Positions 1 through 64,000 of a DNA stretch of 64,000 nt are shown here, one piece after another. The position numbers and the translations under genes were made by a program. How positions within the stretch are numbered: position 1 is the stretch's first letter; every line of letters begins with the position of its first letter. The stretch comes from Occultella gossypii (GTDB taxonomy: Bacteria; Actinomycetota; Actinomycetes; Actinomycetales; Beutenbergiaceae), in assembly GCF_019947135.1 (NCBI RefSeq), contig NZ_JAGSHT010000011.1, positions 1 to 64,000 of the forward strand. The letters are read 5' to 3'. The notes under the pieces were generated by a model. That model did not search any database. It saw only the letters and a list, made by a program, of their open reading frames with translations, and was not told where the DNA came from.

Positions 1-2337
1 GGTGAGTAGTCCGGCACCGATGGCCAGGTTGGTCAGGCCGTTAGCTCCGGTGTCCGGCAGCTGTGCACCCGGGTCGTCCGGGGGCAGCAGCGGTGCGCAG
101 GCGTCGCCGGTGAGGTCGGTGGAGTTGTGGTCGGCAACTGCCACGTTCAGCAGTCCCGCATCATCTCCGGTTGCCCCATCGGGTCCGCATTCCAGCGACT
201 CGGCCGTGACCACGTCACCATCCAGGGTCCCGGTGACCGTGACCCGGTAGACGTGCACCTCGCCGGCGTCGATCCCGACGTCGGTGGCGATCACGTTCTC
301 GCGGCTCTCGGCCTCACCCTGACCGGTCCAGGTCTCGAGTGCACTGACACCCTCCGGGGTCTGGGTGACCTCGGCGGTGTCGACCTCGATGCCTTCGCCG
401 TAGCGAAGCTGGTCGGACAGGTCGTACGACCCGGTCACCCCGCCGGTGTTCGTGACCTCGATCTGGTACGTGATCGAGTACGACTCACCATCCTGAGTGG
501 GGCCTTCGACGATCGTCTTGTCGATCGCGATCCTCGGCGGCACCACACATGCCTCCGCGTCAGCGGTCAGGTCGTTGTGACCCAGACCGGCCGTGTTCGC
601 CAGACCCTGGTTCTCGTCCGAACCAGGTACCGGGCAAGCCAGCACCTCATCGGTGAGCTCCTCCGGGACCATCGCGACCACCACCTGCACCTGATAGGTG
701 TGCGTGGCGCCGCCGGCCAGAGCGACATCCGCGGCGATCACGTTCTCCGGCGCACCTTCAGCGCCCTGACCGGTCCAGGAATCGGAAGCCGTCACCCCGT
801 CGGGAGTGGAGCTGACCGCGGAGGAGGCGATCTGGGCCTCCGCAGCGAACCGGAGCCGGTCGGTGACGTCGTAGACACCCTCGAGCTCACCGGTGTTGGT
901 GACCTCGATCTCGTAGGTGACCGTCCAGGTCCCATCACCGTTGCCGACCGGGGAACCGTCGGTCACCGTCTTGGTGATCTCGAACTCCGGCGGACCGGCG
1001 CACGCGTCATCCTCCTCAACGGACCCGACCTCATCGACCACCGTGGAGACGTTGTTGAACGCACGATCCGTGGAATCCACGGCACCGTCCTCGGCCGTGC
1101 CACAGGTGGCCGGGTCGACACCGTCGACCGGGTCAGCCAACTGCAACGGGACGTCGGCGATCACGGTCAGCACGTACTGCTGCGGTGCGTACCCGTCATC
1201 ATCGGTGCCCAGAATCGTGACGCCGGTCGCCACGGTCAGATTGTCCTGTCCGTCCCAGACCGGGTCGGCCGGGGTGACGCCGTCGGGGACCGAGGTCACC
1301 TCGGTGGAGGCCACCGTGATGCCCTCACCGAAGTGCAGTTCGTCGGCCAGGTCATACGCGACCGCCTCGACGCCCTTGTTCGTGACCTCGACGCCGTAGA
1401 CGACCTCCCACTGACCATCACCGATCGGCGTGGCCGAGATCAGCGACTTGTCATGCGTGACCTCACCCACCTCACGGCACTCATCATCGAAGTCGACGTA
1501 CCCGTTGAACGACGTGTTCGCATCGTTATACAGACCCGACTCCTCACCCTCGGCCACGGCACCACCGGCACCACAAGCAGACGGATCAGGATCAGTGACC
1601 TCGGCCGGCAGCTCCACCGTGTACCTCACGGTGACCGTGTAGGTGTCGACCTGACCACCGGCGATCGGAACATCGGAAACGATCAACGCATCACTCGTGC
1701 CGTCATAGGCCGCGTTGACCTCCACCCCGCCAGGAGTCACGTTCGCGGCGACCACCGAACCCTCGACGATCGAGATGCCCTCACCGAACCGCAACCGGTC
1801 CTCAAGGTCATAATCGGTAGCCGTGGTCGTGGTGTTGGTGACCGTCAGGCCGTAGGAGATCTCGTACTCACCCGGATTGGTCACCGGGTCCACCACGTGC
1901 GGCTCCACCGTGACCGTCTTGTCGAGGGTCACCAACGGCAGATCACCACACTCGGTATCAACCAGATCCTCATGATTGACCGGATCCATCGTGGCCACGT
2001 TGAACAACCCCGTGGTCGGATCGCCCGGCTGCTGGTCCGGGGTGCACGTGAGCGCCTCGGGCGTGGGCGTGGCCTCACCGGTGACCGCGTCAACGGTCAG
2101 TGCGACGGTGACCCGGATCAGATACACGTGCTCGGTGCCGTTCTCGATCGTGGACTGCGCATCGATCGGCTGGTCCACGATGATGACCCGCAAGTCGTCG
2201 ACCCCGTCCCAGTCCGGGTTCAACGCCGCACCATCAGGACCGGAGACCACCTCGGTGTCGACCACCTCGATGCCCTCGCCATACCCGGTCAGATCATCGG
2301 TGAGCCCATAGGCACCATCGATCGCACCCGTGTTCTC
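1..2337. repeat. Long direct repeat, left copy (partner 5270-7606)
   Basis: Direct repeat at an offset of 5269 bp. I found no mismatch where I compared the two copies, and reading frames on the opposite strand translate identically in both. The first difference is at 2338/7607. The repeat encodes the five C-terminal repeats and the LPXTG anchor, and probably continues beyond the left edge. Confidence 0.9.
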
Positions 2338-4845
2338 CGCGACCAGCTCGTACTCGACCACCCAGGTGCCATCATCATCCGGACTCTCCGTCGGACCAGA
2401 CACCGTCCGCTTATCGAACTCGTAATCGATATTCGAGTACCCGAAGTCGATCGTGTGGTCATTCTCACCCGGACCACCCGTAGTGATCGCCGCAAACGGG
2501 AACGAACCCGCCTCGGTCTCTTCCACCAGGCCGTCAGAGTCGTTGCGATCGGCATCCACCGAGTTCACGTCACCGGTGTCCGCGACCGTCGGGTACCAGT
2601 TCTCCAACACCCCACCAGCCGCATAATCAGCCGGGTTGTCCACACCCACCACATAGTCAGTGTTCGTCTGCAACGCGTACGCCGCATCGTTCGAGGAGAA
2701 GTAGTACTCACCCGACGCGCTCGTGATCGTGGTGCTCACCAGCGTGCGGTTGCCGTCACCGTCCACCTCGTACAGGTTGACGGTGGCGCCCGCCACCGGC
2801 GGCTCGTCCGGATCCTGGATGCCGTCGTTGTCGATATCGAACCAGACGTAGTTCCCGATCTCGATCGGCGCGGCCGAAGCCAGGACCGAGGCCGTGCCCA
2901 GGCCATTGCCCTTGGTCGTCACCTGCGAGCCCAGGGTGCTCCTGATCAGCGCCCCGCTCGGGTCGAAGCCGGCTCCGGTGTCCTGGTAGAGGCGTCGGGT
3001 GCCTTCCTGCAGCCCCGCGTTGGCCACGTGCACGCCGGTGGTCATGATCCCGTCAGGCCGGCTCGGCATGACCACCACGGACCCGGTGGACTCGTTGTCC
3101 TGGTTCAGCGGGGTGTATCCGGTGTCGAAGTAGCGCAGTCCGCCCGGTCCTTGATCGCCCTGCTGCGCACCGTTTCCGAGGACGCCGCTGTGGAGGCCGT
3201 TGTTCTCGAGTGTGAACGTTCCGTCACCGTTCGGGGCGGCGATGAAGACATCACCTTCGGAGCGCACGTGCGACACCTGGAGACTATTGCCGTCGGTGGG
3301 GTCACCGGAGAGCAGCGTCAAGTTGCCGAACTGATCACCGACCAGATCACGGATCGCGAGGATGAGGTCTCCGTGCAGCACCTGCACGCTCGCCACAACC
3401 GGCTGCGGGTAGCGCACCACGGCGTTGCCCTCAGGCCCGAGCTCGATCGGAAAGTGACCGAGTTCGGTCGCCCACGGAACGAATGTCGGGGAGAAACCAC
3501 CGCGTTCGAAGTCCAACGGGAAGTCCAGGACCTCGGTCAGGTCGCCGGGCGCCTCCGCGCTGAACGAGTACACGTAGCCGTGGAGGTCCGGGATGTCCTG
3601 GCTCATCTCCGCGGTGTTCGTTGCGGTCAGGTACATCGTCCCGGTGAGCGCATCCACGCTCACCCCGAAGGGGCGGATGTCCGAATCGTCCGGGAAGTAC
3701 GCGTCGAGCTCGAACTCCTCGACCGCCACCGGTGCTCCAGATGGGTTTCCGCCGGTGTCGATCCTGATGAGGGAGCGGTTGTGGAGGTTCACTGCGAAGA
3801 GGTACCGCTCGTCCGGGCTCATCGAGATCAGGCCGAGACCCGCGCGACCCACGTCGTCCCAAGCCTGCGCATCACGGTCCCAGTCATAGGCCGGGTTCTC
3901 GGCGGTCGTGTTCGGTCGGAAGCCGTTCGGGTCGGTGGGGTCCGCGGTGATGTCCGGTCCGCCGAGGTTGATGCCCCAGTCGGCGACGTTGACGTAGACG
4001 TCGGCCGAAGCTGTCGGCGCCGACCAGTCCGCCCCGTCGGGCGTCACGCGATAGATGGCACCGATCCCACCCGGGCCGAAACCGATGTGCCGGCGCAGGT
4101 ACGCCGCCGCGAACGCGGTCGGAGTGTCGCCCATGTCCTCGGCGCGCAGCACTGCCGAGCCGTTCGTCGCGCCGACCTGGCTGAACGGCACGACGCCGGT
4201 CTGGGGCACGGGAGCCGCACCTGCGCCACTGGCACTCTGCGCGTCCCAGAAGATCACGCCGGACCCGGGCTCGCCGGCGCTCTCGCCGTCCGAGACCCCG
4301 AACTGAAGGATGGGAATGTAGACCCGCGGGTTGTTCTCGACGAACGCGGTGGGCACCTGGAACGAGAAGTCCACCTCCGCCGTCGGCACCCCGTCGACGA
4401 ACTGGACGGTGGTTCCGTTCGCGCCCGCACCACCGGTTCCGACGACCGAGTCACGCCACTGCGCCCACGCTGGTGTGTCCGGCACGTTGGCCTCGACGCG
4501 CCACTGCGTCGCATCGGAGGTGACCGGCAGCGTGTAGGCCCCATCCGCGCCAGTGACGACCGGGCCGGCCACGGCTCCATCGGAGTCGTAGGCGGACACT
4601 TCGATGCCAGGGAGTCCGTCCTCGAAGGAGTCGAAGACGCCGTTGGCGTCGTAGTCCTGCCAGATCGTGCCCGTGATCGGGTCACCCTCGGCGGCCTGGG
4701 CCGCCAGAGGCAGCCCGAACGCCGTCAGCGAGGTACCCACGAGACCCACCAGTCCCAGCAGGGCGCTTCCTCGCCTCACCCCACCCCGGCGACGTCGCCC
4801 CCGGCTTCCTGGCCCTCGGCCACGAACTCCTTGCTCAGAACTCAC
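1..4845 (-). CDS. LPXTG-anchored SdrD-B-like surface protein, copy 1 (3' end cut by window edge)
   Basis: Large cell-wall surface protein, open from a GTG at 4845 to the left edge; by comparison with copy 2 only about 18 C-terminal residues are missing. The GTG is preceded 8 nt upstream by GGGGAGG on the coding strand. Order: Arg-rich N-terminus and signal peptide ending near AAQAAEG; SdrD-B-like domain (TIWQDYDANGVFD); a propeller-like region of about 450 residues; second SdrD-B-like domain with a calcium-loop-like run (DIDNDGIQDPDE); five repeats of about 150 residues; LPDTG at codons 46-60 followed by the start of a membrane helix. From about residue 836 to the edge it matches copy 2 at every position compared. 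Role inferred: adhesin or stalk covalently attached by a sortase encoded elsewhere. Confidence 0.88.
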   Translation of the reverse strand, partial: MSSEQGVRGRGPGSRGRRRRGGVRRGSALLGLVGLVGTSLTAFGLPLAAQAAEGDPITGTIWQDYDANGVFDSFEDGLPGIEVSAYDSDGAVAGPVVTGADGAYTLPVTSDATQWRVEANVPDTPAWAQWRDSVVGTGGAGANGTTVQFVDGVPTAEVDFSFQVPTAFVENNPRVYIPILQFGVSDGESAGEPGSGVIFWDAQSASGAGAAPVPQTGVVPFSQVGATNGSAVLRAEDMGDTPTAFAAAYLRRHIGFGPGGIGAIYRVTPDGADWSAPTASADVYVNVADWGINLGGPDITADPTDPNGFRPNTTAENPAYDWDRDAQAWDDVGRAGLGLISMSPDERYLFAVNLHNRSLIRIDTGGNPSGAPVAVEEFELDAYFPDDSDIRPFGVSVDALTGTMYLTATNTAEMSQDIPDLHGYVYSFSAEAPGDLTEVLDFPLDFERGGFSPTFVPWATELGHFPIELGPEGNAVVRYPQPVVASVQVLHGDLILAIRDLVGDQFGNLTLLSGDPTDGNSLQVSHVRSEGDVFIAAPNGDGTFTLENNGLHSGVLGNGAQQGDQGPGGLRYFDTGYTPLNQDNESTGSVVVMPSRPDGIMTTGVHVANAGLQEGTRRLYQDTGAGFDPSGALIRSTLGSQVTTKGNGLGTASVLASAAPIEIGNYVWFDIDNDGIQDPDEPPVAGATVNLYEVDGDGNRTLVSTTITSASGEYYFSSNDAAYALQTNTDYVVGVDNPADYAAGGVLENWYPTVADTGDVNSVDADRNDSDGLVEETEAGSFPFAAITTGGPGENDHTIDFGYSNIDYEFDKRTVSGPTESPDDDGTWVVEYELVAENTGAIDGAYGLTDDLTGYGEGIEVVDTEVVSGPDGAALNPDWDGVDDLRVIIVDQPIDAQSTIENGTEHVYLIRVTVALTVDAVTGEATPTPEALTCTPDQQPGDPTTGLFNVATMDPVNHEDLVDTECGDLPLVTLDKTVTVEPHVVDPVTNPGEYEISYGLTVTNTTTTATDYDLEDRLRFGEGISIVEGSVVAANVTPGGVEVNAAYDGTSDALIVSDVPIAGGQVDTYTVTVRYTVELPAEVTDPDPSACGAGGAVAEGEESGLYNDANTSFNGYVDFDDECREVGEVTHDKSLISATPIGDGQWEVVYGVEVTNKGVEAVAYDLADELHFGEGITVASTEVTSVPDGVTPADPVWDGQDNLTVATGVTILGTDDDGYAPQQYVLTVIADVPLQLADPVDGVDPATCGTAEDGAVDSTDRAFNNVSTVVDEVGSVEEDDACAGPPEFEITKTVTDGSPVGNGDGTWTVTYEIEVTNTGELEGVYDVTDRLRFAAEAQIASSAVSSTPDGVTASDSWTGQGAEGAPENVIAADVALAGGATHTYQVQVVVAMVPEELTDEVLACPVPGSDENQGLANTAGLGHNDLTADAEACVVPPRIAIDKTIVEGPTQDGESYSITYQIEVTNTGGVTGSYDLSDQLRYGEGIEVDTAEVTQTPEGVSALETWTGQGEAESRENVIATDVGIDAGEVHVYRVTVTGTLDGDVVTAESLECGPDGATGDDAGLLNVAVADHNSTDLTGDACAPLLPPDDPGAQLPDTGANGLTNLAIGAGLLT

Positions 4846-4980
4846 CTGATGGTCCTCCCCGAAAACCCGGCCGGCCCGTTGCCGACGGTGGAACGTCACG
4901 GCACGCCCCGATAGCAACGGCAGGGCTCACCACCTGCCCAGCATTCGGGAGTAGGCGTTCCACCCACCAGACCGATGCGC

Positions 4981-5024
4981 GGTGAAGCGGGGGCGAAACC
5001 AGGGTGAAGCCGGGGTGAGACCAC
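4981..5024 (-). promoter_or_regulatory. PHO-box-like array, four 11-bp direct repeats, upstream of copy 1
   Basis: Plus-strand units are GGTGAAGCGGG, GGCGAAACCAG, GGTGAAGCCGG and GGTGAGACCAC, in perfect 11-bp register. On the coding strand they read as TTCACC-type units 136-179 bp upstream of the GTG start. Actinobacterial PhoP binds 11-bp direct repeats containing GTTCACC, so I infer a PhoP-like response-regulator site. The repeats are seen directly; the regulator is inferred. Confidence 0.65.
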
Positions 5025-5137
5025 CGGCCGTTCTGCGGACGTTTGACGTGCTTCGGCCGCCGAGCCTCGCCCCGTCCTGGTCTCCGGCTGCGCGGGCAAT
5101 CGACACGGGCTGTCCCGACCTCGCCCTGAACCGAGAG

Positions 5138-5176
5138 CGCCCCCCGGCCCCCACGTGAGTGGGGATCGGGGGGGCG
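5138..5176 (-). terminator. GC-rich terminator hairpin after surface-protein copy 2
   Basis: The arm at 5138-5154 pairs with 5159-5176: CGCCCCCC with GGGGGGCG (8 bp), a small internal loop, then CCCCAC with GTGGGG (6 bp), closed by a GTGA loop. It begins about 37 bp past the stop codon of copy 2. There is no strong U tract, which is common for actinobacterial terminators. Confidence 0.65.
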
Positions 5177-5212
5177 TGACCGGCCAGGGTCCGGACGGGC
5201 CGGTCGGATTCC

Positions 5213-8200
5213 TCAGTGGGTTCGTGCGCGGTGACGGGTGACCGCCACGAGCAGTGCTCCGCCGAGGATGGTGAGTAGTCCGGCACCGATGGCCAGGTTG
5301 GTCAGGCCGTTAGCTCCGGTGTCCGGCAGCTGTGCACCCGGGTCGTCCGGGGGCAGCAGCGGTGCGCAGGCGTCGCCGGTGAGGTCGGTGGAGTTGTGGT
5401 CGGCAACTGCCACGTTCAGCAGTCCCGCATCATCTCCGGTTGCCCCATCGGGTCCGCATTCCAGCGACTCGGCCGTGACCACGTCACCATCCAGGGTCCC
5501 GGTGACCGTGACCCGGTAGACGTGCACCTCGCCGGCGTCGATCCCGACGTCGGTGGCGATCACGTTCTCGCGGCTCTCGGCCTCACCCTGACCGGTCCAG
5601 GTCTCGAGTGCACTGACACCCTCCGGGGTCTGGGTGACCTCGGCGGTGTCGACCTCGATGCCTTCGCCGTAGCGAAGCTGGTCGGACAGGTCGTACGACC
5701 CGGTCACCCCGCCGGTGTTCGTGACCTCGATCTGGTACGTGATCGAGTACGACTCACCATCCTGAGTGGGGCCTTCGACGATCGTCTTGTCGATCGCGAT
5801 CCTCGGCGGCACCACACATGCCTCCGCGTCAGCGGTCAGGTCGTTGTGACCCAGACCGGCCGTGTTCGCCAGACCCTGGTTCTCGTCCGAACCAGGTACC
5901 GGGCAAGCCAGCACCTCATCGGTGAGCTCCTCCGGGACCATCGCGACCACCACCTGCACCTGATAGGTGTGCGTGGCGCCGCCGGCCAGAGCGACATCCG
6001 CGGCGATCACGTTCTCCGGCGCACCTTCAGCGCCCTGACCGGTCCAGGAATCGGAAGCCGTCACCCCGTCGGGAGTGGAGCTGACCGCGGAGGAGGCGAT
6101 CTGGGCCTCCGCAGCGAACCGGAGCCGGTCGGTGACGTCGTAGACACCCTCGAGCTCACCGGTGTTGGTGACCTCGATCTCGTAGGTGACCGTCCAGGTC
6201 CCATCACCGTTGCCGACCGGGGAACCGTCGGTCACCGTCTTGGTGATCTCGAACTCCGGCGGACCGGCGCACGCGTCATCCTCCTCAACGGACCCGACCT
6301 CATCGACCACCGTGGAGACGTTGTTGAACGCACGATCCGTGGAATCCACGGCACCGTCCTCGGCCGTGCCACAGGTGGCCGGGTCGACACCGTCGACCGG
6401 GTCAGCCAACTGCAACGGGACGTCGGCGATCACGGTCAGCACGTACTGCTGCGGTGCGTACCCGTCATCATCGGTGCCCAGAATCGTGACGCCGGTCGCC
6501 ACGGTCAGATTGTCCTGTCCGTCCCAGACCGGGTCGGCCGGGGTGACGCCGTCGGGGACCGAGGTCACCTCGGTGGAGGCCACCGTGATGCCCTCACCGA
6601 AGTGCAGTTCGTCGGCCAGGTCATACGCGACCGCCTCGACGCCCTTGTTCGTGACCTCGACGCCGTAGACGACCTCCCACTGACCATCACCGATCGGCGT
6701 GGCCGAGATCAGCGACTTGTCATGCGTGACCTCACCCACCTCACGGCACTCATCATCGAAGTCGACGTACCCGTTGAACGACGTGTTCGCATCGTTATAC
6801 AGACCCGACTCCTCACCCTCGGCCACGGCACCACCGGCACCACAAGCAGACGGATCAGGATCAGTGACCTCGGCCGGCAGCTCCACCGTGTACCTCACGG
6901 TGACCGTGTAGGTGTCGACCTGACCACCGGCGATCGGAACATCGGAAACGATCAACGCATCACTCGTGCCGTCATAGGCCGCGTTGACCTCCACCCCGCC
7001 AGGAGTCACGTTCGCGGCGACCACCGAACCCTCGACGATCGAGATGCCCTCACCGAACCGCAACCGGTCCTCAAGGTCATAATCGGTAGCCGTGGTCGTG
7101 GTGTTGGTGACCGTCAGGCCGTAGGAGATCTCGTACTCACCCGGATTGGTCACCGGGTCCACCACGTGCGGCTCCACCGTGACCGTCTTGTCGAGGGTCA
7201 CCAACGGCAGATCACCACACTCGGTATCAACCAGATCCTCATGATTGACCGGATCCATCGTGGCCACGTTGAACAACCCCGTGGTCGGATCGCCCGGCTG
7301 CTGGTCCGGGGTGCACGTGAGCGCCTCGGGCGTGGGCGTGGCCTCACCGGTGACCGCGTCAACGGTCAGTGCGACGGTGACCCGGATCAGATACACGTGC
7401 TCGGTGCCGTTCTCGATCGTGGACTGCGCATCGATCGGCTGGTCCACGATGATGACCCGCAAGTCGTCGACCCCGTCCCAGTCCGGGTTCAACGCCGCAC
7501 CATCAGGACCGGAGACCACCTCGGTGTCGACCACCTCGATGCCCTCGCCATACCCGGTCAGATCATCGGTGAGCCCATAGGCACCATCGATCGCACCCGT
7601 GTTCTCGGCCACCAGCTCGTACTCGACCACCCAGGTGCCGTCGTCATCCGGACTCTCCGTCGGACCAGACACCGTCCGCTTGTCGAACTCGTAGTCGATG
7701 TTCGCATACCCGAAGTCGATCGTGTGGTCATTCTCCCCCGGACCACCCGTAGTGATCGCCGCAAACGGGAACGAACCCGCCTCCGACTCCTCGACCAGAC
7801 CATCGGAATCGTTGCGATCCGCGTCCACCGAATTGGCATTACCGGTATCCGGAACCGTCGGATACCAGTTCTCCAACACCCCGCCAGCGGCATAGTCGGC
7901 CGGGTTGTCCACACCTACGACATAGCTGGTGTTCGTCTTCAGGGCATACGCCGCATCGTTGGAGGAGAAGTAGTACTCACCCGACGCGTTCGTGGTGGTG
8001 GTGCTCACCAACGTGCGCACACCCGCATCATCGACCTCATACAGGTTCACCGTCGCACCCTCAACAGGCAGCTCGTCCGGGTCCTGCACACCATCGTTGT
8101 CGTTGTCGAACCAGACGTAGTTCCCGATCTCGATCGGCGCCGCCGACGCGGCGATCGACATCGAACCCAAGCCGTTGCCCTTGCTCGTCACCATCGGCGT

Positions 8201-10168
8201 GGGTGGGACGGTCAGGGGACTCTCGTTCTGGATCACGATCGCGCCCCGCGGCAGTACATTCTCGCCGCTGGCCTGATAGAGGCGCCGAACCCCCACCTGG
8301 AACGACCCGTTCGCGGCGTGTACCGCGGTGGTCAGCACGCCATCATCCCGGCTCGGAATGGTCACGATCGACCCGAGCGCCTGGCCGTTGTAGACGTACC
8401 CGTTGGCGTCCTGCGCCCAAGAGTCGTCGAAGTACTTGTAGCCACCGGGGCCGAACTGATTGGCCGCCACGCCGGCACCGATGACGCCATCGACCACGCC
8501 GTCGTTCTCCAAGGTGAAGGTGCCGTCGTCATTGCCGTCGGCCAGGTAGACGTCGCCGTACGAGCGAACGCTGATGACGGTCGTGTTGTCGACCGGGCTC
8601 GTCGGGTCGGGGCCAAGCGGGGTGTTGGAGCCGACCAGGTCACCCCAGTAGTCGCGGACTCCGAGCACCAGCTGACCGTGAAGGATCCTTGCATCCGCGA
8701 GGAGCGGCATCGGCCAGTTGTTGATTTGGCCCGTGGCGTCGATGACAAAGTCCTCGACTCCACGCACCCACGGACGCCAACTGACGTCTTGGGGATTGAG
8801 AACCGGTCCTGCGGGTGTGACGACCCGCGACTCGCGTTCGTAGTCCATGGGAAAGCTGAGCACGGGTTCGAGGTTCGAGGGGTCGTCCGGAGTGAAGCGA
8901 TAGACGTACCCGACCAGATCGGCGGAGTCCTGCGTGGATTCGGCCGTGTTGGTGACGGTGAGGTACATATACCCCGTGACCGGGTCCGAGGAGACACCGA
9001 ACGGGCGCATATCCCCGGTGAAGCCTAGGTCGAACTCCTCGACATTCTGTACCGATGTCGCGGGAGTTCCGGTCGTGATCCGCACCAACGACCTGTTGTA
9101 CAGGTTGACCACGAACATCTGCGTCTCGTCGGGCGAGAATGTCATCGTTCCGAGGCCGGTGCGACCGACCCGGTCGAATGCCTGCGCGTCCCGCTCCCAG
9201 TCGTAGGCCGGATTCTCCGCGGTGACGGCCGGACGCAGACCCAACGGGTCACCGGCGCCCGCTCCGTCCGTCGAATCACTGCCAACATCGATGCCCCAGT
9301 CGGTGAGGTCAACGAAGACCTCGGCCGATCCGGTCGGTGCTGCCATACTGTCGCCGTCGGGGGTGATCCGATAGATGGCGCCGATACCGCCCGGTCCCAG
9401 GCCCGCGTGGCGGCGCACGTAGGCTGCAGTGAACATCTGGCCGAGTCCGCCTGGTTCGGTGGCTCGCTGCCACGCCGAGCCGTTCGTCGCACCCATCTCA
9501 CGGAACGGCACCCGCACGGTTGTGGGCACCGTCTCAAGCGCCGCCGCGCTCATCGCGTCATACAGGATCGCTTCGCCACCGATGAGGTCTCCTTCGACGC
9601 CATCCGACGCCCCGAGTCGGTATTCGGGGAGATACACGTAGGGGTTGTTCTCCACGTAGGCGCTGGGCACCTGGAAGGAGAAGTCCACACCTGCGGCACC
9701 TGTGCCGTCGGCCACGTCGACGAACTGCACAGTCGTTCCGTTGGTCGTGTCGCCGGCTGCACCGACCACGGAGTCGCGCCACTGCGCCCACTGCGCGGTG
9801 TCCGGCACATTCGCCTCGACCCGCCACCGCCCAGCGCCCGAACTGACAGGCAGCGAGTAGGCGCCGTCCACGTCCGTGACCACGGGCCCCGCCACGGCGC
9901 CGTCGGCGTCGTAGCCGTAGACCTCGATGCCGGCCAGGCCATCCTCATAGGTGTCGAAGACGCCGTTGGCGTCGTAGTCCTGCCAGATGGTGCCGGTGAT
10001 CGGGTCACCCTCGGCGGCCTGGGCCGCCAGGGGAATCCCGAACGCGGTCAGCGATGTGCCGACCAATCCGGCCAGCCCGAGCAGAGCGCTGCCCCGACGC
10101 AATCCGCCCCGACGGGCGTGCCCCCTACGTCCTGGCCCACGGCCATCAACGACTTGCCTTGCTCTCAC
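5213..10168 (-). CDS. LPXTG-anchored SdrD-B-like surface protein, copy 2
   Basis: Intact 1651-residue paralogue of copy 1. Start chosen at GTG 10168, with GGGGAGG 8 nt upstream and a counterpart in copy 1; the longer in-frame TTG at 10213 lacks this signal. Order (approximate residues): signal peptide 1-53; SdrD-B-like domain 55-115; propeller-like region 185-635 containing MTFSPDE-type strands; second SdrD-B-like domain 678-825 with the acidic calcium-loop-like run DNDNDGVQDPDE; five repeats 828-1600, each opening with a DK(T/S/R)-type strand and an EVTNTG-like segment; LPDTG at 1614-1618; membrane helix; tail RHRARTH. Acts at the cell wall as a long repeat stalk carrying a variable head. 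Ligand unknown. Confidence 0.92.
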   Translation of the reverse strand: MRARQVVDGRGPGRRGHARRGGLRRGSALLGLAGLVGTSLTAFGIPLAAQAAEGDPITGTIWQDYDANGVFDTYEDGLAGIEVYGYDADGAVAGPVVTDVDGAYSLPVSSGAGRWRVEANVPDTAQWAQWRDSVVGAAGDTTNGTTVQFVDVADGTGAAGVDFSFQVPSAYVENNPYVYLPEYRLGASDGVEGDLIGGEAILYDAMSAAALETVPTTVRVPFREMGATNGSAWQRATEPGGLGQMFTAAYVRRHAGLGPGGIGAIYRITPDGDSMAAPTGSAEVFVDLTDWGIDVGSDSTDGAGAGDPLGLRPAVTAENPAYDWERDAQAFDRVGRTGLGTMTFSPDETQMFVVNLYNRSLVRITTGTPATSVQNVEEFDLGFTGDMRPFGVSSDPVTGYMYLTVTNTAESTQDSADLVGYVYRFTPDDPSNLEPVLSFPMDYERESRVVTPAGPVLNPQDVSWRPWVRGVEDFVIDATGQINNWPMPLLADARILHGQLVLGVRDYWGDLVGSNTPLGPDPTSPVDNTTVISVRSYGDVYLADGNDDGTFTLENDGVVDGVIGAGVAANQFGPGGYKYFDDSWAQDANGYVYNGQALGSIVTIPSRDDGVLTTAVHAANGSFQVGVRRLYQASGENVLPRGAIVIQNESPLTVPPTPMVTSKGNGLGSMSIAASAAPIEIGNYVWFDNDNDGVQDPDELPVEGATVNLYEVDDAGVRTLVSTTTTNASGEYYFSSNDAAYALKTNTSYVVGVDNPADYAAGGVLENWYPTVPDTGNANSVDADRNDSDGLVEESEAGSFPFAAITTGGPGENDHTIDFGYANIDYEFDKRTVSGPTESPDDDGTWVVEYELVAENTGAIDGAYGLTDDLTGYGEGIEVVDTEVVSGPDGAALNPDWDGVDDLRVIIVDQPIDAQSTIENGTEHVYLIRVTVALTVDAVTGEATPTPEALTCTPDQQPGDPTTGLFNVATMDPVNHEDLVDTECGDLPLVTLDKTVTVEPHVVDPVTNPGEYEISYGLTVTNTTTTATDYDLEDRLRFGEGISIVEGSVVAANVTPGGVEVNAAYDGTSDALIVSDVPIAGGQVDTYTVTVRYTVELPAEVTDPDPSACGAGGAVAEGEESGLYNDANTSFNGYVDFDDECREVGEVTHDKSLISATPIGDGQWEVVYGVEVTNKGVEAVAYDLADELHFGEGITVASTEVTSVPDGVTPADPVWDGQDNLTVATGVTILGTDDDGYAPQQYVLTVIADVPLQLADPVDGVDPATCGTAEDGAVDSTDRAFNNVSTVVDEVGSVEEDDACAGPPEFEITKTVTDGSPVGNGDGTWTVTYEIEVTNTGELEGVYDVTDRLRFAAEAQIASSAVSSTPDGVTASDSWTGQGAEGAPENVIAADVALAGGATHTYQVQVVVAMVPEELTDEVLACPVPGSDENQGLANTAGLGHNDLTADAEACVVPPRIAIDKTIVEGPTQDGESYSITYQIEVTNTGGVTGSYDLSDQLRYGEGIEVDTAEVTQTPEGVSALETWTGQGEAESRENVIATDVGIDAGEVHVYRVTVTGTLDGDVVTAESLECGPDGATGDDAGLLNVAVADHNSTDLTGDACAPLLPPDDPGAQLPDTGANGLTNLAIGAGLLTILGGALLVAVTRHRARTH
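5270..7606. repeat. Long direct repeat, right copy (partner 1-2337)
   Basis: Right copy of the 2.3-kb direct repeat, covering residues from about 855 to near the C-terminus of copy 2. Past 7606 the paralogues remain similar with scattered differences through the second SdrD-B domain, then diverge strongly in the propeller-like head. Confidence 0.9.
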
Positions 10169-10297
10169 GCGTGATCCTCCCCAACGTTCGTCGACCTCAT
10201 GCCGACAACTCAAGCTGCAGATGGCCCTCTATATAAGGCAGGGCTCTCCGCCAGCCACCCTTCCGAGCCCGCGCGACACCCGGCTAGAGGGAGACAC

Positions 10298-10341
10298 GGT
10301 GAAGCGAGGATGAGCCCGGGATGAAGCCAGGGTGAAGTGGG
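10298..10341 (-). promoter_or_regulatory. PHO-box-like array, four 11-bp direct repeats, upstream of copy 2
   Basis: Plus-strand units are GGTGAAGCGAG, GATGAGCCCGG, GATGAAGCCAG and GGTGAAGTGGG in exact 11-bp register, 130-173 bp upstream of GTG 10168. Spacing and orientation match the array before copy 1 although the flanking DNA has diverged, which argues for selection. PhoP-type binding is inferred from the GTTCACC repeat consensus known in actinobacteria. Confidence 0.65.
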
Positions 10342-10419
10342 CGAACCTCCCGCTCGACGGTGACCCAGCCCGAGACCCTGCGCGCCGCCCGCATTCGGGC
10401 GCATCCCCACCGGAAGGCA

Positions 10420-10468
10420 GAACAGGTGTCGCCCCGGCCCCGGTAGGGACGCGGTGCGACACCTGTTC
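10420..10468 (-). terminator. Perfect 13-bp hairpin after the third surface-protein gene
   Basis: GAACAGGTGTCGC at 10420-10432 pairs perfectly with GCGACACCTGTTC at 10456-10468 around a 23-nt loop. It lies about 50 bp past the stop codon of the minus-strand gene ending at 10519, so it is probably its terminator. Confidence 0.7.
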
Positions 10469-10518
10469 GGCTTACGCGTTGCGTCAGACGGCGTGCCCGA
10501 CGCCGCCCGAGACTGTGC

Positions 10519-13500
10519 TCAGGTCGCGTTCGAGACCGTATCCTCCCGACGACGGTTCACACCGAGCAGGATTACCCCGAGCGCCACCAACAAGCCGGCC
10601 GCGCCGACGCCGGCGAGCGCCTGGGTTCCGGTTGACGGCAGGTCCTCGTTGCCGCCGCCTGCCGCTCCGTCGTTCGGCTCGCCGGGCGCTGGGTCCACAC
10701 CCGGATCAGCGGGAGGCCCGTCCAGCTCCACGGTGACACTCGCCTCGGCGACGACGTCCGTGCCCTGCACCGTCGCGGCGTGCGCGGCGGCCGTGTTCGT
10801 CACCGCGCCGGTTGCCGCCACGTCTGCAAGAACCACATAGGACGCCGTGGCCGTGACGCTCTCGCCGGGCGTGAGCACGCCGACCGCGGCGGGCCACTGG
10901 TACTGGATCGTGGTCAGTCCCACCAAGGGATCGGAGATGCTCGCGCCGGTCAGCGTCACGTTCCCGGTGTTCGTCAGGACGAACGTGTAGGCGAGCGTGT
11001 CCCCCACCGCGGCGCGGGTGACGTCGGCGGTCTTCGTGAACTCGATCGCGGCCTGCTCGGGGATGGTGAGCACGTCCTGCGCGGCGGCGGATGCCGGGCC
11101 CTGGACTGACTGGCCGGTCGCGGAAACGGTGTTCACCACCTCGCCCCTGTCAACCTCGGCCTGCGCAACCACGTACTGGGCAAGCGCAGTGGCGACCTCC
11201 CCCGGTGCGAGGACTCCCGGCTCGCCGGGCCACGTCACGACCGGTGTCGAGACGCCGGCGAGGTGATCGGTGACGCCCACCCCGGTCAGCGTCAGATTCC
11301 CGGTGTTCTCCACCTCGAACAGGTAGTCGATCTCCGCTCCGGCCGCTGCGACGTCGCCCGCATGGGTCTTGCGCACCTCGAGGGCGGGGGTGCCCACCAC
11401 CGGAACCGTCACCTCTGCCTCGCCCGCAACGTCCCCACCGCGCACGGCGGTCGCCGTGGACGTGGCCACGTTCCTCACGCCGCCGTTCTCGACGTCGAGC
11501 TGGGTGACCGCGTACGTGGCCGTGGCCAACACCTGCTCGCCGGGCGCGAGCTCACCGGCGGTACCTGGCCACTGGTAGTCCAGGGCCGGCAACCCTTCCA
11601 GCTCGTCGGCGACATCGACGTCTTGGAGCGTGACGTTGCCGGAGTTGGTCACCTGGATCACGAAGGTCACCTCATCACCAGCGGCCGCGGCCGGTTCCCC
11701 TGCGGCGCTCTTGGCGACTACCAACGCCGGGAGCGCCGCGAGGGCGAGGTCCGCGCCGTCGGTCACGGACACGGTCACGTCGTCCTGGCCGGAGCCCGAC
11801 GCAGTGGCCGTGTTGGTGATGGTTCCGGCGTCCACATCGGCCTGGGTCAGCTCGTACTCAGCCGTCGCGACCACCGAGCTTCCCGCAGGGAGCACGCCCT
11901 CGTCTCCAGCCCACCCGTACGCGATCTGGCCGAGACCGGGCATCGGGTCATCGATGGCCATCTCGGCCAGGTCGGCGGTGCCGCTGTTGGAGATGGTGAA
12001 CAGGAACGTCACGATCTCTCCGGCTCGAGGCTCTCCGTCGAAGACCACGGCCTTGTCGAGCGTGATGGCAGCCAGGTCGTCGACGTCGGTGGCGGAGTTG
12101 GTCAGCGTAGTTCCGGGGAACGCCGGGTCCGGTGCGGTAGCGGTCACCACGTTGGTCATCTGCGCCGACGCGTCAGCCGGCGCCTGCACCACAACCTCAA
12201 GGGAGACGGTCGCCGCGGCCGGCAGGCTCGCAATGGTCCAGGTCACGACGCCGTCGGTGGCGCTGCCGCCTTCCGTCGCGGACACGAACGTCGCACCGGC
12301 AGGCAGCGGATCGGTCACCGTCACGTCGGTCAGCGTCTCCCCCACGAGCGGGTTGGAGACGGCGATCGTGTAGGTGGTCGTCTCGCCCGCCGCAACGACA
12401 CCGACGCCGTCGGTTTTGGTCAGGCCGGGCACGGTGTAGGCCGATGCGGGCGTGACACAGGAGCTGGCCTCGTTGTTGGCCAGCTCAGGATCGGCGTACG
12501 TACCGGTGACTGCGGCCGTCAGGCAGATCTCGGTCTCCACGGTCGGCACCAGGTCGAGGTTCAGCGTGAGGGTCTGATCCACACTGAGACCCGCCGTCAC
12601 CACGCAGTCCAGGTCCACCGGACCTTCGATGGGAGCAACACCCGGCACTGTGCAGGTCGAGTCGGTGGTGGTGGGCAGGGACTGCAGCGTGACGCCCGCA
12701 GGGATGGTGATCGCGACGCGAGCGGGAGCCTCTGGCGATCCGGCCAGGTTGGTCGCGGTGACCGTGACCGAGCGCGGGCGGTCCTGCTGCCAGTCCGCCA
12801 GCGGGTCGACGGTCACGGCCAGATCGGCTTCGGCGATCAGTGCGCAGACCGCCGCCGGCTCGGTGACCGGCGTGGTTGCCGAACCCACGGCCACCGAGTT
12901 GCAGGCAAGGTCGCCTGCGGTCGCTGCGCTCACGATCCGGGCCGTGTAGGTGAACGAGACCACCTCACCGACGTCGATGGTGCCGGCATCGGCACGGATC
13001 GAGACGGCGTCGGGCGCCGCCGTGCCCCAGGTGTTGTCACACCCGGCGGGACCGCCCGGGTAGACCTCCTCGCGGCACGGGTTCGTCGATGGGGAGAAGG
13101 TCAACGCAACGTCACCCGTGGCGTCGGGCGCGGCCGCCAGCGCCTCATCCAGCGTGGAGCCTCGCGGCACGGTCGCGGTCGATGCGCTCGTGCCGAAGTC
13201 GCCCTGGTGGGGCAGCACGTCGTAGGCGACGACGTTGCTCAGCGGTGAGTTCCCGCCGTTGGCGACCGTGACCCGGTAGGTGATGTCCGTGGCGTCCGGG
13301 TCCACCTGCACCGGGGTGCTGGAGTCGGAGATCCAGTCACAGCCATCCGCCGCGCCCGCGTCCGGCAGGCAGATCTCCTTCACCACGTTCAACGCCGACG
13401 TGGCACCGTTGACGGTGTCGGCGTAGGTGTAGGCGAAGTTCTCCGTGGTCATGCCGTCGCCGTCCAGATCGGCGGCGTCGACGTACCGGTACGCGCCGAA

Positions 13501-15504
13501 CGTCGTGCCCCCGGTCGCACCCCAGATCGCGTCGGTGGGGCCGTAGTTGTGCATCGCGTCACCCATATAGAACAAGGCACGCGCGCTCGCCCCTGCGATG
13601 GCGGACGCCGTCGGGCTCGCCACCACGGTGAGCGTGGGCCAGGTCGTGTTCACACCCCACACCGTGCCTGGCGGCCGCGTCGCGACCACGCTCTGCCGTT
13701 CGACACCGTCGATCAGGACGGTGCGGTAGGTGAAGGTCGCATCGGTGATCCCCGCAATGGTCGCGGATCCGGGGGTGATAGCCCAGTTCTCCGGCGCCAC
13801 GAACACGTACTGAGGTTGGTAGTCGACGCCTGGATCCTGGTTGCTGGTGATGGCCGAACCCGTGAAGGTGACGGGGGTGCCGGGCACCGGGTTGCCGCCG
13901 CCGGTCACCACGCGGCCCAGTCGCGGGCTGAGGGTAGCTGGACGGTCGATCACGGTGACCGTCTTCCCCGAGGAGCCGAGGTCGAGCGAACTGAGTTCCG
14001 GAGTGCCGGGGAACGTCAAGGTCGCCGAGGCGGTGTTGGTACCCGTGTAGCCGCCGTCGGGCGCTTCGTCGGCCGTGCGATAGACGAACCTCGCGTAGAA
14101 GTAGTTCACGCGGGATTGGTCGGACTCCATCAGGTTCGGACCCGGAATGGGCGAACTGACCACCGTCGCGCTGGCGATGTGCCGACCTGCCGGGGCGTTG
14201 AAGGCGGTCCCAGTCACGGTGCCCGTGCTGCCGTCGTCGAGGGTGTAGGTGATGGTTCCGGCGGCGGTGAGGCGTACGGCGTAGACGTCCAGGCCGTCCA
14301 GGTCCAGGGTGTCGTCGACGATGGTCGCGACGGCCGGCACGTTCGAGCGGTTTGCCACTCGGACGTCCCAGTACTCGCCAGAGGTGCCCGTCCACACGAT
14401 CGGCTCCGCGACCGTACCCATCGTCCGGGTGGAGCTCTTCACGACCTCGCCGTTCCCGAAGGGCTCACAGGCATTGAGGTCATGGGTGGTCGTGGTGGCG
14501 GCGGTGCCGGTAGCGCCACTGAGGTAGACCGCGTCCACGGCCAGTGCCGAGGTGACCTGGATGACGCACTGGCCCGGATCGGGCACCATCGATTCGGGGA
14601 ACTGCACGGTCACGTTGCGGACAACACTGCCAGAGCCGGTGACGGCACCCCAGCCCGTGGCTGCGTCCCGACCCGTGGCGGACCACGTCACCATATTCGA
14701 TGAGGCGTCGTAGGTCCCACCGTGGGTGGCGGAGACGAACTGTGCTCCGGTGGGCAGCGTGTTGGTCGCCGAGTAGGACTCCGCGCACTCCACCATCGGC
14801 TCACCATGACCGGCGGTGCTGCGCTCCCAGAGGCAACCCGAGGCCATCACCAGTCGGTAGGTGTAGTCCACTCCGGCACGCGCGGGTTCCGTCCCGAGGA
14901 ATGCCACAGCCGGCTCGGGTGTGTCGATGTGCCAGGTGATGGAGTCGGTGGCGCTCGTCGGTTCGATTCCGCTGGCTGCGATCGTGGTGGTGGCTGCGAC
15001 CTCGAAGCCTTCGGGGAAGAACGACTGCGGCGAGGGGCCCACAGGCCGCGATTGGTAGCGGTAGAGCATCTGGAACGAGCCGGACGCGCCGGCTGCGATC
15101 GTGCCCATGTTCACCGTGTACCCGGTGGCAGCGTTGCCCACGATGGTCGCTCCGGCCGGAAGTGACTGGCCGTCGAGGGTGGCGAACCGGTAGGCGCCGT
15201 AGTAGGGGTCCACTGGCATCGGGGCGATCTGGATCGTGGTCCCGATGCACTCCGCCGGCCCACACGCGTAGCCGACCGCAAGGCCAACCTGGCTGTTCAG
15301 ACCTTGGCGGCTATCGAGCGTTCCACGCAGCTGATCGACCGGCGTCGCCGTGTTCGGCTGCACCCAGGTGACAGTCGTGGTGAGGTCTCCGGGTGCCGCG
15401 CCGGCCGGCGCCGCCAACCCGATCGCCACCAAGGCCACTCCTATCAGGGCCGCGACCGCTGCCGTGAATCGTGATGTGCCGCGTGCGCGTCTGCCGAGGT
15501 GCAT
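10519..15504 (-). CDS. LPXTG-anchored repeat surface protein with DUF11-like domains
   Basis: 1661 residues. ATG at 15504, with AAGGGGGA about 9 nt upstream. Signal peptide to about residue 36 (LAAPAGAAPG). The first two thirds are secreted beta-rich domains, including a DUF11-like domain (VVAAGETTTYTIAVSNP). Near the C-terminus are four repeats of about 105 residues with the pattern TK..D...AGD...Y.F...NTGN.TLT, ending in NTA.A. The anchor is LPSTG at residues 1622-1626, followed by a membrane helix and an NRRRED tail. It is not a close paralogue of the two preceding surface proteins but shares their anchoring route. Probable cell-wall stalk or adhesin; ligand unknown. Confidence 0.9.
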   Translation of the reverse strand: MHLGRRARGTSRFTAAVAALIGVALVAIGLAAPAGAAPGDLTTTVTWVQPNTATPVDQLRGTLDSRQGLNSQVGLAVGYACGPAECIGTTIQIAPMPVDPYYGAYRFATLDGQSLPAGATIVGNAATGYTVNMGTIAAGASGSFQMLYRYQSRPVGPSPQSFFPEGFEVAATTTIAASGIEPTSATDSITWHIDTPEPAVAFLGTEPARAGVDYTYRLVMASGCLWERSTAGHGEPMVECAESYSATNTLPTGAQFVSATHGGTYDASSNMVTWSATGRDAATGWGAVTGSGSVVRNVTVQFPESMVPDPGQCVIQVTSALAVDAVYLSGATGTAATTTTHDLNACEPFGNGEVVKSSTRTMGTVAEPIVWTGTSGEYWDVRVANRSNVPAVATIVDDTLDLDGLDVYAVRLTAAGTITYTLDDGSTGTVTGTAFNAPAGRHIASATVVSSPIPGPNLMESDQSRVNYFYARFVYRTADEAPDGGYTGTNTASATLTFPGTPELSSLDLGSSGKTVTVIDRPATLSPRLGRVVTGGGNPVPGTPVTFTGSAITSNQDPGVDYQPQYVFVAPENWAITPGSATIAGITDATFTYRTVLIDGVERQSVVATRPPGTVWGVNTTWPTLTVVASPTASAIAGASARALFYMGDAMHNYGPTDAIWGATGGTTFGAYRYVDAADLDGDGMTTENFAYTYADTVNGATSALNVVKEICLPDAGAADGCDWISDSSTPVQVDPDATDITYRVTVANGGNSPLSNVVAYDVLPHQGDFGTSASTATVPRGSTLDEALAAAPDATGDVALTFSPSTNPCREEVYPGGPAGCDNTWGTAAPDAVSIRADAGTIDVGEVVSFTYTARIVSAATAGDLACNSVAVGSATTPVTEPAAVCALIAEADLAVTVDPLADWQQDRPRSVTVTATNLAGSPEAPARVAITIPAGVTLQSLPTTTDSTCTVPGVAPIEGPVDLDCVVTAGLSVDQTLTLNLDLVPTVETEICLTAAVTGTYADPELANNEASSCVTPASAYTVPGLTKTDGVGVVAAGETTTYTIAVSNPLVGETLTDVTVTDPLPAGATFVSATEGGSATDGVVTWTIASLPAAATVSLEVVVQAPADASAQMTNVVTATAPDPAFPGTTLTNSATDVDDLAAITLDKAVVFDGEPRAGEIVTFLFTISNSGTADLAEMAIDDPMPGLGQIAYGWAGDEGVLPAGSSVVATAEYELTQADVDAGTITNTATASGSGQDDVTVSVTDGADLALAALPALVVAKSAAGEPAAAAGDEVTFVIQVTNSGNVTLQDVDVADELEGLPALDYQWPGTAGELAPGEQVLATATYAVTQLDVENGGVRNVATSTATAVRGGDVAGEAEVTVPVVGTPALEVRKTHAGDVAAAGAEIDYLFEVENTGNLTLTGVGVTDHLAGVSTPVVTWPGEPGVLAPGEVATALAQYVVAQAEVDRGEVVNTVSATGQSVQGPASAAAQDVLTIPEQAAIEFTKTADVTRAAVGDTLAYTFVLTNTGNVTLTGASISDPLVGLTTIQYQWPAAVGVLTPGESVTATASYVVLADVAATGAVTNTAAAHAATVQGTDVVAEASVTVELDGPPADPGVDPAPGEPNDGAAGGGNEDLPSTGTQALAGVGAAGLLVALGVILLGVNRRREDTVSNAT

Positions 15505-15895
15505 GCCTGCCGGTCCCCCTTGAGGAGTATCCAGATGTGGTGGTGAGTTGCGATCGCACTATGGCAGGAGCAAACCGGGGGAGACAACCGACTCAATACT
15601 GCGCGTTCCGAGCTGGACTCGCGACCTTCGGACCTCCTGATTCGGCCGCAGCGGAGTGAATGCACTCGTTCGGTTGCCACCGTCACAAGGGCGGCGGAAC
15701 TCGACAGCAGCTGAGGGCTCAGGCCCGCAATTCACACCGATTCCCGGTAATTCGCGGCCACAAGGCGGCCGACGCGATGGTCGGCTTCCGGCAGGCACCC
15801 AGGCGCTGCTGCGATGAATCTGCCAAGCGAGCGTCGGATCTGGAGCGGTGCCGGATCCCACCTCTGGTCGCGAGAAATCGGCGCGAGCGCATCAG

Positions 15896-15928
15896 GGTGA
15901 AATGAGGGTGAAGTGAGGGTGATACCGC
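15896..15928. promoter_or_regulatory. PHO-box-like array, three 11-bp direct repeats
   Basis: Units GGTGAAATGAG, GGTGAAGTGAG and GGTGATACCGC in exact 11-bp register. The target is uncertain. The repeats face the same way relative to the minus-strand surface gene as the arrays at 4981 and 10298, but lie about 390 bp from its start. They are only 94-126 bp from the plus-strand lipoprotein operon and directly precede TTGACG. Confidence 0.6.
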
Positions 15929-16007
15929 GTTGACGCTCTCTGTGAATCCGGCACTTTCTCGCGGATCCTTGGGTGCCGGGCCTTCCGGATCGCCACGGAC
16001 CGCTCCC

Positions 16008-16013
16008 TAGACT
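16008..16013 (+). promoter_or_regulatory. -10 box TAGACT, probable leaderless start for the lipoprotein operon
   Basis: TAGACT ends 8 nt before the ATG at 16022 and no Shine-Dalgarno sequence fits between them. This is the pattern expected of a leaderless actinobacterial transcript. Confidence 0.6.
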
Positions 16014-16021
16014 CGGCGACC

Positions 16022-17368
16022 ATGAGCAGTGCAGGGGGGATCCGCCGTTGGCGCGCCGTCGTCTCCGCGGCAGCGATCGTCACTGTCCTGGTGGCCGGCT
16101 GCGGCAGCAGCCCGAGTTCGGAACCCACCGCAGAGCCGAACGACCTCGTGCACGTCCCGGGCGACGCCGCCACGATCTCGGCGGCGATGGATCTGGTGGC
16201 CCCCGGCGGCCTGGTGCTGGTCGAACCCGGGACGTATGCCGAGGAGGTCACCGTCGACGTCGAGGACGTCACCCTGCGTGGCACCGACCGCAACACCGTG
16301 GTGATCGACGGTGGCGGCACCCGCTCCTTCGGGGTCTTCGCCTCGGCCGACGGCGTCCGGATCGAGAACCTCACCGTGCACTCGACCCTGTTCTACGGCG
16401 TCCTGGTCACCGGCCTGCATGACGAGAACGGTCCTCTCGCCCACGGCGGCCCTGGCTACACCGAACTCGACCCGTCCCGGTTCCCGCCGGTGCAGCGCTT
16501 CGCGATCGACCACGTGACGTCCTACAACAACGGCTTGTACGGCATCTACGCGTTCAACGCCCAGCACGGCACGATCACGAACTCCTACGCGTCCGGCTCC
16601 GCAGACTCCGGTTTCTACGTGGGCCAGTGCGAGCAGTGCGACATCCTCGTGGCCGGCAACGTGGCCGAGCGCAACGCCATCGGGTTCGAGAACGCCAACG
16701 CCTCCGACTCGGTCACGATCGCCGGTAACCGGTTCTCCCACAACCGCATCGGGATGACGCTGATCTCGAACTATCAGGAGGCGTTCACCCCCCAACGCGA
16801 CAACCTCGTGGTCGGCAACCTCGTCAGCGACAACACCAGCGCGGACTCCCCCGCCCACGCCCTTGGCGGCTTCGGCGTGGGCCTGGCGATCAACGGCGGC
16901 CAGGGGAACCGGGTGGTCGCGAACCGGATCGAGGGCAATCCCGTGGTCGGCGTCCAGTTGAGCAACGCCGAGGACCTCCCGGCGGTCGGCAACCAGATCC
17001 TCGACAACATCGTCGGCGCGAACGGGTTCGACCTCGCCGACACCTCCGCGGCCCGCGCCCCGTCGTCCGGGAACTGCTTCGACGGCACAGCCGCGACGAC
17101 GGCGCTCCCGGCCTCGCTGCTCCGGGTCACCTGCCCGGGTGGCAACGCGGGCGAGATCGCCGACGGCGGAGCCTGGCCGCGCGTGGACGTTCCGGTCGGC
17201 ATGAGCTTCCTCCAGGTGCCGGCGCCACCGGCGCAGCCGTCGCTCCAGCCGGGCGCCGCCGTCGAGGAGATCCCCGGCCCGTTGCCGGCCCAGGTCACCA
17301 TGCCCGCCGAAGCAGACTTCCCGGTGCCGGAGGCGAGCCTGCTCGCCGATCGCAGCGGGGTCGCCTGA
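16022..17368 (+). CDS. Right-handed parallel beta-helix lipoprotein
   Basis: 448 residues. Signal peptide with lipobox LVAGC (Cys about residue 27), so it should be anchored to the outer face of the membrane. The body is a NosD/pectin-lyase-like beta-helix: an opening strand (TISAAMDLVAPGG) then repeated turns with conserved Asn ladders such as NRFSHNRIG, NLVSDN and NRIEGNPVVG. Cys pair GQCEQCD in the middle. The C-terminal 70 residues are Pro/Ala-rich. Its stop overlaps the next ATG by one base, so the two are translationally coupled. Such helices bind or cleave polysaccharides or carry metal-site assembly factors; the sequence does not decide which. Confidence 0.85.
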   Translation: MSSAGGIRRWRAVVSAAAIVTVLVAGCGSSPSSEPTAEPNDLVHVPGDAATISAAMDLVAPGGLVLVEPGTYAEEVTVDVEDVTLRGTDRNTVVIDGGGTRSFGVFASADGVRIENLTVHSTLFYGVLVTGLHDENGPLAHGGPGYTELDPSRFPPVQRFAIDHVTSYNNGLYGIYAFNAQHGTITNSYASGSADSGFYVGQCEQCDILVAGNVAERNAIGFENANASDSVTIAGNRFSHNRIGMTLISNYQEAFTPQRDNLVVGNLVSDNTSADSPAHALGGFGVGLAINGGQGNRVVANRIEGNPVVGVQLSNAEDLPAVGNQILDNIVGANGFDLADTSAARAPSSGNCFDGTAATTALPASLLRVTCPGGNAGEIADGGAWPRVDVPVGMSFLQVPAPPAQPSLQPGAAVEEIPGPLPAQVTMPAEADFPVPEASLLADRSGVA

Positions 17369-18240
17369 TGCACCGGGTTCGCCCGGCGCCACGGGCTGCG
17401 CAGGCACAGCCGGGCCCTTGGCTGAGACAGGACGCGCTTGCCGGGAGACGGTCCCGTACGCGAGCGCTGCTGGCGGTTCTGATCGCCACCGTGGTGTTCC
17501 TGGCCGGGTGCAGCGGGGATGCCGAGCAGCCGGTTGAGCCCGACGCCACGACGGCCGGCGCGGGTCCGCGCCCGCTGACGTCGGAGGAAGCCGAACGTCT
17601 CGCCGTCGCCCGGTTCCGCAACTACGACGACGGCGTCCGCGAGGTCTCGTTCGAGGTCACCGACTCCGGGGTCACCTATGCGGTCGACGCGTGGGTCGAC
17701 TGGGTGAACCACGTCGGCTACGGCGCCGTCGCGGACGCGGCCGGCTCGGAGTCGCTGCTGCTCGCGTGGACGCCGTCAGGCTTGAGCACCTACCCGTGGA
17801 CCCCCGGCGAGCCGGCGCCGCTGCCCGCTCCCGGACTCGCCGGTGCGGCAGCGCAGGAGTGGACGAGTTCGGAGCTGGCCCCGGACGCGTCCCGCCTGCA
17901 CACGCTCCTGGCCCTTGTCGTCGACCTCGGCGCGGACCGCCCGGACAACGCCCTGCTGCTCAGCCAGACCGACGCGCGCTGGCTACGCGTGGACGACGTC
18001 GACGGCGTGAGTGTGGACGTGATCGCCGGGCCGACAGCGGACGTCGTCTACGACCCGGCCACCTCCACCGCTGCCGGTGACGGCAGCGACGCCACGGTGC
18101 GCTACTGGGTCACCGACGACGGCACCATCCTTCGGCTGGAGGTGCGCCTCGGCGGCGCCGGCGAGTGGACCCCGGTCGAGTTCGGCCCGGCCGCCGACGT
18201 CGAGTTCGCGCAGGACTTCCTCGGCGGTGAGGGTGGCTGA
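17368..18240 (+). CDS. Putative lipoprotein, second gene of the beta-helix/peroxidase operon
   Basis: 290 residues. A long Arg-rich N-terminus precedes a hydrophobic segment and lipobox VFLAGCSG (Cys about residue 49). The mature part is beta-rich with several Trp residues and no catalytic motif I recognise; the two-layer pattern could suit a LolA/LppX-like lipid- or ligand-binding fold, but that is a guess. It overlaps the upstream gene by one base (TGATG) and the downstream peroxidase by 14 bases, which strongly links the three products. Extracytoplasmic; function unknown. Confidence 0.75.
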   Translation: MHRVRPAPRAAQAQPGPWLRQDALAGRRSRTRALLAVLIATVVFLAGCSGDAEQPVEPDATTAGAGPRPLTSEEAERLAVARFRNYDDGVREVSFEVTDSGVTYAVDAWVDWVNHVGYGAVADAAGSESLLLAWTPSGLSTYPWTPGEPAPLPAPGLAGAAAQEWTSSELAPDASRLHTLLALVVDLGADRPDNALLLSQTDARWLRVDDVDGVSVDVIAGPTADVVYDPATSTAAGDGSDATVRYWVTDDGTILRLEVRLGGAGEWTPVEFGPAADVEFAQDFLGGEGG

Positions 18241-19441
18241 CACGGAGGGAACCGCGCCCGGCAGGCGGCAGGTGCTGCGCGGCCTGGCCGGGGTCGGCCT
18301 CGGCGGCATCGGCGGGATCGGCGCGGGGCTCGTGCTGGGCAGCCGCGGCGCCCGCGGAGCGGAGTCGGGCTCGGCGGAACCCGGCGACACCGGAACTCCC
18401 GAAGCGCCCGGTCCGGTGCCCGTGCACGGCGCCACCCAGGCTGGCGTGGACCGCCCCGGGACCCCGCAGCGACACGGTTCGATCGCGGTACTCGATCTCG
18501 ACGCAGCGACCACCGCCGCCGAGATGCTCGCCCTGTGCGCCGACCTCGGCACCCTCATCACCGCGCTCACGACGGCGACCTCCCCGCCACACCCTGCCCT
18601 GCCCGACGGCCCGGGCGACCTCACCATCACCGTCGGGCTGGGCCCGAGACTGGTGCGCCTGCTGGGGCCGGACCTGCCCGGTGCCGAGGATCTGCCGGCC
18701 TTCGCCGGCGACACCGAGCTCGACCCCAGCCACAGCGGCGGCGACCTGTTCCTCGCGGCCTACTCCCACGACCCGAACGACGCCGACACCGCCCTGACCG
18801 AGGTGAGCGACGCCGTCGGGCACGGGGTCCTGCGCTGGGCGCAGCGAGGCTTCCGCGCGCACGGCACCGGCACCGTGGCGCGCAACCCCCTGGGGTTCCA
18901 CGACGGCGTCATCGTGCCGCGCGGCGAGGAGGAACTGGCCGAGCACGTGTGGCTGCCGGACGGGCCCGCGGCGGGGGGCACCATCGCGGTGGTTCGGCGG
19001 CTGCGGGTGGACACCGCGACGTTCCGCGCCGAGCCCGTGCCCGATCGGGAGCGCGTCATCGGGCGCGAGCACGCCACCGGCGCCCCGCTGTCCGGCGGCG
19101 GGCCGATGGACGAGGTGGATCTGCTCGCGAAGACCCCGGAGGGCGAGTTCCGCATCCCGGCGCGGTCGCACGCGCGCGCCGCGCATCCGTCGTTCACCGG
19201 GAGCCACCTGATGCTGCGGCGCGGATACGCGTTCGACAACGGCCGCACCCCGGACGGTGTCGCGGACGCCGGGCTGCTGTTCATCTGCTTCCAGCGGGAC
19301 CTGCGCACGTTCGCCGCGACGCAGCACCGGCTCGACGAGGTCGACGACCTGATGACGTACGTGACGACGACGGCGAGCGCCACGTTCCTGGTGCTGCCGG
19401 GCTTCGACGCCGAGCACCCGCTCGGTGCCACCCTGGGCTGA
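18227..19441 (+). CDS. Tat-exported DyP-type heme peroxidase (EfeB-like)
   Basis: About 404 residues from GTG 18227; AGGA lies 11 nt upstream, and a GTG at 18233 is an alternative. Both overlap the previous gene. The N-terminus has a twin-arginine signal (GRRQVLRGLAG) followed by a long Gly-rich hydrophobic stretch, so it is folded before export. DyP features: GxxDG motif in NPLGFHDG, conserved LMLRRGYAFDNG segment, and GLLFICFQRDL near the C-terminus. EfeB-like DyPs use heme and peroxide to oxidise dyes, porphyrins or phenolics. No efeU or efeO lies beside it; the partners are two lipoproteins, so the role may differ from classical iron uptake. Confidence 0.88.
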   Translation: MRVADTEGTAPGRRQVLRGLAGVGLGGIGGIGAGLVLGSRGARGAESGSAEPGDTGTPEAPGPVPVHGATQAGVDRPGTPQRHGSIAVLDLDAATTAAEMLALCADLGTLITALTTATSPPHPALPDGPGDLTITVGLGPRLVRLLGPDLPGAEDLPAFAGDTELDPSHSGGDLFLAAYSHDPNDADTALTEVSDAVGHGVLRWAQRGFRAHGTGTVARNPLGFHDGVIVPRGEEELAEHVWLPDGPAAGGTIAVVRRLRVDTATFRAEPVPDRERVIGREHATGAPLSGGGPMDEVDLLAKTPEGEFRIPARSHARAAHPSFTGSHLMLRRGYAFDNGRTPDGVADAGLLFICFQRDLRTFAATQHRLDEVDDLMTYVTTTASATFLVLPGFDAEHPLGATLG

Positions 19442-19447
19442 GCTCCC

Positions 19448-19786
19448 TCAGGCCTGTGGCGGGAGGCCGCTCGGCCTCTTCGTCCCGGACCTCCTCCTCG
19501 TCCGAGCGCTCCCCCGGTGATGTTCCACCACGAAGAGCCAGCCCAACAGCACGAGTCCGACGAGCATCATCAGTGCTCCTCGTGCATCCAGGTCGACTGC
19601 CTCTGCTGCAGGCTCCAGGCCCACGGTGTTGGCGGCCCAGGCCATCGTCGGCACCCCGGCGATGGCCACGCCGGCGGGCACCACGGCCACGGCGGCAGCG
19701 AGCCTTCTTCGCCACCACGTCTGACCCGATCGACTGACCGGACCCCCATTTCGATGAACGGCCGCCGATGGCTCTGGTCTGTGCAC
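19448..19786 (-). CDS. Small membrane protein with signal peptide and C-terminal helix
   Basis: 112 residues from GTG 19786, which has AGGGG 8 nt upstream; a longer ATG at 19885 is possible but lies close to the promoter-proximal array. WWRRRLAAAVAVVPAG begins a signal-like helix ending at MAWAANT, followed by a short acidic spacer, one membrane helix (ALMMLVGLVLLGWLFVVE) and an Arg/Lys-rich cytoplasmic tail. No LPXTG motif. It ends 6 bp from the convergent peroxidase gene. A three-unit 11-bp repeat array lies upstream (19889-19921). No family recognised. Confidence 0.6.
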   Translation of the reverse strand: MHRPEPSAAVHRNGGPVSRSGQTWWRRRLAAAVAVVPAGVAIAGVPTMAWAANTVGLEPAAEAVDLDARGALMMLVGLVLLGWLFVVEHHRGSARTRRRSGTKRPSGLPPQA

Positions 19787-19868
19787 TGGCCCCACCCCTG
19801 ATCGCCCATTCCGTCCGCACGTGCGGCGGCTTCGGGCCCCTAGGATCAGATTGGCGGAATGCACCGAT

Positions 19869-19921
19869 GGTGAACCAGGAGCCACCGCGGTGAAGTCAGG
19901 GTGAATCGCGGGTGACCGCCG
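19869..19921 (-). promoter_or_regulatory. PHO-box-like array upstream of the small membrane protein gene
   Basis: GGTGAAGTCAG (19889), GGTGAATCGCG (19900) and GGTGACCGCCG (19911) are in exact 11-bp register. A further GGTGAACCAGG at 19869 is two bases out of register. TTCACC reads on the strand of the 19448-19786 gene, as in the other arrays. PhoP-type control is inferred. Confidence 0.62.
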
Positions 19922-19934
19922 TGTGTGATGGCCC

Positions 19935-20666
19935 TCAGTCCGGCAGACGGGTGCGGAAGCAGTCGGCCAGGTAAGGCAGTTCGATATGGTCCCGGCCGGC
20001 GAGTTCCGCGTGGCCGGCGAGCAGGTCCCCGACCGCGCCGAGGACGTCCGCCTGCTGCTCCGGGCTCGCGGTGATGAAGTAGCTGCGCGAACGCACCAGG
20101 TCCAGGAGTCCGTCCCCCGTCAGCGTCTGCTGCCACGGGATCCGGATGCTCTCGACGGGCCCGAACGGGGCGCCGACGACCGGTGCGAGTTCCTGCTCGT
20201 CGCGGTCGTGCAGCCGGGTCAGGATGTCGCCGAACTCGGCCACCCACGCCACCGATTCGTCGCGGGTGTTCCAGACCAGGCCGAGCGTGCCGCCGGGCCG
20301 CAGTACTCGCGCGATCTCGGGCACCGCCGTGGCCGGGTCCACCCAGTGCCATGCCTGTGCCACGGTCACCGCGTCCACCGCGTGGTCCGGGAGCGGAATC
20401 CGTTCGGCTGTCCCCACGAACGTGGGCACAACGGGCACGTGTGCGTGCAGCTCGCCGAGCATGTTCGGCGACGGGTCCACGGCCACCACCTGCAGACCGC
20501 CGCGGTCGACCAGGAGCCGGGTCAGTTTGCCGGTGCCGGCCGCCAGGTCGAGGACCCGCGCCGCGGACTCCGGCACCAGCCAGTCGACGGCGGCCGAAGG
20601 GTAAGAGGGTCGGGTCGCCGCGTACACCGCGGCCGCGCGATCGAAGGACCGGGCGTGTTCGGTCAT
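19935..20666 (-). CDS. Class I SAM-dependent methyltransferase
   Basis: 243 residues from ATG 20666. An in-frame GTG at 20684 has GACAAT ending exactly 6 nt before it and may be a leaderless start adding six residues. SAM-binding motif I is VLDLAAGTGKLT, motif II VVAVDPSPNML, and the post-motif AWHWVDP is typical of the UbiE/Methyltransf_11 group. The opening SFDRAAAVYAATRPSYP is the common lead of this subgroup. Cytoplasmic; substrate not predictable. Divergent from the SprT-like gene. Confidence 0.85.
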   Translation of the reverse strand: MTEHARSFDRAAAVYAATRPSYPSAAVDWLVPESAARVLDLAAGTGKLTRLLVDRGGLQVVAVDPSPNMLGELHAHVPVVPTFVGTAERIPLPDHAVDAVTVAQAWHWVDPATAVPEIARVLRPGGTLGLVWNTRDESVAWVAEFGDILTRLHDRDEQELAPVVGAPFGPVESIRIPWQQTLTGDGLLDLVRSRSYFITASPEQQADVLGAVGDLLAGHAELAGRDHIELPYLADCFRTRLPD

Positions 20667-20804
20667 GAAACTGCGGTTTCTCACGGCACCATTGTCCCGC
20701 CGAAGCGAGCAGCTCGCGCGCCGTCCACAGGCCCAGGCAGCAGTGTCCGAGGCGCCGCCTAGCGTCGCGCACAGTTGCCACTCCCTACGACAGCGAGGAT
20801 CGAG

Positions 20805-21266
20805 ATGGACCTCACCGATGCCGAAGCGCTCGGCCGCGAACTCATGGCCGAGCACGGCCTCACCGGCTGGACCTTCGGGTTCGACAACGCCAAGCGCAGG
20901 GCGGGTGCGTGCCGCTACGACCGCCGTCGGATCACGATCAGCCGGTACCTGACCGCGCTGCACGAACCCGCACAGGTGCGCGACACCCTGCTGCACGAGA
21001 TCGCCCACGCGCTGGCGGGCCACGGAGCAGGCCACGGGCCGCGGTGGCGCCGGATCGCCCTCGAGATCGGCTGCACCGCGCAACGCCGGGTGCCGGCCGG
21101 CGCCGGCGAGGTTCCCGCACCCTGGGTCGGGACCTGCCCGGCCGGACACGAGCACGCCCGGTTCCGGCGCCCCACCCGTGCGCTGGCGTGCGGACGGTGC
21201 TCGGCCAGGTTCTCCACGGCCCACCTGATCGTCTGGCAACGACGGGAGGCGAACGTGCGGCGCTAG
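20805..21266 (+). CDS. SprT-like zinc metallopeptidase domain protein
   Basis: 153 residues from ATG 20805, with GAGG 7 nt upstream. The zinc-protease motif HEIAH is at residues 64-68, followed by a GHGAGHGPRW segment with the likely third ligand, as in SprT-like proteins. A C-terminal Cys/His set (CPAGHEH and CGRC) would form the small zinc ribbon usual in this family. Cytoplasmic. Eukaryotic Spartan relatives degrade DNA-protein crosslinks; the bacterial role is not established. It is followed after 32 bp by a protein-isoaspartate methyltransferase-like gene on the same strand. Confidence 0.85.
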   Translation: MDLTDAEALGRELMAEHGLTGWTFGFDNAKRRAGACRYDRRRITISRYLTALHEPAQVRDTLLHEIAHALAGHGAGHGPRWRRIALEIGCTAQRRVPAGAGEVPAPWVGTCPAGHEHARFRRPTRALACGRCSARFSTAHLIVWQRREANVRR

Positions 21267-21298
21267 TCTGGACGGACCCGAACGGGAGCAGGTGCGCG

Positions 21299-21889
21299 AT
21301 GGATGGCTCGGCGCACGCGGTCGTCGCCGCCGCGATGCGGTCCGTCTCGCGCGCGGATTTCCTGCCCCGGGCCCAGCGCCGCAACACCGGCCTGGACCAG
21401 CCGCTGCACCTGGCCGACGGTCAGACGTGCTCCCAGCCCACGACGGTGCGGATCATGCTCGAGCTGCTCGCCGTGGAGACGGGCCACCGGGTGCTGGACG
21501 TCGGCAGCGGATCCGGTTGGACCACAGCACTCCTTGCCCACCTGGTCGGGTCGACCGGCTACGTCGACGGCGTGGAGCTCCGCCCGCAGCTGGCCGAGTT
21601 CGGGCGGGCGAACGTCGCCCGGGCCGGCATCACCCACGCCCAGGTCCATGTGGCGGTCGACGGCGTGCTCGGCTGGCCGTGGCGCGCTCCGTACGACCGG
21701 ATCCTGGTCTCCGCGGAGGCCCGCGCCGTGCCCCGGGCGCTGGCCGAGCAGCTCGCCGACGGTGGCCGGATGGTCGTTCCCGTCCGGGGCCGGATGACGA
21801 TCGTCACGATGGCCGACGGCGTCCCTTCCGCCGAGCAGGCGCCCGGCAGCTACCGCTTCGTGCCGCTCATCGAACCCGAGCCCGGGTGA
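21299..21889 (+). CDS. Protein-L-isoaspartate O-methyltransferase-like protein
   Basis: 196 residues from ATG 21299, with GGGAGCAGG upstream. PCMT features: RADFLPRAQR lead, GQTCSQPTTV (the active-site loop, SQP), SAM motif I VLDVGSGSGW at residues 65-74, VDGVELRPQLAEFGR, and YDRILVSAEARAVPRAL. This family methylates isoaspartyl residues in aged proteins; this copy is slightly short but has all core motifs. The SprT-like gene just upstream suggests a protein-maintenance pair. TAGTCT at 21264-21269 could be its own -10 box. Confidence 0.82.
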   Translation: MDGSAHAVVAAAMRSVSRADFLPRAQRRNTGLDQPLHLADGQTCSQPTTVRIMLELLAVETGHRVLDVGSGSGWTTALLAHLVGSTGYVDGVELRPQLAEFGRANVARAGITHAQVHVAVDGVLGWPWRAPYDRILVSAEARAVPRALAEQLADGGRMVVPVRGRMTIVTMADGVPSAEQAPGSYRFVPLIEPEPG

Positions 21890-21929
21890 TGTTCAGCCAC
21901 GCTCGGCACCGCGTCGCTACGGTGGGAGC

Positions 21930-22406
21930 GTGACCGATCGCTTCCAGGTGGTGCCCGCCGCCTACGTCCTGCTCCGCCGTCAGACTCCCACCGCTGAGGA
22001 GGTGCTGCTGTCGCTGCGGCGCGGCACCGGCTACATGGACGAGCACTGGGCCCACGCCGCGGCCGGGCACGTCGAGGCCGACGAGTCAGTGCACGCCGCT
22101 GCCGTCCGGGAGGCCCGGGAGGAACTCGGCGTCACGATCGCCGAGTCCGACCTCGAACCCCTTTGCGCCATGCACCGCACGCACGGCAACGGCCGCCCGA
22201 TCGACGAGCGCGTCGACTTCTTCTTCGCGTGCCGGACCTGGTCCGGCGATCCGTCGCTGATGGAGGCGGACAAGGCGGCCGAACTCGCCTGGTTCCCCCT
22301 GAACGCCCTGCCTGACCCGGTGGTGCCGCACGAGTTGGCTGTCCTGGACGCCATCCGGGCCGGGACCCTGGCGCCGATCATCACCTTCGGTTTCGCCGGC
22401 CGCTGA
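21930..22406 (+). CDS. Nudix hydrolase
   Basis: 158 residues from GTG 21930. The Nudix box runs from Gly46 to Val68 and keeps all key positions (GHVEADE, then REAREELGV), so it should bind Mg and hydrolyse a nucleoside diphosphate linked to another group. The lead AAYVLLRR and the late segment AELAWFPLNALP are typical of the MutT-like group. TACGGT ends 6 nt before the GTG, and GGGAG overlaps the same gap, so either a leaderless or a very short-leader start is possible. Substrate unknown. Confidence 0.87.
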   Translation: MTDRFQVVPAAYVLLRRQTPTAEEVLLSLRRGTGYMDEHWAHAAAGHVEADESVHAAAVREAREELGVTIAESDLEPLCAMHRTHGNGRPIDERVDFFFACRTWSGDPSLMEADKAAELAWFPLNALPDPVVPHELAVLDAIRAGTLAPIITFGFAGR

Positions 22407-22434
22407 GTTCCGGCGTCCGGACCATGCGTGGGGG

Positions 22435-23187
22435 CTACACGTCCTTCGTCTTCACCCGCCCCGCAGGCAGGGGCGGCATCGGCGCTTGCAGATTCGGGAA
22501 CACCGACTCGTCGTTGACCGCGAGCGCCATTCCCCGCGCTGCCTGCGGGCGGTAGTCCGCCGCCTTGTCGAGTATCACAAGGGCCTTGATCTGGTCCTCG
22601 GACCAGTTCGCGGGGAAGAACGACGACGGCTTCGCCCACTTCTTCTTCTTGGGGCTCGCGTCGTAGTACGCGTTCGGCTTGCCGACCCATTGCCGATAGA
22701 AGGTGCTGCCGGGCGTCGGATTGCCCAGTGGCTCCACGACACGGGGCCCGGCCGCGATGCTGTGCAGGCCGGTGGGCCGCTCGTCGTTCATCGCACCGAA
22801 CATCACGTGGCTACGCTTGCGCAGCCACTCGGTGTGGCTGACGACCATCGATTCCATGTAGGTCTCCCACTTGCCGGAATCGGAGTTCTTGGCGCCGTGG
22901 GCGTACCTGAGCACCACGCCCAGGGTCGCATCGTCCAGAACGCCCTCGCCCTTGGCCCGCACGCGCCGCACGGCCGCATCGACCGCCGAGTTGCCGGTGG
23001 CGCGCTGGATCACGACAGTGGTGGCGGCATTCCCGACCATCCGCTGCAGAGCCGGGGAGATCGACCGCAGGTGAGCCGGTGGTCCCGCGGCTCCGGGATC
23101 GAAACGCGTCGTGACGCCCGACGACCGGCTCCGCACGCGGTCCCCAGTGTGCGCCTCTGGCTCGTCTCGAAGACCGCCCTGCCGCAT
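22435..23187 (-). CDS. EndoU-type nuclease toxin-like protein with GNAA-type leader
   Basis: 250 residues. Start ATG 23187 chosen because GAAGGTGG lies just upstream; a longer open frame exists without such a signal. Residues 44-62 carry SPALQRMVGNAATTVVIQR, the leader style seen on proteins linked to contractile injection systems and DUF4157. The C-terminal half resembles bacterial EndoU: His127 in SHVMFG, His142 in TGLHS, then STFYRQW, a Lys run, and SSFFPANWSEDQI. EndoU enzymes cleave RNA using two His and a Lys. No adjacent immunity gene or injection-system gene is visible. Secretion route unknown; no signal peptide. Confidence 0.62.
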   Translation of the reverse strand: MRQGGLRDEPEAHTGDRVRSRSSGVTTRFDPGAAGPPAHLRSISPALQRMVGNAATTVVIQRATGNSAVDAAVRRVRAKGEGVLDDATLGVVLRYAHGAKNSDSGKWETYMESMVVSHTEWLRKRSHVMFGAMNDERPTGLHSIAAGPRVVEPLGNPTPGSTFYRQWVGKPNAYYDASPKKKKWAKPSSFFPANWSEDQIKALVILDKAADYRPQAARGMALAVNDESVFPNLQAPMPPLPAGRVKTKDV

Positions 23188-23303
23188 CCAACCACCTTCG
23201 TCGCAGGGCCCACGCCCTGAGCCCGACTGCAGGCTAAGGAGGCACGTGCCGGCGACGCGAGTCCGATCGGGCACATCCAGGGGCAGCGTCAGGCGGCCGT
23301 CAG

Positions 23304-24005
23304 TTACGAAACCCGGCCGCGGGCCGCGCTGGTCAGGACGACCAGCAGCCAACCGCCGCCGGCGACGATCACGATCATCGCAACGATCGAGGCGACCGTC
23401 AGTCCCGGCGGTCCGGCCACCGCCCAGCCGAGGTCCGGCAGCAGCCACAGCACCAGCCCGACGGCGGGAAGCAGCACCATCTGCCCGACCTTCTCGCGTG
23501 TGCGCCACAGTCGGGAGTTGCCGACGAACAGCGCCACGACGATCCAGAGCGGCAGCACGAGCAGGCCCGCCGCGAACACGGCCCCGAACGTGGAGGTGTA
23601 GAGCGTCTGTGTGCCGCCCGATCCGCCGTCGGTCTCGATGGTGACGTAGGCCGCGTTACCTGCCACGCCGACGAGCAGGAGCACGACGCCGAGTGCCTGG
23701 AGCACCGCCACCAGCACCGGCACCCAGGCCCGGTCCGCCCAACGCACCGGCCGGACCGGGACCACGCCCCCGCCGTCGCTCTGTTCGTCGTACGCGGCGC
23801 GCGCGACCGCCTCGGGCGGGCCGAGCTCGGCGAGCACGGCCGCGACGTCGGCGTCGGTCGCGTTCTCCCGCTCGGCCAGGCCCGCGTCGATGTGCTCGCG
23901 GACACCGGCCAGCACCTCGGCGCGATCCGCGGGCGCGAGGTCCGCGAGCGCGCGGGTGAGATCGTCGAGGTAGGCCGACACGATCGGATGCTGGGTGCGG
24001 TTCAT
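23304..24005 (-). CDS. HAAS-domain integral membrane protein
   Basis: 233 residues. A soluble N-terminal helical domain (HPIVSAYLDDLTRALADL then EVLAGVREHID and ELGPPEAVAR) is the HAAS signature, followed by about four membrane helices. It overlaps the PadR gene by four bases (ATGA), the usual arrangement in which a PadR repressor controls a HAAS membrane partner. Function of the membrane part unknown; it lacks obvious transport or catalytic motifs. Confidence 0.85.
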   Translation of the reverse strand: MNRTQHPIVSAYLDDLTRALADLAPADRAEVLAGVREHIDAGLAERENATDADVAAVLAELGPPEAVARAAYDEQSDGGGVVPVRPVRWADRAWVPVLVAVLQALGVVLLLVGVAGNAAYVTIETDGGSGGTQTLYTSTFGAVFAAGLLVLPLWIVVALFVGNSRLWRTREKVGQMVLLPAVGLVLWLLPDLGWAVAGPPGLTVASIVAMIVIVAGGGWLLVVLTSAARGRVS

Positions 24006-24349
24006 GACGGTTCTCCCTTGTTGAGTGCGGCATCGACCGCGTCGCGGAACGGCCGCCAGGTGGCAGTGAACGAGTCGAGGGCAAGCGCCCCGGCTCCGGT
24101 GAGCGCGTAGTAGCGCCGCGGTGGACCGCTGGTCGACTCCTGCCAGGTGGTCTCCACGAGACCGGACTTCCGCAGCCGGGACAGCAGCGGGTAGAGCGTG
24201 CCCTCGCTGGCCATCAGGATCCCGTCGCCAGTGAGCCTGCGGGCGATGTCGAACCCGTACGTGGGACCTTCACGCAGCATCGCGAGCACGCAGTACTCGA
24301 GTGCCCCTCTTCGCAGATGCGAGAGGATCCCGCTGTCAACAGGTACCAT
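24002..24349 (-). CDS. PadR-family transcriptional regulator
   Basis: 115 residues. Winged-helix PadR pattern: LRRGALEYCVLAMLREGPTY, GFDIARRL, SEGTLYPLLSRLRKSGLV, then RRYYALTGAG, with a short C-terminal helix, so a PadR-s2 type. Start ATG 24349; TACCGT at 24357-24362 ends 7 nt before it, consistent with a leaderless transcript. Likely represses its own operon with the HAAS gene in response to an unknown ligand. Confidence 0.9.
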   Translation of the reverse strand: MVPVDSGILSHLRRGALEYCVLAMLREGPTYGFDIARRLTGDGILMASEGTLYPLLSRLRKSGLVETTWQESTSGPPRRYYALTGAGALALDSFTATWRPFRDAVDAALNKGEPS

Positions 24350-24401
24350 GCTTCACACGGTAGCAGGCAAGCCGACGGCGCACAATGCCTTCGAGGGCCG
24401 A

Positions 24402-27311
24402 TCACCCGAGCGGTCGGGTGACCTCCTCCAGGAGCTCCAGCACGTGCCGGTAGGGCCGCCCGGTGGCCCGGGTCATGCCCATCTCGCAGGTGCGGTTGCA
24501 CGAGGCGTAGCCGGCGAACGGGCCCTCGGTCGCCTCGAGGCGCTTGATCTCGGCGGCCTCGGCCTCGGTGGCGCCGGCGGTCAGCTCGGGATGCAGGAGG
24601 CCGCGATCACCCGCGAATCCGCAACAGCCCCAGTCGTCCGGGACCCGCACGTCGCGGGCGACTGCGCCCGCCACGGCGACGAGATCGTCCGTCGCGCCGA
24701 GGTGCACGGTGGAGCAGGTCGGGTGGACGGCGAGGCTCGCCAGTTCCTGGCCGGCCGGCACCTCGATCCGGGGCAGCAGCTCGCGCCGCGCGTAGGTGAC
24801 GGTGTCGAGCACCTCGAGGGTGTCCCAGCGTGCTGCTCGCATCGGGTCCAGGTGCGCGGCCAGAGTGTCCAGACCGTGCGTGCAGGATGATGCATCGCAG
24901 ACGAGCGGGCGACGGCCGTCGTCGGTCGCGGCCCACACGCCGTCGAACACGCGCGCCGCCATGGCGGCCTGCCCGTCGACGAAGCCCTTCGACTCCCACG
25001 GGGTGCCGCAGCACAAGGCGTCGACGCCGTCGGGCAGGACTGCCCGAAGGCCCGCCCGCGCGCACAACGAGAGGAACGCCGCGGCGGCGCCCTCGCCACG
25101 CCCTTCGGGACCGAACATCGCCCCGGTGCAGGATGGAAAGAAGACCAGGTCGGCGAGCTCCGACCCGGATACTGACGGGCCGCCGTCGCCCGATCTCGCA
25201 CCACTCCGGGCGGGCGAGGCCTCCACCGCGGGCAGGTCCGCCAACTTCGACCTGGCCGTGCCCGGGCCGGGCAGCCCGGCACCCAGCTGTGGGAGGAGTT
25301 CGTGCGGCAGCACTGTCCGCGCCGCGGACGTGGCGCCGGCGAGCAGCGCGGACGGAACCGCGTTCGCGACGGTCAGGCCCAGGCGCAGTCCGGACGTCGC
25401 GGCGGACCAGGCTCCGGTCGCGGCCGCGCCCGCGCGCTGGGCGGCGGGCCCGTGCCCGGCCGCGCGGAACGACTTCATCACCTTGCCGGTGTCGATCTTG
25501 ACGGGGCAGGCCGTGACGCAGAGGGAGTCCGCGGCACAGGTCTGCACCGCGTCGTAGGAGAACGCCGCCTCGAGCTCGGCGCGACGCTCGGGTCCGGCGG
25601 CGGCGATCTCCCGCATCAGGATGATCCGCTGCCGGGGCGTCGTCGTGGTGTTGCGCGACGGGCAGCCCGGCTCGCAGAACCCGCACTCCACACAGGAGTC
25701 GACGGCCGGGTCGACTCCCGTCACCGTCTTCAGGTTCTCCAGGTGTGCCCGCGGGTCGTCGTCCAGGAGCACCCCGGGGTTGAGGATCCCGCGCGGGTCG
25801 CAGAGCCGCTTGAGCTCGGTCATCACCTCGTACAGCTCGTCGCCGTACTGGCGGCGCACGTAGGCGGACATGATCCGCCCGGTGCCGTGCTCGGCCTTGA
25901 GCGTGCCGTTCGCGCCGAGGATGAGCTCCACGAGGTCCTCGGTGAACGCCTCGTAGGTGGCGAGTTCGCGCGGGTCGTCCAGATGCGGGTTGATCATGAA
26001 GTGCAGGTTCGCGTCCCGGGCGTGCCCGAACGTGACCGCATCGTCGTAACCGTGCCGGGCGAGCAGGGCGAGCAGTCCGCGGACGGTCTCGGTGAGGACC
26101 TCCGCCGGCACTGCGACGTCCTCGAGCAGGTTCGTGGTGCCTTTCGGCCGGGCCCCTGCGACGGCCGCGTACAGGCCCTTGCGCACGGCCCACAGGCCGG
26201 CCCGCTCGGTGGGGTCCTGCGTGAGTGCCGCCGGGGCGCTGAGGTCGAGTCCGCGGATCACCGGGTCGGCCGCACCGGTGAACTCGGCGAGCGTGGCGGC
26301 GTCGGGGGCCTGGAACTCCACCAACAGCGCCGTGTGGTCCACAACGGGGATCGAGGCGATCGAGGCCGGGGCACTGCGGTCGGCCTGCGCCACCCGCAGG
26401 GACGCCGCGTCCATGAGTTCGACGGCGCGGGCACCGGCCCCGAGCAGCGCCGGCAACGCGTCGGTCGCCCGCTCGATCGAGTCGAACACCAGCAGGCTGG
26501 TGGCCGCCTTGGCCAGGACCGGGACCGTGTCCAGCACCACGGAGGCGACGTAACCGAGGGTGCCCTCGGAGCCGATCATGAGGTGCGCGAGGATGTCGGC
26601 CGGCTGGTCGTGGTCGACCAGGGCGTTCAGGCCGTAGCCCATCGTGTTCTTCATCGAGAACTGGTGGGTGATGATGGCGCGCAGCCGTGAGTCCGCGCGC
26701 ACGGTGTCCCGGAGCCGGATCAGGCCGGCGTGCAGGGCCGGCTCGAGCGCGCGCAGGCGCTCGTCCGCGTCCGGCCGGGCCGTGTCGATCGTGGTCCCGG
26801 ACGGCAGCACGAACTGCATCGAGCTCAGCGTCCGGTAGGCCGTGGCGGTGACCGAACTGGTCATCCCGGAGGAGTTGTTCGCCACCACGCCGCCGATCGT
26901 GCAGGCGATCTCACTGGCGGGATCGGGGCCGAGCTTGCGCCCGTACCGGGCGAGCGTCACATTGACGCGCCGCAGCACGGCGCCCGGTCCACACCGGACC
27001 CGGGCTCCGCCGTCGAGCACCTCCACCTCGGCAAGGTGACGGCGCACGTCGATGAGTACCCCGGACCCACCGGCCTGCCCGGACAGCGACGTGCCGCCCG
27101 CGCGGAACGTGACGCTCTGCCCGGCGTCGTTCGCGGCCACCAGGGCGGCGACCAGCTCGGGCAGGGAACCCGGGGTGAGCACCGCCTGCGGCCGGAGCAG
27201 GTAGTGGGAGGCGTCGTGCGCCATCACGGCGAGATCCGCGGCTCGTTCGCTCCACGCCTGCGGGCCTGCGGCGCGCCGCACCTCCTCGAGCGGTTCCGTG
27301 GTGACGGTCAT
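24402..27311 (-). CDS. FAD/4Fe-4S oxidoreductase, GlcD-GlcF-type fusion (putative D-lactate/2-hydroxyacid dehydrogenase)
   Basis: 969 residues from ATG 27311; TAGGTT ends 7 nt upstream, suggesting a leaderless start, and the longer frame lacks support. Order: FAD-binding PCMH domain (TFRAGGTSLSGQAGGSG, then ACTIGGVVANNSSGM); C-terminal FAD-oxidase domain (FGHARDANLHFMINP, LKAEHGTGR); two 4Fe-4S clusters (CVECGFCEPGCP and CAADSLCVTACPVK); CCG domains (CCGTPWESKGF, HPTCSTVHLG, WGCCGFAGDRG). This layout matches the fused D-lactate or 2-hydroxyacid dehydrogenases that feed electrons to the respiratory chain. Membrane-associated, no signal peptide. Single gene, no obvious operon. Confidence 0.88.
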   Translation of the reverse strand: MTVTTEPLEEVRRAAGPQAWSERAADLAVMAHDASHYLLRPQAVLTPGSLPELVAALVAANDAGQSVTFRAGGTSLSGQAGGSGVLIDVRRHLAEVEVLDGGARVRCGPGAVLRRVNVTLARYGRKLGPDPASEIACTIGGVVANNSSGMTSSVTATAYRTLSSMQFVLPSGTTIDTARPDADERLRALEPALHAGLIRLRDTVRADSRLRAIITHQFSMKNTMGYGLNALVDHDQPADILAHLMIGSEGTLGYVASVVLDTVPVLAKAATSLLVFDSIERATDALPALLGAGARAVELMDAASLRVAQADRSAPASIASIPVVDHTALLVEFQAPDAATLAEFTGAADPVIRGLDLSAPAALTQDPTERAGLWAVRKGLYAAVAGARPKGTTNLLEDVAVPAEVLTETVRGLLALLARHGYDDAVTFGHARDANLHFMINPHLDDPRELATYEAFTEDLVELILGANGTLKAEHGTGRIMSAYVRRQYGDELYEVMTELKRLCDPRGILNPGVLLDDDPRAHLENLKTVTGVDPAVDSCVECGFCEPGCPSRNTTTTPRQRIILMREIAAAGPERRAELEAAFSYDAVQTCAADSLCVTACPVKIDTGKVMKSFRAAGHGPAAQRAGAAATGAWSAATSGLRLGLTVANAVPSALLAGATSAARTVLPHELLPQLGAGLPGPGTARSKLADLPAVEASPARSGARSGDGGPSVSGSELADLVFFPSCTGAMFGPEGRGEGAAAAFLSLCARAGLRAVLPDGVDALCCGTPWESKGFVDGQAAMAARVFDGVWAATDDGRRPLVCDASSCTHGLDTLAAHLDPMRAARWDTLEVLDTVTYARRELLPRIEVPAGQELASLAVHPTCSTVHLGATDDLVAVAGAVARDVRVPDDWGCCGFAGDRGLLHPELTAGATEAEAAEIKRLEATEGPFAGYASCNRTCEMGMTRATGRPYRHVLELLEEVTRPLG

Positions 27312-27510
27312 GGGGCCAAACCTAGACCGGTTCGCGGCCGGGCCGTGGCTCGTGTCCATGCCGCGGCACCCGGCGCAGAGGGCTGCCGCGCCGACCCCGA
27401 CCGCGCCGCATGAGAGATGTCATGCCGAACCGGTGAGGGAGCACCCTGGTGCCGGCGTCCCGCCACCGAGAGGCTGAGAGCAACCCCAATCGAGAGGCGT
27501 GCTCTCCGCG

Positions 27511-27993
27511 ATGTCCGACCTCCTCATCGACCTTCAGGCGTTCACCGAGTCCCTGCCCCCGCTGCTGCGCTGGGTGGGCGTCGTGCTCGCGGCGCTCATC
27601 CCCTACGTGGAGGCGGAGGGTGCGTCGATCATCGGGATCGTGGCGGGCATCCACCCCGCGATCGCGATCCCGGCGGCGGTGGTCGGGAACGCGATCGCGC
27701 TCGCCGTGATCATCGCGATCACGTCGGCCGTGCGCGCCGGTGTCACCCGGAACCGGGTCCCGGAGGCGAACCCCAAGAAGCAGCGCATGCGGCGGGTGTT
27801 GGACCGTTGGGGCGTTCCGGGCGTGAGTTTCCTCGGTCCGCTGCTGCTCCCCAGCCACGTCACCGCCGCCGCGATGGTCGGCTTCGGCGCACCGAAGGCC
27901 AGGGTCTTCGGCTGGGGCGTCGTGGCCGTGGCGGCCTGGGCGCTCGTGCTCGGCGTGCTCGTCTACCTCGGCGTCCAGGTCGCGCTGCACTGA
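27511..27993 (+). CDS. Small multidrug export / DedA-like membrane protein
   Basis: About 160 residues and roughly four membrane helices. ATG 27511 chosen; an in-frame GTG at 27499 is also possible and GAGAGG (27492-27497) is not well spaced for either. Segments ALIPYVEAEGASIIGI and GVSFLGPLLLPSHVTAA match the small multidrug-export family (PF06695), distantly DedA-like. Substrate and true role unknown; the family name is historical. Confidence 0.75.
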   Translation: MSDLLIDLQAFTESLPPLLRWVGVVLAALIPYVEAEGASIIGIVAGIHPAIAIPAAVVGNAIALAVIIAITSAVRAGVTRNRVPEANPKKQRMRRVLDRWGVPGVSFLGPLLLPSHVTAAAMVGFGAPKARVFGWGVVAVAAWALVLGVLVYLGVQVALH

Positions 27994-28040
27994 CACCTCG
28001 GGCACCGTCCTCACCGTTCGAGACGGCAGCCGCGCCTGCC

Positions 28041-28068
28041 CTGACGACCGGCACGATCTGGCTAGGCT
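28041..28068 (+). promoter_or_regulatory. Promoter of the sugar-permease pair
   Basis: CTGACG (28041-28046), a 16-bp spacer and TAGGCT (28063-28068) lie about 30 bp before the ATG at 28099, which has GGGAG as ribosome binding site. Confidence 0.55.
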
Positions 28069-28098
28069 CGCTCCCAGACGACAGCCGGGAGTGAACGC

Positions 28099-28971
28099 AT
28101 GAACGCACGCCAGCGCCACGAGGCGCGTTCGGCGTACGCGATGCTGCTCCCGAGTCTGATCGGTGTGATCGGCTTCCTGCTGCTGCCGGTGCTGATCGTG
28201 GTCGCGCTGTCCTTCATGCGGTGGAACCTGATCAGTGCGCCCGAATGGGTGGGCCTGGAGAACTACGCCTACATCCTCACGTCGGGCCGGTTCGGGAACT
28301 CGCTCCTGGTCACGGCCCTGTTCGTGCTGCTGGCCATCCCGATCTCGATCGGGATGGGTCTGCTGCTCGCCATCGCGATCAACCGGGGCCTGCCCGGCAC
28401 CAGTTGGCTGCGGGTGCTGTACGTGCTGCCCTGGGTCTGCGCTCCGCTGGCCCTTGGCGTGGTGTGGAAGTGGATCTTCGACCCCACCAACGGTGCGCTG
28501 AACGCGATCATCGGGCGCCGGGTCGAGTGGCTCACCGACCCCGACCTGGCGCTGCCGGCCGTGGTGTTCGTGCAGGTCTGGTCCACGGTGGGGTACATCT
28601 CGCTGTTCTTCCTGGCTGGGCTCCAGCAGATCCCACGGGCCGTGTACGAGGCCGCCATGCTCGACGGCGCGGGCGGGGTCCGCACGCTCGTCTCGATCAC
28701 GCTGCCGCTGCTGCGCCCGACGATGTTCTTCGTGACCGTCACCTCAGTCATCTCCTCGTTTCAGGTGTTCGACTCGATCTACGCGATGACCGGCGGTGGC
28801 CCCGCGTTCCGCACCGACGTCATCGCCGCCCGCATCTACGACGAGGCGTTCGTCGGGTTGCGGCTCGGCCGGGCCGCCGCGATGGCCGTGGTGCTGTTCG
28901 TGGTGCTCGTCGGCGTCACTCTCGTCCAGCAGCGCTATTTCCAGCGCCGGATCACCTACGACATGTCATGA
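28099..28971 (+). CDS. Carbohydrate ABC transporter permease, MalF/UgpA type
   Basis: 290 residues, six membrane helices. The cytoplasmic loop that docks the ATPase is EAAMLDGAGGVRTLVSITLPLLRP, cited here in two parts: EAAMLDGAGG at about residues 185-194, followed by the ITLPLLRP segment. The late motif VFDSIYAMTGGGPAFRT is typical of sugar permeases. GGGAG precedes the ATG. It overlaps the next permease gene by four bases (ATGA). No binding-protein or ATPase gene is adjacent, so the partner lies elsewhere. Confidence 0.9.
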   Translation: MNARQRHEARSAYAMLLPSLIGVIGFLLLPVLIVVALSFMRWNLISAPEWVGLENYAYILTSGRFGNSLLVTALFVLLAIPISIGMGLLLAIAINRGLPGTSWLRVLYVLPWVCAPLALGVVWKWIFDPTNGALNAIIGRRVEWLTDPDLALPAVVFVQVWSTVGYISLFFLAGLQQIPRAVYEAAMLDGAGGVRTLVSITLPLLRPTMFFVTVTSVISSFQVFDSIYAMTGGGPAFRTDVIAARIYDEAFVGLRLGRAAAMAVVLFVVLVGVTLVQQRYFQRRITYDMS

Positions 28972-29852
28972 CCGAGACCACCCGCAGCCACACCCGACCG
29001 GTCCGGCCCGGAGCGCCGTCCTGGCGCGCGTCCCGGGTGTTCGCGAACGCGCTCACCTACGCATTCCTCATCGCCGGTGGCCTGCTCATGCTCGGCCCGT
29101 TCGTGTTCTCGGTGATGACATCGCTGAAGACCCCGAAGCAGTTCAACACCACGTGGCCATTGACGCTGCCGGAGCCGGTCACGGTCGAGAACTTCACGGC
29201 GCTGTTCTCCGAGCAGTACAACTTCGTGGTGCCGATCGCGGTGACGGCGCAGGTGGTCCTGGTGCTCGTGCTCGGCCAGATGCTCACGTCGATCCTGGCC
29301 GCCTACGCGTTCGCCCAGCTGGACTTCCCCGGCCGGGACGCGCTGTTCTGGGTCTACCTGTCCACGCTGATGATCCCCGCGGTCGTCACGATCATCCCGC
29401 TGTACTCGATGATGACGACGCTCGGCCTGAAGAACTCGTTCGCCGGCCTCGTGGTGCCGTTCCTGTTCGGCTCCCCCTACGCGATCTTCCTGCTCCGGGA
29501 GAATTTCCGGTCCACCCCCTCCGACGTGCTGGACGCCGCGAAGATCGACGGCGCCGGGGTGCTGCGCCGGCTCTGGCAGGTGATGGTCCCGATGAACAAG
29601 CCGATCCTGGCGACCCTGCTGCTGATCACCGTGGTGAGCCAGTGGAACAACTTCATGTGGCCGCTGATCATCGCGCCGGCGCCGGAGTGGAACGTCATCA
29701 CCGTCGCCACCGCCGCCCTGCAGACGCAGTACAACGGCAACTGGACGCTCGTCATGGCCGCGACCACGATCGCGCTCGCGCCGCTGGTGATCCTGTTCCT
29801 GGTGTTCCAGAAGCAGATCACCTCCTCGCTCGGGGTGACCGGGGTGCGATGA
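28968..29852 (+). CDS. Carbohydrate ABC transporter permease, MalG/UgpE type
   Basis: 294 residues, six membrane helices. The EAA loop reads DVLDAAKIDGAGVLRRLWQV, and the segment after it (VPMNKPILATLLLITVVSQW) is characteristic of MalG-type permeases. The N-terminal 25 residues are cytoplasmic and Arg-rich. It pairs with the upstream MalF-type gene through an ATGA overlap. Substrate not predictable. It ends 53 bp from the convergent Arg/Gly-rich gene. Confidence 0.9.
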   Translation: MTETTRSHTRPVRPGAPSWRASRVFANALTYAFLIAGGLLMLGPFVFSVMTSLKTPKQFNTTWPLTLPEPVTVENFTALFSEQYNFVVPIAVTAQVVLVLVLGQMLTSILAAYAFAQLDFPGRDALFWVYLSTLMIPAVVTIIPLYSMMTTLGLKNSFAGLVVPFLFGSPYAIFLLRENFRSTPSDVLDAAKIDGAGVLRRLWQVMVPMNKPILATLLLITVVSQWNNFMWPLIIAPAPEWNVITVATAALQTQYNGNWTLVMAATTIALAPLVILFLVFQKQITSSLGVTGVR

Positions 29853-29905
29853 GGCGGTACTCCTGACGTGAGGTGAGCTCGGAGAAATCGCGTTAGTAGC
29901 TGCTC

Positions 29906-30511
29906 TCAGAGGCCGGGCCCGTCCGAGCGCAACTTGTCGACCTCCGCCATGGCCTCGCGGAGCTGGCCGAGCCATTCGTCGGCGTGCTCACCGACGAGCT
30001 GCACCGACCAGGCGAGCGCGTCCGAGCGGGACCGGGCCACCCCGGCGTCGACGAGGGTGTCGAGCACCCGCCGCTCGGGCTGACGCAGGCGTGTCATCAC
30101 CGGCGCGGCGACGTGGGTGAAGAGCGCCTCGCTCTCACCGAGGCGTGCGCCCCATGAGACCTTGCGTTGGTAGCGGGCCTGGGCCTCCTCGGCGATCTCG
30201 ATCCGCTCGGCCCTGGTCTCGGCGCGGAACCGGCTGATCCGGCCCTCCGCCTCGGCGCCGTCGGCCTCCTCGGCGAGGGTGCCGACCACCAGGATCTCCT
30301 CGCGGTCGACGGTCACCTCGACCTCGCTGAACCACGCCTTCGGCAGCCGACCGCGGAACCAGTCCTCGGCGTCGTCGGCAGCCGGTAGGCCGGCGACCTG
30401 CCAGCCACCACGCCCACGTCCGCCCGGGCCACCGCCGCGGCCACGGCCGCGCCCACGTCTCCCGGCCTGCTCGTGACCTTCGCGGGTCTCGTCGTACTCA
30501 TCTCGGGTCAT
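29906..30511 (-). CDS. Conserved hypothetical protein with Arg/Gly-rich N-terminus
   Basis: 201 residues from ATG 30511; ATG 30514 is immediately before it, and GGAG at 30517-30520 is 5 and 2 nt away respectively. Residues about 15-38 are an RGG-type low-complexity stretch, often nucleic-acid binding. The rest is acidic and helical (VEVTVDREEILVVGTLAEE, then RVLDTLVDAGVARSRSDALA), the last part resembling a short ribbon-helix-helix-like or regulatory segment. No enzyme motif. Three 8-bp tandem repeats lie just upstream. I cannot name the family with confidence. Confidence 0.7.
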   Translation of the reverse strand: MTRDEYDETREGHEQAGRRGRGRGRGGGPGGRGRGGWQVAGLPAADDAEDWFRGRLPKAWFSEVEVTVDREEILVVGTLAEEADGAEAEGRISRFRAETRAERIEIAEEAQARYQRKVSWGARLGESEALFTHVAAPVMTRLRQPERRVLDTLVDAGVARSRSDALAWSVQLVGEHADEWLGQLREAMAEVDKLRSDGPGL

Positions 30512-30535
30512 CATGTCTCCGCCTTCTCGGACCGC

Positions 30536-30559
30536 TTACAGGATTACATGATTACACCG
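30536..30559 (-). promoter_or_regulatory. Three tandem 8-bp repeats, candidate operator
   Basis: TTACAGGA, TTACATGA and TTACACCG follow each other without gaps 25-48 bp upstream of the Arg/Gly-rich gene. The AT-rich repeats stand out in GC-rich DNA. Likely a regulator site or part of the promoter; binding protein unknown. Confidence 0.5.
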
Positions 30560-30608
30560 TTAGGGCGGGGGGTCTACGGCGTGGCTCTCCTCTAGCCGGT
30601 CGTCGCCA

Positions 30609-32438
30609 CTACGCCATGCCCGCCGGAGTTGCGAACACCGTCCAGGGCACCGTCGCGCTGACGGTGTCAGGTGCGACGCGTAGCGGCTCGATCTCGAGCG
30701 ACTCGATCAGGTCGAGGTTGCCCTCGCTCCACTCGATCAGCTCTCGCCGGGTGCTCGCCAGTCGCGCGAGCAGACCGGCGTAGCGGCGTTGGAGGACCTC
30801 CCAGCCGAAGACCTTGTTGTCCGCGAGCCACCGGTCGCGGTGCGCCTGCTCGAGTCGTGCGACGGCGGTCTCCACCTCCGGCACGAGCTCCGTCGCCAGG
30901 CGTTTCGCCGCAAGGCGGTCGCCGGCCAGGTAGGCGGGACGTAGAGCAAGGTGAAGCTCCGTCTTCAGCCCGAGCGCCCGGCACAGCTGGGCGATGACCC
31001 CGAGCCGCCGATCCGGGCCGCTCGAGGTCTCGGCGAGACTCAGCCGCGCACCGAGCTTGTGCATCCGCTCGGCGACCTCGTCCGAGAGCCCGATCTCCCC
31101 GAACGAGATCAGTGGGTCCAGCCACAGCAGCCACTTGCTGGGGTTCGGCGGTTCGATGGCACCCGTGCGATCGGTGTCGTCGAACGGGTCGTCGATCTCC
31201 GACGCCGCCACCCACAACTCCTGACTCACCCCGAGGGAAGCAAGACCGGCGTCCGTCTCCTGCGCGGTCAGTCCGTACGCGCGGTCCGCCGCGTGGGCGA
31301 GCGCAGGCAGGCAGGAGAAGTAGTCGCACTCGTTTCCGTCGTTGCCCCACATCGTGATCATCGCCTCGTCCACGCCGGCGGCGATCGCCCCGCCGACGGC
31401 AGCGGTGCAGGCAGTGATCGACTCCGGCAGCCGCGTCCAAAGCCGACCCCAGCTCGCGCACCCACCGGCCATCACCGTGGGCAGCGGTTGATGCTGGCGC
31501 AGCTTCTGCGCGTAGTAGGAGTCGGTGTGATGGAAGTAGTCCCAGTACACCAGCGTGAGGCCGTGCGGCAGGGCGTCCAGCGTCTGCGTCGCGATGGTGC
31601 GGTCGGTGCGGTAGTAGTCCTTCGCGCCGTGCTCGACGTCGAAGAGCATGTCGCTCCACATCATCGGCTCGACCCCCAGCTCGCGGCAGATCGCGGCGAC
31701 GTCGTCGACGTGCCGCAGGAACCAGCCCATGCGGTCGGACGGGTCGGGGGCGCCGTCCGCGAACCCGTACGCCTCATCCAGGCCGAGGTGTACCCGCGCC
31801 GACCGGAACGGAGCCGTCGCGGCGGAGATCATCGCCCGGATCAGCTCCAAGCCGCCCTCGTCCCCGATGCGGATCACCTCCGGTGCGACGCGGATCCCGG
31901 CGAACGGCGGCCACTTCAGGATCTGTCGCAGGTGCCCGAGGGTCTGGATCACCGGCACGACCTCGATGCCGAAGCCGTGCGCGATGTCATCGATCCGGCG
32001 GAGCTCGTCCTGGCTGTACCGACCGCGCCCGTGGCCGATGTACGGCTGACCCGGAACCTCGTAGGTGTCTTCGAGGTAGAGGTACAGCGTCGAGTAGCCC
32101 ATGAGCGCGGCGCTCGCGAGGTACCGCTCCACGGTCTCCACCCTCATCACGGCGTTGCGGGACATGTCGATCATCACGCTGAGTCGCCGCAGCTCCCTCT
32201 GTGCGTGGATCGCCCGGATCGTGGTCGGCTCCTCGCGGAGCGCGAGCGCTGCCCGCATCGCGTCCGCGAGGGCGTGGTAGCTCACCCGGGTCGCGTTCTC
32301 GCCGTGGTCGACGGCGAACCCCGCCTCTGCCTGTACGGACAGTTCCGCGCTCTCCCAGCGCCGCACCTGCTCCTGGGAGCTCACGAGCTCCAGGGCACGT
32401 CGTACCGATGCCCGTACCTGTTCATGGTCGTTGCTCAC
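30609..32438 (-). CDS. GH20-like beta-N-acetylhexosaminidase (paralogue 1)
   Basis: 609 residues from GTG 32438, which overlaps the upstream stop by four bases (GTGA) and has GGAG 8 nt before it; the in-frame ATG 32447 is less well supported. Catalytic barrel: MIDMSRNAVM strand, YLYLEDTYEVPGQPYIGHGR, IQTLGHLRQIL, and the GH20 Asp-Glu pair in VHLGLDEAYG (residues 221-222). Trp-rich strands MMWSDMLFD and ITMWGNDGNE complete the pocket. No signal peptide, so it acts on imported HexNAc oligosaccharides. Last gene of the ROK-divergent operon. Clearly paralogous to the protein at 44725, probably 35-45% identical by eye. Confidence 0.82.
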   Translation of the reverse strand: MSNDHEQVRASVRRALELVSSQEQVRRWESAELSVQAEAGFAVDHGENATRVSYHALADAMRAALALREEPTTIRAIHAQRELRRLSVMIDMSRNAVMRVETVERYLASAALMGYSTLYLYLEDTYEVPGQPYIGHGRGRYSQDELRRIDDIAHGFGIEVVPVIQTLGHLRQILKWPPFAGIRVAPEVIRIGDEGGLELIRAMISAATAPFRSARVHLGLDEAYGFADGAPDPSDRMGWFLRHVDDVAAICRELGVEPMMWSDMLFDVEHGAKDYYRTDRTIATQTLDALPHGLTLVYWDYFHHTDSYYAQKLRQHQPLPTVMAGGCASWGRLWTRLPESITACTAAVGGAIAAGVDEAMITMWGNDGNECDYFSCLPALAHAADRAYGLTAQETDAGLASLGVSQELWVAASEIDDPFDDTDRTGAIEPPNPSKWLLWLDPLISFGEIGLSDEVAERMHKLGARLSLAETSSGPDRRLGVIAQLCRALGLKTELHLALRPAYLAGDRLAAKRLATELVPEVETAVARLEQAHRDRWLADNKVFGWEVLQRRYAGLLARLASTRRELIEWSEGNLDLIESLEIEPLRVAPDTVSATVPWTVFATPAGMA

Positions 32439-35400
32439 GTGTCGCACTCCATCTCGCTCTCTGCTGCTTCCAGCCGCTCGGCACGGACCGCATCCGCACG
32501 CAGTCTGCCCGTGTCCAAACCCGTCAGGGCAACCGCTACGGTCGCCGCGTCCAGGTCCCAGATCCCGAGCTCGATCCAGGCCGAACCCTCACGCTGGTCC
32601 AGCTCGACCTCAGCCTGCCCGCCGGCGTGGGTGACCTGGTAGACGGCACGGGTGCTGTTGTTGATCTCTCCCGGGAACCAGACGCTGACGAGGTAGCGAC
32701 CATTCGCGGGCAGCGCGGGCGTCCACGCGGCCGTCCCGGCCGTCGCCGGCGCGATCCACCGAGTGACGCCGCCGTCCCAGCCACGCAGATTGGACTGCGC
32801 CCAGGCGCCGGTCTCTGCGTACGCGCTTGCGCCACTCCCGGTATCGATGACCACCTGGTTGGTGGGATCGACCTCGCCGACGGCGACGATCGCCGTCGTG
32901 GTCAGCTCACCCAGGGTCACGGTCACCTCGTGCAAGGCCCCGACGGCGGCGCTCGCCGATGCTTGGACGGCCACCTCGATCGTCTGCTCGCCACCGGCGG
33001 CGACGTCGACGTCGACCGCGCCCGGGGCGGCGCTCCAGCCGGCGGGCACCCCGATTGAGAGGCAGCCTGCAACGCCTGCCGCCGGCCCCGCCGCAACAGT
33101 GATCGTCACTGTGGTCGTCCCGCCGGGGGCCGCGACATCTTCCGCGCTCACCAACAGGTTCGCGTCGAGATCGGCGTCGGTGACGGGACGGAACCGGACC
33201 GCACTGGTGCGATGGGTCCCGGCGTCCAACACTTCGAGATAGACGTCGCCGCTGCGACCGGCCGCGAAATCGTAGTACCCGAGCGATCGCCATGCGCCGC
33301 CGCCCGACGTCTGGTCCACCACCACGGTGTCCGCACCGCCTCCATGCCGGACCACGAACGCCGCCTGCGTGGTCGAGACGGTGTGGGCGGGGTACCAGAC
33401 CGACACCTCGTAGGACCCCGCCTCGGGGATGTCCGGAACCCAGCGGGCGGTGCCACCGAGGAGGCTGTCGAGGTTGTAGCGGCTGCGGGTGCCGCCCCAG
33501 CCGGCGAGACCGCTGAAGCGCCACTGCCCGGTCTCCTGGTACTGCGGCCAAGGGCTCTGCACGTGCACCACCTGCGGCTCGGTGGCGACCGCGACGGCGA
33601 CGTTCGCCGACCAGATGCCGTCCAGGTTCGCGGTGAAGCGGGGGCTGGTCCCCCACGGCAGCTCCGTCGGGGCGGTCACCGTGACCGTGTGGCGCCCGAT
33701 GTCCCCCGCCGGCACGCTCACCTGCGCGGTCGGTACGTCGATCGCCCAGCCGGCCGGGCCGGAGATCGTGACCGGGATGTCGAGTGGCTGGGAGCCGGGA
33801 TTGCTCACGGTCGCGGTCACCGCGAACTGCTGCCCGGGCTCGGCAACCCGCGGCATGCCGGCGATCACGCCGATGAGGCGCCGCGGGTCGCGAACGGTGA
33901 GCTGGAACGGCTCCGACTGCGCCGAGCCGCCGGCCCAGGTGACCGTGGCCGCGAGCGCCACGTCACCGGTCGGCTCGCCCGCCGGCACCGTGACGTCGTA
34001 GGTCCAGCTTGCCGCTCCGAAGGCCGGGATCGGGTCGGTCGGCGCGGCATCAGGTGCCGGCGTCCAGCCGCTCGGCAGGCCGAGGTCGACGGCGGTGCTC
34101 GCGAGCGCGGTTGACGTCCCGTTGCGCACCGTCACCCGGACCGAGACGTCGGCGCCCGCGACCGTGGTGCTGGGTGCGTCGACGTCCACGAGCACGTCCG
34201 CGACGGTGTGGGTTCCGGTCTGCGCAGCGGGCAGCCGGAGCGTCACCGGGTCGGTGGTGACCGCATCGGCGACGACCCGATAGCTGAAGGATGCGGTGAT
34301 CCCATCGACCGGAATGGTCCACTCGTAGGGATACGGCTGCACCGCCGACGGCACCCAGGTCCCCTCGTCGATCCGGTGCTCGAGCGTGACCTCCTCGAGG
34401 CTGTCGACCAGCACGTACGCGTCGTAGCCGGCATTTCGACCTGCGCGCGGCAGCAGCACCCCGCGCACGATCCCGAGGTTCGCATCTGCGGGCCGGGCAT
34501 GGAAGGTCGTGGTGCCGTGATCGCCGTCGACCGCCGGCACGTGCCAGGGCGCGCGGACCTCGACGTCTCGGGCGGCGAGCGCCACGATGCCGTGCGGCGG
34601 CACCGTGACGGAGATCTGCCCGGCCGGCAGGGACGCCGTCGGGCTCGCCGGCTCGCTGACCGTCTGGACGTCAACGAGATCGCCCGGTTGCAGACCCACG
34701 AGGTCGGTCGCGAGAGAGATGGTGACGGCCTGCGCTGCGCCGGTGGTGTTGGTGAGGCTGAGATATAGCGAGCCGTTGCCGACCCCGGTCAGCCAGTTGA
34801 CCGCCGGGTTGTCGACCTCGACGATGCCGCGGGGGAACCACGGCCACACGCCGTCCTCGCCGTAGAACGTGCCCGGCGCGTGGCCGAACAGGGTGTACCG
34901 GAAGTAGACGTAGTCCGCCTCGTGCACGCCCGGGAAGTCGATCTGCCCGGCAGAGCGCACCGTGTGTTCGGAGACCAGGTAGTCGATCGTCATCCCGATC
35001 TGGGCAGGCATGTGGTGGGGGTAGATCGCCGTGACTCCGCTGGGGCCCTGGAGCGGGAAGTCCGGCTTCATCTGGATCGTCTGGAAGTCGCGGCTGTAGT
35101 AGCCGGGGTAGTTCGTGTACCGCCCGATCACCATGTTGTGGGCGAGGTCGACGATCAGGTCGTCGTCGACGTAGTGGCCGAGCCGCAGCAACACGCCTGC
35201 GTAGCAGGGGTTGAACACGAAACCACCGCCGGCGTTGACACTGGCCGACGTGCTGATCTTGTACGTGGACAGGCCCTCGATGCCGAGCCCGGTCGTCGAG
35301 ACGTACCAGGCCGGCACCGTCTCGACCTCGACGTCGGTTCGGGGGTACGCCGGGAGCCCGTCGGATGGCCAGTCGTACTGCTGCATCGCAACCGGGGGCT

Positions 35401-37153
35401 CCCCTACTGTCACCTCACCCTCGGGTACCGGGCGAAGCATCACCTGGGTGATGAAGCGCTGCGCCTCGCGGTACGCGGCCGCCAGGATGTCGGCCTCGCC
35501 CGTCACCTCGTACAGCACGACGAGGTCGGACCAGAACCTGCTGTTGCTGATCCAGAACGACCGCTCCTCCGTGACCAGGGTGTACGGCGCGTCGATCTCG
35601 TGCTCGATGTAGTCCCGAGCCAGGCGCAGTGCTGCGGTGAGGTGGGAGCCATCGCGCGTCAACTGGTAGGCGGCGAGCTCGACGGCGAACCGGGGCCGGT
35701 CCCTGCCGACCTCGTCCGCCGCGATGCTCTCGACACCGAGCCGCCGGATCCCGCCGGCCCGGTGCCCGCTGAGCTCGTATAGGGCGTTCAGCATGATCGC
35801 GTCGCCGGCGACGTAGCCGAGCCGGTGCTGGTTGGCCACCTGCCCCGGCTTACTCAGCGGCGAGTACGCGATGCTGCCGCGGGAGAGCTGGTACTCGACC
35901 ATGGGTCGCGCCCTGTGCTCGTAGAGCGGTGCGTCGTCCGCGGTCGAGGTGAGCAGGTGCGCCGACTGCAGCACGCCACCCGCGGCGACCCGGATGTCAT
36001 CCGTGATCTCGACGTTCATGAAGCCCTTCGCGCGGCTCCACCAGCCGGAGAACGAGGGGACGAAGTCCTCGCTGTCCTCGGACGCCGGCTCGACGACGGC
36101 GAGGTCGAGCATGGTGTGGATGGTGTCCGTGAGCGAGGAGCCGTAGACGTTGCTGCGGTACGCGCGATAGTCGTAGACCTCCCGCGCGAGCGCGGTGAAG
36201 CTCTCATAGAGCGAGCCCGGGAAGGCGCAGATCCCGAACGTGAAACCGCGGCTCTCGCCGGCAGTCATGGCGGCACGCAGTCCCGGTTGCGGCGCGTAGA
36301 TCGTGGGCGTGATGTCGAGCGAGTCGTTGCGCAGACTCATCCCGAAGGGCTGGTCGTCACCCCCGATGGCCTGCTCGTGCTCGAACTCCAGCACCTCGGC
36401 AGGCACGAACACCCCCGTGGTGAGCGGTCCGCCGTCGATCTCTCGTTGGGTGAGCGCCATCGGCGCGAACAACTCCCACGCGCCACGTGGCTGCGGATCG
36501 GGGAGGACCACCTTCGCGTGCTGCTGCGCCCCGCAGAGCACCTCGTCTACGCCGGCGAGATCGGTCACCTCACCCGACTGGTAGGCCACCACGAACTCGC
36601 CGTCGGTCTGAGCGGTGATCACGAACTGCGCCTCGGGGTGGTCGCCGTCGAGGGTCCACTGCACCACCAGTTCGAACACGGTGGGGTCGCCGGCACGCAA
36701 CTCCACCGAGTTCGCGCCGCTGCGTCGCAACTCTCCGAAGCCGACCCAGTGCGGTGTCGAGCGCGGGTGTCCCGGGGTGCCGTGCTGGTACACCACCCAC
36801 TGCTCGTCCAGGCGCCTATCCGGGTCGGTGGCGGCGATCCAGGCGCCGTCTCGCCGGACCTCGAGGTCGCGCACGATCGTCGCGCCGCCTCGCCACCGCG
36901 CCTGCGAGAACGTCATCCGGTACCGGTCGCTCTCGAGGCGGGCGAGGCGGCGGATGTGCAGGTTCGGGGTCTCCAGTCGACGTAGCGGGTCAGCCAGCGT
37001 GGTGGACCGCCGGCGGGTGGGCGCCGCGGCCGCGGGTTGCACGCCGATCGCGGTCGGCAGCACGGCAGCGCCCAGGAGCAAGCCGATCGCCTGCCGCCTG
37101 CTCATGCCGCGTGGTGTCCCGGGTGCCGTGGGCTCACCTGATGTCGTCGTCAT
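32435..37153 (-). CDS. Giant Tat-exported multimodular protein, putative novel polysaccharide-active enzyme (paralogue A)
   Basis: 1572 residues; ATG 37153 with AGGAG 8 nt upstream. Tat signal SRRQAIGLLLGAAVLP (residues 18-33). Residues 50-330 are beta-rich (EVLCGAQQH, AWELFAPM, QPFGMSLRN); 340-790 helical and highly conserved with the paralogue (FVPSFSGWWSRAKGF, YTNYPGYYSRDF, FGHAPGTFYG). The C-terminal half holds Ig/NEW3-like domains (about 1000-1190, 1330-1425) and two golvesin/Xly-type modules (about 1195-1320, 1435-1560; YQETGQWRFSGLAGWGG, AETGAWAQSNLRGWDGG). I recognise no catalytic family. The layout suggests an extracellular hydrolase or lyase held on its substrate by the C-terminal modules. 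It overlaps the GH20 gene by GTGA. Confidence 0.7.
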   Translation of the reverse strand: MTTTSGEPTAPGTPRGMSRRQAIGLLLGAAVLPTAIGVQPAAAAPTRRRSTTLADPLRRLETPNLHIRRLARLESDRYRMTFSQARWRGGATIVRDLEVRRDGAWIAATDPDRRLDEQWVVYQHGTPGHPRSTPHWVGFGELRRSGANSVELRAGDPTVFELVVQWTLDGDHPEAQFVITAQTDGEFVVAYQSGEVTDLAGVDEVLCGAQQHAKVVLPDPQPRGAWELFAPMALTQREIDGGPLTTGVFVPAEVLEFEHEQAIGGDDQPFGMSLRNDSLDITPTIYAPQPGLRAAMTAGESRGFTFGICAFPGSLYESFTALAREVYDYRAYRSNVYGSSLTDTIHTMLDLAVVEPASEDSEDFVPSFSGWWSRAKGFMNVEITDDIRVAAGGVLQSAHLLTSTADDAPLYEHRARPMVEYQLSRGSIAYSPLSKPGQVANQHRLGYVAGDAIMLNALYELSGHRAGGIRRLGVESIAADEVGRDRPRFAVELAAYQLTRDGSHLTAALRLARDYIEHEIDAPYTLVTEERSFWISNSRFWSDLVVLYEVTGEADILAAAYREAQRFITQVMLRPVPEGEVTVGEPPVAMQQYDWPSDGLPAYPRTDVEVETVPAWYVSTTGLGIEGLSTYKISTSASVNAGGGFVFNPCYAGVLLRLGHYVDDDLIVDLAHNMVIGRYTNYPGYYSRDFQTIQMKPDFPLQGPSGVTAIYPHHMPAQIGMTIDYLVSEHTVRSAGQIDFPGVHEADYVYFRYTLFGHAPGTFYGEDGVWPWFPRGIVEVDNPAVNWLTGVGNGSLYLSLTNTTGAAQAVTISLATDLVGLQPGDLVDVQTVSEPASPTASLPAGQISVTVPPHGIVALAARDVEVRAPWHVPAVDGDHGTTTFHARPADANLGIVRGVLLPRAGRNAGYDAYVLVDSLEEVTLEHRIDEGTWVPSAVQPYPYEWTIPVDGITASFSYRVVADAVTTDPVTLRLPAAQTGTHTVADVLVDVDAPSTTVAGADVSVRVTVRNGTSTALASTAVDLGLPSGWTPAPDAAPTDPIPAFGAASWTYDVTVPAGEPTGDVALAATVTWAGGSAQSEPFQLTVRDPRRLIGVIAGMPRVAEPGQQFAVTATVSNPGSQPLDIPVTISGPAGWAIDVPTAQVSVPAGDIGRHTVTVTAPTELPWGTSPRFTANLDGIWSANVAVAVATEPQVVHVQSPWPQYQETGQWRFSGLAGWGGTRSRYNLDSLLGGTARWVPDIPEAGSYEVSVWYPAHTVSTTQAAFVVRHGGGADTVVVDQTSGGGAWRSLGYYDFAAGRSGDVYLEVLDAGTHRTSAVRFRPVTDADLDANLLVSAEDVAAPGGTTTVTITVAAGPAAGVAGCLSIGVPAGWSAAPGAVDVDVAAGGEQTIEVAVQASASAAVGALHEVTVTLGELTTTAIVAVGEVDPTNQVVIDTGSGASAYAETGAWAQSNLRGWDGGVTRWIAPATAGTAAWTPALPANGRYLVSVWFPGEINNSTRAVYQVTHAGGQAEVELDQREGSAWIELGIWDLDAATVAVALTGLDTGRLRADAVRAERLEAAESEMECDT

Positions 37154-37192
37154 GCGCTGTCTCCTCGCTTCGTCGCGGATGGGATGCGGTGG

Positions 37193-38806
37193 TCAGTACG
37201 CGCGGACCTGGGGCCAGGCGAGTTGGATGCCGGCCCGCTCAAGGTCGCGCTGCAGGTCGTGGGTGAGACGTTCGTCGGCATGGATCTGCTGCGGCGCGTG
37301 GCCCGACTCGATCCCGCGAGCGGCCAGGTGGCCGGCGACCTCGCCGATGTTCCACTCCACGGGGTGCAGCCGGTAGCAGCCGTTGGTGATGTGGGTGGTG
37401 CCGATGTTCTTGCAGGCCGGGAGCAGGTTCCGCAGCCGGACCGGCACCAGCGCACCGAGCGGGATCTGGAACGGGGAACTGGCCACGTCGATGTAGTTGT
37501 CGCCGCCGGTGGAGGGGTGCAGGTCGATGCGGTACATCCCGATCCCGACCACGTCGTCGTATCGGCGAGCGCCCGCGTCGCCGCGCACCGCGTACGACAC
37601 GTCCTGTTCGGCGATCCGGGTCCTGGCGACGATGCGCCGGCTCTCGCGGTGATAGGGCGCCTGCGCCAGTCCGTCGGCCGAACCGAGCAGGTCACCTCGC
37701 AGACGCAGACCGGGAAAGCCGGTGCCGCCGTCGGACCGCGGGGCCTCGGTCTGCATCCAATACAGCATCGAACGGCTCAACTGCTTCGCATCCGCGAGCC
37801 GCGCTGCTGCTACGTCCTCGGGTACGTCGATCACCGGCCCTTCGAAGTAGTCGATGCTCGGCCAGTTCACGAGCGTGACGTCGCTCGCGACGTGGCCGGG
37901 CTCGAACATCTCGCGCGCAACGATCCGGCGGAACGTCCACAGGTTGACGTCGCCGCCCTGCTTGGACTGGTCGGCATCGACCGCCAGCACGTCGTCACCA
38001 GGGTTCGGGTCGAACACGCGTGGGAGCGGCTCCAGGGTGCGCGGGTTCGGTGCCGAGAAGCTCAGCAGGGGAGAGCCCCAGAAGTCGGGCTGCACCGACC
38101 GCCAGTGCTCGTACTGCTCCGGCCGGTCGATCGCGTGGTCGCCATCGACGTGGTCGACGGCGAAGCAGTAGCTCAGCGCCTGGATGTTCTCGGGATTCGC
38201 GATGGCGGGCGCGCTCGGCTCGCCGGTCTCTGACTGCGCCTCGGCCCCTACGCTGTACTCCGTTCCCGTGAGCGGCAGCAGTTCGCCGGTCTCGGTCGCG
38301 TCGATGACGTAGCTCGCCGCCACTGCGAACTCAGCGCCGGTGCGCAGGTCACGCAGGGTGACGGCCCGTACCCGGTCGCCATCGACATCGGCGCCAACCG
38401 GCCGGACCGGCTGCAGGACCCGCAATGCACCCGAGGTCCGCCAGGGGGCGAGAAGCTCCTCGATGACCGCTACGGCGACCCGGGGCTCGTGGCAGAGCTT
38501 GCTCACCCAACCCGCGCCCGGGTTGAGGTACCGCTGCGCACGGGCCGCGTCGGTGAGGGGGTAGTTCGCCCGGTAGTACCCGCGGATCCGGTCCCGCAGG
38601 TCCAGGTAGGTGCGGGTGGCGCCGAACATCTCGATCCACGGGTGCTCGTCCGGAGGGACCGCCTGCGACGTCAGCTGCCCGCCGAGCCAGGCGTACTCCT
38701 CGGTCAGCACCACGGCGTGTCCGCGCCGCAGCGCGGTGAGCGCCGCCGCCACACCGCCGAGCCCACCACCCACCACGAGGATGTCGGAACGCATGTCCAA
38801 GTGCAT
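37193..38806 (-). CDS. FAD-dependent oxidoreductase of a glycan-utilisation operon
   Basis: 537 residues. The N-terminal Rossmann FAD motif is ILVVGGGLGGVAAALTALRRG; a second FAD segment, VIDATETGELL, is typical of the FAD_oxidored group (PF12831). The C-terminal part keeps DVASSPFQIPLGALVP and NIGTTHITNGCYRLHPVEWN, conserved in the subfamily found beside glycoside hydrolases and ABC sugar transporters. Likely oxidises or dehydrates an unusual sugar or sugar acid in the cytoplasm. Start ATG 38806, 13 bp after the permease stop; ATG 38794 is an alternative. Confidence 0.82.
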   Translation of the reverse strand: MHLDMRSDILVVGGGLGGVAAALTALRRGHAVVLTEEYAWLGGQLTSQAVPPDEHPWIEMFGATRTYLDLRDRIRGYYRANYPLTDAARAQRYLNPGAGWVSKLCHEPRVAVAVIEELLAPWRTSGALRVLQPVRPVGADVDGDRVRAVTLRDLRTGAEFAVAASYVIDATETGELLPLTGTEYSVGAEAQSETGEPSAPAIANPENIQALSYCFAVDHVDGDHAIDRPEQYEHWRSVQPDFWGSPLLSFSAPNPRTLEPLPRVFDPNPGDDVLAVDADQSKQGGDVNLWTFRRIVAREMFEPGHVASDVTLVNWPSIDYFEGPVIDVPEDVAAARLADAKQLSRSMLYWMQTEAPRSDGGTGFPGLRLRGDLLGSADGLAQAPYHRESRRIVARTRIAEQDVSYAVRGDAGARRYDDVVGIGMYRIDLHPSTGGDNYIDVASSPFQIPLGALVPVRLRNLLPACKNIGTTHITNGCYRLHPVEWNIGEVAGHLAARGIESGHAPQQIHADERLTHDLQRDLERAGIQLAWPQVRAY

Positions 38807-38819
38807 CAGTGAGGTCCGA

Positions 38820-39722
38820 TCAGCTCTTGACGGCACCGGCGATGCCCTCGATGAAGGTCTTCTGCAGCAGCAGGAAGACGATGATGGTGGGCAGCACGCT
38901 GATCGTCGCGCCCGCGGCGAGGCCGGCGAAGTCGGTCGACTCCTGGCCGAAGAAGTTGTACATGCCGACACCGAGGGTGCGCAGGCTCGGGTTGCCCAGG
39001 GTGAACACGAGCGGGACGAAGAACGCGCTCCAGGCACCGATGAAGTTCTGAAGCGCGACGGTGCCGATCACCGGCTTGGACAGCGGCAGCATGATCGAGA
39101 GGAAGGTCCGGAAGAAGCCGGCACCATCGACCTTCGCCGCATCTTCCAGCTCGGACGGCATGCCTGAGAAGAAGCCCATGAACAGCAGCACCGGGACCAC
39201 GTGCACGGGACCCGCCTGGGCCAGTGCCGCGCCTAGCAGGCTGTTGCCCAACCCCAGCTCGTTCACGAGGATGAACACGGGGATGATCGTGTAGCCGTGC
39301 GGGATGAACATGGCGGCGACCAGGACGCCGATGATCAGTTTCTTGAACGGCAGACCGGGGCGGGAGAGCGCGTAACCGGCCAGCGACGTGACAACCAGCA
39401 CGATGCCCACTACGAGCACCGTGAAGATGATCGTGTTGACCGTGTACTCACCGAACTTGGCAGTCGTCCAGGCGCGTGTGAAGTTGTCGAGTGTCGGCTC
39501 CTCCGGGATGAGGCTGAGCCCGCCGAGCAGCATCTCGCGCTGCGACTTGAAGGCTGCCGAGAACATCCAGATGAAGGGATATACCCACAGCACGCAGAAC
39601 GGGATGAGGAACAGGTGCCACAGGTGCGGCCGCCAGCGACCGACCGACCGCCTGCTGGGGAACAGTTTCGGCATCCCGTCCGCAGTGCGGCTCGGATCTG
39701 TCGAGGTGAGGGTGGCGCTCAT
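38820..39722 (-). CDS. Carbohydrate ABC transporter permease, MalG type
   Basis: 300 residues, six membrane helices. ATPase-docking loop ELEDAAKVDGAGFFRTFLSI, followed by LPLSKPVIGTVALQNFIGAW. Overlaps the upstream MalF-type gene by four bases (ATGA). With the binding protein and MalF-type partner it forms the importer of this locus; the ATPase is probably a shared MsiK-like protein encoded elsewhere, as is common in actinobacteria. Confidence 0.9.
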   Translation of the reverse strand: MSATLTSTDPSRTADGMPKLFPSRRSVGRWRPHLWHLFLIPFCVLWVYPFIWMFSAAFKSQREMLLGGLSLIPEEPTLDNFTRAWTTAKFGEYTVNTIIFTVLVVGIVLVVTSLAGYALSRPGLPFKKLIIGVLVAAMFIPHGYTIIPVFILVNELGLGNSLLGAALAQAGPVHVVPVLLFMGFFSGMPSELEDAAKVDGAGFFRTFLSIMLPLSKPVIGTVALQNFIGAWSAFFVPLVFTLGNPSLRTLGVGMYNFFGQESTDFAGLAAGATISVLPTIIVFLLLQKTFIEGIAGAVKS

Positions 39723-40642
39723 GCCGCGACTCTCTTCCGGTATTTCAGTGCAGGTGCCTGCAGCAGCGTGAGCACCAGCGTGAGCAGCCCGAAGATCACT
39801 CCGGCCGCGCACGCGAACCCGTACCGCGGGGCCTGCATCTCAGGCGAGAACGCGTAGCGGAAGATGTACGTCGGCACGACGTCGGTCGAGTAGACCGGAC
39901 CACCTGCGGTCATCGCCTGGACGAGGTCGAAGGTGCCGAGGCTGCGCTGGAACAGCAGCAGCATGATGACGATCGCGATCGGCGCCATCACCGGCACCAT
40001 GATGTGGCGCACGATCGCGAACCTGCGGGCGCCGTCGAGCTGGGCGGCCTCGATAAGTTCCTTCGGGACTGTCTGCAGCGCAGCCAGCCAGTAGATCAGC
40101 GAGATCCCGAAACCCTTCCAGAGGTCGATCCCCATCACGGTGGGGAGCGCCGTCACCGTCGATCCCAGGAAGTTGATCGGGGAGTCGACGAGGCCGGTCG
40201 CGAACAGGACCTCGTTGACGGCCCCGCGCACCGGGTCGAGCAGCGCGACGAAGACGATGCCGACCACCGCCGTAGTGGTGACCACAGGCACGAACAGGGC
40301 GAGGCGGTACATGTTGCGACCACGGAGCCGGACGTTGTTCAGCAGGATCGCGAACGCCAGCGCGAGCGGAAGTTCGATGAAGAGCGCGACCAAGGAGAAC
40401 AGGAACGAGTGCCAGAAAGCGCTCCAGAAGTCCGGGGCGGTCAGCACCTCGATGAAGTTGGCCACCCCCACCCACTCGGTGGGGGTGCCGACGCCGTCCC
40501 AGTCGAAGAACGAGTACCACCAGCTGGCGACGATGGGCCACAAGGTGAACCCACCGAATGCCAGCAGCAACGGCAGCAGCAGGACGTAGCACCAGAGGTA
40601 CTCCCGACGTTTGGCTGCCGTTCGCCGAGTCCGGACCGCCAC
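39719..40642 (-). CDS. Carbohydrate ABC transporter permease, MalF type
   Basis: 307 residues from GTG 40642, which has GAGG 8 nt upstream and lies 10 bp after the binding-protein stop; the longer frame to 40726 overlaps that gene without support. Six membrane helices; docking loop ELIEAAQLDGARRFAIVRHI; late segment LVQAMTAGGPVYSTDVVPTY. Importer component for oligosaccharides released outside the cell. Confidence 0.9.
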   Translation of the reverse strand: MAVRTRRTAAKRREYLWCYVLLLPLLLAFGGFTLWPIVASWWYSFFDWDGVGTPTEWVGVANFIEVLTAPDFWSAFWHSFLFSLVALFIELPLALAFAILLNNVRLRGRNMYRLALFVPVVTTTAVVGIVFVALLDPVRGAVNEVLFATGLVDSPINFLGSTVTALPTVMGIDLWKGFGISLIYWLAALQTVPKELIEAAQLDGARRFAIVRHIMVPVMAPIAIVIMLLLFQRSLGTFDLVQAMTAGGPVYSTDVVPTYIFRYAFSPEMQAPRYGFACAAGVIFGLLTLVLTLLQAPALKYRKRVAA

Positions 40643-40652
40643 GTGGTCGACC

Positions 40653-42116
40653 TCAGTTCGCCGCGTCGTAGGGCTGCAATGGGTCCCAGCTGGGGAAGGT
40701 GATGTCCTCGGCCGAGGCGTCGCCACTGGCGAAGATCCCGTCCAGGAACGTGCGCAACTGCTGGTCGAGCGCCTCTGCCTTGGGCGCGAACTCCTCGTTC
40801 TTGATCATCGACTCCAGCGCCGCGTCGGTGAAGCGGAGCTCGGGACGCTCGGCCCGTGCATTGAAGACAGCGGCGCCGCCCTCGCTGGCGAGCTTCGGGT
40901 TCGGAACGACCTTCATCGTCGTCTCTGCCACGTCGAGCACCGCCGACAGGTCGGGATTGGCTCGCACGTCGTCCTCCCACACGCTCTGCATGGCGGTCAG
41001 GGTCCCGAACTGCTCGTAATAGGCCCGGTAGAAGTCCTCGGACGCGAGGAAGTCCAGGAGTAGCCAGGCCTCCTCGGGGTGCTCCGTCTCCGATGACATC
41101 GACCACAGCGGGTCGAACTGCTGCAGGATCGGCGTGTAGGAGGCTCGGCCCGAGTCCGGGACCGGCATGTCGACGATGCCCAGTTCGATGTCGGGGTTGA
41201 GGTTGCGGATCTCGGCGATGTGCCAGGACTGGGCCGTGTACATCGCAAAGCTGCCTGCCGCGAACTCGGTGTACGAGCGCGCACTGTCCCAACTCTCCCA
41301 GCCGGTGATCAGCGATCCGTCGGCGTTCATTCGTCGCATCAGCTCGACGGCCTCCACCATCGTGGAGTTCGCGGTGTCCGGCTCGCCGGTGAGCAGGTTG
41401 ATGCCGTCGCCCGGGATCGAGTACGGCACGCCCTGACGGGAGAGCCGCACGATGCCCGAGGCCTGCTCCGGCGCCATCCCGAAGATCCGGCCGCCGCCGT
41501 CGGTCGTGACCGCACGGGCGATCTCCTCGATCTCGCCCCAGGTGGTCGGCGCCGCGTCGAACCCACTCGCGGACAGCAGTGACCGGTTGTAGACGAACAG
41601 GTCCATCGCGGACCACCTACCCCAGACGAGTGGGATCGAGTAGAGCTCGCCATTGCGGTGCAGACCTGAGCTCGCCGGGTCCAGCGATCCGTCCGGGAAT
41701 CGGGCCAGGAAGTCGTCAGTGACGAACTCCTCGAGCGAGTGCGCCCAGCCCCGCGAGTACATCCGGTCGAAGCCGGCAGCCTGGGCGCGATAGATGTCCG
41801 GAGCGTTGCCCTGCTGGAACATCAGCTCGACGGCGCTGAGCTGCTGGTCCCCCGGGTTCTCGACGACGTTGATCTTGATGCCGGGGTTGGCGGCTTCGAA
41901 CTTGTCCAGCTGCGCGCGATAGAACTCACTGGCGCCCGGCGGGTCGGGGATGAGGGCAATGGTCAACTCGACGGTCGGGCCGCTGCCGCTGCTGCTGCTG
42001 CCCCCGCTCGGCTCCTCGGACGATCCACAGGCTGCGAGGCCGAGACCGGCTGCGGCGCCGAGGCCCGCGGTGAGCACACCTCGACGAGATATCTGGGCAT
42101 GGCGAACGTGGGTCAT
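40653..42116 (-). CDS. Extracellular solute-binding lipoprotein of the sugar ABC transporter
   Basis: 487 residues from ATG 42116, with GAAGGAAG upstream. The signal SRRGVLTAGLGAAAG carries a twin arginine and ends in a lipobox (LGLAACGSS), so it may be a Tat-exported lipoprotein. A Ser/Gly linker is followed by a family 1 sugar-binding fold (FEAANPGIKINVVE, MFQQGNAPDIYRAQ, GSFAMYTAQSW, PEEAWLLLDFLASEDF). It binds the oligosaccharide captured for the two permeases immediately downstream. Ligand unknown, predicted from neighbours to contain HexNAc, galactose or uronate. Confidence 0.92.
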   Translation of the reverse strand: MTHVRHAQISRRGVLTAGLGAAAGLGLAACGSSEEPSGGSSSSGSGPTVELTIALIPDPPGASEFYRAQLDKFEAANPGIKINVVENPGDQQLSAVELMFQQGNAPDIYRAQAAGFDRMYSRGWAHSLEEFVTDDFLARFPDGSLDPASSGLHRNGELYSIPLVWGRWSAMDLFVYNRSLLSASGFDAAPTTWGEIEEIARAVTTDGGGRIFGMAPEQASGIVRLSRQGVPYSIPGDGINLLTGEPDTANSTMVEAVELMRRMNADGSLITGWESWDSARSYTEFAAGSFAMYTAQSWHIAEIRNLNPDIELGIVDMPVPDSGRASYTPILQQFDPLWSMSSETEHPEEAWLLLDFLASEDFYRAYYEQFGTLTAMQSVWEDDVRANPDLSAVLDVAETTMKVVPNPKLASEGGAAVFNARAERPELRFTDAALESMIKNEEFAPKAEALDQQLRTFLDGIFASGDASAEDITFPSWDPLQPYDAAN

Positions 42117-42145
42117 CTGTCTTCCTTCGGTTAGGTGGCGGTGGC

Positions 42146-43294
42146 TCAGCGTCGAGCCGACCGCACGTCGGCGAGGCCGACCCGGGATCGTTGGGTGAAC
42201 GGGTCGGTGTCGGTGAACGCGACAAAGGCGCCGTCGGGCGAGAACCCCGGGTGTCCGTGTCGCGGGTGTACGTCGCCGAAGTGCATCTCGGCGAGCGCGA
42301 TGGGAGCGAACTCCCCGGTCATGCTGACGAGTTCGATCCGTCCGGCGGAGGCCGCGGGGTCGATCGGGTCCTCGGGCGAGGTTGGGAACAGCCATGGTGG
42401 TCGAAGCGGCCCGGCGTCGACGACCGCGAGGTCGCCCTGCCGGCTGATCGAGGCGTGGTTGTAGTCTGCCGCCTCGACGATCAGCCGGGGCTCGCGCCCG
42501 TCGGGCCAGATCTGCCAGAGGCCCGGTGTGCCCTCGCAGGGGGTGTTCGAGGGCCGAGTGGTGTCGGCGGCGACGGTGATGCAGCTGACATCATGGAACG
42601 CCCACGCCTCGTGACCGGTGGGCACGATGCCGTCGCCGGCGATCTGGTCCCAGATCTTCATGCCGCGTGGCGCATGCACCGGATGCATGGCCCAGAGTCG
42701 GTTGTACGGGCCGTAGTTGTGCTTGAAGCGGCTCTGGTTCGCGAACCCGATCCAGTCCGGGTCCGCCTCGCAGTACTGGAAGTGCGCCAGTTCGGTCGCG
42801 GAGTCGAGGAGCTGGGTCGCCTCACCGGTGGTCAGATCGATCTCCACCAGGACGCTCGGGCCGGTCTTCTTGCCCCGCGGGTAGTACGACGCCAGGCACC
42901 GGTCGAAGGCCGGGTGCAGGGTGACGATCACCGAGAGCTCGTGGTTGGCCGGCGGTGTGAAGACGGGCCGTGTGGTGACGGCGCCACCGGCATCGATGTC
43001 GATGCAGATCACCTCGTTGCTGAACATCGTGACGATGCGGCTGCCGTCCGTGGCTACGTCGTACCAGCTGTAAGGATTCGTCGCATCGATCGGGTTGGTG
43101 AACCGGCAGACCTCACGCGCAGCGCCGCTCGGGAGGTCGATGACGTGAAGACTCATCTCGGCGGGGTCGAGGTCGATCTGTCCGACGACGACCCCCGTCG
43201 TGACACCGTGCTCGTCCGTCACGAACCCGTTGAGGTGCGGGTAGGTGAAGTACCGGTACTGCTCGAAGCTGGTCAGATACCGCGGCGAGACCAC
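42146..43294 (-). CDS. PL22-like (oligogalacturonate lyase-like) beta-propeller protein
   Basis: 382 residues from GTG 43294, with GAGGAG 8 nt upstream. Beta-propeller blades with segments resembling oligogalacturonate lyase: HFQYCEADPDWIGF, then NRLWAM, then PTGHEAWAFHD, and HPGFSPDGAFVAFTDTDP at the end. In the known family these His and Gln positions hold Mn and cleave short unsaturated or uronate oligosaccharides. No signal peptide, so cytoplasmic. First gene of the operon opposite the ROK regulator. Assignment is by motif spacing and could be a non-enzymatic relative. Confidence 0.65.
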   Translation of the reverse strand: MVSPRYLTSFEQYRYFTYPHLNGFVTDEHGVTTGVVVGQIDLDPAEMSLHVIDLPSGAAREVCRFTNPIDATNPYSWYDVATDGSRIVTMFSNEVICIDIDAGGAVTTRPVFTPPANHELSVIVTLHPAFDRCLASYYPRGKKTGPSVLVEIDLTTGEATQLLDSATELAHFQYCEADPDWIGFANQSRFKHNYGPYNRLWAMHPVHAPRGMKIWDQIAGDGIVPTGHEAWAFHDVSCITVAADTTRPSNTPCEGTPGLWQIWPDGREPRLIVEAADYNHASISRQGDLAVVDAGPLRPPWLFPTSPEDPIDPAASAGRIELVSMTGEFAPIALAEMHFGDVHPRHGHPGFSPDGAFVAFTDTDPFTQRSRVGLADVRSARR

Positions 43295-43400
43295 GCTGAT
43301 CTCCTCATGTTGGCCACGTCACCGTGGCGGCCAGAGCACCCTTCGGTGCGTTGCGTGCTTGATCTTGCACGCACCATCATGTTCGTGTCAACCATTCTGA

Positions 43401-43432
43401 CCTGCAGGTTCTTTAACAGGTTTGTTTCCTGT
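43401..43432. promoter_or_regulatory. Candidate ROK operator in the divergent region
   Basis: Two 12-bp direct units, CAGGTTCTTTAA (43405) and CAGGTTTGTTTC (43417), contain an inverted repeat ACAGG-N7-CCTGT at 43416-43432; CCTGCAGG precedes them at 43401. The site overlaps the expected -35 region of the ROK gene, whose -10 is TAGGCT at 43453-43458. Likely bound by the ROK protein and controlling both directions. Confidence 0.55.
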
Positions 43433-43464
43433 GAGTCTCCGCCAGATGGCTGTAGGCTATCCAT

Positions 43465-44661
43465 GTGGCCCCCCAAACACGTGCGAGCAGTGCCGCCGGC
43501 CGATCCACAGGCGGCGACCAGTCGCTGTTGCGCAGGATCAACCTGGGCGCCGCACTGGCCCGCTTCCGGTCCGGACCGGCGACGGTCGCACAGATCGGTG
43601 ACACCGTCGGGGTGTCCCGCACGTCGGCGCAGCAGATCGTCAACCAACTCCTCGAACTTCGTTGGATCGCAGCCGAGAAGCCGGCCCAGCCGGCGACCCC
43701 GCAGATCGGCCCGGCACCGCGCCGGTACCGGTTCCGCGCGGAAGCCGGGCATGTTGCTGGGGTCGACCTCGGCCGCCACCGCGTCCGCGCCGTGGTGGCC
43801 GACCTCGCCGGCGAGCCGCTGGCGACGTCGACGGTCGAGATCGCTCCCGACGCGGAGGCGGCCGAACGGTTGCAGGCGGCCAGAACCGTGCTTGAGGACT
43901 GCTGTCAGCAGGCGCGGATCCGCTACAGCCAGGTGTGGGTCGTCGCCGCCGGAGCCCGTGGTGTGATCCACGAGGGCAGGGTCGTGGCCGCGGGAGGCAT
44001 GCCTGGCTGGACAGGCGTCGACCTCGAGACCGAGTTGCGCAGCCGCCTCGAGCGGCACGTCCTGGTCGGCAACGACTGCAACATCGCAACCGTCGGTGAG
44101 CACTGGCGGGGCGCCGGGCAGGATACGACCAGCCTGGTCAACGTTGCAGTGGGGCAGTCGATCGGAGCGGGCGTCATGATCGACGGTCGACTCCTCACCG
44201 GTTTCGGCGGCTTCACCGGCGAGCTCCACCATCTGCCATTCCTGCGATGGCGCGGCGCGGCCGCGCGGCTGAAGGCGGACCCGAGCGAGGAGGTCGACAT
44301 CAAGTCGGTCTTCGATGACGCCCGCGACGGTTCGGAGGCGGCGCGGCGGCGGGTCGAGGACTACACGCAGGCACTGGCCGAAGGCGTGGCTGCCCTCGTC
44401 GCGACCATCGACCCCGAGCTGGTCGTCATCGGTGGCGGACTCTCCGCAAGTGGCGACACCCTGCTCGAACCGCTGCGCCGCCATCTCGAGCCGCTCACCG
44501 CGCGCATGCCACGGCTGGAGGCGTCCCCCCTCGGACCAGATGCCGTGACCCTGGGCGCGGTCCGCATCGCGCTCAACCATGTCGACACTCTCATCGACGC
44601 CGCCGCCGACCGGCTCGACGAGTTCCCCAAGCCGCTGCGCCGCGTCATCGCCACCGGCTGA
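43465..44661 (+). CDS. ROK-family transcriptional regulator
   Basis: 398 residues from GTG 43465; TAGGCT ends exactly 6 nt before it, so probably leaderless. N-terminal winged helix (GPATVAQIGDTVGVSRTSAQQIV) followed by the ROK fold: VAGVDLGRHRVRAVVADLAG phosphate-binding loop, LVGNDCNIATVGEHW, GQSIGAGVMIDGRLLTGFGG, and LVVIGGGLSASGD. The usual zinc Cys cluster of ROK proteins is not seen in the expected place. Divergent from the PL22-like/ABC operon, which it probably represses until a sugar inducer binds. Confidence 0.9.
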   Translation: MAPQTRASSAAGRSTGGDQSLLRRINLGAALARFRSGPATVAQIGDTVGVSRTSAQQIVNQLLELRWIAAEKPAQPATPQIGPAPRRYRFRAEAGHVAGVDLGRHRVRAVVADLAGEPLATSTVEIAPDAEAAERLQAARTVLEDCCQQARIRYSQVWVVAAGARGVIHEGRVVAAGGMPGWTGVDLETELRSRLERHVLVGNDCNIATVGEHWRGAGQDTTSLVNVAVGQSIGAGVMIDGRLLTGFGGFTGELHHLPFLRWRGAAARLKADPSEEVDIKSVFDDARDGSEAARRRVEDYTQALAEGVAALVATIDPELVVIGGGLSASGDTLLEPLRRHLEPLTARMPRLEASPLGPDAVTLGAVRIALNHVDTLIDAAADRLDEFPKPLRRVIATG

Positions 44662-44724
44662 GCCCGTTTAGGCCACGACGATGCCCGCGGCACCCGAAGC
44701 ACCACCTCGAGACATGGATGTTCA

Positions 44725-46611
44725 ATGCAGATCACCGTTCACGCCGATGCGGCCGACCCGATGCACCAGGCGGTCGCCGATGCCCTCAGCGAACTGCCCG
44801 GCCGGCTCGGCGGAGACGGCTTCAAGATCTCGCTGCGTCCCGGGCGCAGTGGCGGCCTGCTGATCCGCCCGCTGGAACGCGGCGCCGAGGTCAGCTATGG
44901 CACCACAGCGGAAGGCCTGCGCGGCTTCGCCGCCGCGATGGGCGAGCTGCTCGAGACGGGTGCGGTGACCGCTCGGTCGGAGGAGACCTCGTTCGAGACG
45001 ATCACGGTGATGCTCGACGTCTCCCGCAACGCGGTGCTGACCGTCGAGGCAGCGATCGGCCTCGTCCGGCGGTTCGCCCTGATGGGCGCGACCAGCGTGA
45101 TGCTCTACACCGAGGACATCTACGAGGTCCCGGACGAGCCGTACTTCGGGCACGCACGCGGGCGGTACTCAGCCCAGGAGATCACCGCGATCGACGACGC
45201 CGCCGCGCGGATGGGCATCGACCTGATCCCGTGCATCCAGACGCTCGGCCACCTGGCGAACGTGCTCCAGTGGCCCGTCTACGCGCCGGTACGCGATAAC
45301 ACGCAGGTGCTGCTGGTCGACGAGCCCCGTACCTATGAGCTCATCCGCAAGATGCTCGAGGCCGCGAGCGCACCGGTGCGCTCCCGCCGGATCCACGTCG
45401 GCATGGACGAGACCTACGGGATCGGGAGCGGTGCGCACCGCTCCCGGCACGGCTCGCAGGAGCCGATCGAGCTGGTCAACCGTCACCTCCGACGTGTCGC
45501 GGACCTGTGCGACGAGCTCGGACTGCAGCCGATGATCTGGAGCGACATGTACCTGAAGTTCGCCTCGCTCCGTCACGACATGCACGATCTCGAGGTGCCA
45601 TTCCCGCCCAAGGAGATCGCGCCGATCCCGGACAACGCCACGCTGGTGCACTGGGACTACCTCAGCCTGGACGAGGACCACTACCTCCGACAGATCGAGC
45701 GGCACCAGCAGGCGGGCCATGAGCCGGTGTTCGCGGCGGGCGTCTCCTGCTGGTCGCGGCTGTGGTCGCAGAACACGTCGTCGATCGCCGCGCTGACGCC
45801 GGGTCTGCGGGCTGCCCGCCGGGCGGGCCTGTCGGAGGTGATGCTGACGACGTGGGGCAACGACGGCGCCCAGGCCGACCTGTTCTCGACGCTGCCGGCC
45901 GTCCAGCACTTCTGCGATGTCGCGTACACCGACGCCACGAGCTCGCCGTTCACGGCGGCGAATTTCCGAGGCTCGTGCGACGGGACGCTGTCGACGTGGC
46001 TGCGCGCGGACGAGATCGACCGTCCTCTGTCCGAGTCCGACGCCAGTCCCGACCACGCCGAGTTGTTCGGGAACCCAGGCGCCTGGCTGCTCTGGTCGGA
46101 CCCGTTGCTCGACCTCGTGCCGCTGCCCACCGTGCCGCTCGCGCCACGGTTCCGGCGGCTCGCCGACGATCTCGCCGCGGCCACCCAAGGCGGGACGGCC
46201 GCCGACCAGATCATCTCGACCGTGATCGACGTCGCGCGCGTGCTCGAGCACAAGGTCGAGCTGCACCAGCGGCTTCGCCCGGCGTACCGAGCCGGTGATG
46301 CCGAGGCCGTGCGAGACATCGTCGACCGGCTGATCCCGGCCGTCGTCGACGGCGTCCGCTCGCTTCGGGTCTCGGCGCGGTCGCGCTGGCTCGCCCACCA
46401 CAAGGTCTTCGGGTGGGAGGTCATCGACCTGCGTCTCGGGGGCATGCTCGCTCGCCTGGACACGCTGCAGGTGACCCTGACCGCCTGGCTGTCCGACCCG
46501 GCGCAGCGCATCGAGGAGCTGGATGTCGAGCAGCTCTCGATGTTCGGGCCTGGCGCGGGTGGGCAGATCATGCGACACGACAGGGTCGCCAGTCCGAGCC
46601 CGGTGAACTGA
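44725..46611 (+). CDS. GH20-like beta-N-acetylhexosaminidase (paralogue 2)
   Basis: 628 residues. An N-terminal alpha/beta GH20b-like domain (about 1-90) precedes the barrel: MLDVSRNAVL, MLYTEDIYEVPDEPYFGHAR, IQTLGHLANVL, catalytic Asp-Glu pair in IHVGMDETYG (residues 228-229), PMIWSDMYLKF and MLTTWGNDGAQ. No signal peptide, therefore an intracellular exo-acting enzyme on HexNAc-terminated oligosaccharides. It follows the ROK gene by 63 bp on the same strand and may be cotranscribed with it. Differences from paralogue 1 in the DE-following loop suggest a different sugar or linkage. Confidence 0.84.
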   Translation: MQITVHADAADPMHQAVADALSELPGRLGGDGFKISLRPGRSGGLLIRPLERGAEVSYGTTAEGLRGFAAAMGELLETGAVTARSEETSFETITVMLDVSRNAVLTVEAAIGLVRRFALMGATSVMLYTEDIYEVPDEPYFGHARGRYSAQEITAIDDAAARMGIDLIPCIQTLGHLANVLQWPVYAPVRDNTQVLLVDEPRTYELIRKMLEAASAPVRSRRIHVGMDETYGIGSGAHRSRHGSQEPIELVNRHLRRVADLCDELGLQPMIWSDMYLKFASLRHDMHDLEVPFPPKEIAPIPDNATLVHWDYLSLDEDHYLRQIERHQQAGHEPVFAAGVSCWSRLWSQNTSSIAALTPGLRAARRAGLSEVMLTTWGNDGAQADLFSTLPAVQHFCDVAYTDATSSPFTAANFRGSCDGTLSTWLRADEIDRPLSESDASPDHAELFGNPGAWLLWSDPLLDLVPLPTVPLAPRFRRLADDLAAATQGGTAADQIISTVIDVARVLEHKVELHQRLRPAYRAGDAEAVRDIVDRLIPAVVDGVRSLRVSARSRWLAHHKVFGWEVIDLRLGGMLARLDTLQVTLTAWLSDPAQRIEELDVEQLSMFGPGAGGQIMRHDRVASPSPVN

Positions 46612-46626
46612 GGGCTGTCCAGCGAC

Positions 46627-47334
46627 TCAGCCGGTCTCGGTGATCTGAGCAGCCGCGGATCGGAGGTCGCTGACCAGGCCGGGGATATCGCCGTCGGGAA
46701 AGATGCCCGAAACACCGATCGCTGCGTGCAACGACCCGCCCAGCACGATCGCGATGGTTCGCTCACCTCCGCCGGCCGCGAAGAGCGCATACCCCTGTCG
46801 ACGGGCATCGGCGACCTGCTCTAGCAGGCCCGTGGGTCCGTCCCGCTGCGCGCCGCTGCGAACCGCGTACAGGGCCCGTAACTCGTCGTCGGACATCTGC
46901 GCCATCAACGCGAGCCCGAGACCCGACGTCGACGCCGGAACCGGCCGGTGGCGCACCGTCCCGCCGTCGGTGTGGGAGGGGTACTGGTGGTAGAGGTAGC
47001 AGACCACGTCCTGCCAGAGCACACCCATGGCGACCGTCAGGTGCTCCCCGTCGAGACCCTTGAGCACCTCGACGGCGCGATCGATGAAGCCCGACGTGTG
47101 CAGGCTCTCGACACCCAGCACGTGGATGGCTGGGCCCACCCGGTATTTCCGCTTCTCGTCCTGCTCGGCGAGGCCCAGGTGCGCGAGGGTCTTCAGCAGC
47201 CGGTTCGTGCGCGTCGGCTCGAACTCGAGCAGTCGGGCGAGCTCCCGCGATCCCAGCGCAGCAGGGCTGGCGGCAAGTGCATGCAAACAGGCGAGCCCAT
47301 CGATCAAGGACTGATTCGGTTGGGCCGGCAACAT
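46627..47334 (-). CDS. IclR-family transcriptional regulator
   Basis: 235 residues. Winged helix at the N-terminus (ALGSRELARLLEFEPTRTNRLLKTLAHLGLAEQ) and an IclR effector domain (LTVAMGVLWQDVVCYLYH, STSGLGLALMAQMSDDEL, RRQGYALFAAGGGERTIAIV), quoted in pieces. ATG 47334 is 6 nt after TAGACT, so probably leaderless. A perfect palindrome lies against this -10 box, suggesting autorepression. Downstream of and codirectional with GH42; likely regulates GH42 and its divergent neighbour. Confidence 0.9.
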   Translation of the reverse strand: MLPAQPNQSLIDGLACLHALAASPAALGSRELARLLEFEPTRTNRLLKTLAHLGLAEQDEKRKYRVGPAIHVLGVESLHTSGFIDRAVEVLKGLDGEHLTVAMGVLWQDVVCYLYHQYPSHTDGGTVRHRPVPASTSGLGLALMAQMSDDELRALYAVRSGAQRDGPTGLLEQVADARRQGYALFAAGGGERTIAIVLGGSLHAAIGVSGIFPDGDIPGLVSDLRSAAAQITETG

Positions 47335-47340
47335 GCACGC

Positions 47341-47358
47341 AGTCTAGGTGAGCTCACC
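47341..47358 (-). promoter_or_regulatory. -10 box TAGACT and GGTGAGCTCACC palindrome before the IclR gene
   Basis: TAGACT (revcomp at 47341-47346) ends 6 nt before ATG 47334. The perfect 12-bp palindrome GGTGAGCTCACC at 47347-47358 abuts it on the spacer side and includes the GH42 stop codon. A bound IclR dimer here would block its own promoter. Confidence 0.6.
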
Positions 47359-49399
47359 CCGAGCCATCACGGCAGAGAACGACGGCGTCCCGCGCCCGCA
47401 CTCGTAGTGGCTGGTCCTGCATGTCCCCGGTCTCCAGGTCGCGGTAGCTCCCCTCGATCGTCACGGTCTGCTCGGTGTCGCCGGCATTGACGACGAAGAG
47501 GTACTCCTGCACCTGGTCGGGTCCCGACGTCCGTCGGAACCGCCTCCTGACGTGCACGTCCTGGGGTAGGTCGAGCCACTGGACACCGGCTTCGGTGAGG
47601 ATCTCCGCCAGCAGCGTCCTGGTCGAGCGGTCGTCCAGCACGGTGCCCACGTAGGACGCATTGCCCCTCCCATAGGTATGCGAGCTGATGGCCACCGTCT
47701 CCGAGTACCAGGTGTCCAGATACTCATGCCGCGCCGTCGCGCCCTCGAGCCTCAGCAGGTCGCAGCAGAGCATCCCCCGCAGACCCCGGGTCAGCGCGAT
47801 GGTCTCGCCGTCGGCGAGGAAGTCCTGCTCGGGCACGACGAGTCCGAAGATGTCGGCCAGCCCGGCCGGCACCGTAGCCTCGAGGAGGTTGGCGTTGGAG
47901 TCGACATGAGCGGTGAACGGCGTCGCGACGAGGTGTCCACCGGCAGCGACATAGTCCCGCAGCGGGGCCACGACCTCAGGGGTCGCGATGACCTGTCCCG
48001 CAAGGATGACCACGTCGTACGCGCCCAGGTCGCGGGTCGGGGGGATGACGTCGACGTCGACACCCAGGCGCTGCAGGGCCCGGTGATACGGACGGACCAG
48101 ATGGTCGAGATGGCGGACCAGCTGCGAGCGCTTCTTGACCAGGTGCGGGAACGGACCGGTCACGGTGGCACTGGAATCGGCGTCATGGACGATCGCCACC
48201 CGGGCGCGCACCTGCGACCCGGCGACGGCGTCACCGATCTGCCGCAGTCGGGGCACCGAGGCCGCGAGTTCCCGGTAGATGCGGGTGTCGGCGCCACCGC
48301 TGCGGTCGAGGATGCCGCCGTGCGCGTTCTCGGCGCCGAACAGCGCCTGCTCGAGCCGGAAGTAGATCGTGGCGTCGGACCCACAGGCGATGTTGTGCAG
48401 GGTCATCGAGGTGACCTCGCCGTCGCGTAGCAGCGGCACGTGCTGCCGGTTGTCGGGTGGCGCGCAGCGCTGCTCCGCGATCCAGGTCGCCTGCGGGGCA
48501 CGCTTGGCACCACGGACCACGTCGTGGTTGAAAGCTGCGCCGTAAAGGTCGAGCTCGTAGTTGTCCCAACTCGTGAAGTCCAGGCGCTGCGCCATCACCT
48601 CGCGGTCGAACGCCGCTGAACTCAGTGAGGTCCAGTTGGTCGTGACCGGCACCTGCGGGAACCGGACGCGAAGCGCATCGGCTTGCTCGCCGACAAAGTC
48701 CGCGAGCGCGTCGGAGCTGAAGCGCCAGAAGTCCAGCAGCGCCGACTTGTTGGAACCGGTCCAGCCGTTCATGGCCGGCCGCGGGATCTGCACCTCCTCC
48801 CAAGCCCGCACCTCCTGCGACCAGAACACGTTTCCCCACAGCTCATTGAGCGTCTCGACATCCTCGTATCGGGACCGCAACCAGACCCGGAACGCGGCCT
48901 CGCACTGATCGCAGTAGCAGAACGTCGACCGGTACGCCCCGACCTCGTTGTCGACCTGCCAGGCCACGATGTCGGTGCGGGGAGCCAGGTGGTCGGCCAG
49001 CCGCTCGACCACGCCGCGTGCGGCCTCCCGATAGCGCGGGTTGTGCAGGCAGTAGTGACGCCGGCCGCCCGGCTGCCGCCTTAGGCCGTCCGGGCCGACG
49101 GGGAGGATGTCCGGGTACGCGCTGGTCAGCCACACCGGCGGGGCCGCCGTCGGTGTTCCGAGCATCATGGCGAGCCCAAAGGCCGCGCACATGTCCGCAG
49201 CGCGATCGACCCAGTCGAACCGGTACTCCTGCGGGCTCGGCTCCAGCCGTGACCACGCGAACTCCAGCATCCGCACGGTGGTGAACCCGAGACCGGCCAT
49301 CGCCCCCAGATCGCGCTTCCACCGGGCCTCCGGCCAGTGCTCGGGGTAGTACGAGGCTCCGATGTGGAAGCCGGCCGGTGTCGTGCTCTGAGCGCGCAT
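47354..49399 (-). CDS. GH42 beta-galactosidase
   Basis: 681 residues from ATG 49399, with CGGAGGAAGA upstream. GH42 pattern: GASYYPEHWP lead, acid/base Glu152 in WQVDNEVG, likely nucleophile Glu309 in ATWIAEQ, and a zinc-type Cys cluster CYCDQCEAAF. Domain order is TIM barrel, trimerisation domain (VVILAGQVIATPEVV), then a small beta domain. Intracellular, no signal peptide. Removes terminal beta-galactose from imported oligosaccharides. Divergent from the unrecognised 464-residue gene; shares a palindromic operator with it. Confidence 0.92.
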   Translation of the reverse strand: MRAQSTTPAGFHIGASYYPEHWPEARWKRDLGAMAGLGFTTVRMLEFAWSRLEPSPQEYRFDWVDRAADMCAAFGLAMMLGTPTAAPPVWLTSAYPDILPVGPDGLRRQPGGRRHYCLHNPRYREAARGVVERLADHLAPRTDIVAWQVDNEVGAYRSTFCYCDQCEAAFRVWLRSRYEDVETLNELWGNVFWSQEVRAWEEVQIPRPAMNGWTGSNKSALLDFWRFSSDALADFVGEQADALRVRFPQVPVTTNWTSLSSAAFDREVMAQRLDFTSWDNYELDLYGAAFNHDVVRGAKRAPQATWIAEQRCAPPDNRQHVPLLRDGEVTSMTLHNIACGSDATIYFRLEQALFGAENAHGGILDRSGGADTRIYRELAASVPRLRQIGDAVAGSQVRARVAIVHDADSSATVTGPFPHLVKKRSQLVRHLDHLVRPYHRALQRLGVDVDVIPPTRDLGAYDVVILAGQVIATPEVVAPLRDYVAAGGHLVATPFTAHVDSNANLLEATVPAGLADIFGLVVPEQDFLADGETIALTRGLRGMLCCDLLRLEGATARHEYLDTWYSETVAISSHTYGRGNASYVGTVLDDRSTRTLLAEILTEAGVQWLDLPQDVHVRRRFRRTSGPDQVQEYLFVVNAGDTEQTVTIEGSYRDLETGDMQDQPLRVRARDAVVLCRDGSG

Positions 49400-49437
49400 T
49401 TCTTCCTCCGCCGTCCGCGTGGGCATCCTGTCGTTAG

Positions 49438-49455
49438 GTGCTACTGTAGCAACAC
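49438..49455. promoter_or_regulatory. Palindromic operator between GH42 and its divergent neighbour
   Basis: TGCTAC-T-GTAGCA at 49439-49451 is a perfect inverted repeat with flanking GTG and CAC that extend it imperfectly. It is central to the 86-bp divergent promoter region, and TTTGACG follows on the plus strand. Probably binds the nearby IclR regulator or an unseen LacI/GntR protein. Confidence 0.55.
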
Positions 49456-49485
49456 TTTGACGACCGAACACCCAAGGAGCACGGC

Positions 49486-50880
49486 GTGACTGGCCTCATC
49501 TCGCAACAGAACGTCTCGGGGGTCTTTCCCCACCTGGCACAGATCGGTGACCTCGGGCCGCCGCGCAGCGAGATCGGCGTCGGTGCGCTCATGCCGTGGG
49601 CGGGCGCGCTGTACGTGCAGAACTACAACTCGCACAAGCGCCAGAGCGGTGCCGGGGTGAGCCTGCGCAGGATCAGCTCCGACCTGTCGATGGAGGTCGT
49701 CCCGGAGACCCTTGGCATCGACGGCACCTACACGAACCGGTTTGTGCACTACCCGTCCAACCAGGTGATCATCGGGCCGCACGTCATCGATGCCGAGCAC
49801 AGGATCCGCACGGTGCCGGAGCTGGAGCCGATCCGCGTCTGCGGCACCACGCGGCACCTGACCGATCCCGAGAACCTCGTCTACGTGCTCGGCATGGAGG
49901 GTGAACTGTTCCAGCTGAACGTGCGCACCTTGGCGTGCGAGCAGGTGGCGGACCTCAACGTCGAACTCGGCACCGGCAACGGCGTGCGCGTCCACTACAA
50001 GGACTGCTACACGGGCTTCGGGCGGCTGGTCGTGTGCTCGAACGAGTATCACGAGGAGGACTGGGCGGGCGAGCGCAGCGAGGGCCGCCTCGCCGAGTTC
50101 GACGGCGAGCGCTGGACCGTGCTCGAGCGCAAGCCCTTCACCGCGATCAGCGGCCGCCACGAATTTGGCGGCACGATCTTCGCCAGCGGGTGGGATCAGG
50201 CCTCCGCGATCCTGAAGGTCTACACCGAGTCCGACGACACCTGGACCACCTACCGGCTCCCGAAGGCGTCGCACACGTTCGACCACAAGTGGCAGACCGA
50301 GTGGCCTCGCATCCGCGAGACCGAGCACGAGAGGCTGCTCATGGACCACCACGGCATGTTCTACGAGCTGTCACCGTGGGCGTACGGGGGCCGCATCTGG
50401 GGCGTCCGCCCGGTGTCGACCCACCTGTGGGTGCTGGGCGACTTCTGCTCCTGGCGCGGCATGCTCGTGCTCGGGGCCGACCACGCCTCCCCGAGCCGTG
50501 GCCTTAGCCCGACGACAGCGGAGCCCCAGTCGGGGCTCTGGATGGGCAAGACCGACGATCTGTGGAGTTTCGGCAAGCCCTCCGGGTGGGGCGGGCCATG
50601 GTGGATGGCGCCGGTCGCTGCCGGGGTGCCGTCGGACCCCTACCTGATGACCGGGTTCGAGAACAAGTGCGTGCACATCGAGAACCTGGGCACCCAAGAC
50701 GCCCGCTTCACGGTCGAGATCGACTTCCACGGACACGGGCGCTTCAGCAGGCACGCCACGTTCGACGTGCCGGCCGGGGAGACGGTGAGCCACACGTTCC
50801 CGACCGGCTTCTCCGCCCACTGGGTCCGCGTCGTCAGCGACACGGACACCACCGCGAGCGCGCAACTCTTCTACACCTGA
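49486..50880 (+). CDS. Uncharacterised protein of the glycan locus, probable beta-propeller or beta-sandwich
   Basis: 464 residues from GTG 49486 after AAGGAG. No signal peptide. Beta-rich and Trp/Tyr/His-rich throughout, with segments ALYVQNYNSHKRQSG, TYTNRFVHYPSNQVIIGPHV, NEYHEEDW, SGRHEFGGTIFASGWDQ and HHGMFYELSPWAYGG; a short beta-sandwich-like C-terminus (about 390-464). The His/Glu-rich conserved patches could form a metal or sugar site. Divergent from GH42 and sharing its operator, so a role in the same degradation pathway is likely. I do not recognise the family. Confidence 0.7.
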   Translation: MTGLISQQNVSGVFPHLAQIGDLGPPRSEIGVGALMPWAGALYVQNYNSHKRQSGAGVSLRRISSDLSMEVVPETLGIDGTYTNRFVHYPSNQVIIGPHVIDAEHRIRTVPELEPIRVCGTTRHLTDPENLVYVLGMEGELFQLNVRTLACEQVADLNVELGTGNGVRVHYKDCYTGFGRLVVCSNEYHEEDWAGERSEGRLAEFDGERWTVLERKPFTAISGRHEFGGTIFASGWDQASAILKVYTESDDTWTTYRLPKASHTFDHKWQTEWPRIRETEHERLLMDHHGMFYELSPWAYGGRIWGVRPVSTHLWVLGDFCSWRGMLVLGADHASPSRGLSPTTAEPQSGLWMGKTDDLWSFGKPSGWGGPWWMAPVAAGVPSDPYLMTGFENKCVHIENLGTQDARFTVEIDFHGHGRFSRHATFDVPAGETVSHTFPTGFSAHWVRVVSDTDTTASAQLFYT

Positions 50881-51201
50881 GTCGCCTCCGCCGAGGACGG
50901 TGCCCGGGGGTCACGCACCGCCGCGCGGCGTCAGCGGGCCTGATGGACGTCAGCGCGCCTGGTCCACCGGCACTGCCGGGAGCCGATCAGCGCCCGTCGT
51001 CGAGGCGCCACGTGATAGCCGAGATGTCCTCGACGTCGACCGTCACGGCACCTGCGAGCCTGGCACCGGTCGACCCCGGCGACGATCTCGGCGCCGGCGC
51101 GCGCGAAACGACGTGCTGGCACCACGGGTGCGCCGAGGCCGCTGGCAGCGCCCTGTGCGGATCTGCGTTCTGGTCATGCGGTATGCCTGTTCCTGGCACG
51201 C
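50881..51201. other. 321-bp convergent intergenic region
   Basis: It lies between the 3' ends of two convergent genes. Contains a 12-bp GC palindrome at 50919-50930 that could be part of a weak terminator, and a short stretch with coding-like codon use on the minus strand (see pseudogene entry). No intact gene recognised. Confidence 0.4.
50987..51125 (-). pseudogene. Possible 3' remnant of a degraded gene
   Basis: Two minus-strand frames each look coding for part of their length: VPARRFARAGAEIVAGVDR in one, then AVTVDVEDISAITWRLDD in the next, ending at a TGA at 50987-50989. A single frameshift near 51065 would join them. Codon third positions are GC-rich as in real genes here. Too short to name; could also be chance. 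Confidence 0.25.
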
Positions 51202-52548
51202 TCACGCGAGGAGGTCCTGCACCAGGACCACCTTTCCGTCGCGGAGCGAGAGGTTCACCGCGGCGCCGATCACACTGGACCTGATGCCGTCCTCGTATCC
51301 CGCCGCCCGACCGAGCGGGTCGTCCTCACCACGGAAGATCGCGCGGAGCATCATGTCGTCACCTCCCCCATGCGCGCCCTCGGCCCCGGGGATCGGGATC
51401 TCCAGGGCGGGCTCCCAGTGCCTCTGCAGGAGCACCCGCGAGCGATGCGGGCGGTAGCGGTCGTCGGGGTCACCGGCGGCCTCGGCGCTGGGGTCGAGCA
51501 CGAAGTACGGCCCGAGCAGCCCGGTCCCGCCGCTGGGCAGGTTCGACCCGCGCTCGACGACATCGATCTCGATCCGCCCCTCGGTGCCATTGATCCCGAC
51601 CCGGTAGCCCTCCCACGGGGAGTGCGCGCACAACGTGTACGCCAGCGACGCCCCGCCGCGGTAGGCGACCACGACGCTCAGATTGTCCTCGATGTCGATG
51701 CCCTCGCCGAACACGTCCTGGTCGCGGTGGTAGCCATCGATGCCCTCGGCGTCGAGGTACAACCCGCGCAGCCGTTCCTGGTCGGCCAGGTCGAACCGGA
51801 ACGGGTCGTCGGCGGGGAGGTCGCGCCCCAGCGCCGGCCGCTCCCCCAGCCCGCGACGCCGCGCGTTCTGCGCGCCGTAGAACTTCAGCCCGCCGGAGGC
51901 GAACACGCGCTCCGGGATGTCGGCGAGCCACCAGTTCACGAGGTCGAAGTGATGCGAGGACTTGTGCACCTCGAGCCCGCCGGACCTCGCCTTGTTGCGG
52001 TGCCAGCGGCGGAAGTAGTCGGCACCGTGCAGGGTGTCCAGGCACCACTCGAAGTGCACCGAGGTGACCTCACCGATGCGACCGGACGCGATGAGCTCCC
52101 GCACGAGGGCGTTGCGTGGTGAGTAGCGGTAGTTGAAGCCCACCCGCAGCGTGCCCGACGACTGCTCTGCAGCTCTTCGGATCGCCACCATCGACGGCCC
52201 GTCGATCGTCATCGGCTTTTCCGAGACGACGTCCAGGCCACGCTCCAGGCCGGCGACGATGTAGCGCGCATGGGTCGCGTCGACCGAGCTCACCACGAGC
52301 CCGTCCGGGCTGGTCTCGGCGACCATCCGCTCGAAGTCGTCCGGACCGTAGTGAAGGATCGGCTCGCTCTGCCCACTCTCGCGAGCGACGCCGTCGTAGT
52401 AATGCATCCGGACCTCGTTGGGGTCCACGAACGCGACGATCTGCCCGATGTCGCAGAAGGCTCCTGCGAGAGCCTTCACATACATCTCGGACCGGTGCCC
52501 GGTTCCGATGACGGCGAATCTGCGCCTCGGTGCGGCCGTGTCACTCAT
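51202..52548 (-). CDS. Gfo/Idh/MocA-family oxidoreductase (first)
   Basis: 448 residues. N-terminal Rossmann fold (RRRFAVIGTGHRSEMYVKAL), then VSEKPMT, the conserved Glu-Lys-Pro that positions the nicotinamide cofactor, and a C-terminal beta-sheet domain (GLEVHKSSHHFDLVNWWL, with a HHFD pair typical of catalytic His). Cytoplasmic NAD(P)-dependent dehydrogenase or a glycosidase acting by oxidation. It lies 75 bp downstream of the second giant protein and is probably in its operon. Substrate unknown; a sugar or sugar acid is expected. Confidence 0.88.
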   Translation of the reverse strand: MSDTAAPRRRFAVIGTGHRSEMYVKALAGAFCDIGQIVAFVDPNEVRMHYYDGVARESGQSEPILHYGPDDFERMVAETSPDGLVVSSVDATHARYIVAGLERGLDVVSEKPMTIDGPSMVAIRRAAEQSSGTLRVGFNYRYSPRNALVRELIASGRIGEVTSVHFEWCLDTLHGADYFRRWHRNKARSGGLEVHKSSHHFDLVNWWLADIPERVFASGGLKFYGAQNARRRGLGERPALGRDLPADDPFRFDLADQERLRGLYLDAEGIDGYHRDQDVFGEGIDIEDNLSVVVAYRGGASLAYTLCAHSPWEGYRVGINGTEGRIEIDVVERGSNLPSGGTGLLGPYFVLDPSAEAAGDPDDRYRPHRSRVLLQRHWEPALEIPIPGAEGAHGGGDDMMLRAIFRGEDDPLGRAAGYEDGIRSSVIGAAVNLSLRDGKVVLVQDLLA

Positions 52549-52623
52549 GCGGGGTCTGACCTCTGGGTTCGGGTGAGCAGGGACTGCGGGCCTCGGACCG
52601 CACGAACTCACGTCGGTGGCCAC

Positions 52624-55600
52624 TCAGCTACCAGCGAGAGTGAACGTGGTCGTCGTGGTGTTGCCTGCCCTGTCGTAGACCACGAGCGTGTTCTCGCCGA
52701 CGACGGCTCCGAAGGTGCCCGGCTCGACGAAGTTGATGTCCGACCACGCGTTGTCGGTCAGGTCCCGCTCGACGTCGTTGAGGATGAACCGGTCGATCCC
52801 CCCCTCGTCGAACAGCTTGAAACTGACCATCTCGTAGGCACCCGAGTCACCGGTCGTGAACTCGGGACCGGACTTGACTGTGACGGTCGGGGCGGTGGCG
52901 TCGATTGTGACCGGGAACTCCTTCGTCTGCGAGACGTTCCCGATCGAGTCGTGGGCGTTGTACCGGATCAGGTACGCACCGTCCGGTAGCTGCACTGTCG
53001 CGGTGTGGGTGGATGCTCGCAGGTCGTCCACCGCTGTCTGCGTGCTCTGCACGAGCTCACCACCCTGGTAGATGTTCGCCACGATCTTCCGGAGGCCGAC
53101 GGCGTCGGTAGCGTCTACCCGGATCGCCAACTCACGGAACGGCCCGGCGGTGGCCGGCGCCACGAGCATCGTCTCCGGGCGGGCCGTGTCCGGCAGCAGC
53201 CGGAACCGCGCGGCGTTGGTGCGCGTGTGGGAGTCCCCGGTCGCCATGGCACGGACGGCGACGCGATCGCCAGGAACCATGTCGTAGTTCCCGATGACCC
53301 GCCAATCACCGGCGCCCTCGCGCATGTTCACCTGATAGGCCTCGACAAGCTCCCCCGCCGTGACGGTGAACCGTACGTCCGTCGATGTGACCGCATGGTT
53401 CGGGTACCACACCGATACCTCGTACGAGCCTGTTTCGTAGATCGTTGCCGACCACTCCACCTCGGCTCCGAGGACCCCCTCGGGGTTGTACTTCGTGGCC
53501 GAGCCGCTCCATCCCGGCAGTGAACTCGCCAGCCACGAGCCGATCTCCCGATAGCCCGGACGCGCCGGCGTGACGATCTGCTCGGCAGGGTCAAGCAACG
53601 GCAACGACACCTGCTTCTCGGCAAGCCCGGCACCCGGCGAGATCGCTAGCTTCCCTATGACACCGGTAGCAACATCCGGTGTCAGGGTGACCGCGACCTC
53701 TACGAGGTCCCGGCCGGGGGCGCTCCACGGGATCGACGTACTCGACGCGGTCCACCCCTGCGGAACCACCAGGGTGGCCGTCCCGCTTCTCGGCTGCGGA
53801 CTGCGGTTCATCAGCACCATCGTGACCGTCAACGGGTCATGGGGCCCATCACTGCGGTACTGCCCGATACCCAGATCCAGCACCTCCAACGCGGAGAAGA
53901 CCTCGATCTGTGTCGGGTCGAGAATCGTCCGATGGGAGCTACCGCCCTCATCGAGCCAGGTGAGGCTCGCGGTCAGGTTCCGGGTCATCACCGAGGTGCC
54001 CAACGGCGGCGTCACCACGAACACCTCGTCCCGCACCTCGCCGGCGGCCATGCTGACGACCACGTCGTCGCGGTCGATCGACCAGCCCGAGGGCAGGTAC
54101 AGGTCGAGGCCAGCATCGTTGAACGCCACCGACGTACGCAGCCGAGCCGTCAGCGTGAACGACCCGAGCGCCGTCGTCGACCCGACCTCGGTCAGCAGCT
54201 CACCACCGACCTGATACCCGCGTGACGGGAGTCCGGTCACGCTGCCTGGTAGCCACAGCGTGCGCTCGGGACGCGTCTCGCCGTCGACGGTGACCTGATA
54301 GGTGAACGTAGCTACCGGATCATCGACCCCAACGGTCCACTCGTAGGGGAACACCTTCGAGGCGTCCTCCTGCCACGGCCCGCGACCGACGCGGTATCGG
54401 ACCGACACCACGCTCGTGTGCGGTGCACTGCACTGCAGGAAGGCGTCATAGCCGGAACGGTCCGGGCGAGGGATCAGCATCCCGTACATGCGGTCGTCGG
54501 CGGTCTGGTTTCCTTCACCACCATCGTCAAAGTCGTCCAGGTGGTAGGAGACTGTCGAACGGTCGACGACGTCTTGCTCCACCTGCCAGGGCATCAGCAC
54601 CCCGGCACCGGGGACGCTCAATGCCACATGGCCGTGCGCCGGCAGCGTGACGTCGAGCGATCCGCCGACGACGCGGCCACTCGTCGTCCCTGCATCTGTG
54701 TGGATGACGAGGTCGTAGCTCTCCGCGGGATCGACGCCTGTCAGGGCTTCATCGAACGTGACCCGACCGCTCTGGGCGGTGCCCGAGGCGTTCGTCAGAC
54801 TGAGATGGAACGCATTCTCCGAGACGGCGGTCACCCAGTTGAGCTGTGGGTTGCTCGCGGTGACAATGCCGCGCGGGAAGAACGGCCAGGCACCCTCGGT
54901 GCCGTAGAACGTCCCCGGGGCGTGACCGTACGTGTGGTACTTGAAGTAGACGAAAACGCACTCGAAGGTGGACGGGAACGCGATCCCGCCCGCGGAAGCG
55001 GCCTCGTGCTCGGCGATCAGGTGATGGATCGCCAGCCCCAGCTGCGCCGGGATGTGGTGGTAGTAGATGGATGCGAGCTCCGCGGGGCCCTCGTAGGGGT
55101 AGTCGGGACTGGACTGCCACGCGACGAGCTGCCGGTTGTAGTAGCCCGGGTAGGTCGTGAAGCGACCCACGACCATGGCATTGACCAGATCGCGCATGAA
55201 GTCGTCGTCGACGAGCGCGGCCAACCGAGCCAGGAACGGTGCCAGCACGGGGTTGAGACGCAGGCCGCCGCCGGTGTTCGGTTCTCGCAACCACGTCGCG
55301 AGAGCCTCGTAGGTCAGCCCGGTGGTCGACACCTCCCAGGCGTCGACCGTCTCCGTTGGCGGCTCGGTGCGCGAGTACTCGGGCTTGCCCCACTTGCCGT
55401 ACGTGCTCAGATCGAGCTCGCCCACCGGAGATGTCACAGTGCCGGATGGGATCGGGCGCAGGTGGAACTGCGCAGTGAAGTGCTTGGCAGCCCGGTAGGC
55501 GGCCTGAAGGAACTCGTCGTCCTCGGTCAGGTCGTACAGCTCCAGCAGCTCGATCCATGGGCCGATGGCCTCGAGGCCGAACTGATCGATGCTGGCGCTC

Positions 55601-57201
55601 GTCGTCGCCGGACTCTGCGCCTGCTGCCGCAGGTAGCGCTTGCCGAGCGCGCTCGCCTCCGCGAGCCAGCCCGGGTCACCGGTCAGCTGGTAGGCGCCGA
55701 GCGCACGACTGAACGGGGTGCGCGATCGCGGGTCGTATATCCGGGCTGCGACCAACGACTTCATGGCGATTCGCTGCAAGCCGGCCGTCCTGCCCTGGAG
55801 AGCGACGGACAGAGCGCTGATGGTGTTGATGTCACCGGCACCGATCCCGCACAGCGGCTGATCCCGTGCCGCCCCCGGCACGGGCGAGTATCCGATCTCG
55901 CGGCGCGAGATGATGTGCTCCGCGGTGGGGCGCGCACGCCGGTCCCAGAACATGGTGGCCTGCTCCCCGGCCGTGGCGATGAGGTTGGCACTGAGCAGCA
56001 CACTCGAGGTCGACGTGCGGGTCTGCTGATCGTGCTCGATGTTGCAGAAGCTCTTGGCCCGCGACCACCAGCCAGAGAAGGAGGGGACGAAGTCGACGGA
56101 GTCATCGCCGTCGGGCTCCAGACCGACCAGATCGATGAGGTTGTGCACGGTGTCGGTCATCGATTGACCATGGACGTTGCTCCGGTAGCGCGTGAAGCCG
56201 TACTCCTCGCGCGAGATCGCCACCTGTGTCTCGTACAGCGGTTCCGGCCTGAGCGCGATCGCGAACGCGTACCCGATGGACTCTCCCTCTGAGAGCGCGG
56301 CACGCTCGCCACCGGCCGGCGCCGAGACACACGCTTGAATGTGTTCGCTCGTGTTCCGCAGGCTCATGCCGAACGGCTGGCCGCTCCAGCCCTGGTACGG
56401 ATGCTCGAACTCGAGCACGTCGGCCGGGATGTAGACGCCGGAAGTCACGGTGTGCCCCGCGACCGTGGACTGCAGCAATGACATCGGCGCGAAGAGCTCC
56501 CACGCCATCGGCTCCTGCCAGTCGATCACGCGCGAGTGCTGCCGCGGCCCACACAGCACCTCGTCGACGTCGTCCTCGTCCAGCACCACACCGGACCAGT
56601 ACCCGAGCACGAAACTGTCGTCGCGCAGCGCGGTCAGGCTCCACTGGATCTCGGGCATCGCGCCCGAGACGTCCCACCTCATCACGACCTCCGCCGCGTC
56701 CGGAACCGAGGCGGTCAGCTCGGCCACCGTGTCGGAGAGGAAGGTCACGGACCGAACCGTCAGCCAGTGCGGGTCGCCCGTCCCGTAGAAGGTGCCGCCC
56801 ATCGGCTGCCCGGTGTAGATCACCCACTGCTCGTCGAACCGCTGCAACTCGGTGTTCAGCCTCACCCACTGCGAGCCCACCCGGAGCTCGAGGTCACGCA
56901 CGACAGCTGTCCGTGTGGTCCCGCCGTCGTCGTCCCAGGCGGCCCGGAAGAACCCGATGCGATGGTGGTCGCCCGTGATCGACCCGAGCATGGTCATCCG
57001 GACATCGGCCTTGGGCAGGTCCGCGAGCGGGAGGTCGGTGACGCCCGGTTCGACGGGATCGGCAAACGCCGGCGACGGATGCAGGAGTCCGTCGGGCAGC
57101 ACGGAAGGGAGCACTCCTGCCGTCAGCAGCAGGCCGATCGCGGATCGGCGTGACAGTCCTCGCCTCGCAGTCTCATGGTCGTCGTTACCTGCATGGGTCA
57201 T
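52624..57201 (-). CDS. Giant Tat-exported multimodular protein, putative novel polysaccharide-active enzyme (paralogue B)
   Basis: About 1525 residues from ATG 57201, 8 nt after GGGAG; ATG 57207 is too close to that site. Tat signal LSRRSAIGLLLTAGVLP. The N-terminal 800 residues follow paralogue A closely: VDEVLCGPRQHSRV, AWELFAPMSLLQS, PFGMSLRNTS, FVPSFSGWWSRAKSF, YTTYPGYYN-like FTTYPGYYNRQ, YGHAPGTFYG. Then NEW3-like beta domains, one golvesin/Xly-type module near 1235-1365 (YREIGSWLASSLPGWSG), and two C-terminal Ig-like domains (DGAYLIRYNAHDSIGN, ENTLVVYDRAGNTT) in place of the second golvesin module. Extracellular; catalytic family not recognised. Confidence 0.7.
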   Translation of the reverse strand: MTHAGNDDHETARRGLSRRSAIGLLLTAGVLPSVLPDGLLHPSPAFADPVEPGVTDLPLADLPKADVRMTMLGSITGDHHRIGFFRAAWDDDGGTTRTAVVRDLELRVGSQWVRLNTELQRFDEQWVIYTGQPMGGTFYGTGDPHWLTVRSVTFLSDTVAELTASVPDAAEVVMRWDVSGAMPEIQWSLTALRDDSFVLGYWSGVVLDEDDVDEVLCGPRQHSRVIDWQEPMAWELFAPMSLLQSTVAGHTVTSGVYIPADVLEFEHPYQGWSGQPFGMSLRNTSEHIQACVSAPAGGERAALSEGESIGYAFAIALRPEPLYETQVAISREEYGFTRYRSNVHGQSMTDTVHNLIDLVGLEPDGDDSVDFVPSFSGWWSRAKSFCNIEHDQQTRTSTSSVLLSANLIATAGEQATMFWDRRARPTAEHIISRREIGYSPVPGAARDQPLCGIGAGDINTISALSVALQGRTAGLQRIAMKSLVAARIYDPRSRTPFSRALGAYQLTGDPGWLAEASALGKRYLRQQAQSPATTSASIDQFGLEAIGPWIELLELYDLTEDDEFLQAAYRAAKHFTAQFHLRPIPSGTVTSPVGELDLSTYGKWGKPEYSRTEPPTETVDAWEVSTTGLTYEALATWLREPNTGGGLRLNPVLAPFLARLAALVDDDFMRDLVNAMVVGRFTTYPGYYNRQLVAWQSSPDYPYEGPAELASIYYHHIPAQLGLAIHHLIAEHEAASAGGIAFPSTFECVFVYFKYHTYGHAPGTFYGTEGAWPFFPRGIVTASNPQLNWVTAVSENAFHLSLTNASGTAQSGRVTFDEALTGVDPAESYDLVIHTDAGTTSGRVVGGSLDVTLPAHGHVALSVPGAGVLMPWQVEQDVVDRSTVSYHLDDFDDGGEGNQTADDRMYGMLIPRPDRSGYDAFLQCSAPHTSVVSVRYRVGRGPWQEDASKVFPYEWTVGVDDPVATFTYQVTVDGETRPERTLWLPGSVTGLPSRGYQVGGELLTEVGSTTALGSFTLTARLRTSVAFNDAGLDLYLPSGWSIDRDDVVVSMAAGEVRDEVFVVTPPLGTSVMTRNLTASLTWLDEGGSSHRTILDPTQIEVFSALEVLDLGIGQYRSDGPHDPLTVTMVLMNRSPQPRSGTATLVVPQGWTASSTSIPWSAPGRDLVEVAVTLTPDVATGVIGKLAISPGAGLAEKQVSLPLLDPAEQIVTPARPGYREIGSWLASSLPGWSGSATKYNPEGVLGAEVEWSATIYETGSYEVSVWYPNHAVTSTDVRFTVTAGELVEAYQVNMREGAGDWRVIGNYDMVPGDRVAVRAMATGDSHTRTNAARFRLLPDTARPETMLVAPATAGPFRELAIRVDATDAVGLRKIVANIYQGGELVQSTQTAVDDLRASTHTATVQLPDGAYLIRYNAHDSIGNVSQTKEFPVTIDATAPTVTVKSGPEFTTGDSGAYEMVSFKLFDEGGIDRFILNDVERDLTDNAWSDINFVEPGTFGAVVGENTLVVYDRAGNTTTTTFTLAGS

Positions 57202-57544
57202 AGCCATCTCTCCCAAGTCGTCATCGATGGGACACGTGTGTGCCTATATAAGCACCATCGCTTCTATAGCACCAGTGCTTCGCGAGACAACTCTCGCTGC
57301 GGGGACGGAGCCTGCTGCCAGGTCCACCCGAGAAGATCGACCGCCACCTCGGGGACTTGACCTCACCCGACCGGTCCGCTGGACGCGTTCCAACCGCCGC
57401 TGCTGCTCAGCGAGTCGTTCGACACACGCGACGTGATGGGGATGAGCGCGCTCGCGATCTCACGCCAGTTGCATCGGCAACTGCGCAGCCCGCCGTCAGG
57501 AACCCGAGATCACCGGAGTGACCACCGAGGCCAGAGTCCGGCGA
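57202..57544. other. 343-bp intergenic region upstream of giant protein B
   Basis: No gene seen. It holds an unusually AT-rich promoter segment with repeated AGCACC half-sites (57241-57280), followed by GC-rich sequence without a clear terminator for the upstream Gfo/Idh/MocA gene. Confidence 0.45.
57241..57280 (-). promoter_or_regulatory. AT-rich repeat cluster, candidate operator/promoter of giant protein B
   Basis: Two adjacent 17-bp units end in the same AGCACCA (57241-57257 and 57258-57274), with TATATA and CTATAG cores, and an inverted GTGCTT follows at 57275-57280. On the coding strand this reads as TGGTGCT(T)ATA repeats. The TGCT...AGC half-sites faintly resemble the palindrome at 49439. 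Confidence 0.5.
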
Positions 57545-58762
57545 TCACCAGTTCGGCTTCGCCGGCCCCGCTCCGAGGTCGGGGATCGGCAGCCGCACGC
57601 CGCCCTGCTTGGCCGACTCGTAGGCGACCACGCCGGGAAGGGTGAACCGGGCCGCCGTCCAGGCGTTGATCGGGGGCTGGGTGTTCGTGGTGACGCCGCG
57701 GACGAAGTCGTCCGCGAGGAAGTGGTGCGCGCCCTCGTGTCCGTTGTGGGCGCCGTCGAACTCCTTCGGCAGCCGCGAGGAGTCGTGGACCTTCGCCAGA
57801 CCGGAGCTGAAGCTCTGCATCAGGGCCGGGTCGACGTCACCGAAGTCCTCGGGCAGCTGCCCGGCCTTGGTGTGGAACAGGTCGCTGATGTCGAGGGTGG
57901 CGCCCTTGGCGTAGTCCTCGCCCTCGGTCTTGACGCTCAGGGTCGCGCCCGAGCCGGTCTGCTCCATGACGGCCTCAGTGCCGAAGAAGCGGAACCGCGA
58001 CTCGTGGCCCTTCCAGTAGCCGACCCGACGGAACTCGTTGGTGCGCATGGCCCCGCCGTCGGCGAGGTCGAACAGCGCGGTCATGTTGGAGAAGGTGTTG
58101 CCCCACCGGGACACGTCCGCGTCGAAGACGCCGTCGCCGCGGTCGTCGACGATGCCGATGCAACTCACGCTCGTCGCGTACGTGGGCAGCGCGCCCAGCA
58201 CGCCGCCGATCGCGTGCGTCGGGTACAGCATCGGCGGGTAGCTGGCCGTCGACTTCCAGTCCTCCCCGCCGCTGTAGCGGTAGGCGGCGTAGAAGCCGTT
58301 ATCCATGTCGTGCACATAGTCGCCCTCGGAGTAGAACACGCGGCCGAGCTCGCCCGCGCCGATCTTCTCCCGCGCCCACACCACGGCGGGGTTGTAGTAG
58401 CTCGTCTCCCCCATCATGTAGATCAGCCCGGTCGCTTCGACCTCCGCCACGATCGCGGTGATCTCCTGCTCCGTCATCGCCATCGGCACCGACGAGTACA
58501 CGTGCTTGCCCGCCCGCAGTGCTTGCAGCACCAACTCGCCGTGGCTCCACCGCTGGGTCATCACGGCGACGGCGTCCACGTCGGACGCGAGCAGCTCCTC
58601 CGCGGTCGCGAACGAGCCGGCAAGGCCGTACTTCTCCACGTGTTCCGCGGCCCGCTCCTGGACGAGGTCGCAGACGTAGACCGCCTCGACGTCCGGGTGG
58701 AGCTGCCACAAGGAGATGAAACTGCGCGCGAACTGGCCGGTTCCGATGACGCCGATCTTCAT
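57545..58762 (-). CDS. Gfo/Idh/MocA-family oxidoreductase (second)
   Basis: 405 residues from ATG 58762, with AGGA 7 nt upstream. Rossmann motif IGVIGTGQFARSFISL at the N-terminus. The usual EKP motif is replaced by SSVPMAMT, an unusual change at the cofactor lysine. It continues with ETSYYNPAVVWAREK, GDYVHDMDNGFY and LYPTHAIGGVLG, the last with the catalytic-type His. Not a close relative of the Gfo/Idh/MocA protein at 51202. Cytoplasmic sugar dehydrogenase or redox-assisted glycosidase, inferred. Confidence 0.86.
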   Translation of the reverse strand: MKIGVIGTGQFARSFISLWQLHPDVEAVYVCDLVQERAAEHVEKYGLAGSFATAEELLASDVDAVAVMTQRWSHGELVLQALRAGKHVYSSVPMAMTEQEITAIVAEVEATGLIYMMGETSYYNPAVVWAREKIGAGELGRVFYSEGDYVHDMDNGFYAAYRYSGGEDWKSTASYPPMLYPTHAIGGVLGALPTYATSVSCIGIVDDRGDGVFDADVSRWGNTFSNMTALFDLADGGAMRTNEFRRVGYWKGHESRFRFFGTEAVMEQTGSGATLSVKTEGEDYAKGATLDISDLFHTKAGQLPEDFGDVDPALMQSFSSGLAKVHDSSRLPKEFDGAHNGHEGAHHFLADDFVRGVTTNTQPPINAWTAARFTLPGVVAYESAKQGGVRLPIPDLGAGPAKPNW

Positions 58763-58886
58763 GTAGCAATCCTGGCACGATCCGCGGCGCCGACGCACCA
58801 CCGGTCCGGCGAGCGGATCGCCTCTAGCGCAGGCACGGGTGCGGCGCACCGGGCCCGTCCCGATGCGCCGCATCCCTCGAGGCGAG

Positions 58887-59708
58887 TCAGCCGCCGCTGC
58901 GCCGCATCCCTCGGATCCCGACCGCGAGCCCGACGGCGAGGGTCGCCGCCGCGGCGACCACGCCCCAGCCCACGGTCGCCGTGGCGATCTCGCCGGAGAA
59001 CAGCGCCCGCTCGGCGTCGACGATGTAGGTGAGCGGGTTGAACCGGGAGAGCACCTGCATCCAGCCGGGCCCGGACTCCAGGGGCAGCAGCATCCCGGAC
59101 AGGATCATCAGCGGGAACAGGAACGTCTGCTGCACCACCCAGAACATCCAGTCCTGCTTGCGCACGGCGATCGCGAGCGCGTAACTGAGCGAGCCGAGAC
59201 CGATCCCGAACACGGCGAGCAGCGCGAGGCCGAGCAGGGCGCCGGCGGGGTGGAGCCGCAACCCGAACGGCACCATCACCGCCACGATCAGGACGGCCTG
59301 CGCACCGAGGGTGACCATCTCCTTCAGGGCCCGGCCCACCAGGAGCGACGAACGGGACAGTGGGGTGACGAGCATCCGTTCGTGCGCGCCGGTCTGCATC
59401 TCGTAGAGCAGGTTCGAGCCCACCGTCGACGACCCGAACAGCGCCGTCATCACCAGGATCGCCGGCACGAACCACTGCCAGACACTTCCGCCCGGCACGG
59501 ATCCGGCCAGGCTGCCGCCGAGCAGCGGCCCGAACAGGGCCAGGAACACGATCGGCTGTACGAGCCCGAAGATCAGCGAGAACGGGTCCCGTAGCATCGG
59601 GCGCAGTTCGCGCATCAGCACGATGCCGGTGTCGCGGGAGAAGGAGCTCCGCTCCACCCGCGACTCGGTCATCACGGCACCGGGCGGGGTCAGGGTCGTC
59701 GCGCTCAT
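58887..59708 (-). CDS. ABC-2 type exporter permease, DrrB family
   Basis: 273 residues with six membrane helices in the ABC-2 arrangement. Features: a cytoplasmic start (MRELRPMLRDPFSLIFGLVQ), the coupling segment QTGAHERMLVTPLSRSSLLVG, and LMILSGMLLPLESGPGW. It overlaps the ATPase gene by four bases (ATGA). With it, forms an exporter for a drug or lipid-like molecule. Confidence 0.9.
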   Translation of the reverse strand: MSATTLTPPGAVMTESRVERSSFSRDTGIVLMRELRPMLRDPFSLIFGLVQPIVFLALFGPLLGGSLAGSVPGGSVWQWFVPAILVMTALFGSSTVGSNLLYEMQTGAHERMLVTPLSRSSLLVGRALKEMVTLGAQAVLIVAVMVPFGLRLHPAGALLGLALLAVFGIGLGSLSYALAIAVRKQDWMFWVVQQTFLFPLMILSGMLLPLESGPGWMQVLSRFNPLTYIVDAERALFSGEIATATVGWGVVAAAATLAVGLAVGIRGMRRSGG

Positions 59709-60685
59709 GCCGCCACCTCCTCGTTCTCGGTCCCGCTCTCGCGCAGGCTCCGTCCGGTCAGGTTCAGGAACACGTCGTCCAGGGTGGGGCGGCGCACCTG
59801 CACGTCGGCGAGCCCGACGGCGGCCGCGTCGGCCGTGTGGACGAGCTCGGCCACGCGGGTGGTGCCGTTCGCGATCCGCGCGCTGATCCGGGTGCCGGTC
59901 AGGGTCACCTCGGTCGCCCCCTGCCAACGTTCGACGACCCGCGCGAGCTGCGCTGCGCCGTCGGGCTCCTGCGTGGTGACCACGAGCAGGTCCCCGGCGA
60001 ACTGGGTCTTGAGAGCGTCCGGGGTGTCGTCGGCGATCACCTCGCCGTGGTCCACCACGACCACCCGCTCGGCCATCGAGTCGGCCTCGTCGAGGTAGTG
60101 GGTGGTGAGCAGCACAGTGATGTCGAACGCCGTGCGCATCGCGGTGATGTGCTCCCACAGGTTCGCCCGGTTCTGCGGGTCCAGGCCGGTGGAGGGCTCA
60201 TCGAGGACGAGCAGCGGCGGGGCGTGCATGAGTCCCATCGCGACATCCAGACGGCGGCGCTGACCGCCGGAGAGGTCGGTCACCTTACGCTGTGCCTTTC
60301 CGGCGAGGTCGAGGGAGTCGAGCAGTTCGCCGGCCCGGCGGCGCGAGTCGGCGCGGGACAAGCCGTAGGTGACGCCCTGCGAGTACAGCTCGTCCGCGGC
60401 GCGCTGGTTGTGCCCGGCGCCGTTCCCCTGGCCGACGTAGCCGATCCGGCGGCGCACCTGCCCGGGCTGGGTCACGACGTCGAACCCGGCCACCCGCGCC
60501 GAACCGGACGTCGGGGCGAGCAGGGTGGTGAGCATCCGCATCGTGGTGGTCTTGCCGGCCCCGTTCGGGCCGAGGATCGCGACGAGCTCCCCCGGTGCGA
60601 CGTCGAGATCGATGCCGCGCACGGCATGCACGGTCTCCTTGCGGCTGACGACGAAGTCCTTCGTCAGGCCTTCGGTGTGGATCAT
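59705..60685 (-). CDS. ABC exporter ATP-binding protein, DrrA family
   Basis: 326 residues. Walker A GPNGAGKTT (about 39-47), Q-loop VGQGNGAG, signature LSGGQRRRLDVAMG, Walker B LLVLDEPSTGLDP, and the DrrA-type C-terminal domain (VQVRRPTLDDVFLNLTGRSL). GAGGAGG precedes the ATG. Drives the DrrB-like permease encoded just downstream. Substrate unknown. Confidence 0.92.
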   Translation of the reverse strand: MIHTEGLTKDFVVSRKETVHAVRGIDLDVAPGELVAILGPNGAGKTTTMRMLTTLLAPTSGSARVAGFDVVTQPGQVRRRIGYVGQGNGAGHNQRAADELYSQGVTYGLSRADSRRRAGELLDSLDLAGKAQRKVTDLSGGQRRRLDVAMGLMHAPPLLVLDEPSTGLDPQNRANLWEHITAMRTAFDITVLLTTHYLDEADSMAERVVVVDHGEVIADDTPDALKTQFAGDLLVVTTQEPDGAAQLARVVERWQGATEVTLTGTRISARIANGTTRVAELVHTADAAAVGLADVQVRRPTLDDVFLNLTGRSLRESGTENEEVAA

Positions 60686-60934
60686 GGCGTGGTGCCTCCT
60701 CGGTCGTTGTGGGAACGACGCTACGAGCAGTAGAGGTCAGAGTCGGTCCGCTACCTCAGGACGTTCGCGCGGAGGTCCGGCGTCTGAGTTCGCCCCCCTT
60801 ACTGCCCCGTCCGCGCCCGCACTTTCACCCTTCCCACGGGCGCTTTCACCCTGTCCCCGCGGGTCCGCTCGAACCTACGCTCGGCTCACTCCCCCACCCG
60901 GGCCGGTCGGCTCCCCACGTTCAAGAGGTCCCCC

Positions 60935-61603
60935 ATGAGCACGTCCGCGTTGACCTGCAACACCGATGACATGTTCGTCATCCATCGCCTCCTGCGCCGG
61001 GTGTTCACCGACGCGCCCGTCCTCGTCCGCGGCGTGGCCGAGGGCGACGTGCCCCGCGCCGCGATCGTCGCCGACCATGTCTCGGAGATCGCTGACGGCC
61101 TGCATGCCCATCACCACACCGAGGACGAATTCCTCTGGGACAAGCTCGAGACGCGCTCGCCCGGCTGTGCGCTGCACGTGGGACGGATGCGCGCCCAGCA
61201 CGCGGACGCTGCCGCGCTGATCACCGATCTGCGCGAGGCCCTGCCTGCCTGGCGAGCCGGCGCGTCCGCCGCCGACCGGGAGCCGGTCGCCGCGGTGCTC
61301 GACGAACTGCTCGCCACGCTACTGCGCCACCTCGGCCAGGAGGAGAACCAGATCCTGCCGGTCGCTCAGGTGTCGATGACGCAGGCGGAGTGGGACGTCC
61401 TCGGCGAGCACGGCCGGGGCTCGGTGCCACGCGACCGTCAGTTCATCCAGCTCGGCATGATGCTGGACGCGTTCGACGACCCGGCGGAGCGTCAGGCCTG
61501 GATGCGCGCGAACCTGCCGGTGCCGGCCCGGGTGCTGTTCAGCCTGGTCGGACGGCGCCAGTTCGAGGCACACCGGGCGAAGGTCTACGGGCTCGCCGGT
61601 TGA
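60935..61603 (+). CDS. Hemerythrin-domain protein
   Basis: 222 residues, with AAGAGG upstream. The four-helix hemerythrin fold is visible: FVIHRLLRRVF, ADGLHAHHHTEDEFLWDKL, HVGRMRAQHADAAALI and ATLLRHLGQEENQILPVAQ supply the His and Glu ligands of the di-iron site. The C-terminal part (QFIQLGMMLDAFDDPAERQAW) is an extension common in actinobacterial members. Cytoplasmic; binds oxygen or reacts with NO or peroxide. Monocistronic, divergent from the exporter. Confidence 0.88.
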   Translation: MSTSALTCNTDDMFVIHRLLRRVFTDAPVLVRGVAEGDVPRAAIVADHVSEIADGLHAHHHTEDEFLWDKLETRSPGCALHVGRMRAQHADAAALITDLREALPAWRAGASAADREPVAAVLDELLATLLRHLGQEENQILPVAQVSMTQAEWDVLGEHGRGSVPRDRQFIQLGMMLDAFDDPAERQAWMRANLPVPARVLFSLVGRRQFEAHRAKVYGLAG

Positions 61604-61652
61604 CGAGTCCCCGTGTCCGACCTCAGGGCTGATGCCGAGCACGGCCCAGCAA

Positions 61653-62108
61653 TCAGGACGCGGCGTCCGTCTCGAGCGGCTCCTCGGGCGTCTCGCAGTA
61701 CACCAACGCGTCCTCGCCGGCGCCGTGGTAGGCGTACTCCTCGCCCTCCGCGGTGAGGATCAGCCGCCGGCCCTCGACGAGCGCCTGTGTGTACACCTGA
61801 TCCGGCACGGGGCAGCCGATCGCTCCGTCGCGCCAGGTGACGGCCTCCAAGGGGCCCACCTCGATGTCCCCGGTGTCCACGCCGAGCCGTTCGGCCAGGT
61901 CGTCGACGGCGGCGCTCACCGCGGGGTCGTCGGCGTCGCCCGAGCCGGTCGTCTCGTCGGTGGCGTCGTCCGTGGGTTCCTGCGTCTCCTCCGTGGAGTC
62001 GCTAGGGGGATCACCCCCGCCGGGTTCCTCCGCACCGCCGCACCCGGACAGCCCGAGCAACGCACCCCACAGGAACACCCCAGCCAACACCGCTCTGGAT
62101 CGCGCCAC
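61653..62108 (-). CDS. Putative lipoprotein
   Basis: 151 residues from GTG 62108, with GGAGGGG about 8 nt upstream; GTG 62117 lies directly on that site. Signal peptide with lipobox LGLSGC. An acidic Asp/Glu/Thr-rich linker (about 30-65) leads to a small domain containing GCPVPDQVYTQALVEG, a form seen in actinobacterial lipoproteins of unknown function. Two Cys in the domain may form a disulfide. Confidence 0.72.
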   Translation of the reverse strand: MARSRAVLAGVFLWGALLGLSGCGGAEEPGGGDPPSDSTEETQEPTDDATDETTGSGDADDPAVSAAVDDLAERLGVDTGDIEVGPLEAVTWRDGAIGCPVPDQVYTQALVEGRRLILTAEGEEYAYHGAGEDALVYCETPEEPLETDAAS

Positions 62109-62254
62109 CCTGACCACCCCTCCGCCGACCGTCGGATCCCGAGTCTATGGCGCGGAACGGACCACCGCTATGACGCTTCGACAACGATCCGGCGACGCGT
62201 GTCCGGCCACGGAAGCGGACAGGTGCTGACCGCTTCCGGTGCCAGACTGGTGGC

Positions 62255-63202
62255 ATGTGGGAGACGTCCGGACGACTGCTCAAGTTGCTTTCGCTGCTCC
62301 AGGCGCGCCGGGACTGGCCCGGCGCGGACCTCGCCGAGCGGCTCGATGTCAGCCCGCGCACGGTCCGCAGGGACGTGGACCGCCTGCGCGAGCTCGGCTA
62401 TCCGGTCCAGGCCACGAAGGGACCCGACGGCGGGTATCGCCTCGGCGCCGGCACCGAGCTGCCGCCGCTGCTGCTCGACGACGAGCAGGCGGTGGCGGTC
62501 GCCGTCGCCCTGCAGACCGCGAGCAGTGGGGTCGCCGGGATCGAGGAGGCGGCACTGCGGGCGCTGACCACGGTGCGGCAGGTGATGCCGTCCCGGCTAC
62601 GGCACCGCGTGGACGCGCTCCAGTTCACGTCGGTGCCGACCACGACGGCGGCGCCCCAGGTCGACGCCAACCTGCTCCTGGAGCTGGGCGCGGTGTGCCG
62701 GGATCACCACGTGCTCAGGTTCGACTACGTGGCCAAGGACGGGACGCCGTCGTTGCGGCGGGTCGAACCGCACCGGCTGGTCAGCTGGGGCACCCGCTGG
62801 TACCTCGTCGCGTGGTGCCTGGACCGGGAGGCGTGGCGGACGTTCCGGGCGGACCGGATGACGCCGCGGACTCCGCACGGCGCGCGGTTCACCCCACGGG
62901 AGCTGCCCGAAGAGGACCTCGCCGACTATCTGCGCAGCCAGGTGCGGGGCGCCGCCCAGTGGCCGGCCCGGGGCCGGGTGCTCCTGCACGCACCGGCCAC
63001 CACGGTGGCCCCGTGGATCCAGAGGCAGGGCACCGTGGTGGCCCGCGACGAGGACTCCTGCTGGGTCGAGGCCGGTTCCTGGACGTACAACGCGCTCGCC
63101 GCGTGGTTCTGCATGTTCGACGCGGACTTCACCGTCGAGGGCCCCGCCGAGCTCCGGGACGCGGTCGGCGCCATGACGGCCCGCCTCGCCCGCTCCACGT
63201 GA
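62255..63202 (+). CDS. WYL-domain transcriptional regulator (YafY/DeoR-like HTH)
   Basis: 315 residues. N-terminal HTH (GADLAERLDVSPRTVRRDVD) and wing (GYPVQATKGPDGGYRLGAG), then a WYL domain (LRFDYVAKDGTPSLRRVEPH, GTRWYLVAWCLDREAWRTFR, quoted in pieces) and a C-terminal WCX domain. CAGACT ends 6 nt before the ATG, so probably leaderless. Such proteins sense ligands, often nucleotides or metabolites; target genes unknown, possibly the divergent lipoprotein gene. Confidence 0.88.
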   Translation: MWETSGRLLKLLSLLQARRDWPGADLAERLDVSPRTVRRDVDRLRELGYPVQATKGPDGGYRLGAGTELPPLLLDDEQAVAVAVALQTASSGVAGIEEAALRALTTVRQVMPSRLRHRVDALQFTSVPTTTAAPQVDANLLLELGAVCRDHHVLRFDYVAKDGTPSLRRVEPHRLVSWGTRWYLVAWCLDREAWRTFRADRMTPRTPHGARFTPRELPEEDLADYLRSQVRGAAQWPARGRVLLHAPATTVAPWIQRQGTVVARDEDSCWVEAGSWTYNALAAWFCMFDADFTVEGPAELRDAVGAMTARLARST

Positions 63203-63218
63203 GCCCGGGCGGGTCGAG

Positions 63219-64000
63219 CTACAGGACCTGGATGAAGGAGGCCCAGCCGGTGCCGACCTGGATCGCCGATCCGACGCGCCCCTTGCCGTCGCCCCGGTAC
63301 AGGTAGGCCGCTCCCGTGGTGTTGTTGATGCCGAGGAAGTCGGAGTAGTCGTCCCGGTTGAAGTCGCCCACTGGGACGAGGGTGAAGTTGCGCCAGCCCT
63401 GACCGATCTGCTGGCCGGCGTTCATCACGCCCTCCGAGTTCGCGTAGTAGACGAACAGCCGGCCGCTGGAGTCGACGGCGATGAGGTCCGACGAGCTGTC
63501 GTCGTTGAGGTCGCCACCGGCCATGATCGTCGAGAACGCGCCCCAGCCGTGCCCGATCTGGGTGCGGGCGCCGACCCGGCCGTTGCCGAGCCCCGGATAG
63601 CGGAACATCCGGCCCGTGGAGTCCACGGCGATCAGGTCGGTGCGCTGGTCACCGCTGAAGTCGGCGACCGCGAACAGGTGCGCGAACGAGCCCCAGCCGT
63701 GTCCGATCTGCACGCGGGCCCGGAAGCCGCCCTGACCCGTGCCCGGGTAGAGGAACAGCCGCCCCGAGGCGTCGACGGCGACGAGGTCGGAACGTCGGTC
63801 CCCGTTGAAGTCCCCGGTCGCGATGATCTCGAACCCGGTCCAGCCGTTGCCGACCCGCCGCATCGACAGGAATCCGCCACGGCCGTTGCCCGGGTACTGC
63901 AGCAGTGCGCCGGACGCGCTCACGGCCAGCACGTCAGGGACGCCGTCGCCGGTGTAGTCGTGATCACCGAGCATGTGCCGCTGGGTGTAGACGTCATCGG
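63219..64000 (-). CDS. VCBS/FG-GAP repeat protein, C-terminal part (runs off right edge)
   Basis: At least 260 residues with no in-window start; the frame is open to the right edge. Five repeats of about 48 residues, each with a calcium-loop pattern such as GDFNGDRRSDLVAVD, GDLNDDSSSDLIAVD and YTGDGVPDVLAVS followed by GRLFLYPGTGQGGF-type strands. These form an FG-GAP beta-propeller. Such modules usually end secreted peptidases, amidases or hydrolases; the catalytic part is outside the window. Confidence 0.88.
   Translation of the reverse strand, partial: DDVYTQRHMLGDHDYTGDGVPDVLAVSASGALLQYPGNGRGGFLSMRRVGNGWTGFEIIATGDFNGDRRSDLVAVDASGRLFLYPGTGQGGFRARVQIGHGWGSFAHLFAVADFSGDQRTDLIAVDSTGRMFRYPGLGNGRVGARTQIGHGWGAFSTIMAGGDLNDDSSSDLIAVDSSGRLFVYYANSEGVMNAGQQIGQGWRNFTLVPVGDFNRDDYSDFLGINNTTGAAYLYRGDGKGRVGSAIQVGTGWASFIQVL

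Follow-up and report, generated by a model that had tools for sequence, protein, structure and literature searches.

We analysed a window of 64,000 nucleotides from Occultella gossypii, in which positions 30609 to 58762 hold the genes described here. A first-pass annotation had read them as a glycan-utilisation locus, and all of the gene types that it named are found there by Pfam. Seven minus-strand genes form a tight run from 43294 down to 30609. They encode a propeller-like protein of 382 aa (42146..43294), an ABC solute-binding protein (40653..42116; PF13416, E 1.7e-29), sugar permease 1 (39719..40642; PF00528, E 8.1e-13), sugar permease 2 (38820..39722; PF00528, E 2e-12), a 537-aa FAD-dependent oxidoreductase (37193..38806, with 38806 as the chosen start; PF12831, E 2.5e-102), a protein of 1572 aa that we call giant 1 (32435..37153) and a GH20C-type beta-N-acetylhexosaminidase, GH20a (30609..32447). 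With the chosen start codons, each gene of the run either overlaps its neighbour, by 13 or 4 bp, or lies 10 to 39 bp from it, in agreement with the annotated spacing of at most about 40 bp; the annotated count of eight genes becomes seven. The binding protein and two permeases make up a sugar ABC importer, and no ABC ATPase was found by Pfam among the scanned open reading frames of the locus.

A ROK-family regulator (43465..44661, plus strand; PF00480, E 3.8e-36) is divergent from this run, and beyond it lies a second GH20C-type hexosaminidase, GH20b (44725..46611, plus strand). The minus strand then carries an IclR-type regulator (46627..47334; PF09339, E 1.2e-7) and a GH42 beta-galactosidase (47354..49399; PF02449, E 3e-109), in which PF02449 and PF08532 both score above cut-off. 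They are followed by a plus-strand gene for a 464-aa protein of no assigned function (49486..50880; GC3 0.93; PF05506 below cut-off, E 0.0019) and by three further minus-strand genes: Gfo/Idh/MocA oxidoreductase 1 (51202..52548; PF02894, E 4.5e-21), giant 2 of about 1525 aa (52624..57201; PF25275, E 6.8e-17) and Gfo/Idh/MocA oxidoreductase 2 (57545..58762; PF01408, E 7.5e-19).

Both hexosaminidases match PF18088, the model of the GH20C C-terminal domain (GH20a, E 3.9e-37; GH20b, E 8.6e-38). For the GH20 catalytic model, the PF00728 score of GH20b is above the cut-off of 22.3 bits (25.4 bits) and that of GH20a is 3 bits below it (19.2 bits). A D-E motif is present in both, in GH20a within HLGLDEAYG, and we take this pair to be the GH20 catalytic pair; no export signal was seen by eye in GH20a. 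The annotated PL22-like propeller is present as a propeller-like protein, but it matches PL22 only marginally (PF14583, E 0.069; 12.3 bits, where the cut-off is 30), and we do not assign it to that family. This protein had no PDB sequence match at E up to 10, and two of 396 Actinomycetota genomes matched it, namely its own genome and one fragment (E 1.1e-4).

Conservation of the locus in Occultella

The same gene set in the same order recurs in two further Occultella genomes, G001 and O. aeris, which makes a chance association unlikely and answers the concern, raised with the first-pass annotation, that the gene order might be conserved nowhere. Altogether, three Occultella genomes carry this gene set, and one Propionibacteriaceae metagenome-assembled genome (MAG) offers a partial parallel. 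Outside the slots of giant 2 and the oxidoreductases, identity per gene is about 76–98% in G001 and O. aeris. GH42 is at 76–77%, and the 464-aa protein is 89–90% identical but has moved elsewhere within the locus; for GH20b, the comparison gave one 105-residue piece at 68%. Giant 2 is divergent in both relatives. Gfo/Idh/MocA oxidoreductase 2 is the best conserved gene of the locus (96–98%), and oxidoreductase 1 is unmatched in the syntenic stretches of the two relatives. The FAD oxidoreductase is decayed in O. aeris and has no match at that place in G001; it is an accessory gene whose place is not conserved. The oxidoreductases, which had been counted as part of the set, are exchanged between relatives and are not fixed members of it.

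Sequence and predicted fold of the giant proteins

Read by eye, the N-termini of giants 1 and 2 (MSRRQAIGLLLGAAVLP and LSRRSAIGLLLTAGVLP) resemble Tat signals, for which a twin-arginine motif and a following hydrophobic stretch are expected. The two proteins share a core of about 930 aa, over which giant 2 is 40–42% identical to giant 1. Giant 1 additionally contains NPCBM_assoc and two Golvesin_C stretches, and giant 2 contains one Golvesin_C stretch. The core has no NCBIfam match, and Pfam gave only weak signals, in some relatives; the giants did not turn out to match a known family with an unrelated substrate, an outcome that the first-pass annotation had named as contradicting it. By unclassified we mean outside the families of Pfam and NCBIfam, and the core may belong to a CAZy family that lacks such models. 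No match to the core was found in the plasmid collection.

An AlphaFold model of giant 1 residues 40–1030 (pLDDT 90.7, pTM 0.92) consists of a mutarotase-like beta sandwich, a helical barrel and beta domains, and looks confident and enzyme-like. All 47 aligned core sequences, which come from five phyla (alignment A2 took 45 of its 76 loci), keep R294, W332, R386, E587, R639, Y643, Y646, Y672 and H675, and each has an acidic residue, Glu or Asp, at position 343 (core numbering; adding 39 gives the full-protein number). The several C-terminal beta modules would also suit large non-catalytic binding or surface proteins, but this reading is highly improbable given that pocket-type residues are invariant across the five phyla and that cores without C-terminal tails exist, such as one of 938 aa in Pedobacter.

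Among the fold-comparison rows that cover both sandwich and barrel are those of PL26, cellobionic acid phosphorylase and glucodextranase. The likeness to PL26 (the exo-rhamnogalacturonan lyase PcRGLX; 5xqg/5xq3) holds domain by domain, with an rmsd of about 26 Å. By sequence, membership of PL26 is rejected: a profile comparison with 11 PL26 proteins in hhalign gave a probability of 0.6 and an E value of 0.095, and PcRGLX models were absent from the Pfam matches of the 47 core sequences at E 0.01. A true PL26 is encoded elsewhere in the same genome (C35:330559). In its model, the core also appears to share the domain order described for the PL27 L-rhamnose-alpha-1,4-D-glucuronate lyase, an N-terminal beta-sandwich followed by an (alpha/alpha)6 barrel (PMC8377490). 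PL27 was not among the 10 PDB sequence matches or the 50 fold rows shown, which excludes nothing. The PL27 lyase acts at rhamnose-glucuronate, and rhamnosidase genes lie near two giant relatives; a GH78 gene is near a giant paralogue in the O. gossypii genome, and a GH106 gene directly adjoins a giant relative in Verrucomicrobia.

By sequence, hydrolases are nearest to the giant core. Its barrel region weakly matches two helical-barrel hydrolases, GH127 and the alpha-1,6-mannanases (GH76): 12 of the 47 core members match the GH127 Pfam model at E 0.01 (best E 2e-5), and alpha-1,6-mannanases are the top PDB sequence matches of the core profile (5e-4). The giants themselves were not placed in GH127, as neither matched at E 0.001, nor giant 1 at 0.01. 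These signals bear on the possibility that the giants work as exo-acting, inverting glycoside hydrolases and free a neutral sugar of the rhamnose, galactose, fucose or arabinose type, an alternative to which we give well under an even chance. The fold rows, which include hydrolases and a phosphorylase, are consistent with it, and the conserved carboxylates at 343 and 587, which count against a lyase, would also suit an inverting hydrolase. In our judgement, a set of residues invariant in 47/47 sequences that comprises three Arg, three Tyr and a His is unusual for a neutral-sugar hydrolase. The C-terminal part of the Paenibacillus xanthan lyase (6f2p) matches Golvesin_C of giant 1 (E 2.2e-8), a match limited to residues 1236–1307 that leaves the core unmatched.

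Neighbourhoods of giant relatives and candidate substrates

Relatives of the giant core, among the best 80 of 148, occur in Actinomycetota, Bacillota, Bacteroidota, Verrucomicrobiota and Acidobacteriota. Up to six copies are present within one Occultella genome. We scanned the neighbours of 83 relative loci, excluding the O. gossypii window and its G001 copy: 56 actinobacterial loci, 18 of other or unplaced phyla that were counted apart, many of them short, and nine actinobacterial loci below 18 kb that were dropped. The counts contain some redundancy: L037 and L086 are one and the same record, L044 overlaps L099, each orthologous locus of the several Occultella species is counted on its own, and Microbacterium contributes 13 of the 56 loci. 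The 20 control stretches were taken at round-number positions from seven genomes of Occultella's own family, whereas the giant loci come from many families; the profiles derive from clusters in the giant loci themselves, which puts the controls at some disadvantage.

With these limits, MR/MLE, DHDPS, SDR and IclR families occur together in 37/56 actinobacterial loci and 0/20 controls, SGL lactonases in 30/56 and 1/20, and AXE1-type esterases in 19/56 and 0/20. This sugar-acid module is not present in the O. gossypii window; it is complete in 3/11 Occultella loci and in none of three Propionibacteriaceae MAG loci, and the 18 loci of other or unplaced phyla yielded no member of its four families. 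Permease 1 has a permease counterpart of 63–69% identity in a number of the relative loci; in others, for example those of Microbacterium, identity is only about 30%.

If the giants released a neutral sugar, other actinobacteria would oxidise it with enzymes encoded alongside: the SDR, the lactonase, the enolase-family dehydratase and the DHDPS-family enzyme. The SDR of the relative loci is of the classical type, and the lactonase is enriched as given above. In locus L025, the MR/MLE protein scores highest against a galactonate dehydratase model (164.5 bits, cut-off 311) and in the PDB matched only unassigned enolase-superfamily entries; the DHDPS protein matched an unnamed synthase, with L-2-keto-3-deoxyarabonate dehydratase as the nearest named enzyme, and the SDR had no PDB match at 1e-30. 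These PDB matches do not settle the monomer, and the SDR type together with the DHDPS likeness would also fit a neutral aldose. A uronate-dehydrogenase-like cluster in six of eight Jiangella loci, one member of which was compared with the PDB, argues the other way.

Another candidate target is a HexNAc-Gal glycan of host or microbial origin (mucin-, keratan- or exopolysaccharide-like), from which the giants, by either lyase or hydrolase chemistry, would free HexNAc pieces for the GH20C and GH42 enzymes. The two GH20C genes and one GH42 gene of the locus fit such a target, and both giant 1 sisters in the Propionibacteriaceae MAG adjoin GH20 genes (2/2). GH20 matches are nonetheless confined to 3/56 actinobacterial loci, of which two come from O. 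aeris and overlap each other and one comes from the MAG (the second MAG locus had been dropped for length, and the O. gossypii locus and G001 copy lie outside the count), and to 0/18 loci of other or unplaced phyla. Since GH20 is rare among giant-relative loci, HexNAc is no general theme of the giant family, and we consider this target rather unlikely.

A further reading would make the oxidoreductases central: the glycosidic bond would be broken by oxidation to a 3-keto sugar and subsequent elimination, and the giants would either act on the oxidised glycan as lyases or bind it. The FAD and Gfo/Idh/MocA genes of the locus and an FAD oxidoreductase in three of five Bacteroidota loci agree with this idea, and both Gfo/Idh/MocA proteins are weakly similar to glycoside 3-dehydrogenase models, but with scores far under cut-off. 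The FAD gene of the operon is decayed or missing, and its partner exchanged, in the two Occultella relatives. We weighted this reading down, to improbable, because the FAD family hardly exceeds background in actinobacteria (5/56 loci against 1/20 controls).

Proposed function of the locus

With middling confidence, we propose that the locus serves the regulated degradation of an acidic branched heteroglycan by exported giant enzymes. Giants 1 and 2 would be exported through the Tat pathway, bind the polymer with their C-terminal Golvesin_C modules of the xanthan-lyase type and cut it in a cleft of the (alpha/alpha)6 barrel, where the invariant Arg, Tyr, His, Trp and Glu side chains would form the lining; beta-elimination beside a uronic acid is slightly likelier than hydrolysis. 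The ABC importer would take in the released oligosaccharides. In the cytosol, under the control of the ROK and IclR regulators, the two GH20C enzymes and GH42, together with the PL22-like propeller and the FAD and Gfo/Idh/MocA oxidoreductases, would complete the breakdown. The computed basis for this proposal comprises the genes present, their collinearity across three Occultella genomes, the confidently predicted fold of the core, its invariant residues and its recurrent position next to sugar-acid catabolism genes in other actinobacteria.

As in other bacterial glycan-utilisation loci, regulators, an importer, large proteins predicted to be exported and exo-enzymes occur together. We found no paper on loci of this composition and none joining Golvesin with a glycoside hydrolase, and the Occultella papers listed contain nothing on glycan use, judged by their titles. 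What the first-pass annotation had proposed, a glycan-utilisation locus around two giants of no described family, is supported by the conserved order, the lack of an NCBIfam match, the weakness of the Pfam signals and the enzyme-like model; the gene count and the fixed place of the oxidoreductases are not. Its suggested substrate of HexNAc, beta-galactose and uronate is compatible with our results: HexNAc and galactose come only from the GH20C and GH42 genes, which do not point to uronates, and the uronate component comes from the neighbours of giant relatives and a sub-threshold PL22 hint.

More broadly, we see about an even chance that the giant core represents an undescribed polysaccharide-degrading family in five phyla, with an Arg/Tyr/His/Glu/Trp site in its barrel, which in many actinobacteria feeds an importer and a sugar-acid pathway. 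Should the core prove to be a carbohydrate-active enzyme, this would be a family from five phyla for which neither Pfam nor NCBIfam has a curated model. The neighbouring genes yield a substrate shortlist of rhamnogalacturonan-like, xanthan- or gellan-like and glucuronate-capped polymers. If true, the proposal would make an uncharacterised acidic glycan amenable to enzymatic analysis, and the enzymes that it supplies would come with carbohydrate-binding tails already attached.

Gene content and conservation of the locus

The window lies within contig 33 of the 5.84-Mb O. gossypii genome. Pfam searches bore out all of the gene types that the first-pass annotation had named in the locus at 30609-58762. 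That annotation had placed eight genes in a tight run from 43294 down to 30609, but our count is seven, all on the minus strand. In order, they encode a propeller-like protein, a solute-binding protein, two permeases, a PF12831 FAD oxidoreductase, the very large putative exported protein giant 1 (32435-37153) and a GH20C-type enzyme (GH20a, 30609-32447), and, given the chosen start codons, adjacent genes either overlap (13 and 4 bp) or leave spacers of 10 to 39 bp. Genes for a ROK regulator and a second GH20C-type enzyme (GH20b, 44725-46611, plus strand) diverge from this run. Past GH20b follow, in order, an IclR regulator, a GH42, an uncharacterized 464-aa protein, Gfo/Idh/MocA-1 (51202-52548), giant 2 (52624-57201, minus strand) and Gfo/Idh/MocA-2 (57545-58762).

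The first-pass annotation had called for a comparison of gene order, and this revealed that the set is collinear in two related genomes, Occultella G001 and O. aeris. Compared with the window, G001 and O. aeris showed respective identities of 96% and 98% for Gfo/Idh/MocA-2, 92% and 80% for ROK (335 residues in O. aeris, cut by the locus end), 91% and 88% for the propeller, 90% and 89% for the 464-aa protein, 88% and 86% for the binding protein, 86% and 88% for GH20a, 82% and 83% for the giant 1 core, 81% and 82% for IclR, and 76% and 77% for GH42. The permeases were 88-91% identical in both, and GH20b matched in two stretches in G001 (523 residues at 82%, 105 at 68%) and at 80% in O. aeris. 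Giant 2 is variable: it shares only 48-49% identity with the same-place giants of these relatives and is closer (57%) to a giant from a Propionibacteriaceae MAG. Both relatives carry the 464-aa gene at a different position, flanked by Gfo/Idh/MocA-2 and giant 2. At the place occupied in the window by Gfo/Idh/MocA-1, between giant 2 and GH42, both relatives have a 767-aa PF12831 FAD oxidoreductase. The window's own FAD oxidoreductase gene, within the seven-gene run, is intact; at its place O. aeris has a decayed copy (L030, about 5717-6600), and G001 gave no match. All oxidoreductases except Gfo/Idh/MocA-2 are thus exchangeable, and the stable part of the locus comprises the importer, GH20C, GH42, propeller, regulators and giants. 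Two giants are also present in O. glacieicola, but the two of its loci that were scanned gave no GH20 match.

Immediately outside the locus, a second ABC sugar permease pair (28099-29852, plus), roughly 30% identical to the locus permeases, has counterparts past the GH20a end in both relatives. On the other side lie an ABC-2 type membrane protein and an ABC ATPase (58887-60685, minus), with a drug-exporter-type DrrA match under the cut-off. The window also contains three large ORFs of 1595-1666 aa (127-4914, plus; 5213-10213, minus; 10519-15504, minus), two of them with LPXTG anchor matches and SdrD_B or DUF7507/DUF11 repeats and the remaining one without a Pfam match; a 448-aa right-handed beta-helix protein (Beta_helix, NosD; 16022-17368, plus); and a 985-aa FAD-linked oxidase fused to 4Fe-4S domains (24402-27359, minus).

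The giant proteins and their core family

Both giants carry a twin-arginine sequence at the N-terminus, read by eye, and C-terminal Golvesin_C modules; NPCBM_assoc was over the cut-off in giant 1 and just under it in giant 2. In giant 1, the Golvesin region has a match to a Paenibacillus xanthan lyase of solved structure. The giants share a core of about 930 residues, for which NCBIfam gave no match (47 members scanned, E 0.01). Pfam at the same threshold gave scattered weak matches only: GH127 catalytic in 12 of the 47 (best 2e-5), NPCBM_assoc in 4, GH88 and Melibiase_C in 2 each, and GlcNAc 2-epimerase and GH30C in 1 each. A profile of the 47 likewise found only weak matches among PDB sequences, the best being alpha-1,6-mannanases (5e-4, about 85 positions).

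The O. gossypii genome encodes five core members, and 9 of 99 related genomes, its own included, have them. Searching one genome per GTDB species returned 148 coding stretches; the best 80 of these, representing 76 distinct loci, came from Actinomycetota, Bacillota, Bacteroidota, Verrucomicrobiota and Acidobacteriota. Some relatives, such as a 938-aa Pedobacter protein, consist of the bare core.

Phylogenetic analysis placed the Occultella giant 1 pair as sister (support 99) to two Propionibacteriaceae MAG giants (L068, L073). Each has as neighbours a GH20 and a member of a shared protein cluster, in which Pfam identified one protein as a solute-binding protein; giant 1 and GH20C therefore co-occur in two families. 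One MAG giant also adjoins an FAD oxidoreductase 53% identical to that of the window; the PF12831 protein near the other is less closely related and lies farther away. In the same MAG, a Gfo/Idh/MocA gene is located about 2.5 kb from the giant 2 relative.

Genomic neighbours and putative substrate

We counted neighbours by ORF clustering, Pfam and profile searches (E 1e-10) in 56 actinobacterial loci, the window and its G001 copy not among them, and in 20 control stretches from seven genomes of the window's own family. MR/MLE (41/56 versus 4/20), DHDPS (40 versus 0), SDR (42 versus 3), IclR (41 versus 0), SGL lactonase (30 versus 1), permease (44 versus 6) and binding protein (45 versus 4) were frequent, followed by AXE1 esterase (19 versus 0), KDPG aldolase (15 versus 0), PfkB kinase (5 versus 0), FAD oxidoreductase (5 versus 1) and GH20 (3 versus 0). 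MR/MLE, DHDPS, SDR and IclR occurred jointly in 37 of the 56 loci and in none of the controls (Microbacterium 13/13, Micromonospora 3/3, Jiangella 4/7, Agromyces 3/4, Occultella 3/11, Propionibacteriaceae MAG 0/3; smaller numbers in other genera). With Microbacterium left out, MR/MLE was found in 28 and DHDPS in 27 of 43 loci. ORF clustering placed none of the sugar-acid cluster labels in the window. Elsewhere in the same genome, L025 (contig 35, 40000-59999) combines two divergent giants with importer parts, MR/MLE, SGL, DHDPS, SDR and IclR. Against curated names, its MR/MLE protein was best matched by galactonate dehydratase and its IclR by BhcR, all below the cut-off, and these names do not settle the monomer. 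Contig 35 also carries a genuine PL26 rhamnogalacturonan lyase (near 330559; E 3e-262 to PcRGLX).

We found no MR/MLE, DHDPS, SDR or IclR in the 18 loci that come from other phyla or have none assigned, many of which are short. Three of five Bacteroidota loci had a PF12831 FAD oxidoreductase and one had a confirmed sodium/solute symporter; further neighbours were SusC/D-like, judged by eye only.

Most probably, the giants are exported and act as enzymes opening up an acidic heteroglycan. On the basis of the local GH20C and GH42 genes, this glycan is predicted to contain HexNAc and galactose. The KDPG aldolase and PfkB kinase genes suggest 2-keto-3-deoxy acids, and in 6 of 8 Jiangella loci we found an ORF cluster, one member of which has uronate dehydrogenase as its best PDB match; the putative substrate is linked to uronic acids only indirectly. 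Rhamnose would be a secondary guess: near a giant paralogue on contig 5, O. gossypii has a GH78 rhamnosidase whose cluster also has members in O. aeris and O. glacieicola, and a GH106 rhamnosidase immediately adjoins a Verrucomicrobia giant relative. As to the chemistry of the giants, we place a lyase only a little ahead of a hydrolase. A literature search found no paper describing such a core family or such a locus. The locus belongs to a known general kind; what is new here is the core family, as judged against Pfam and NCBIfam, and the conserved context of the core.
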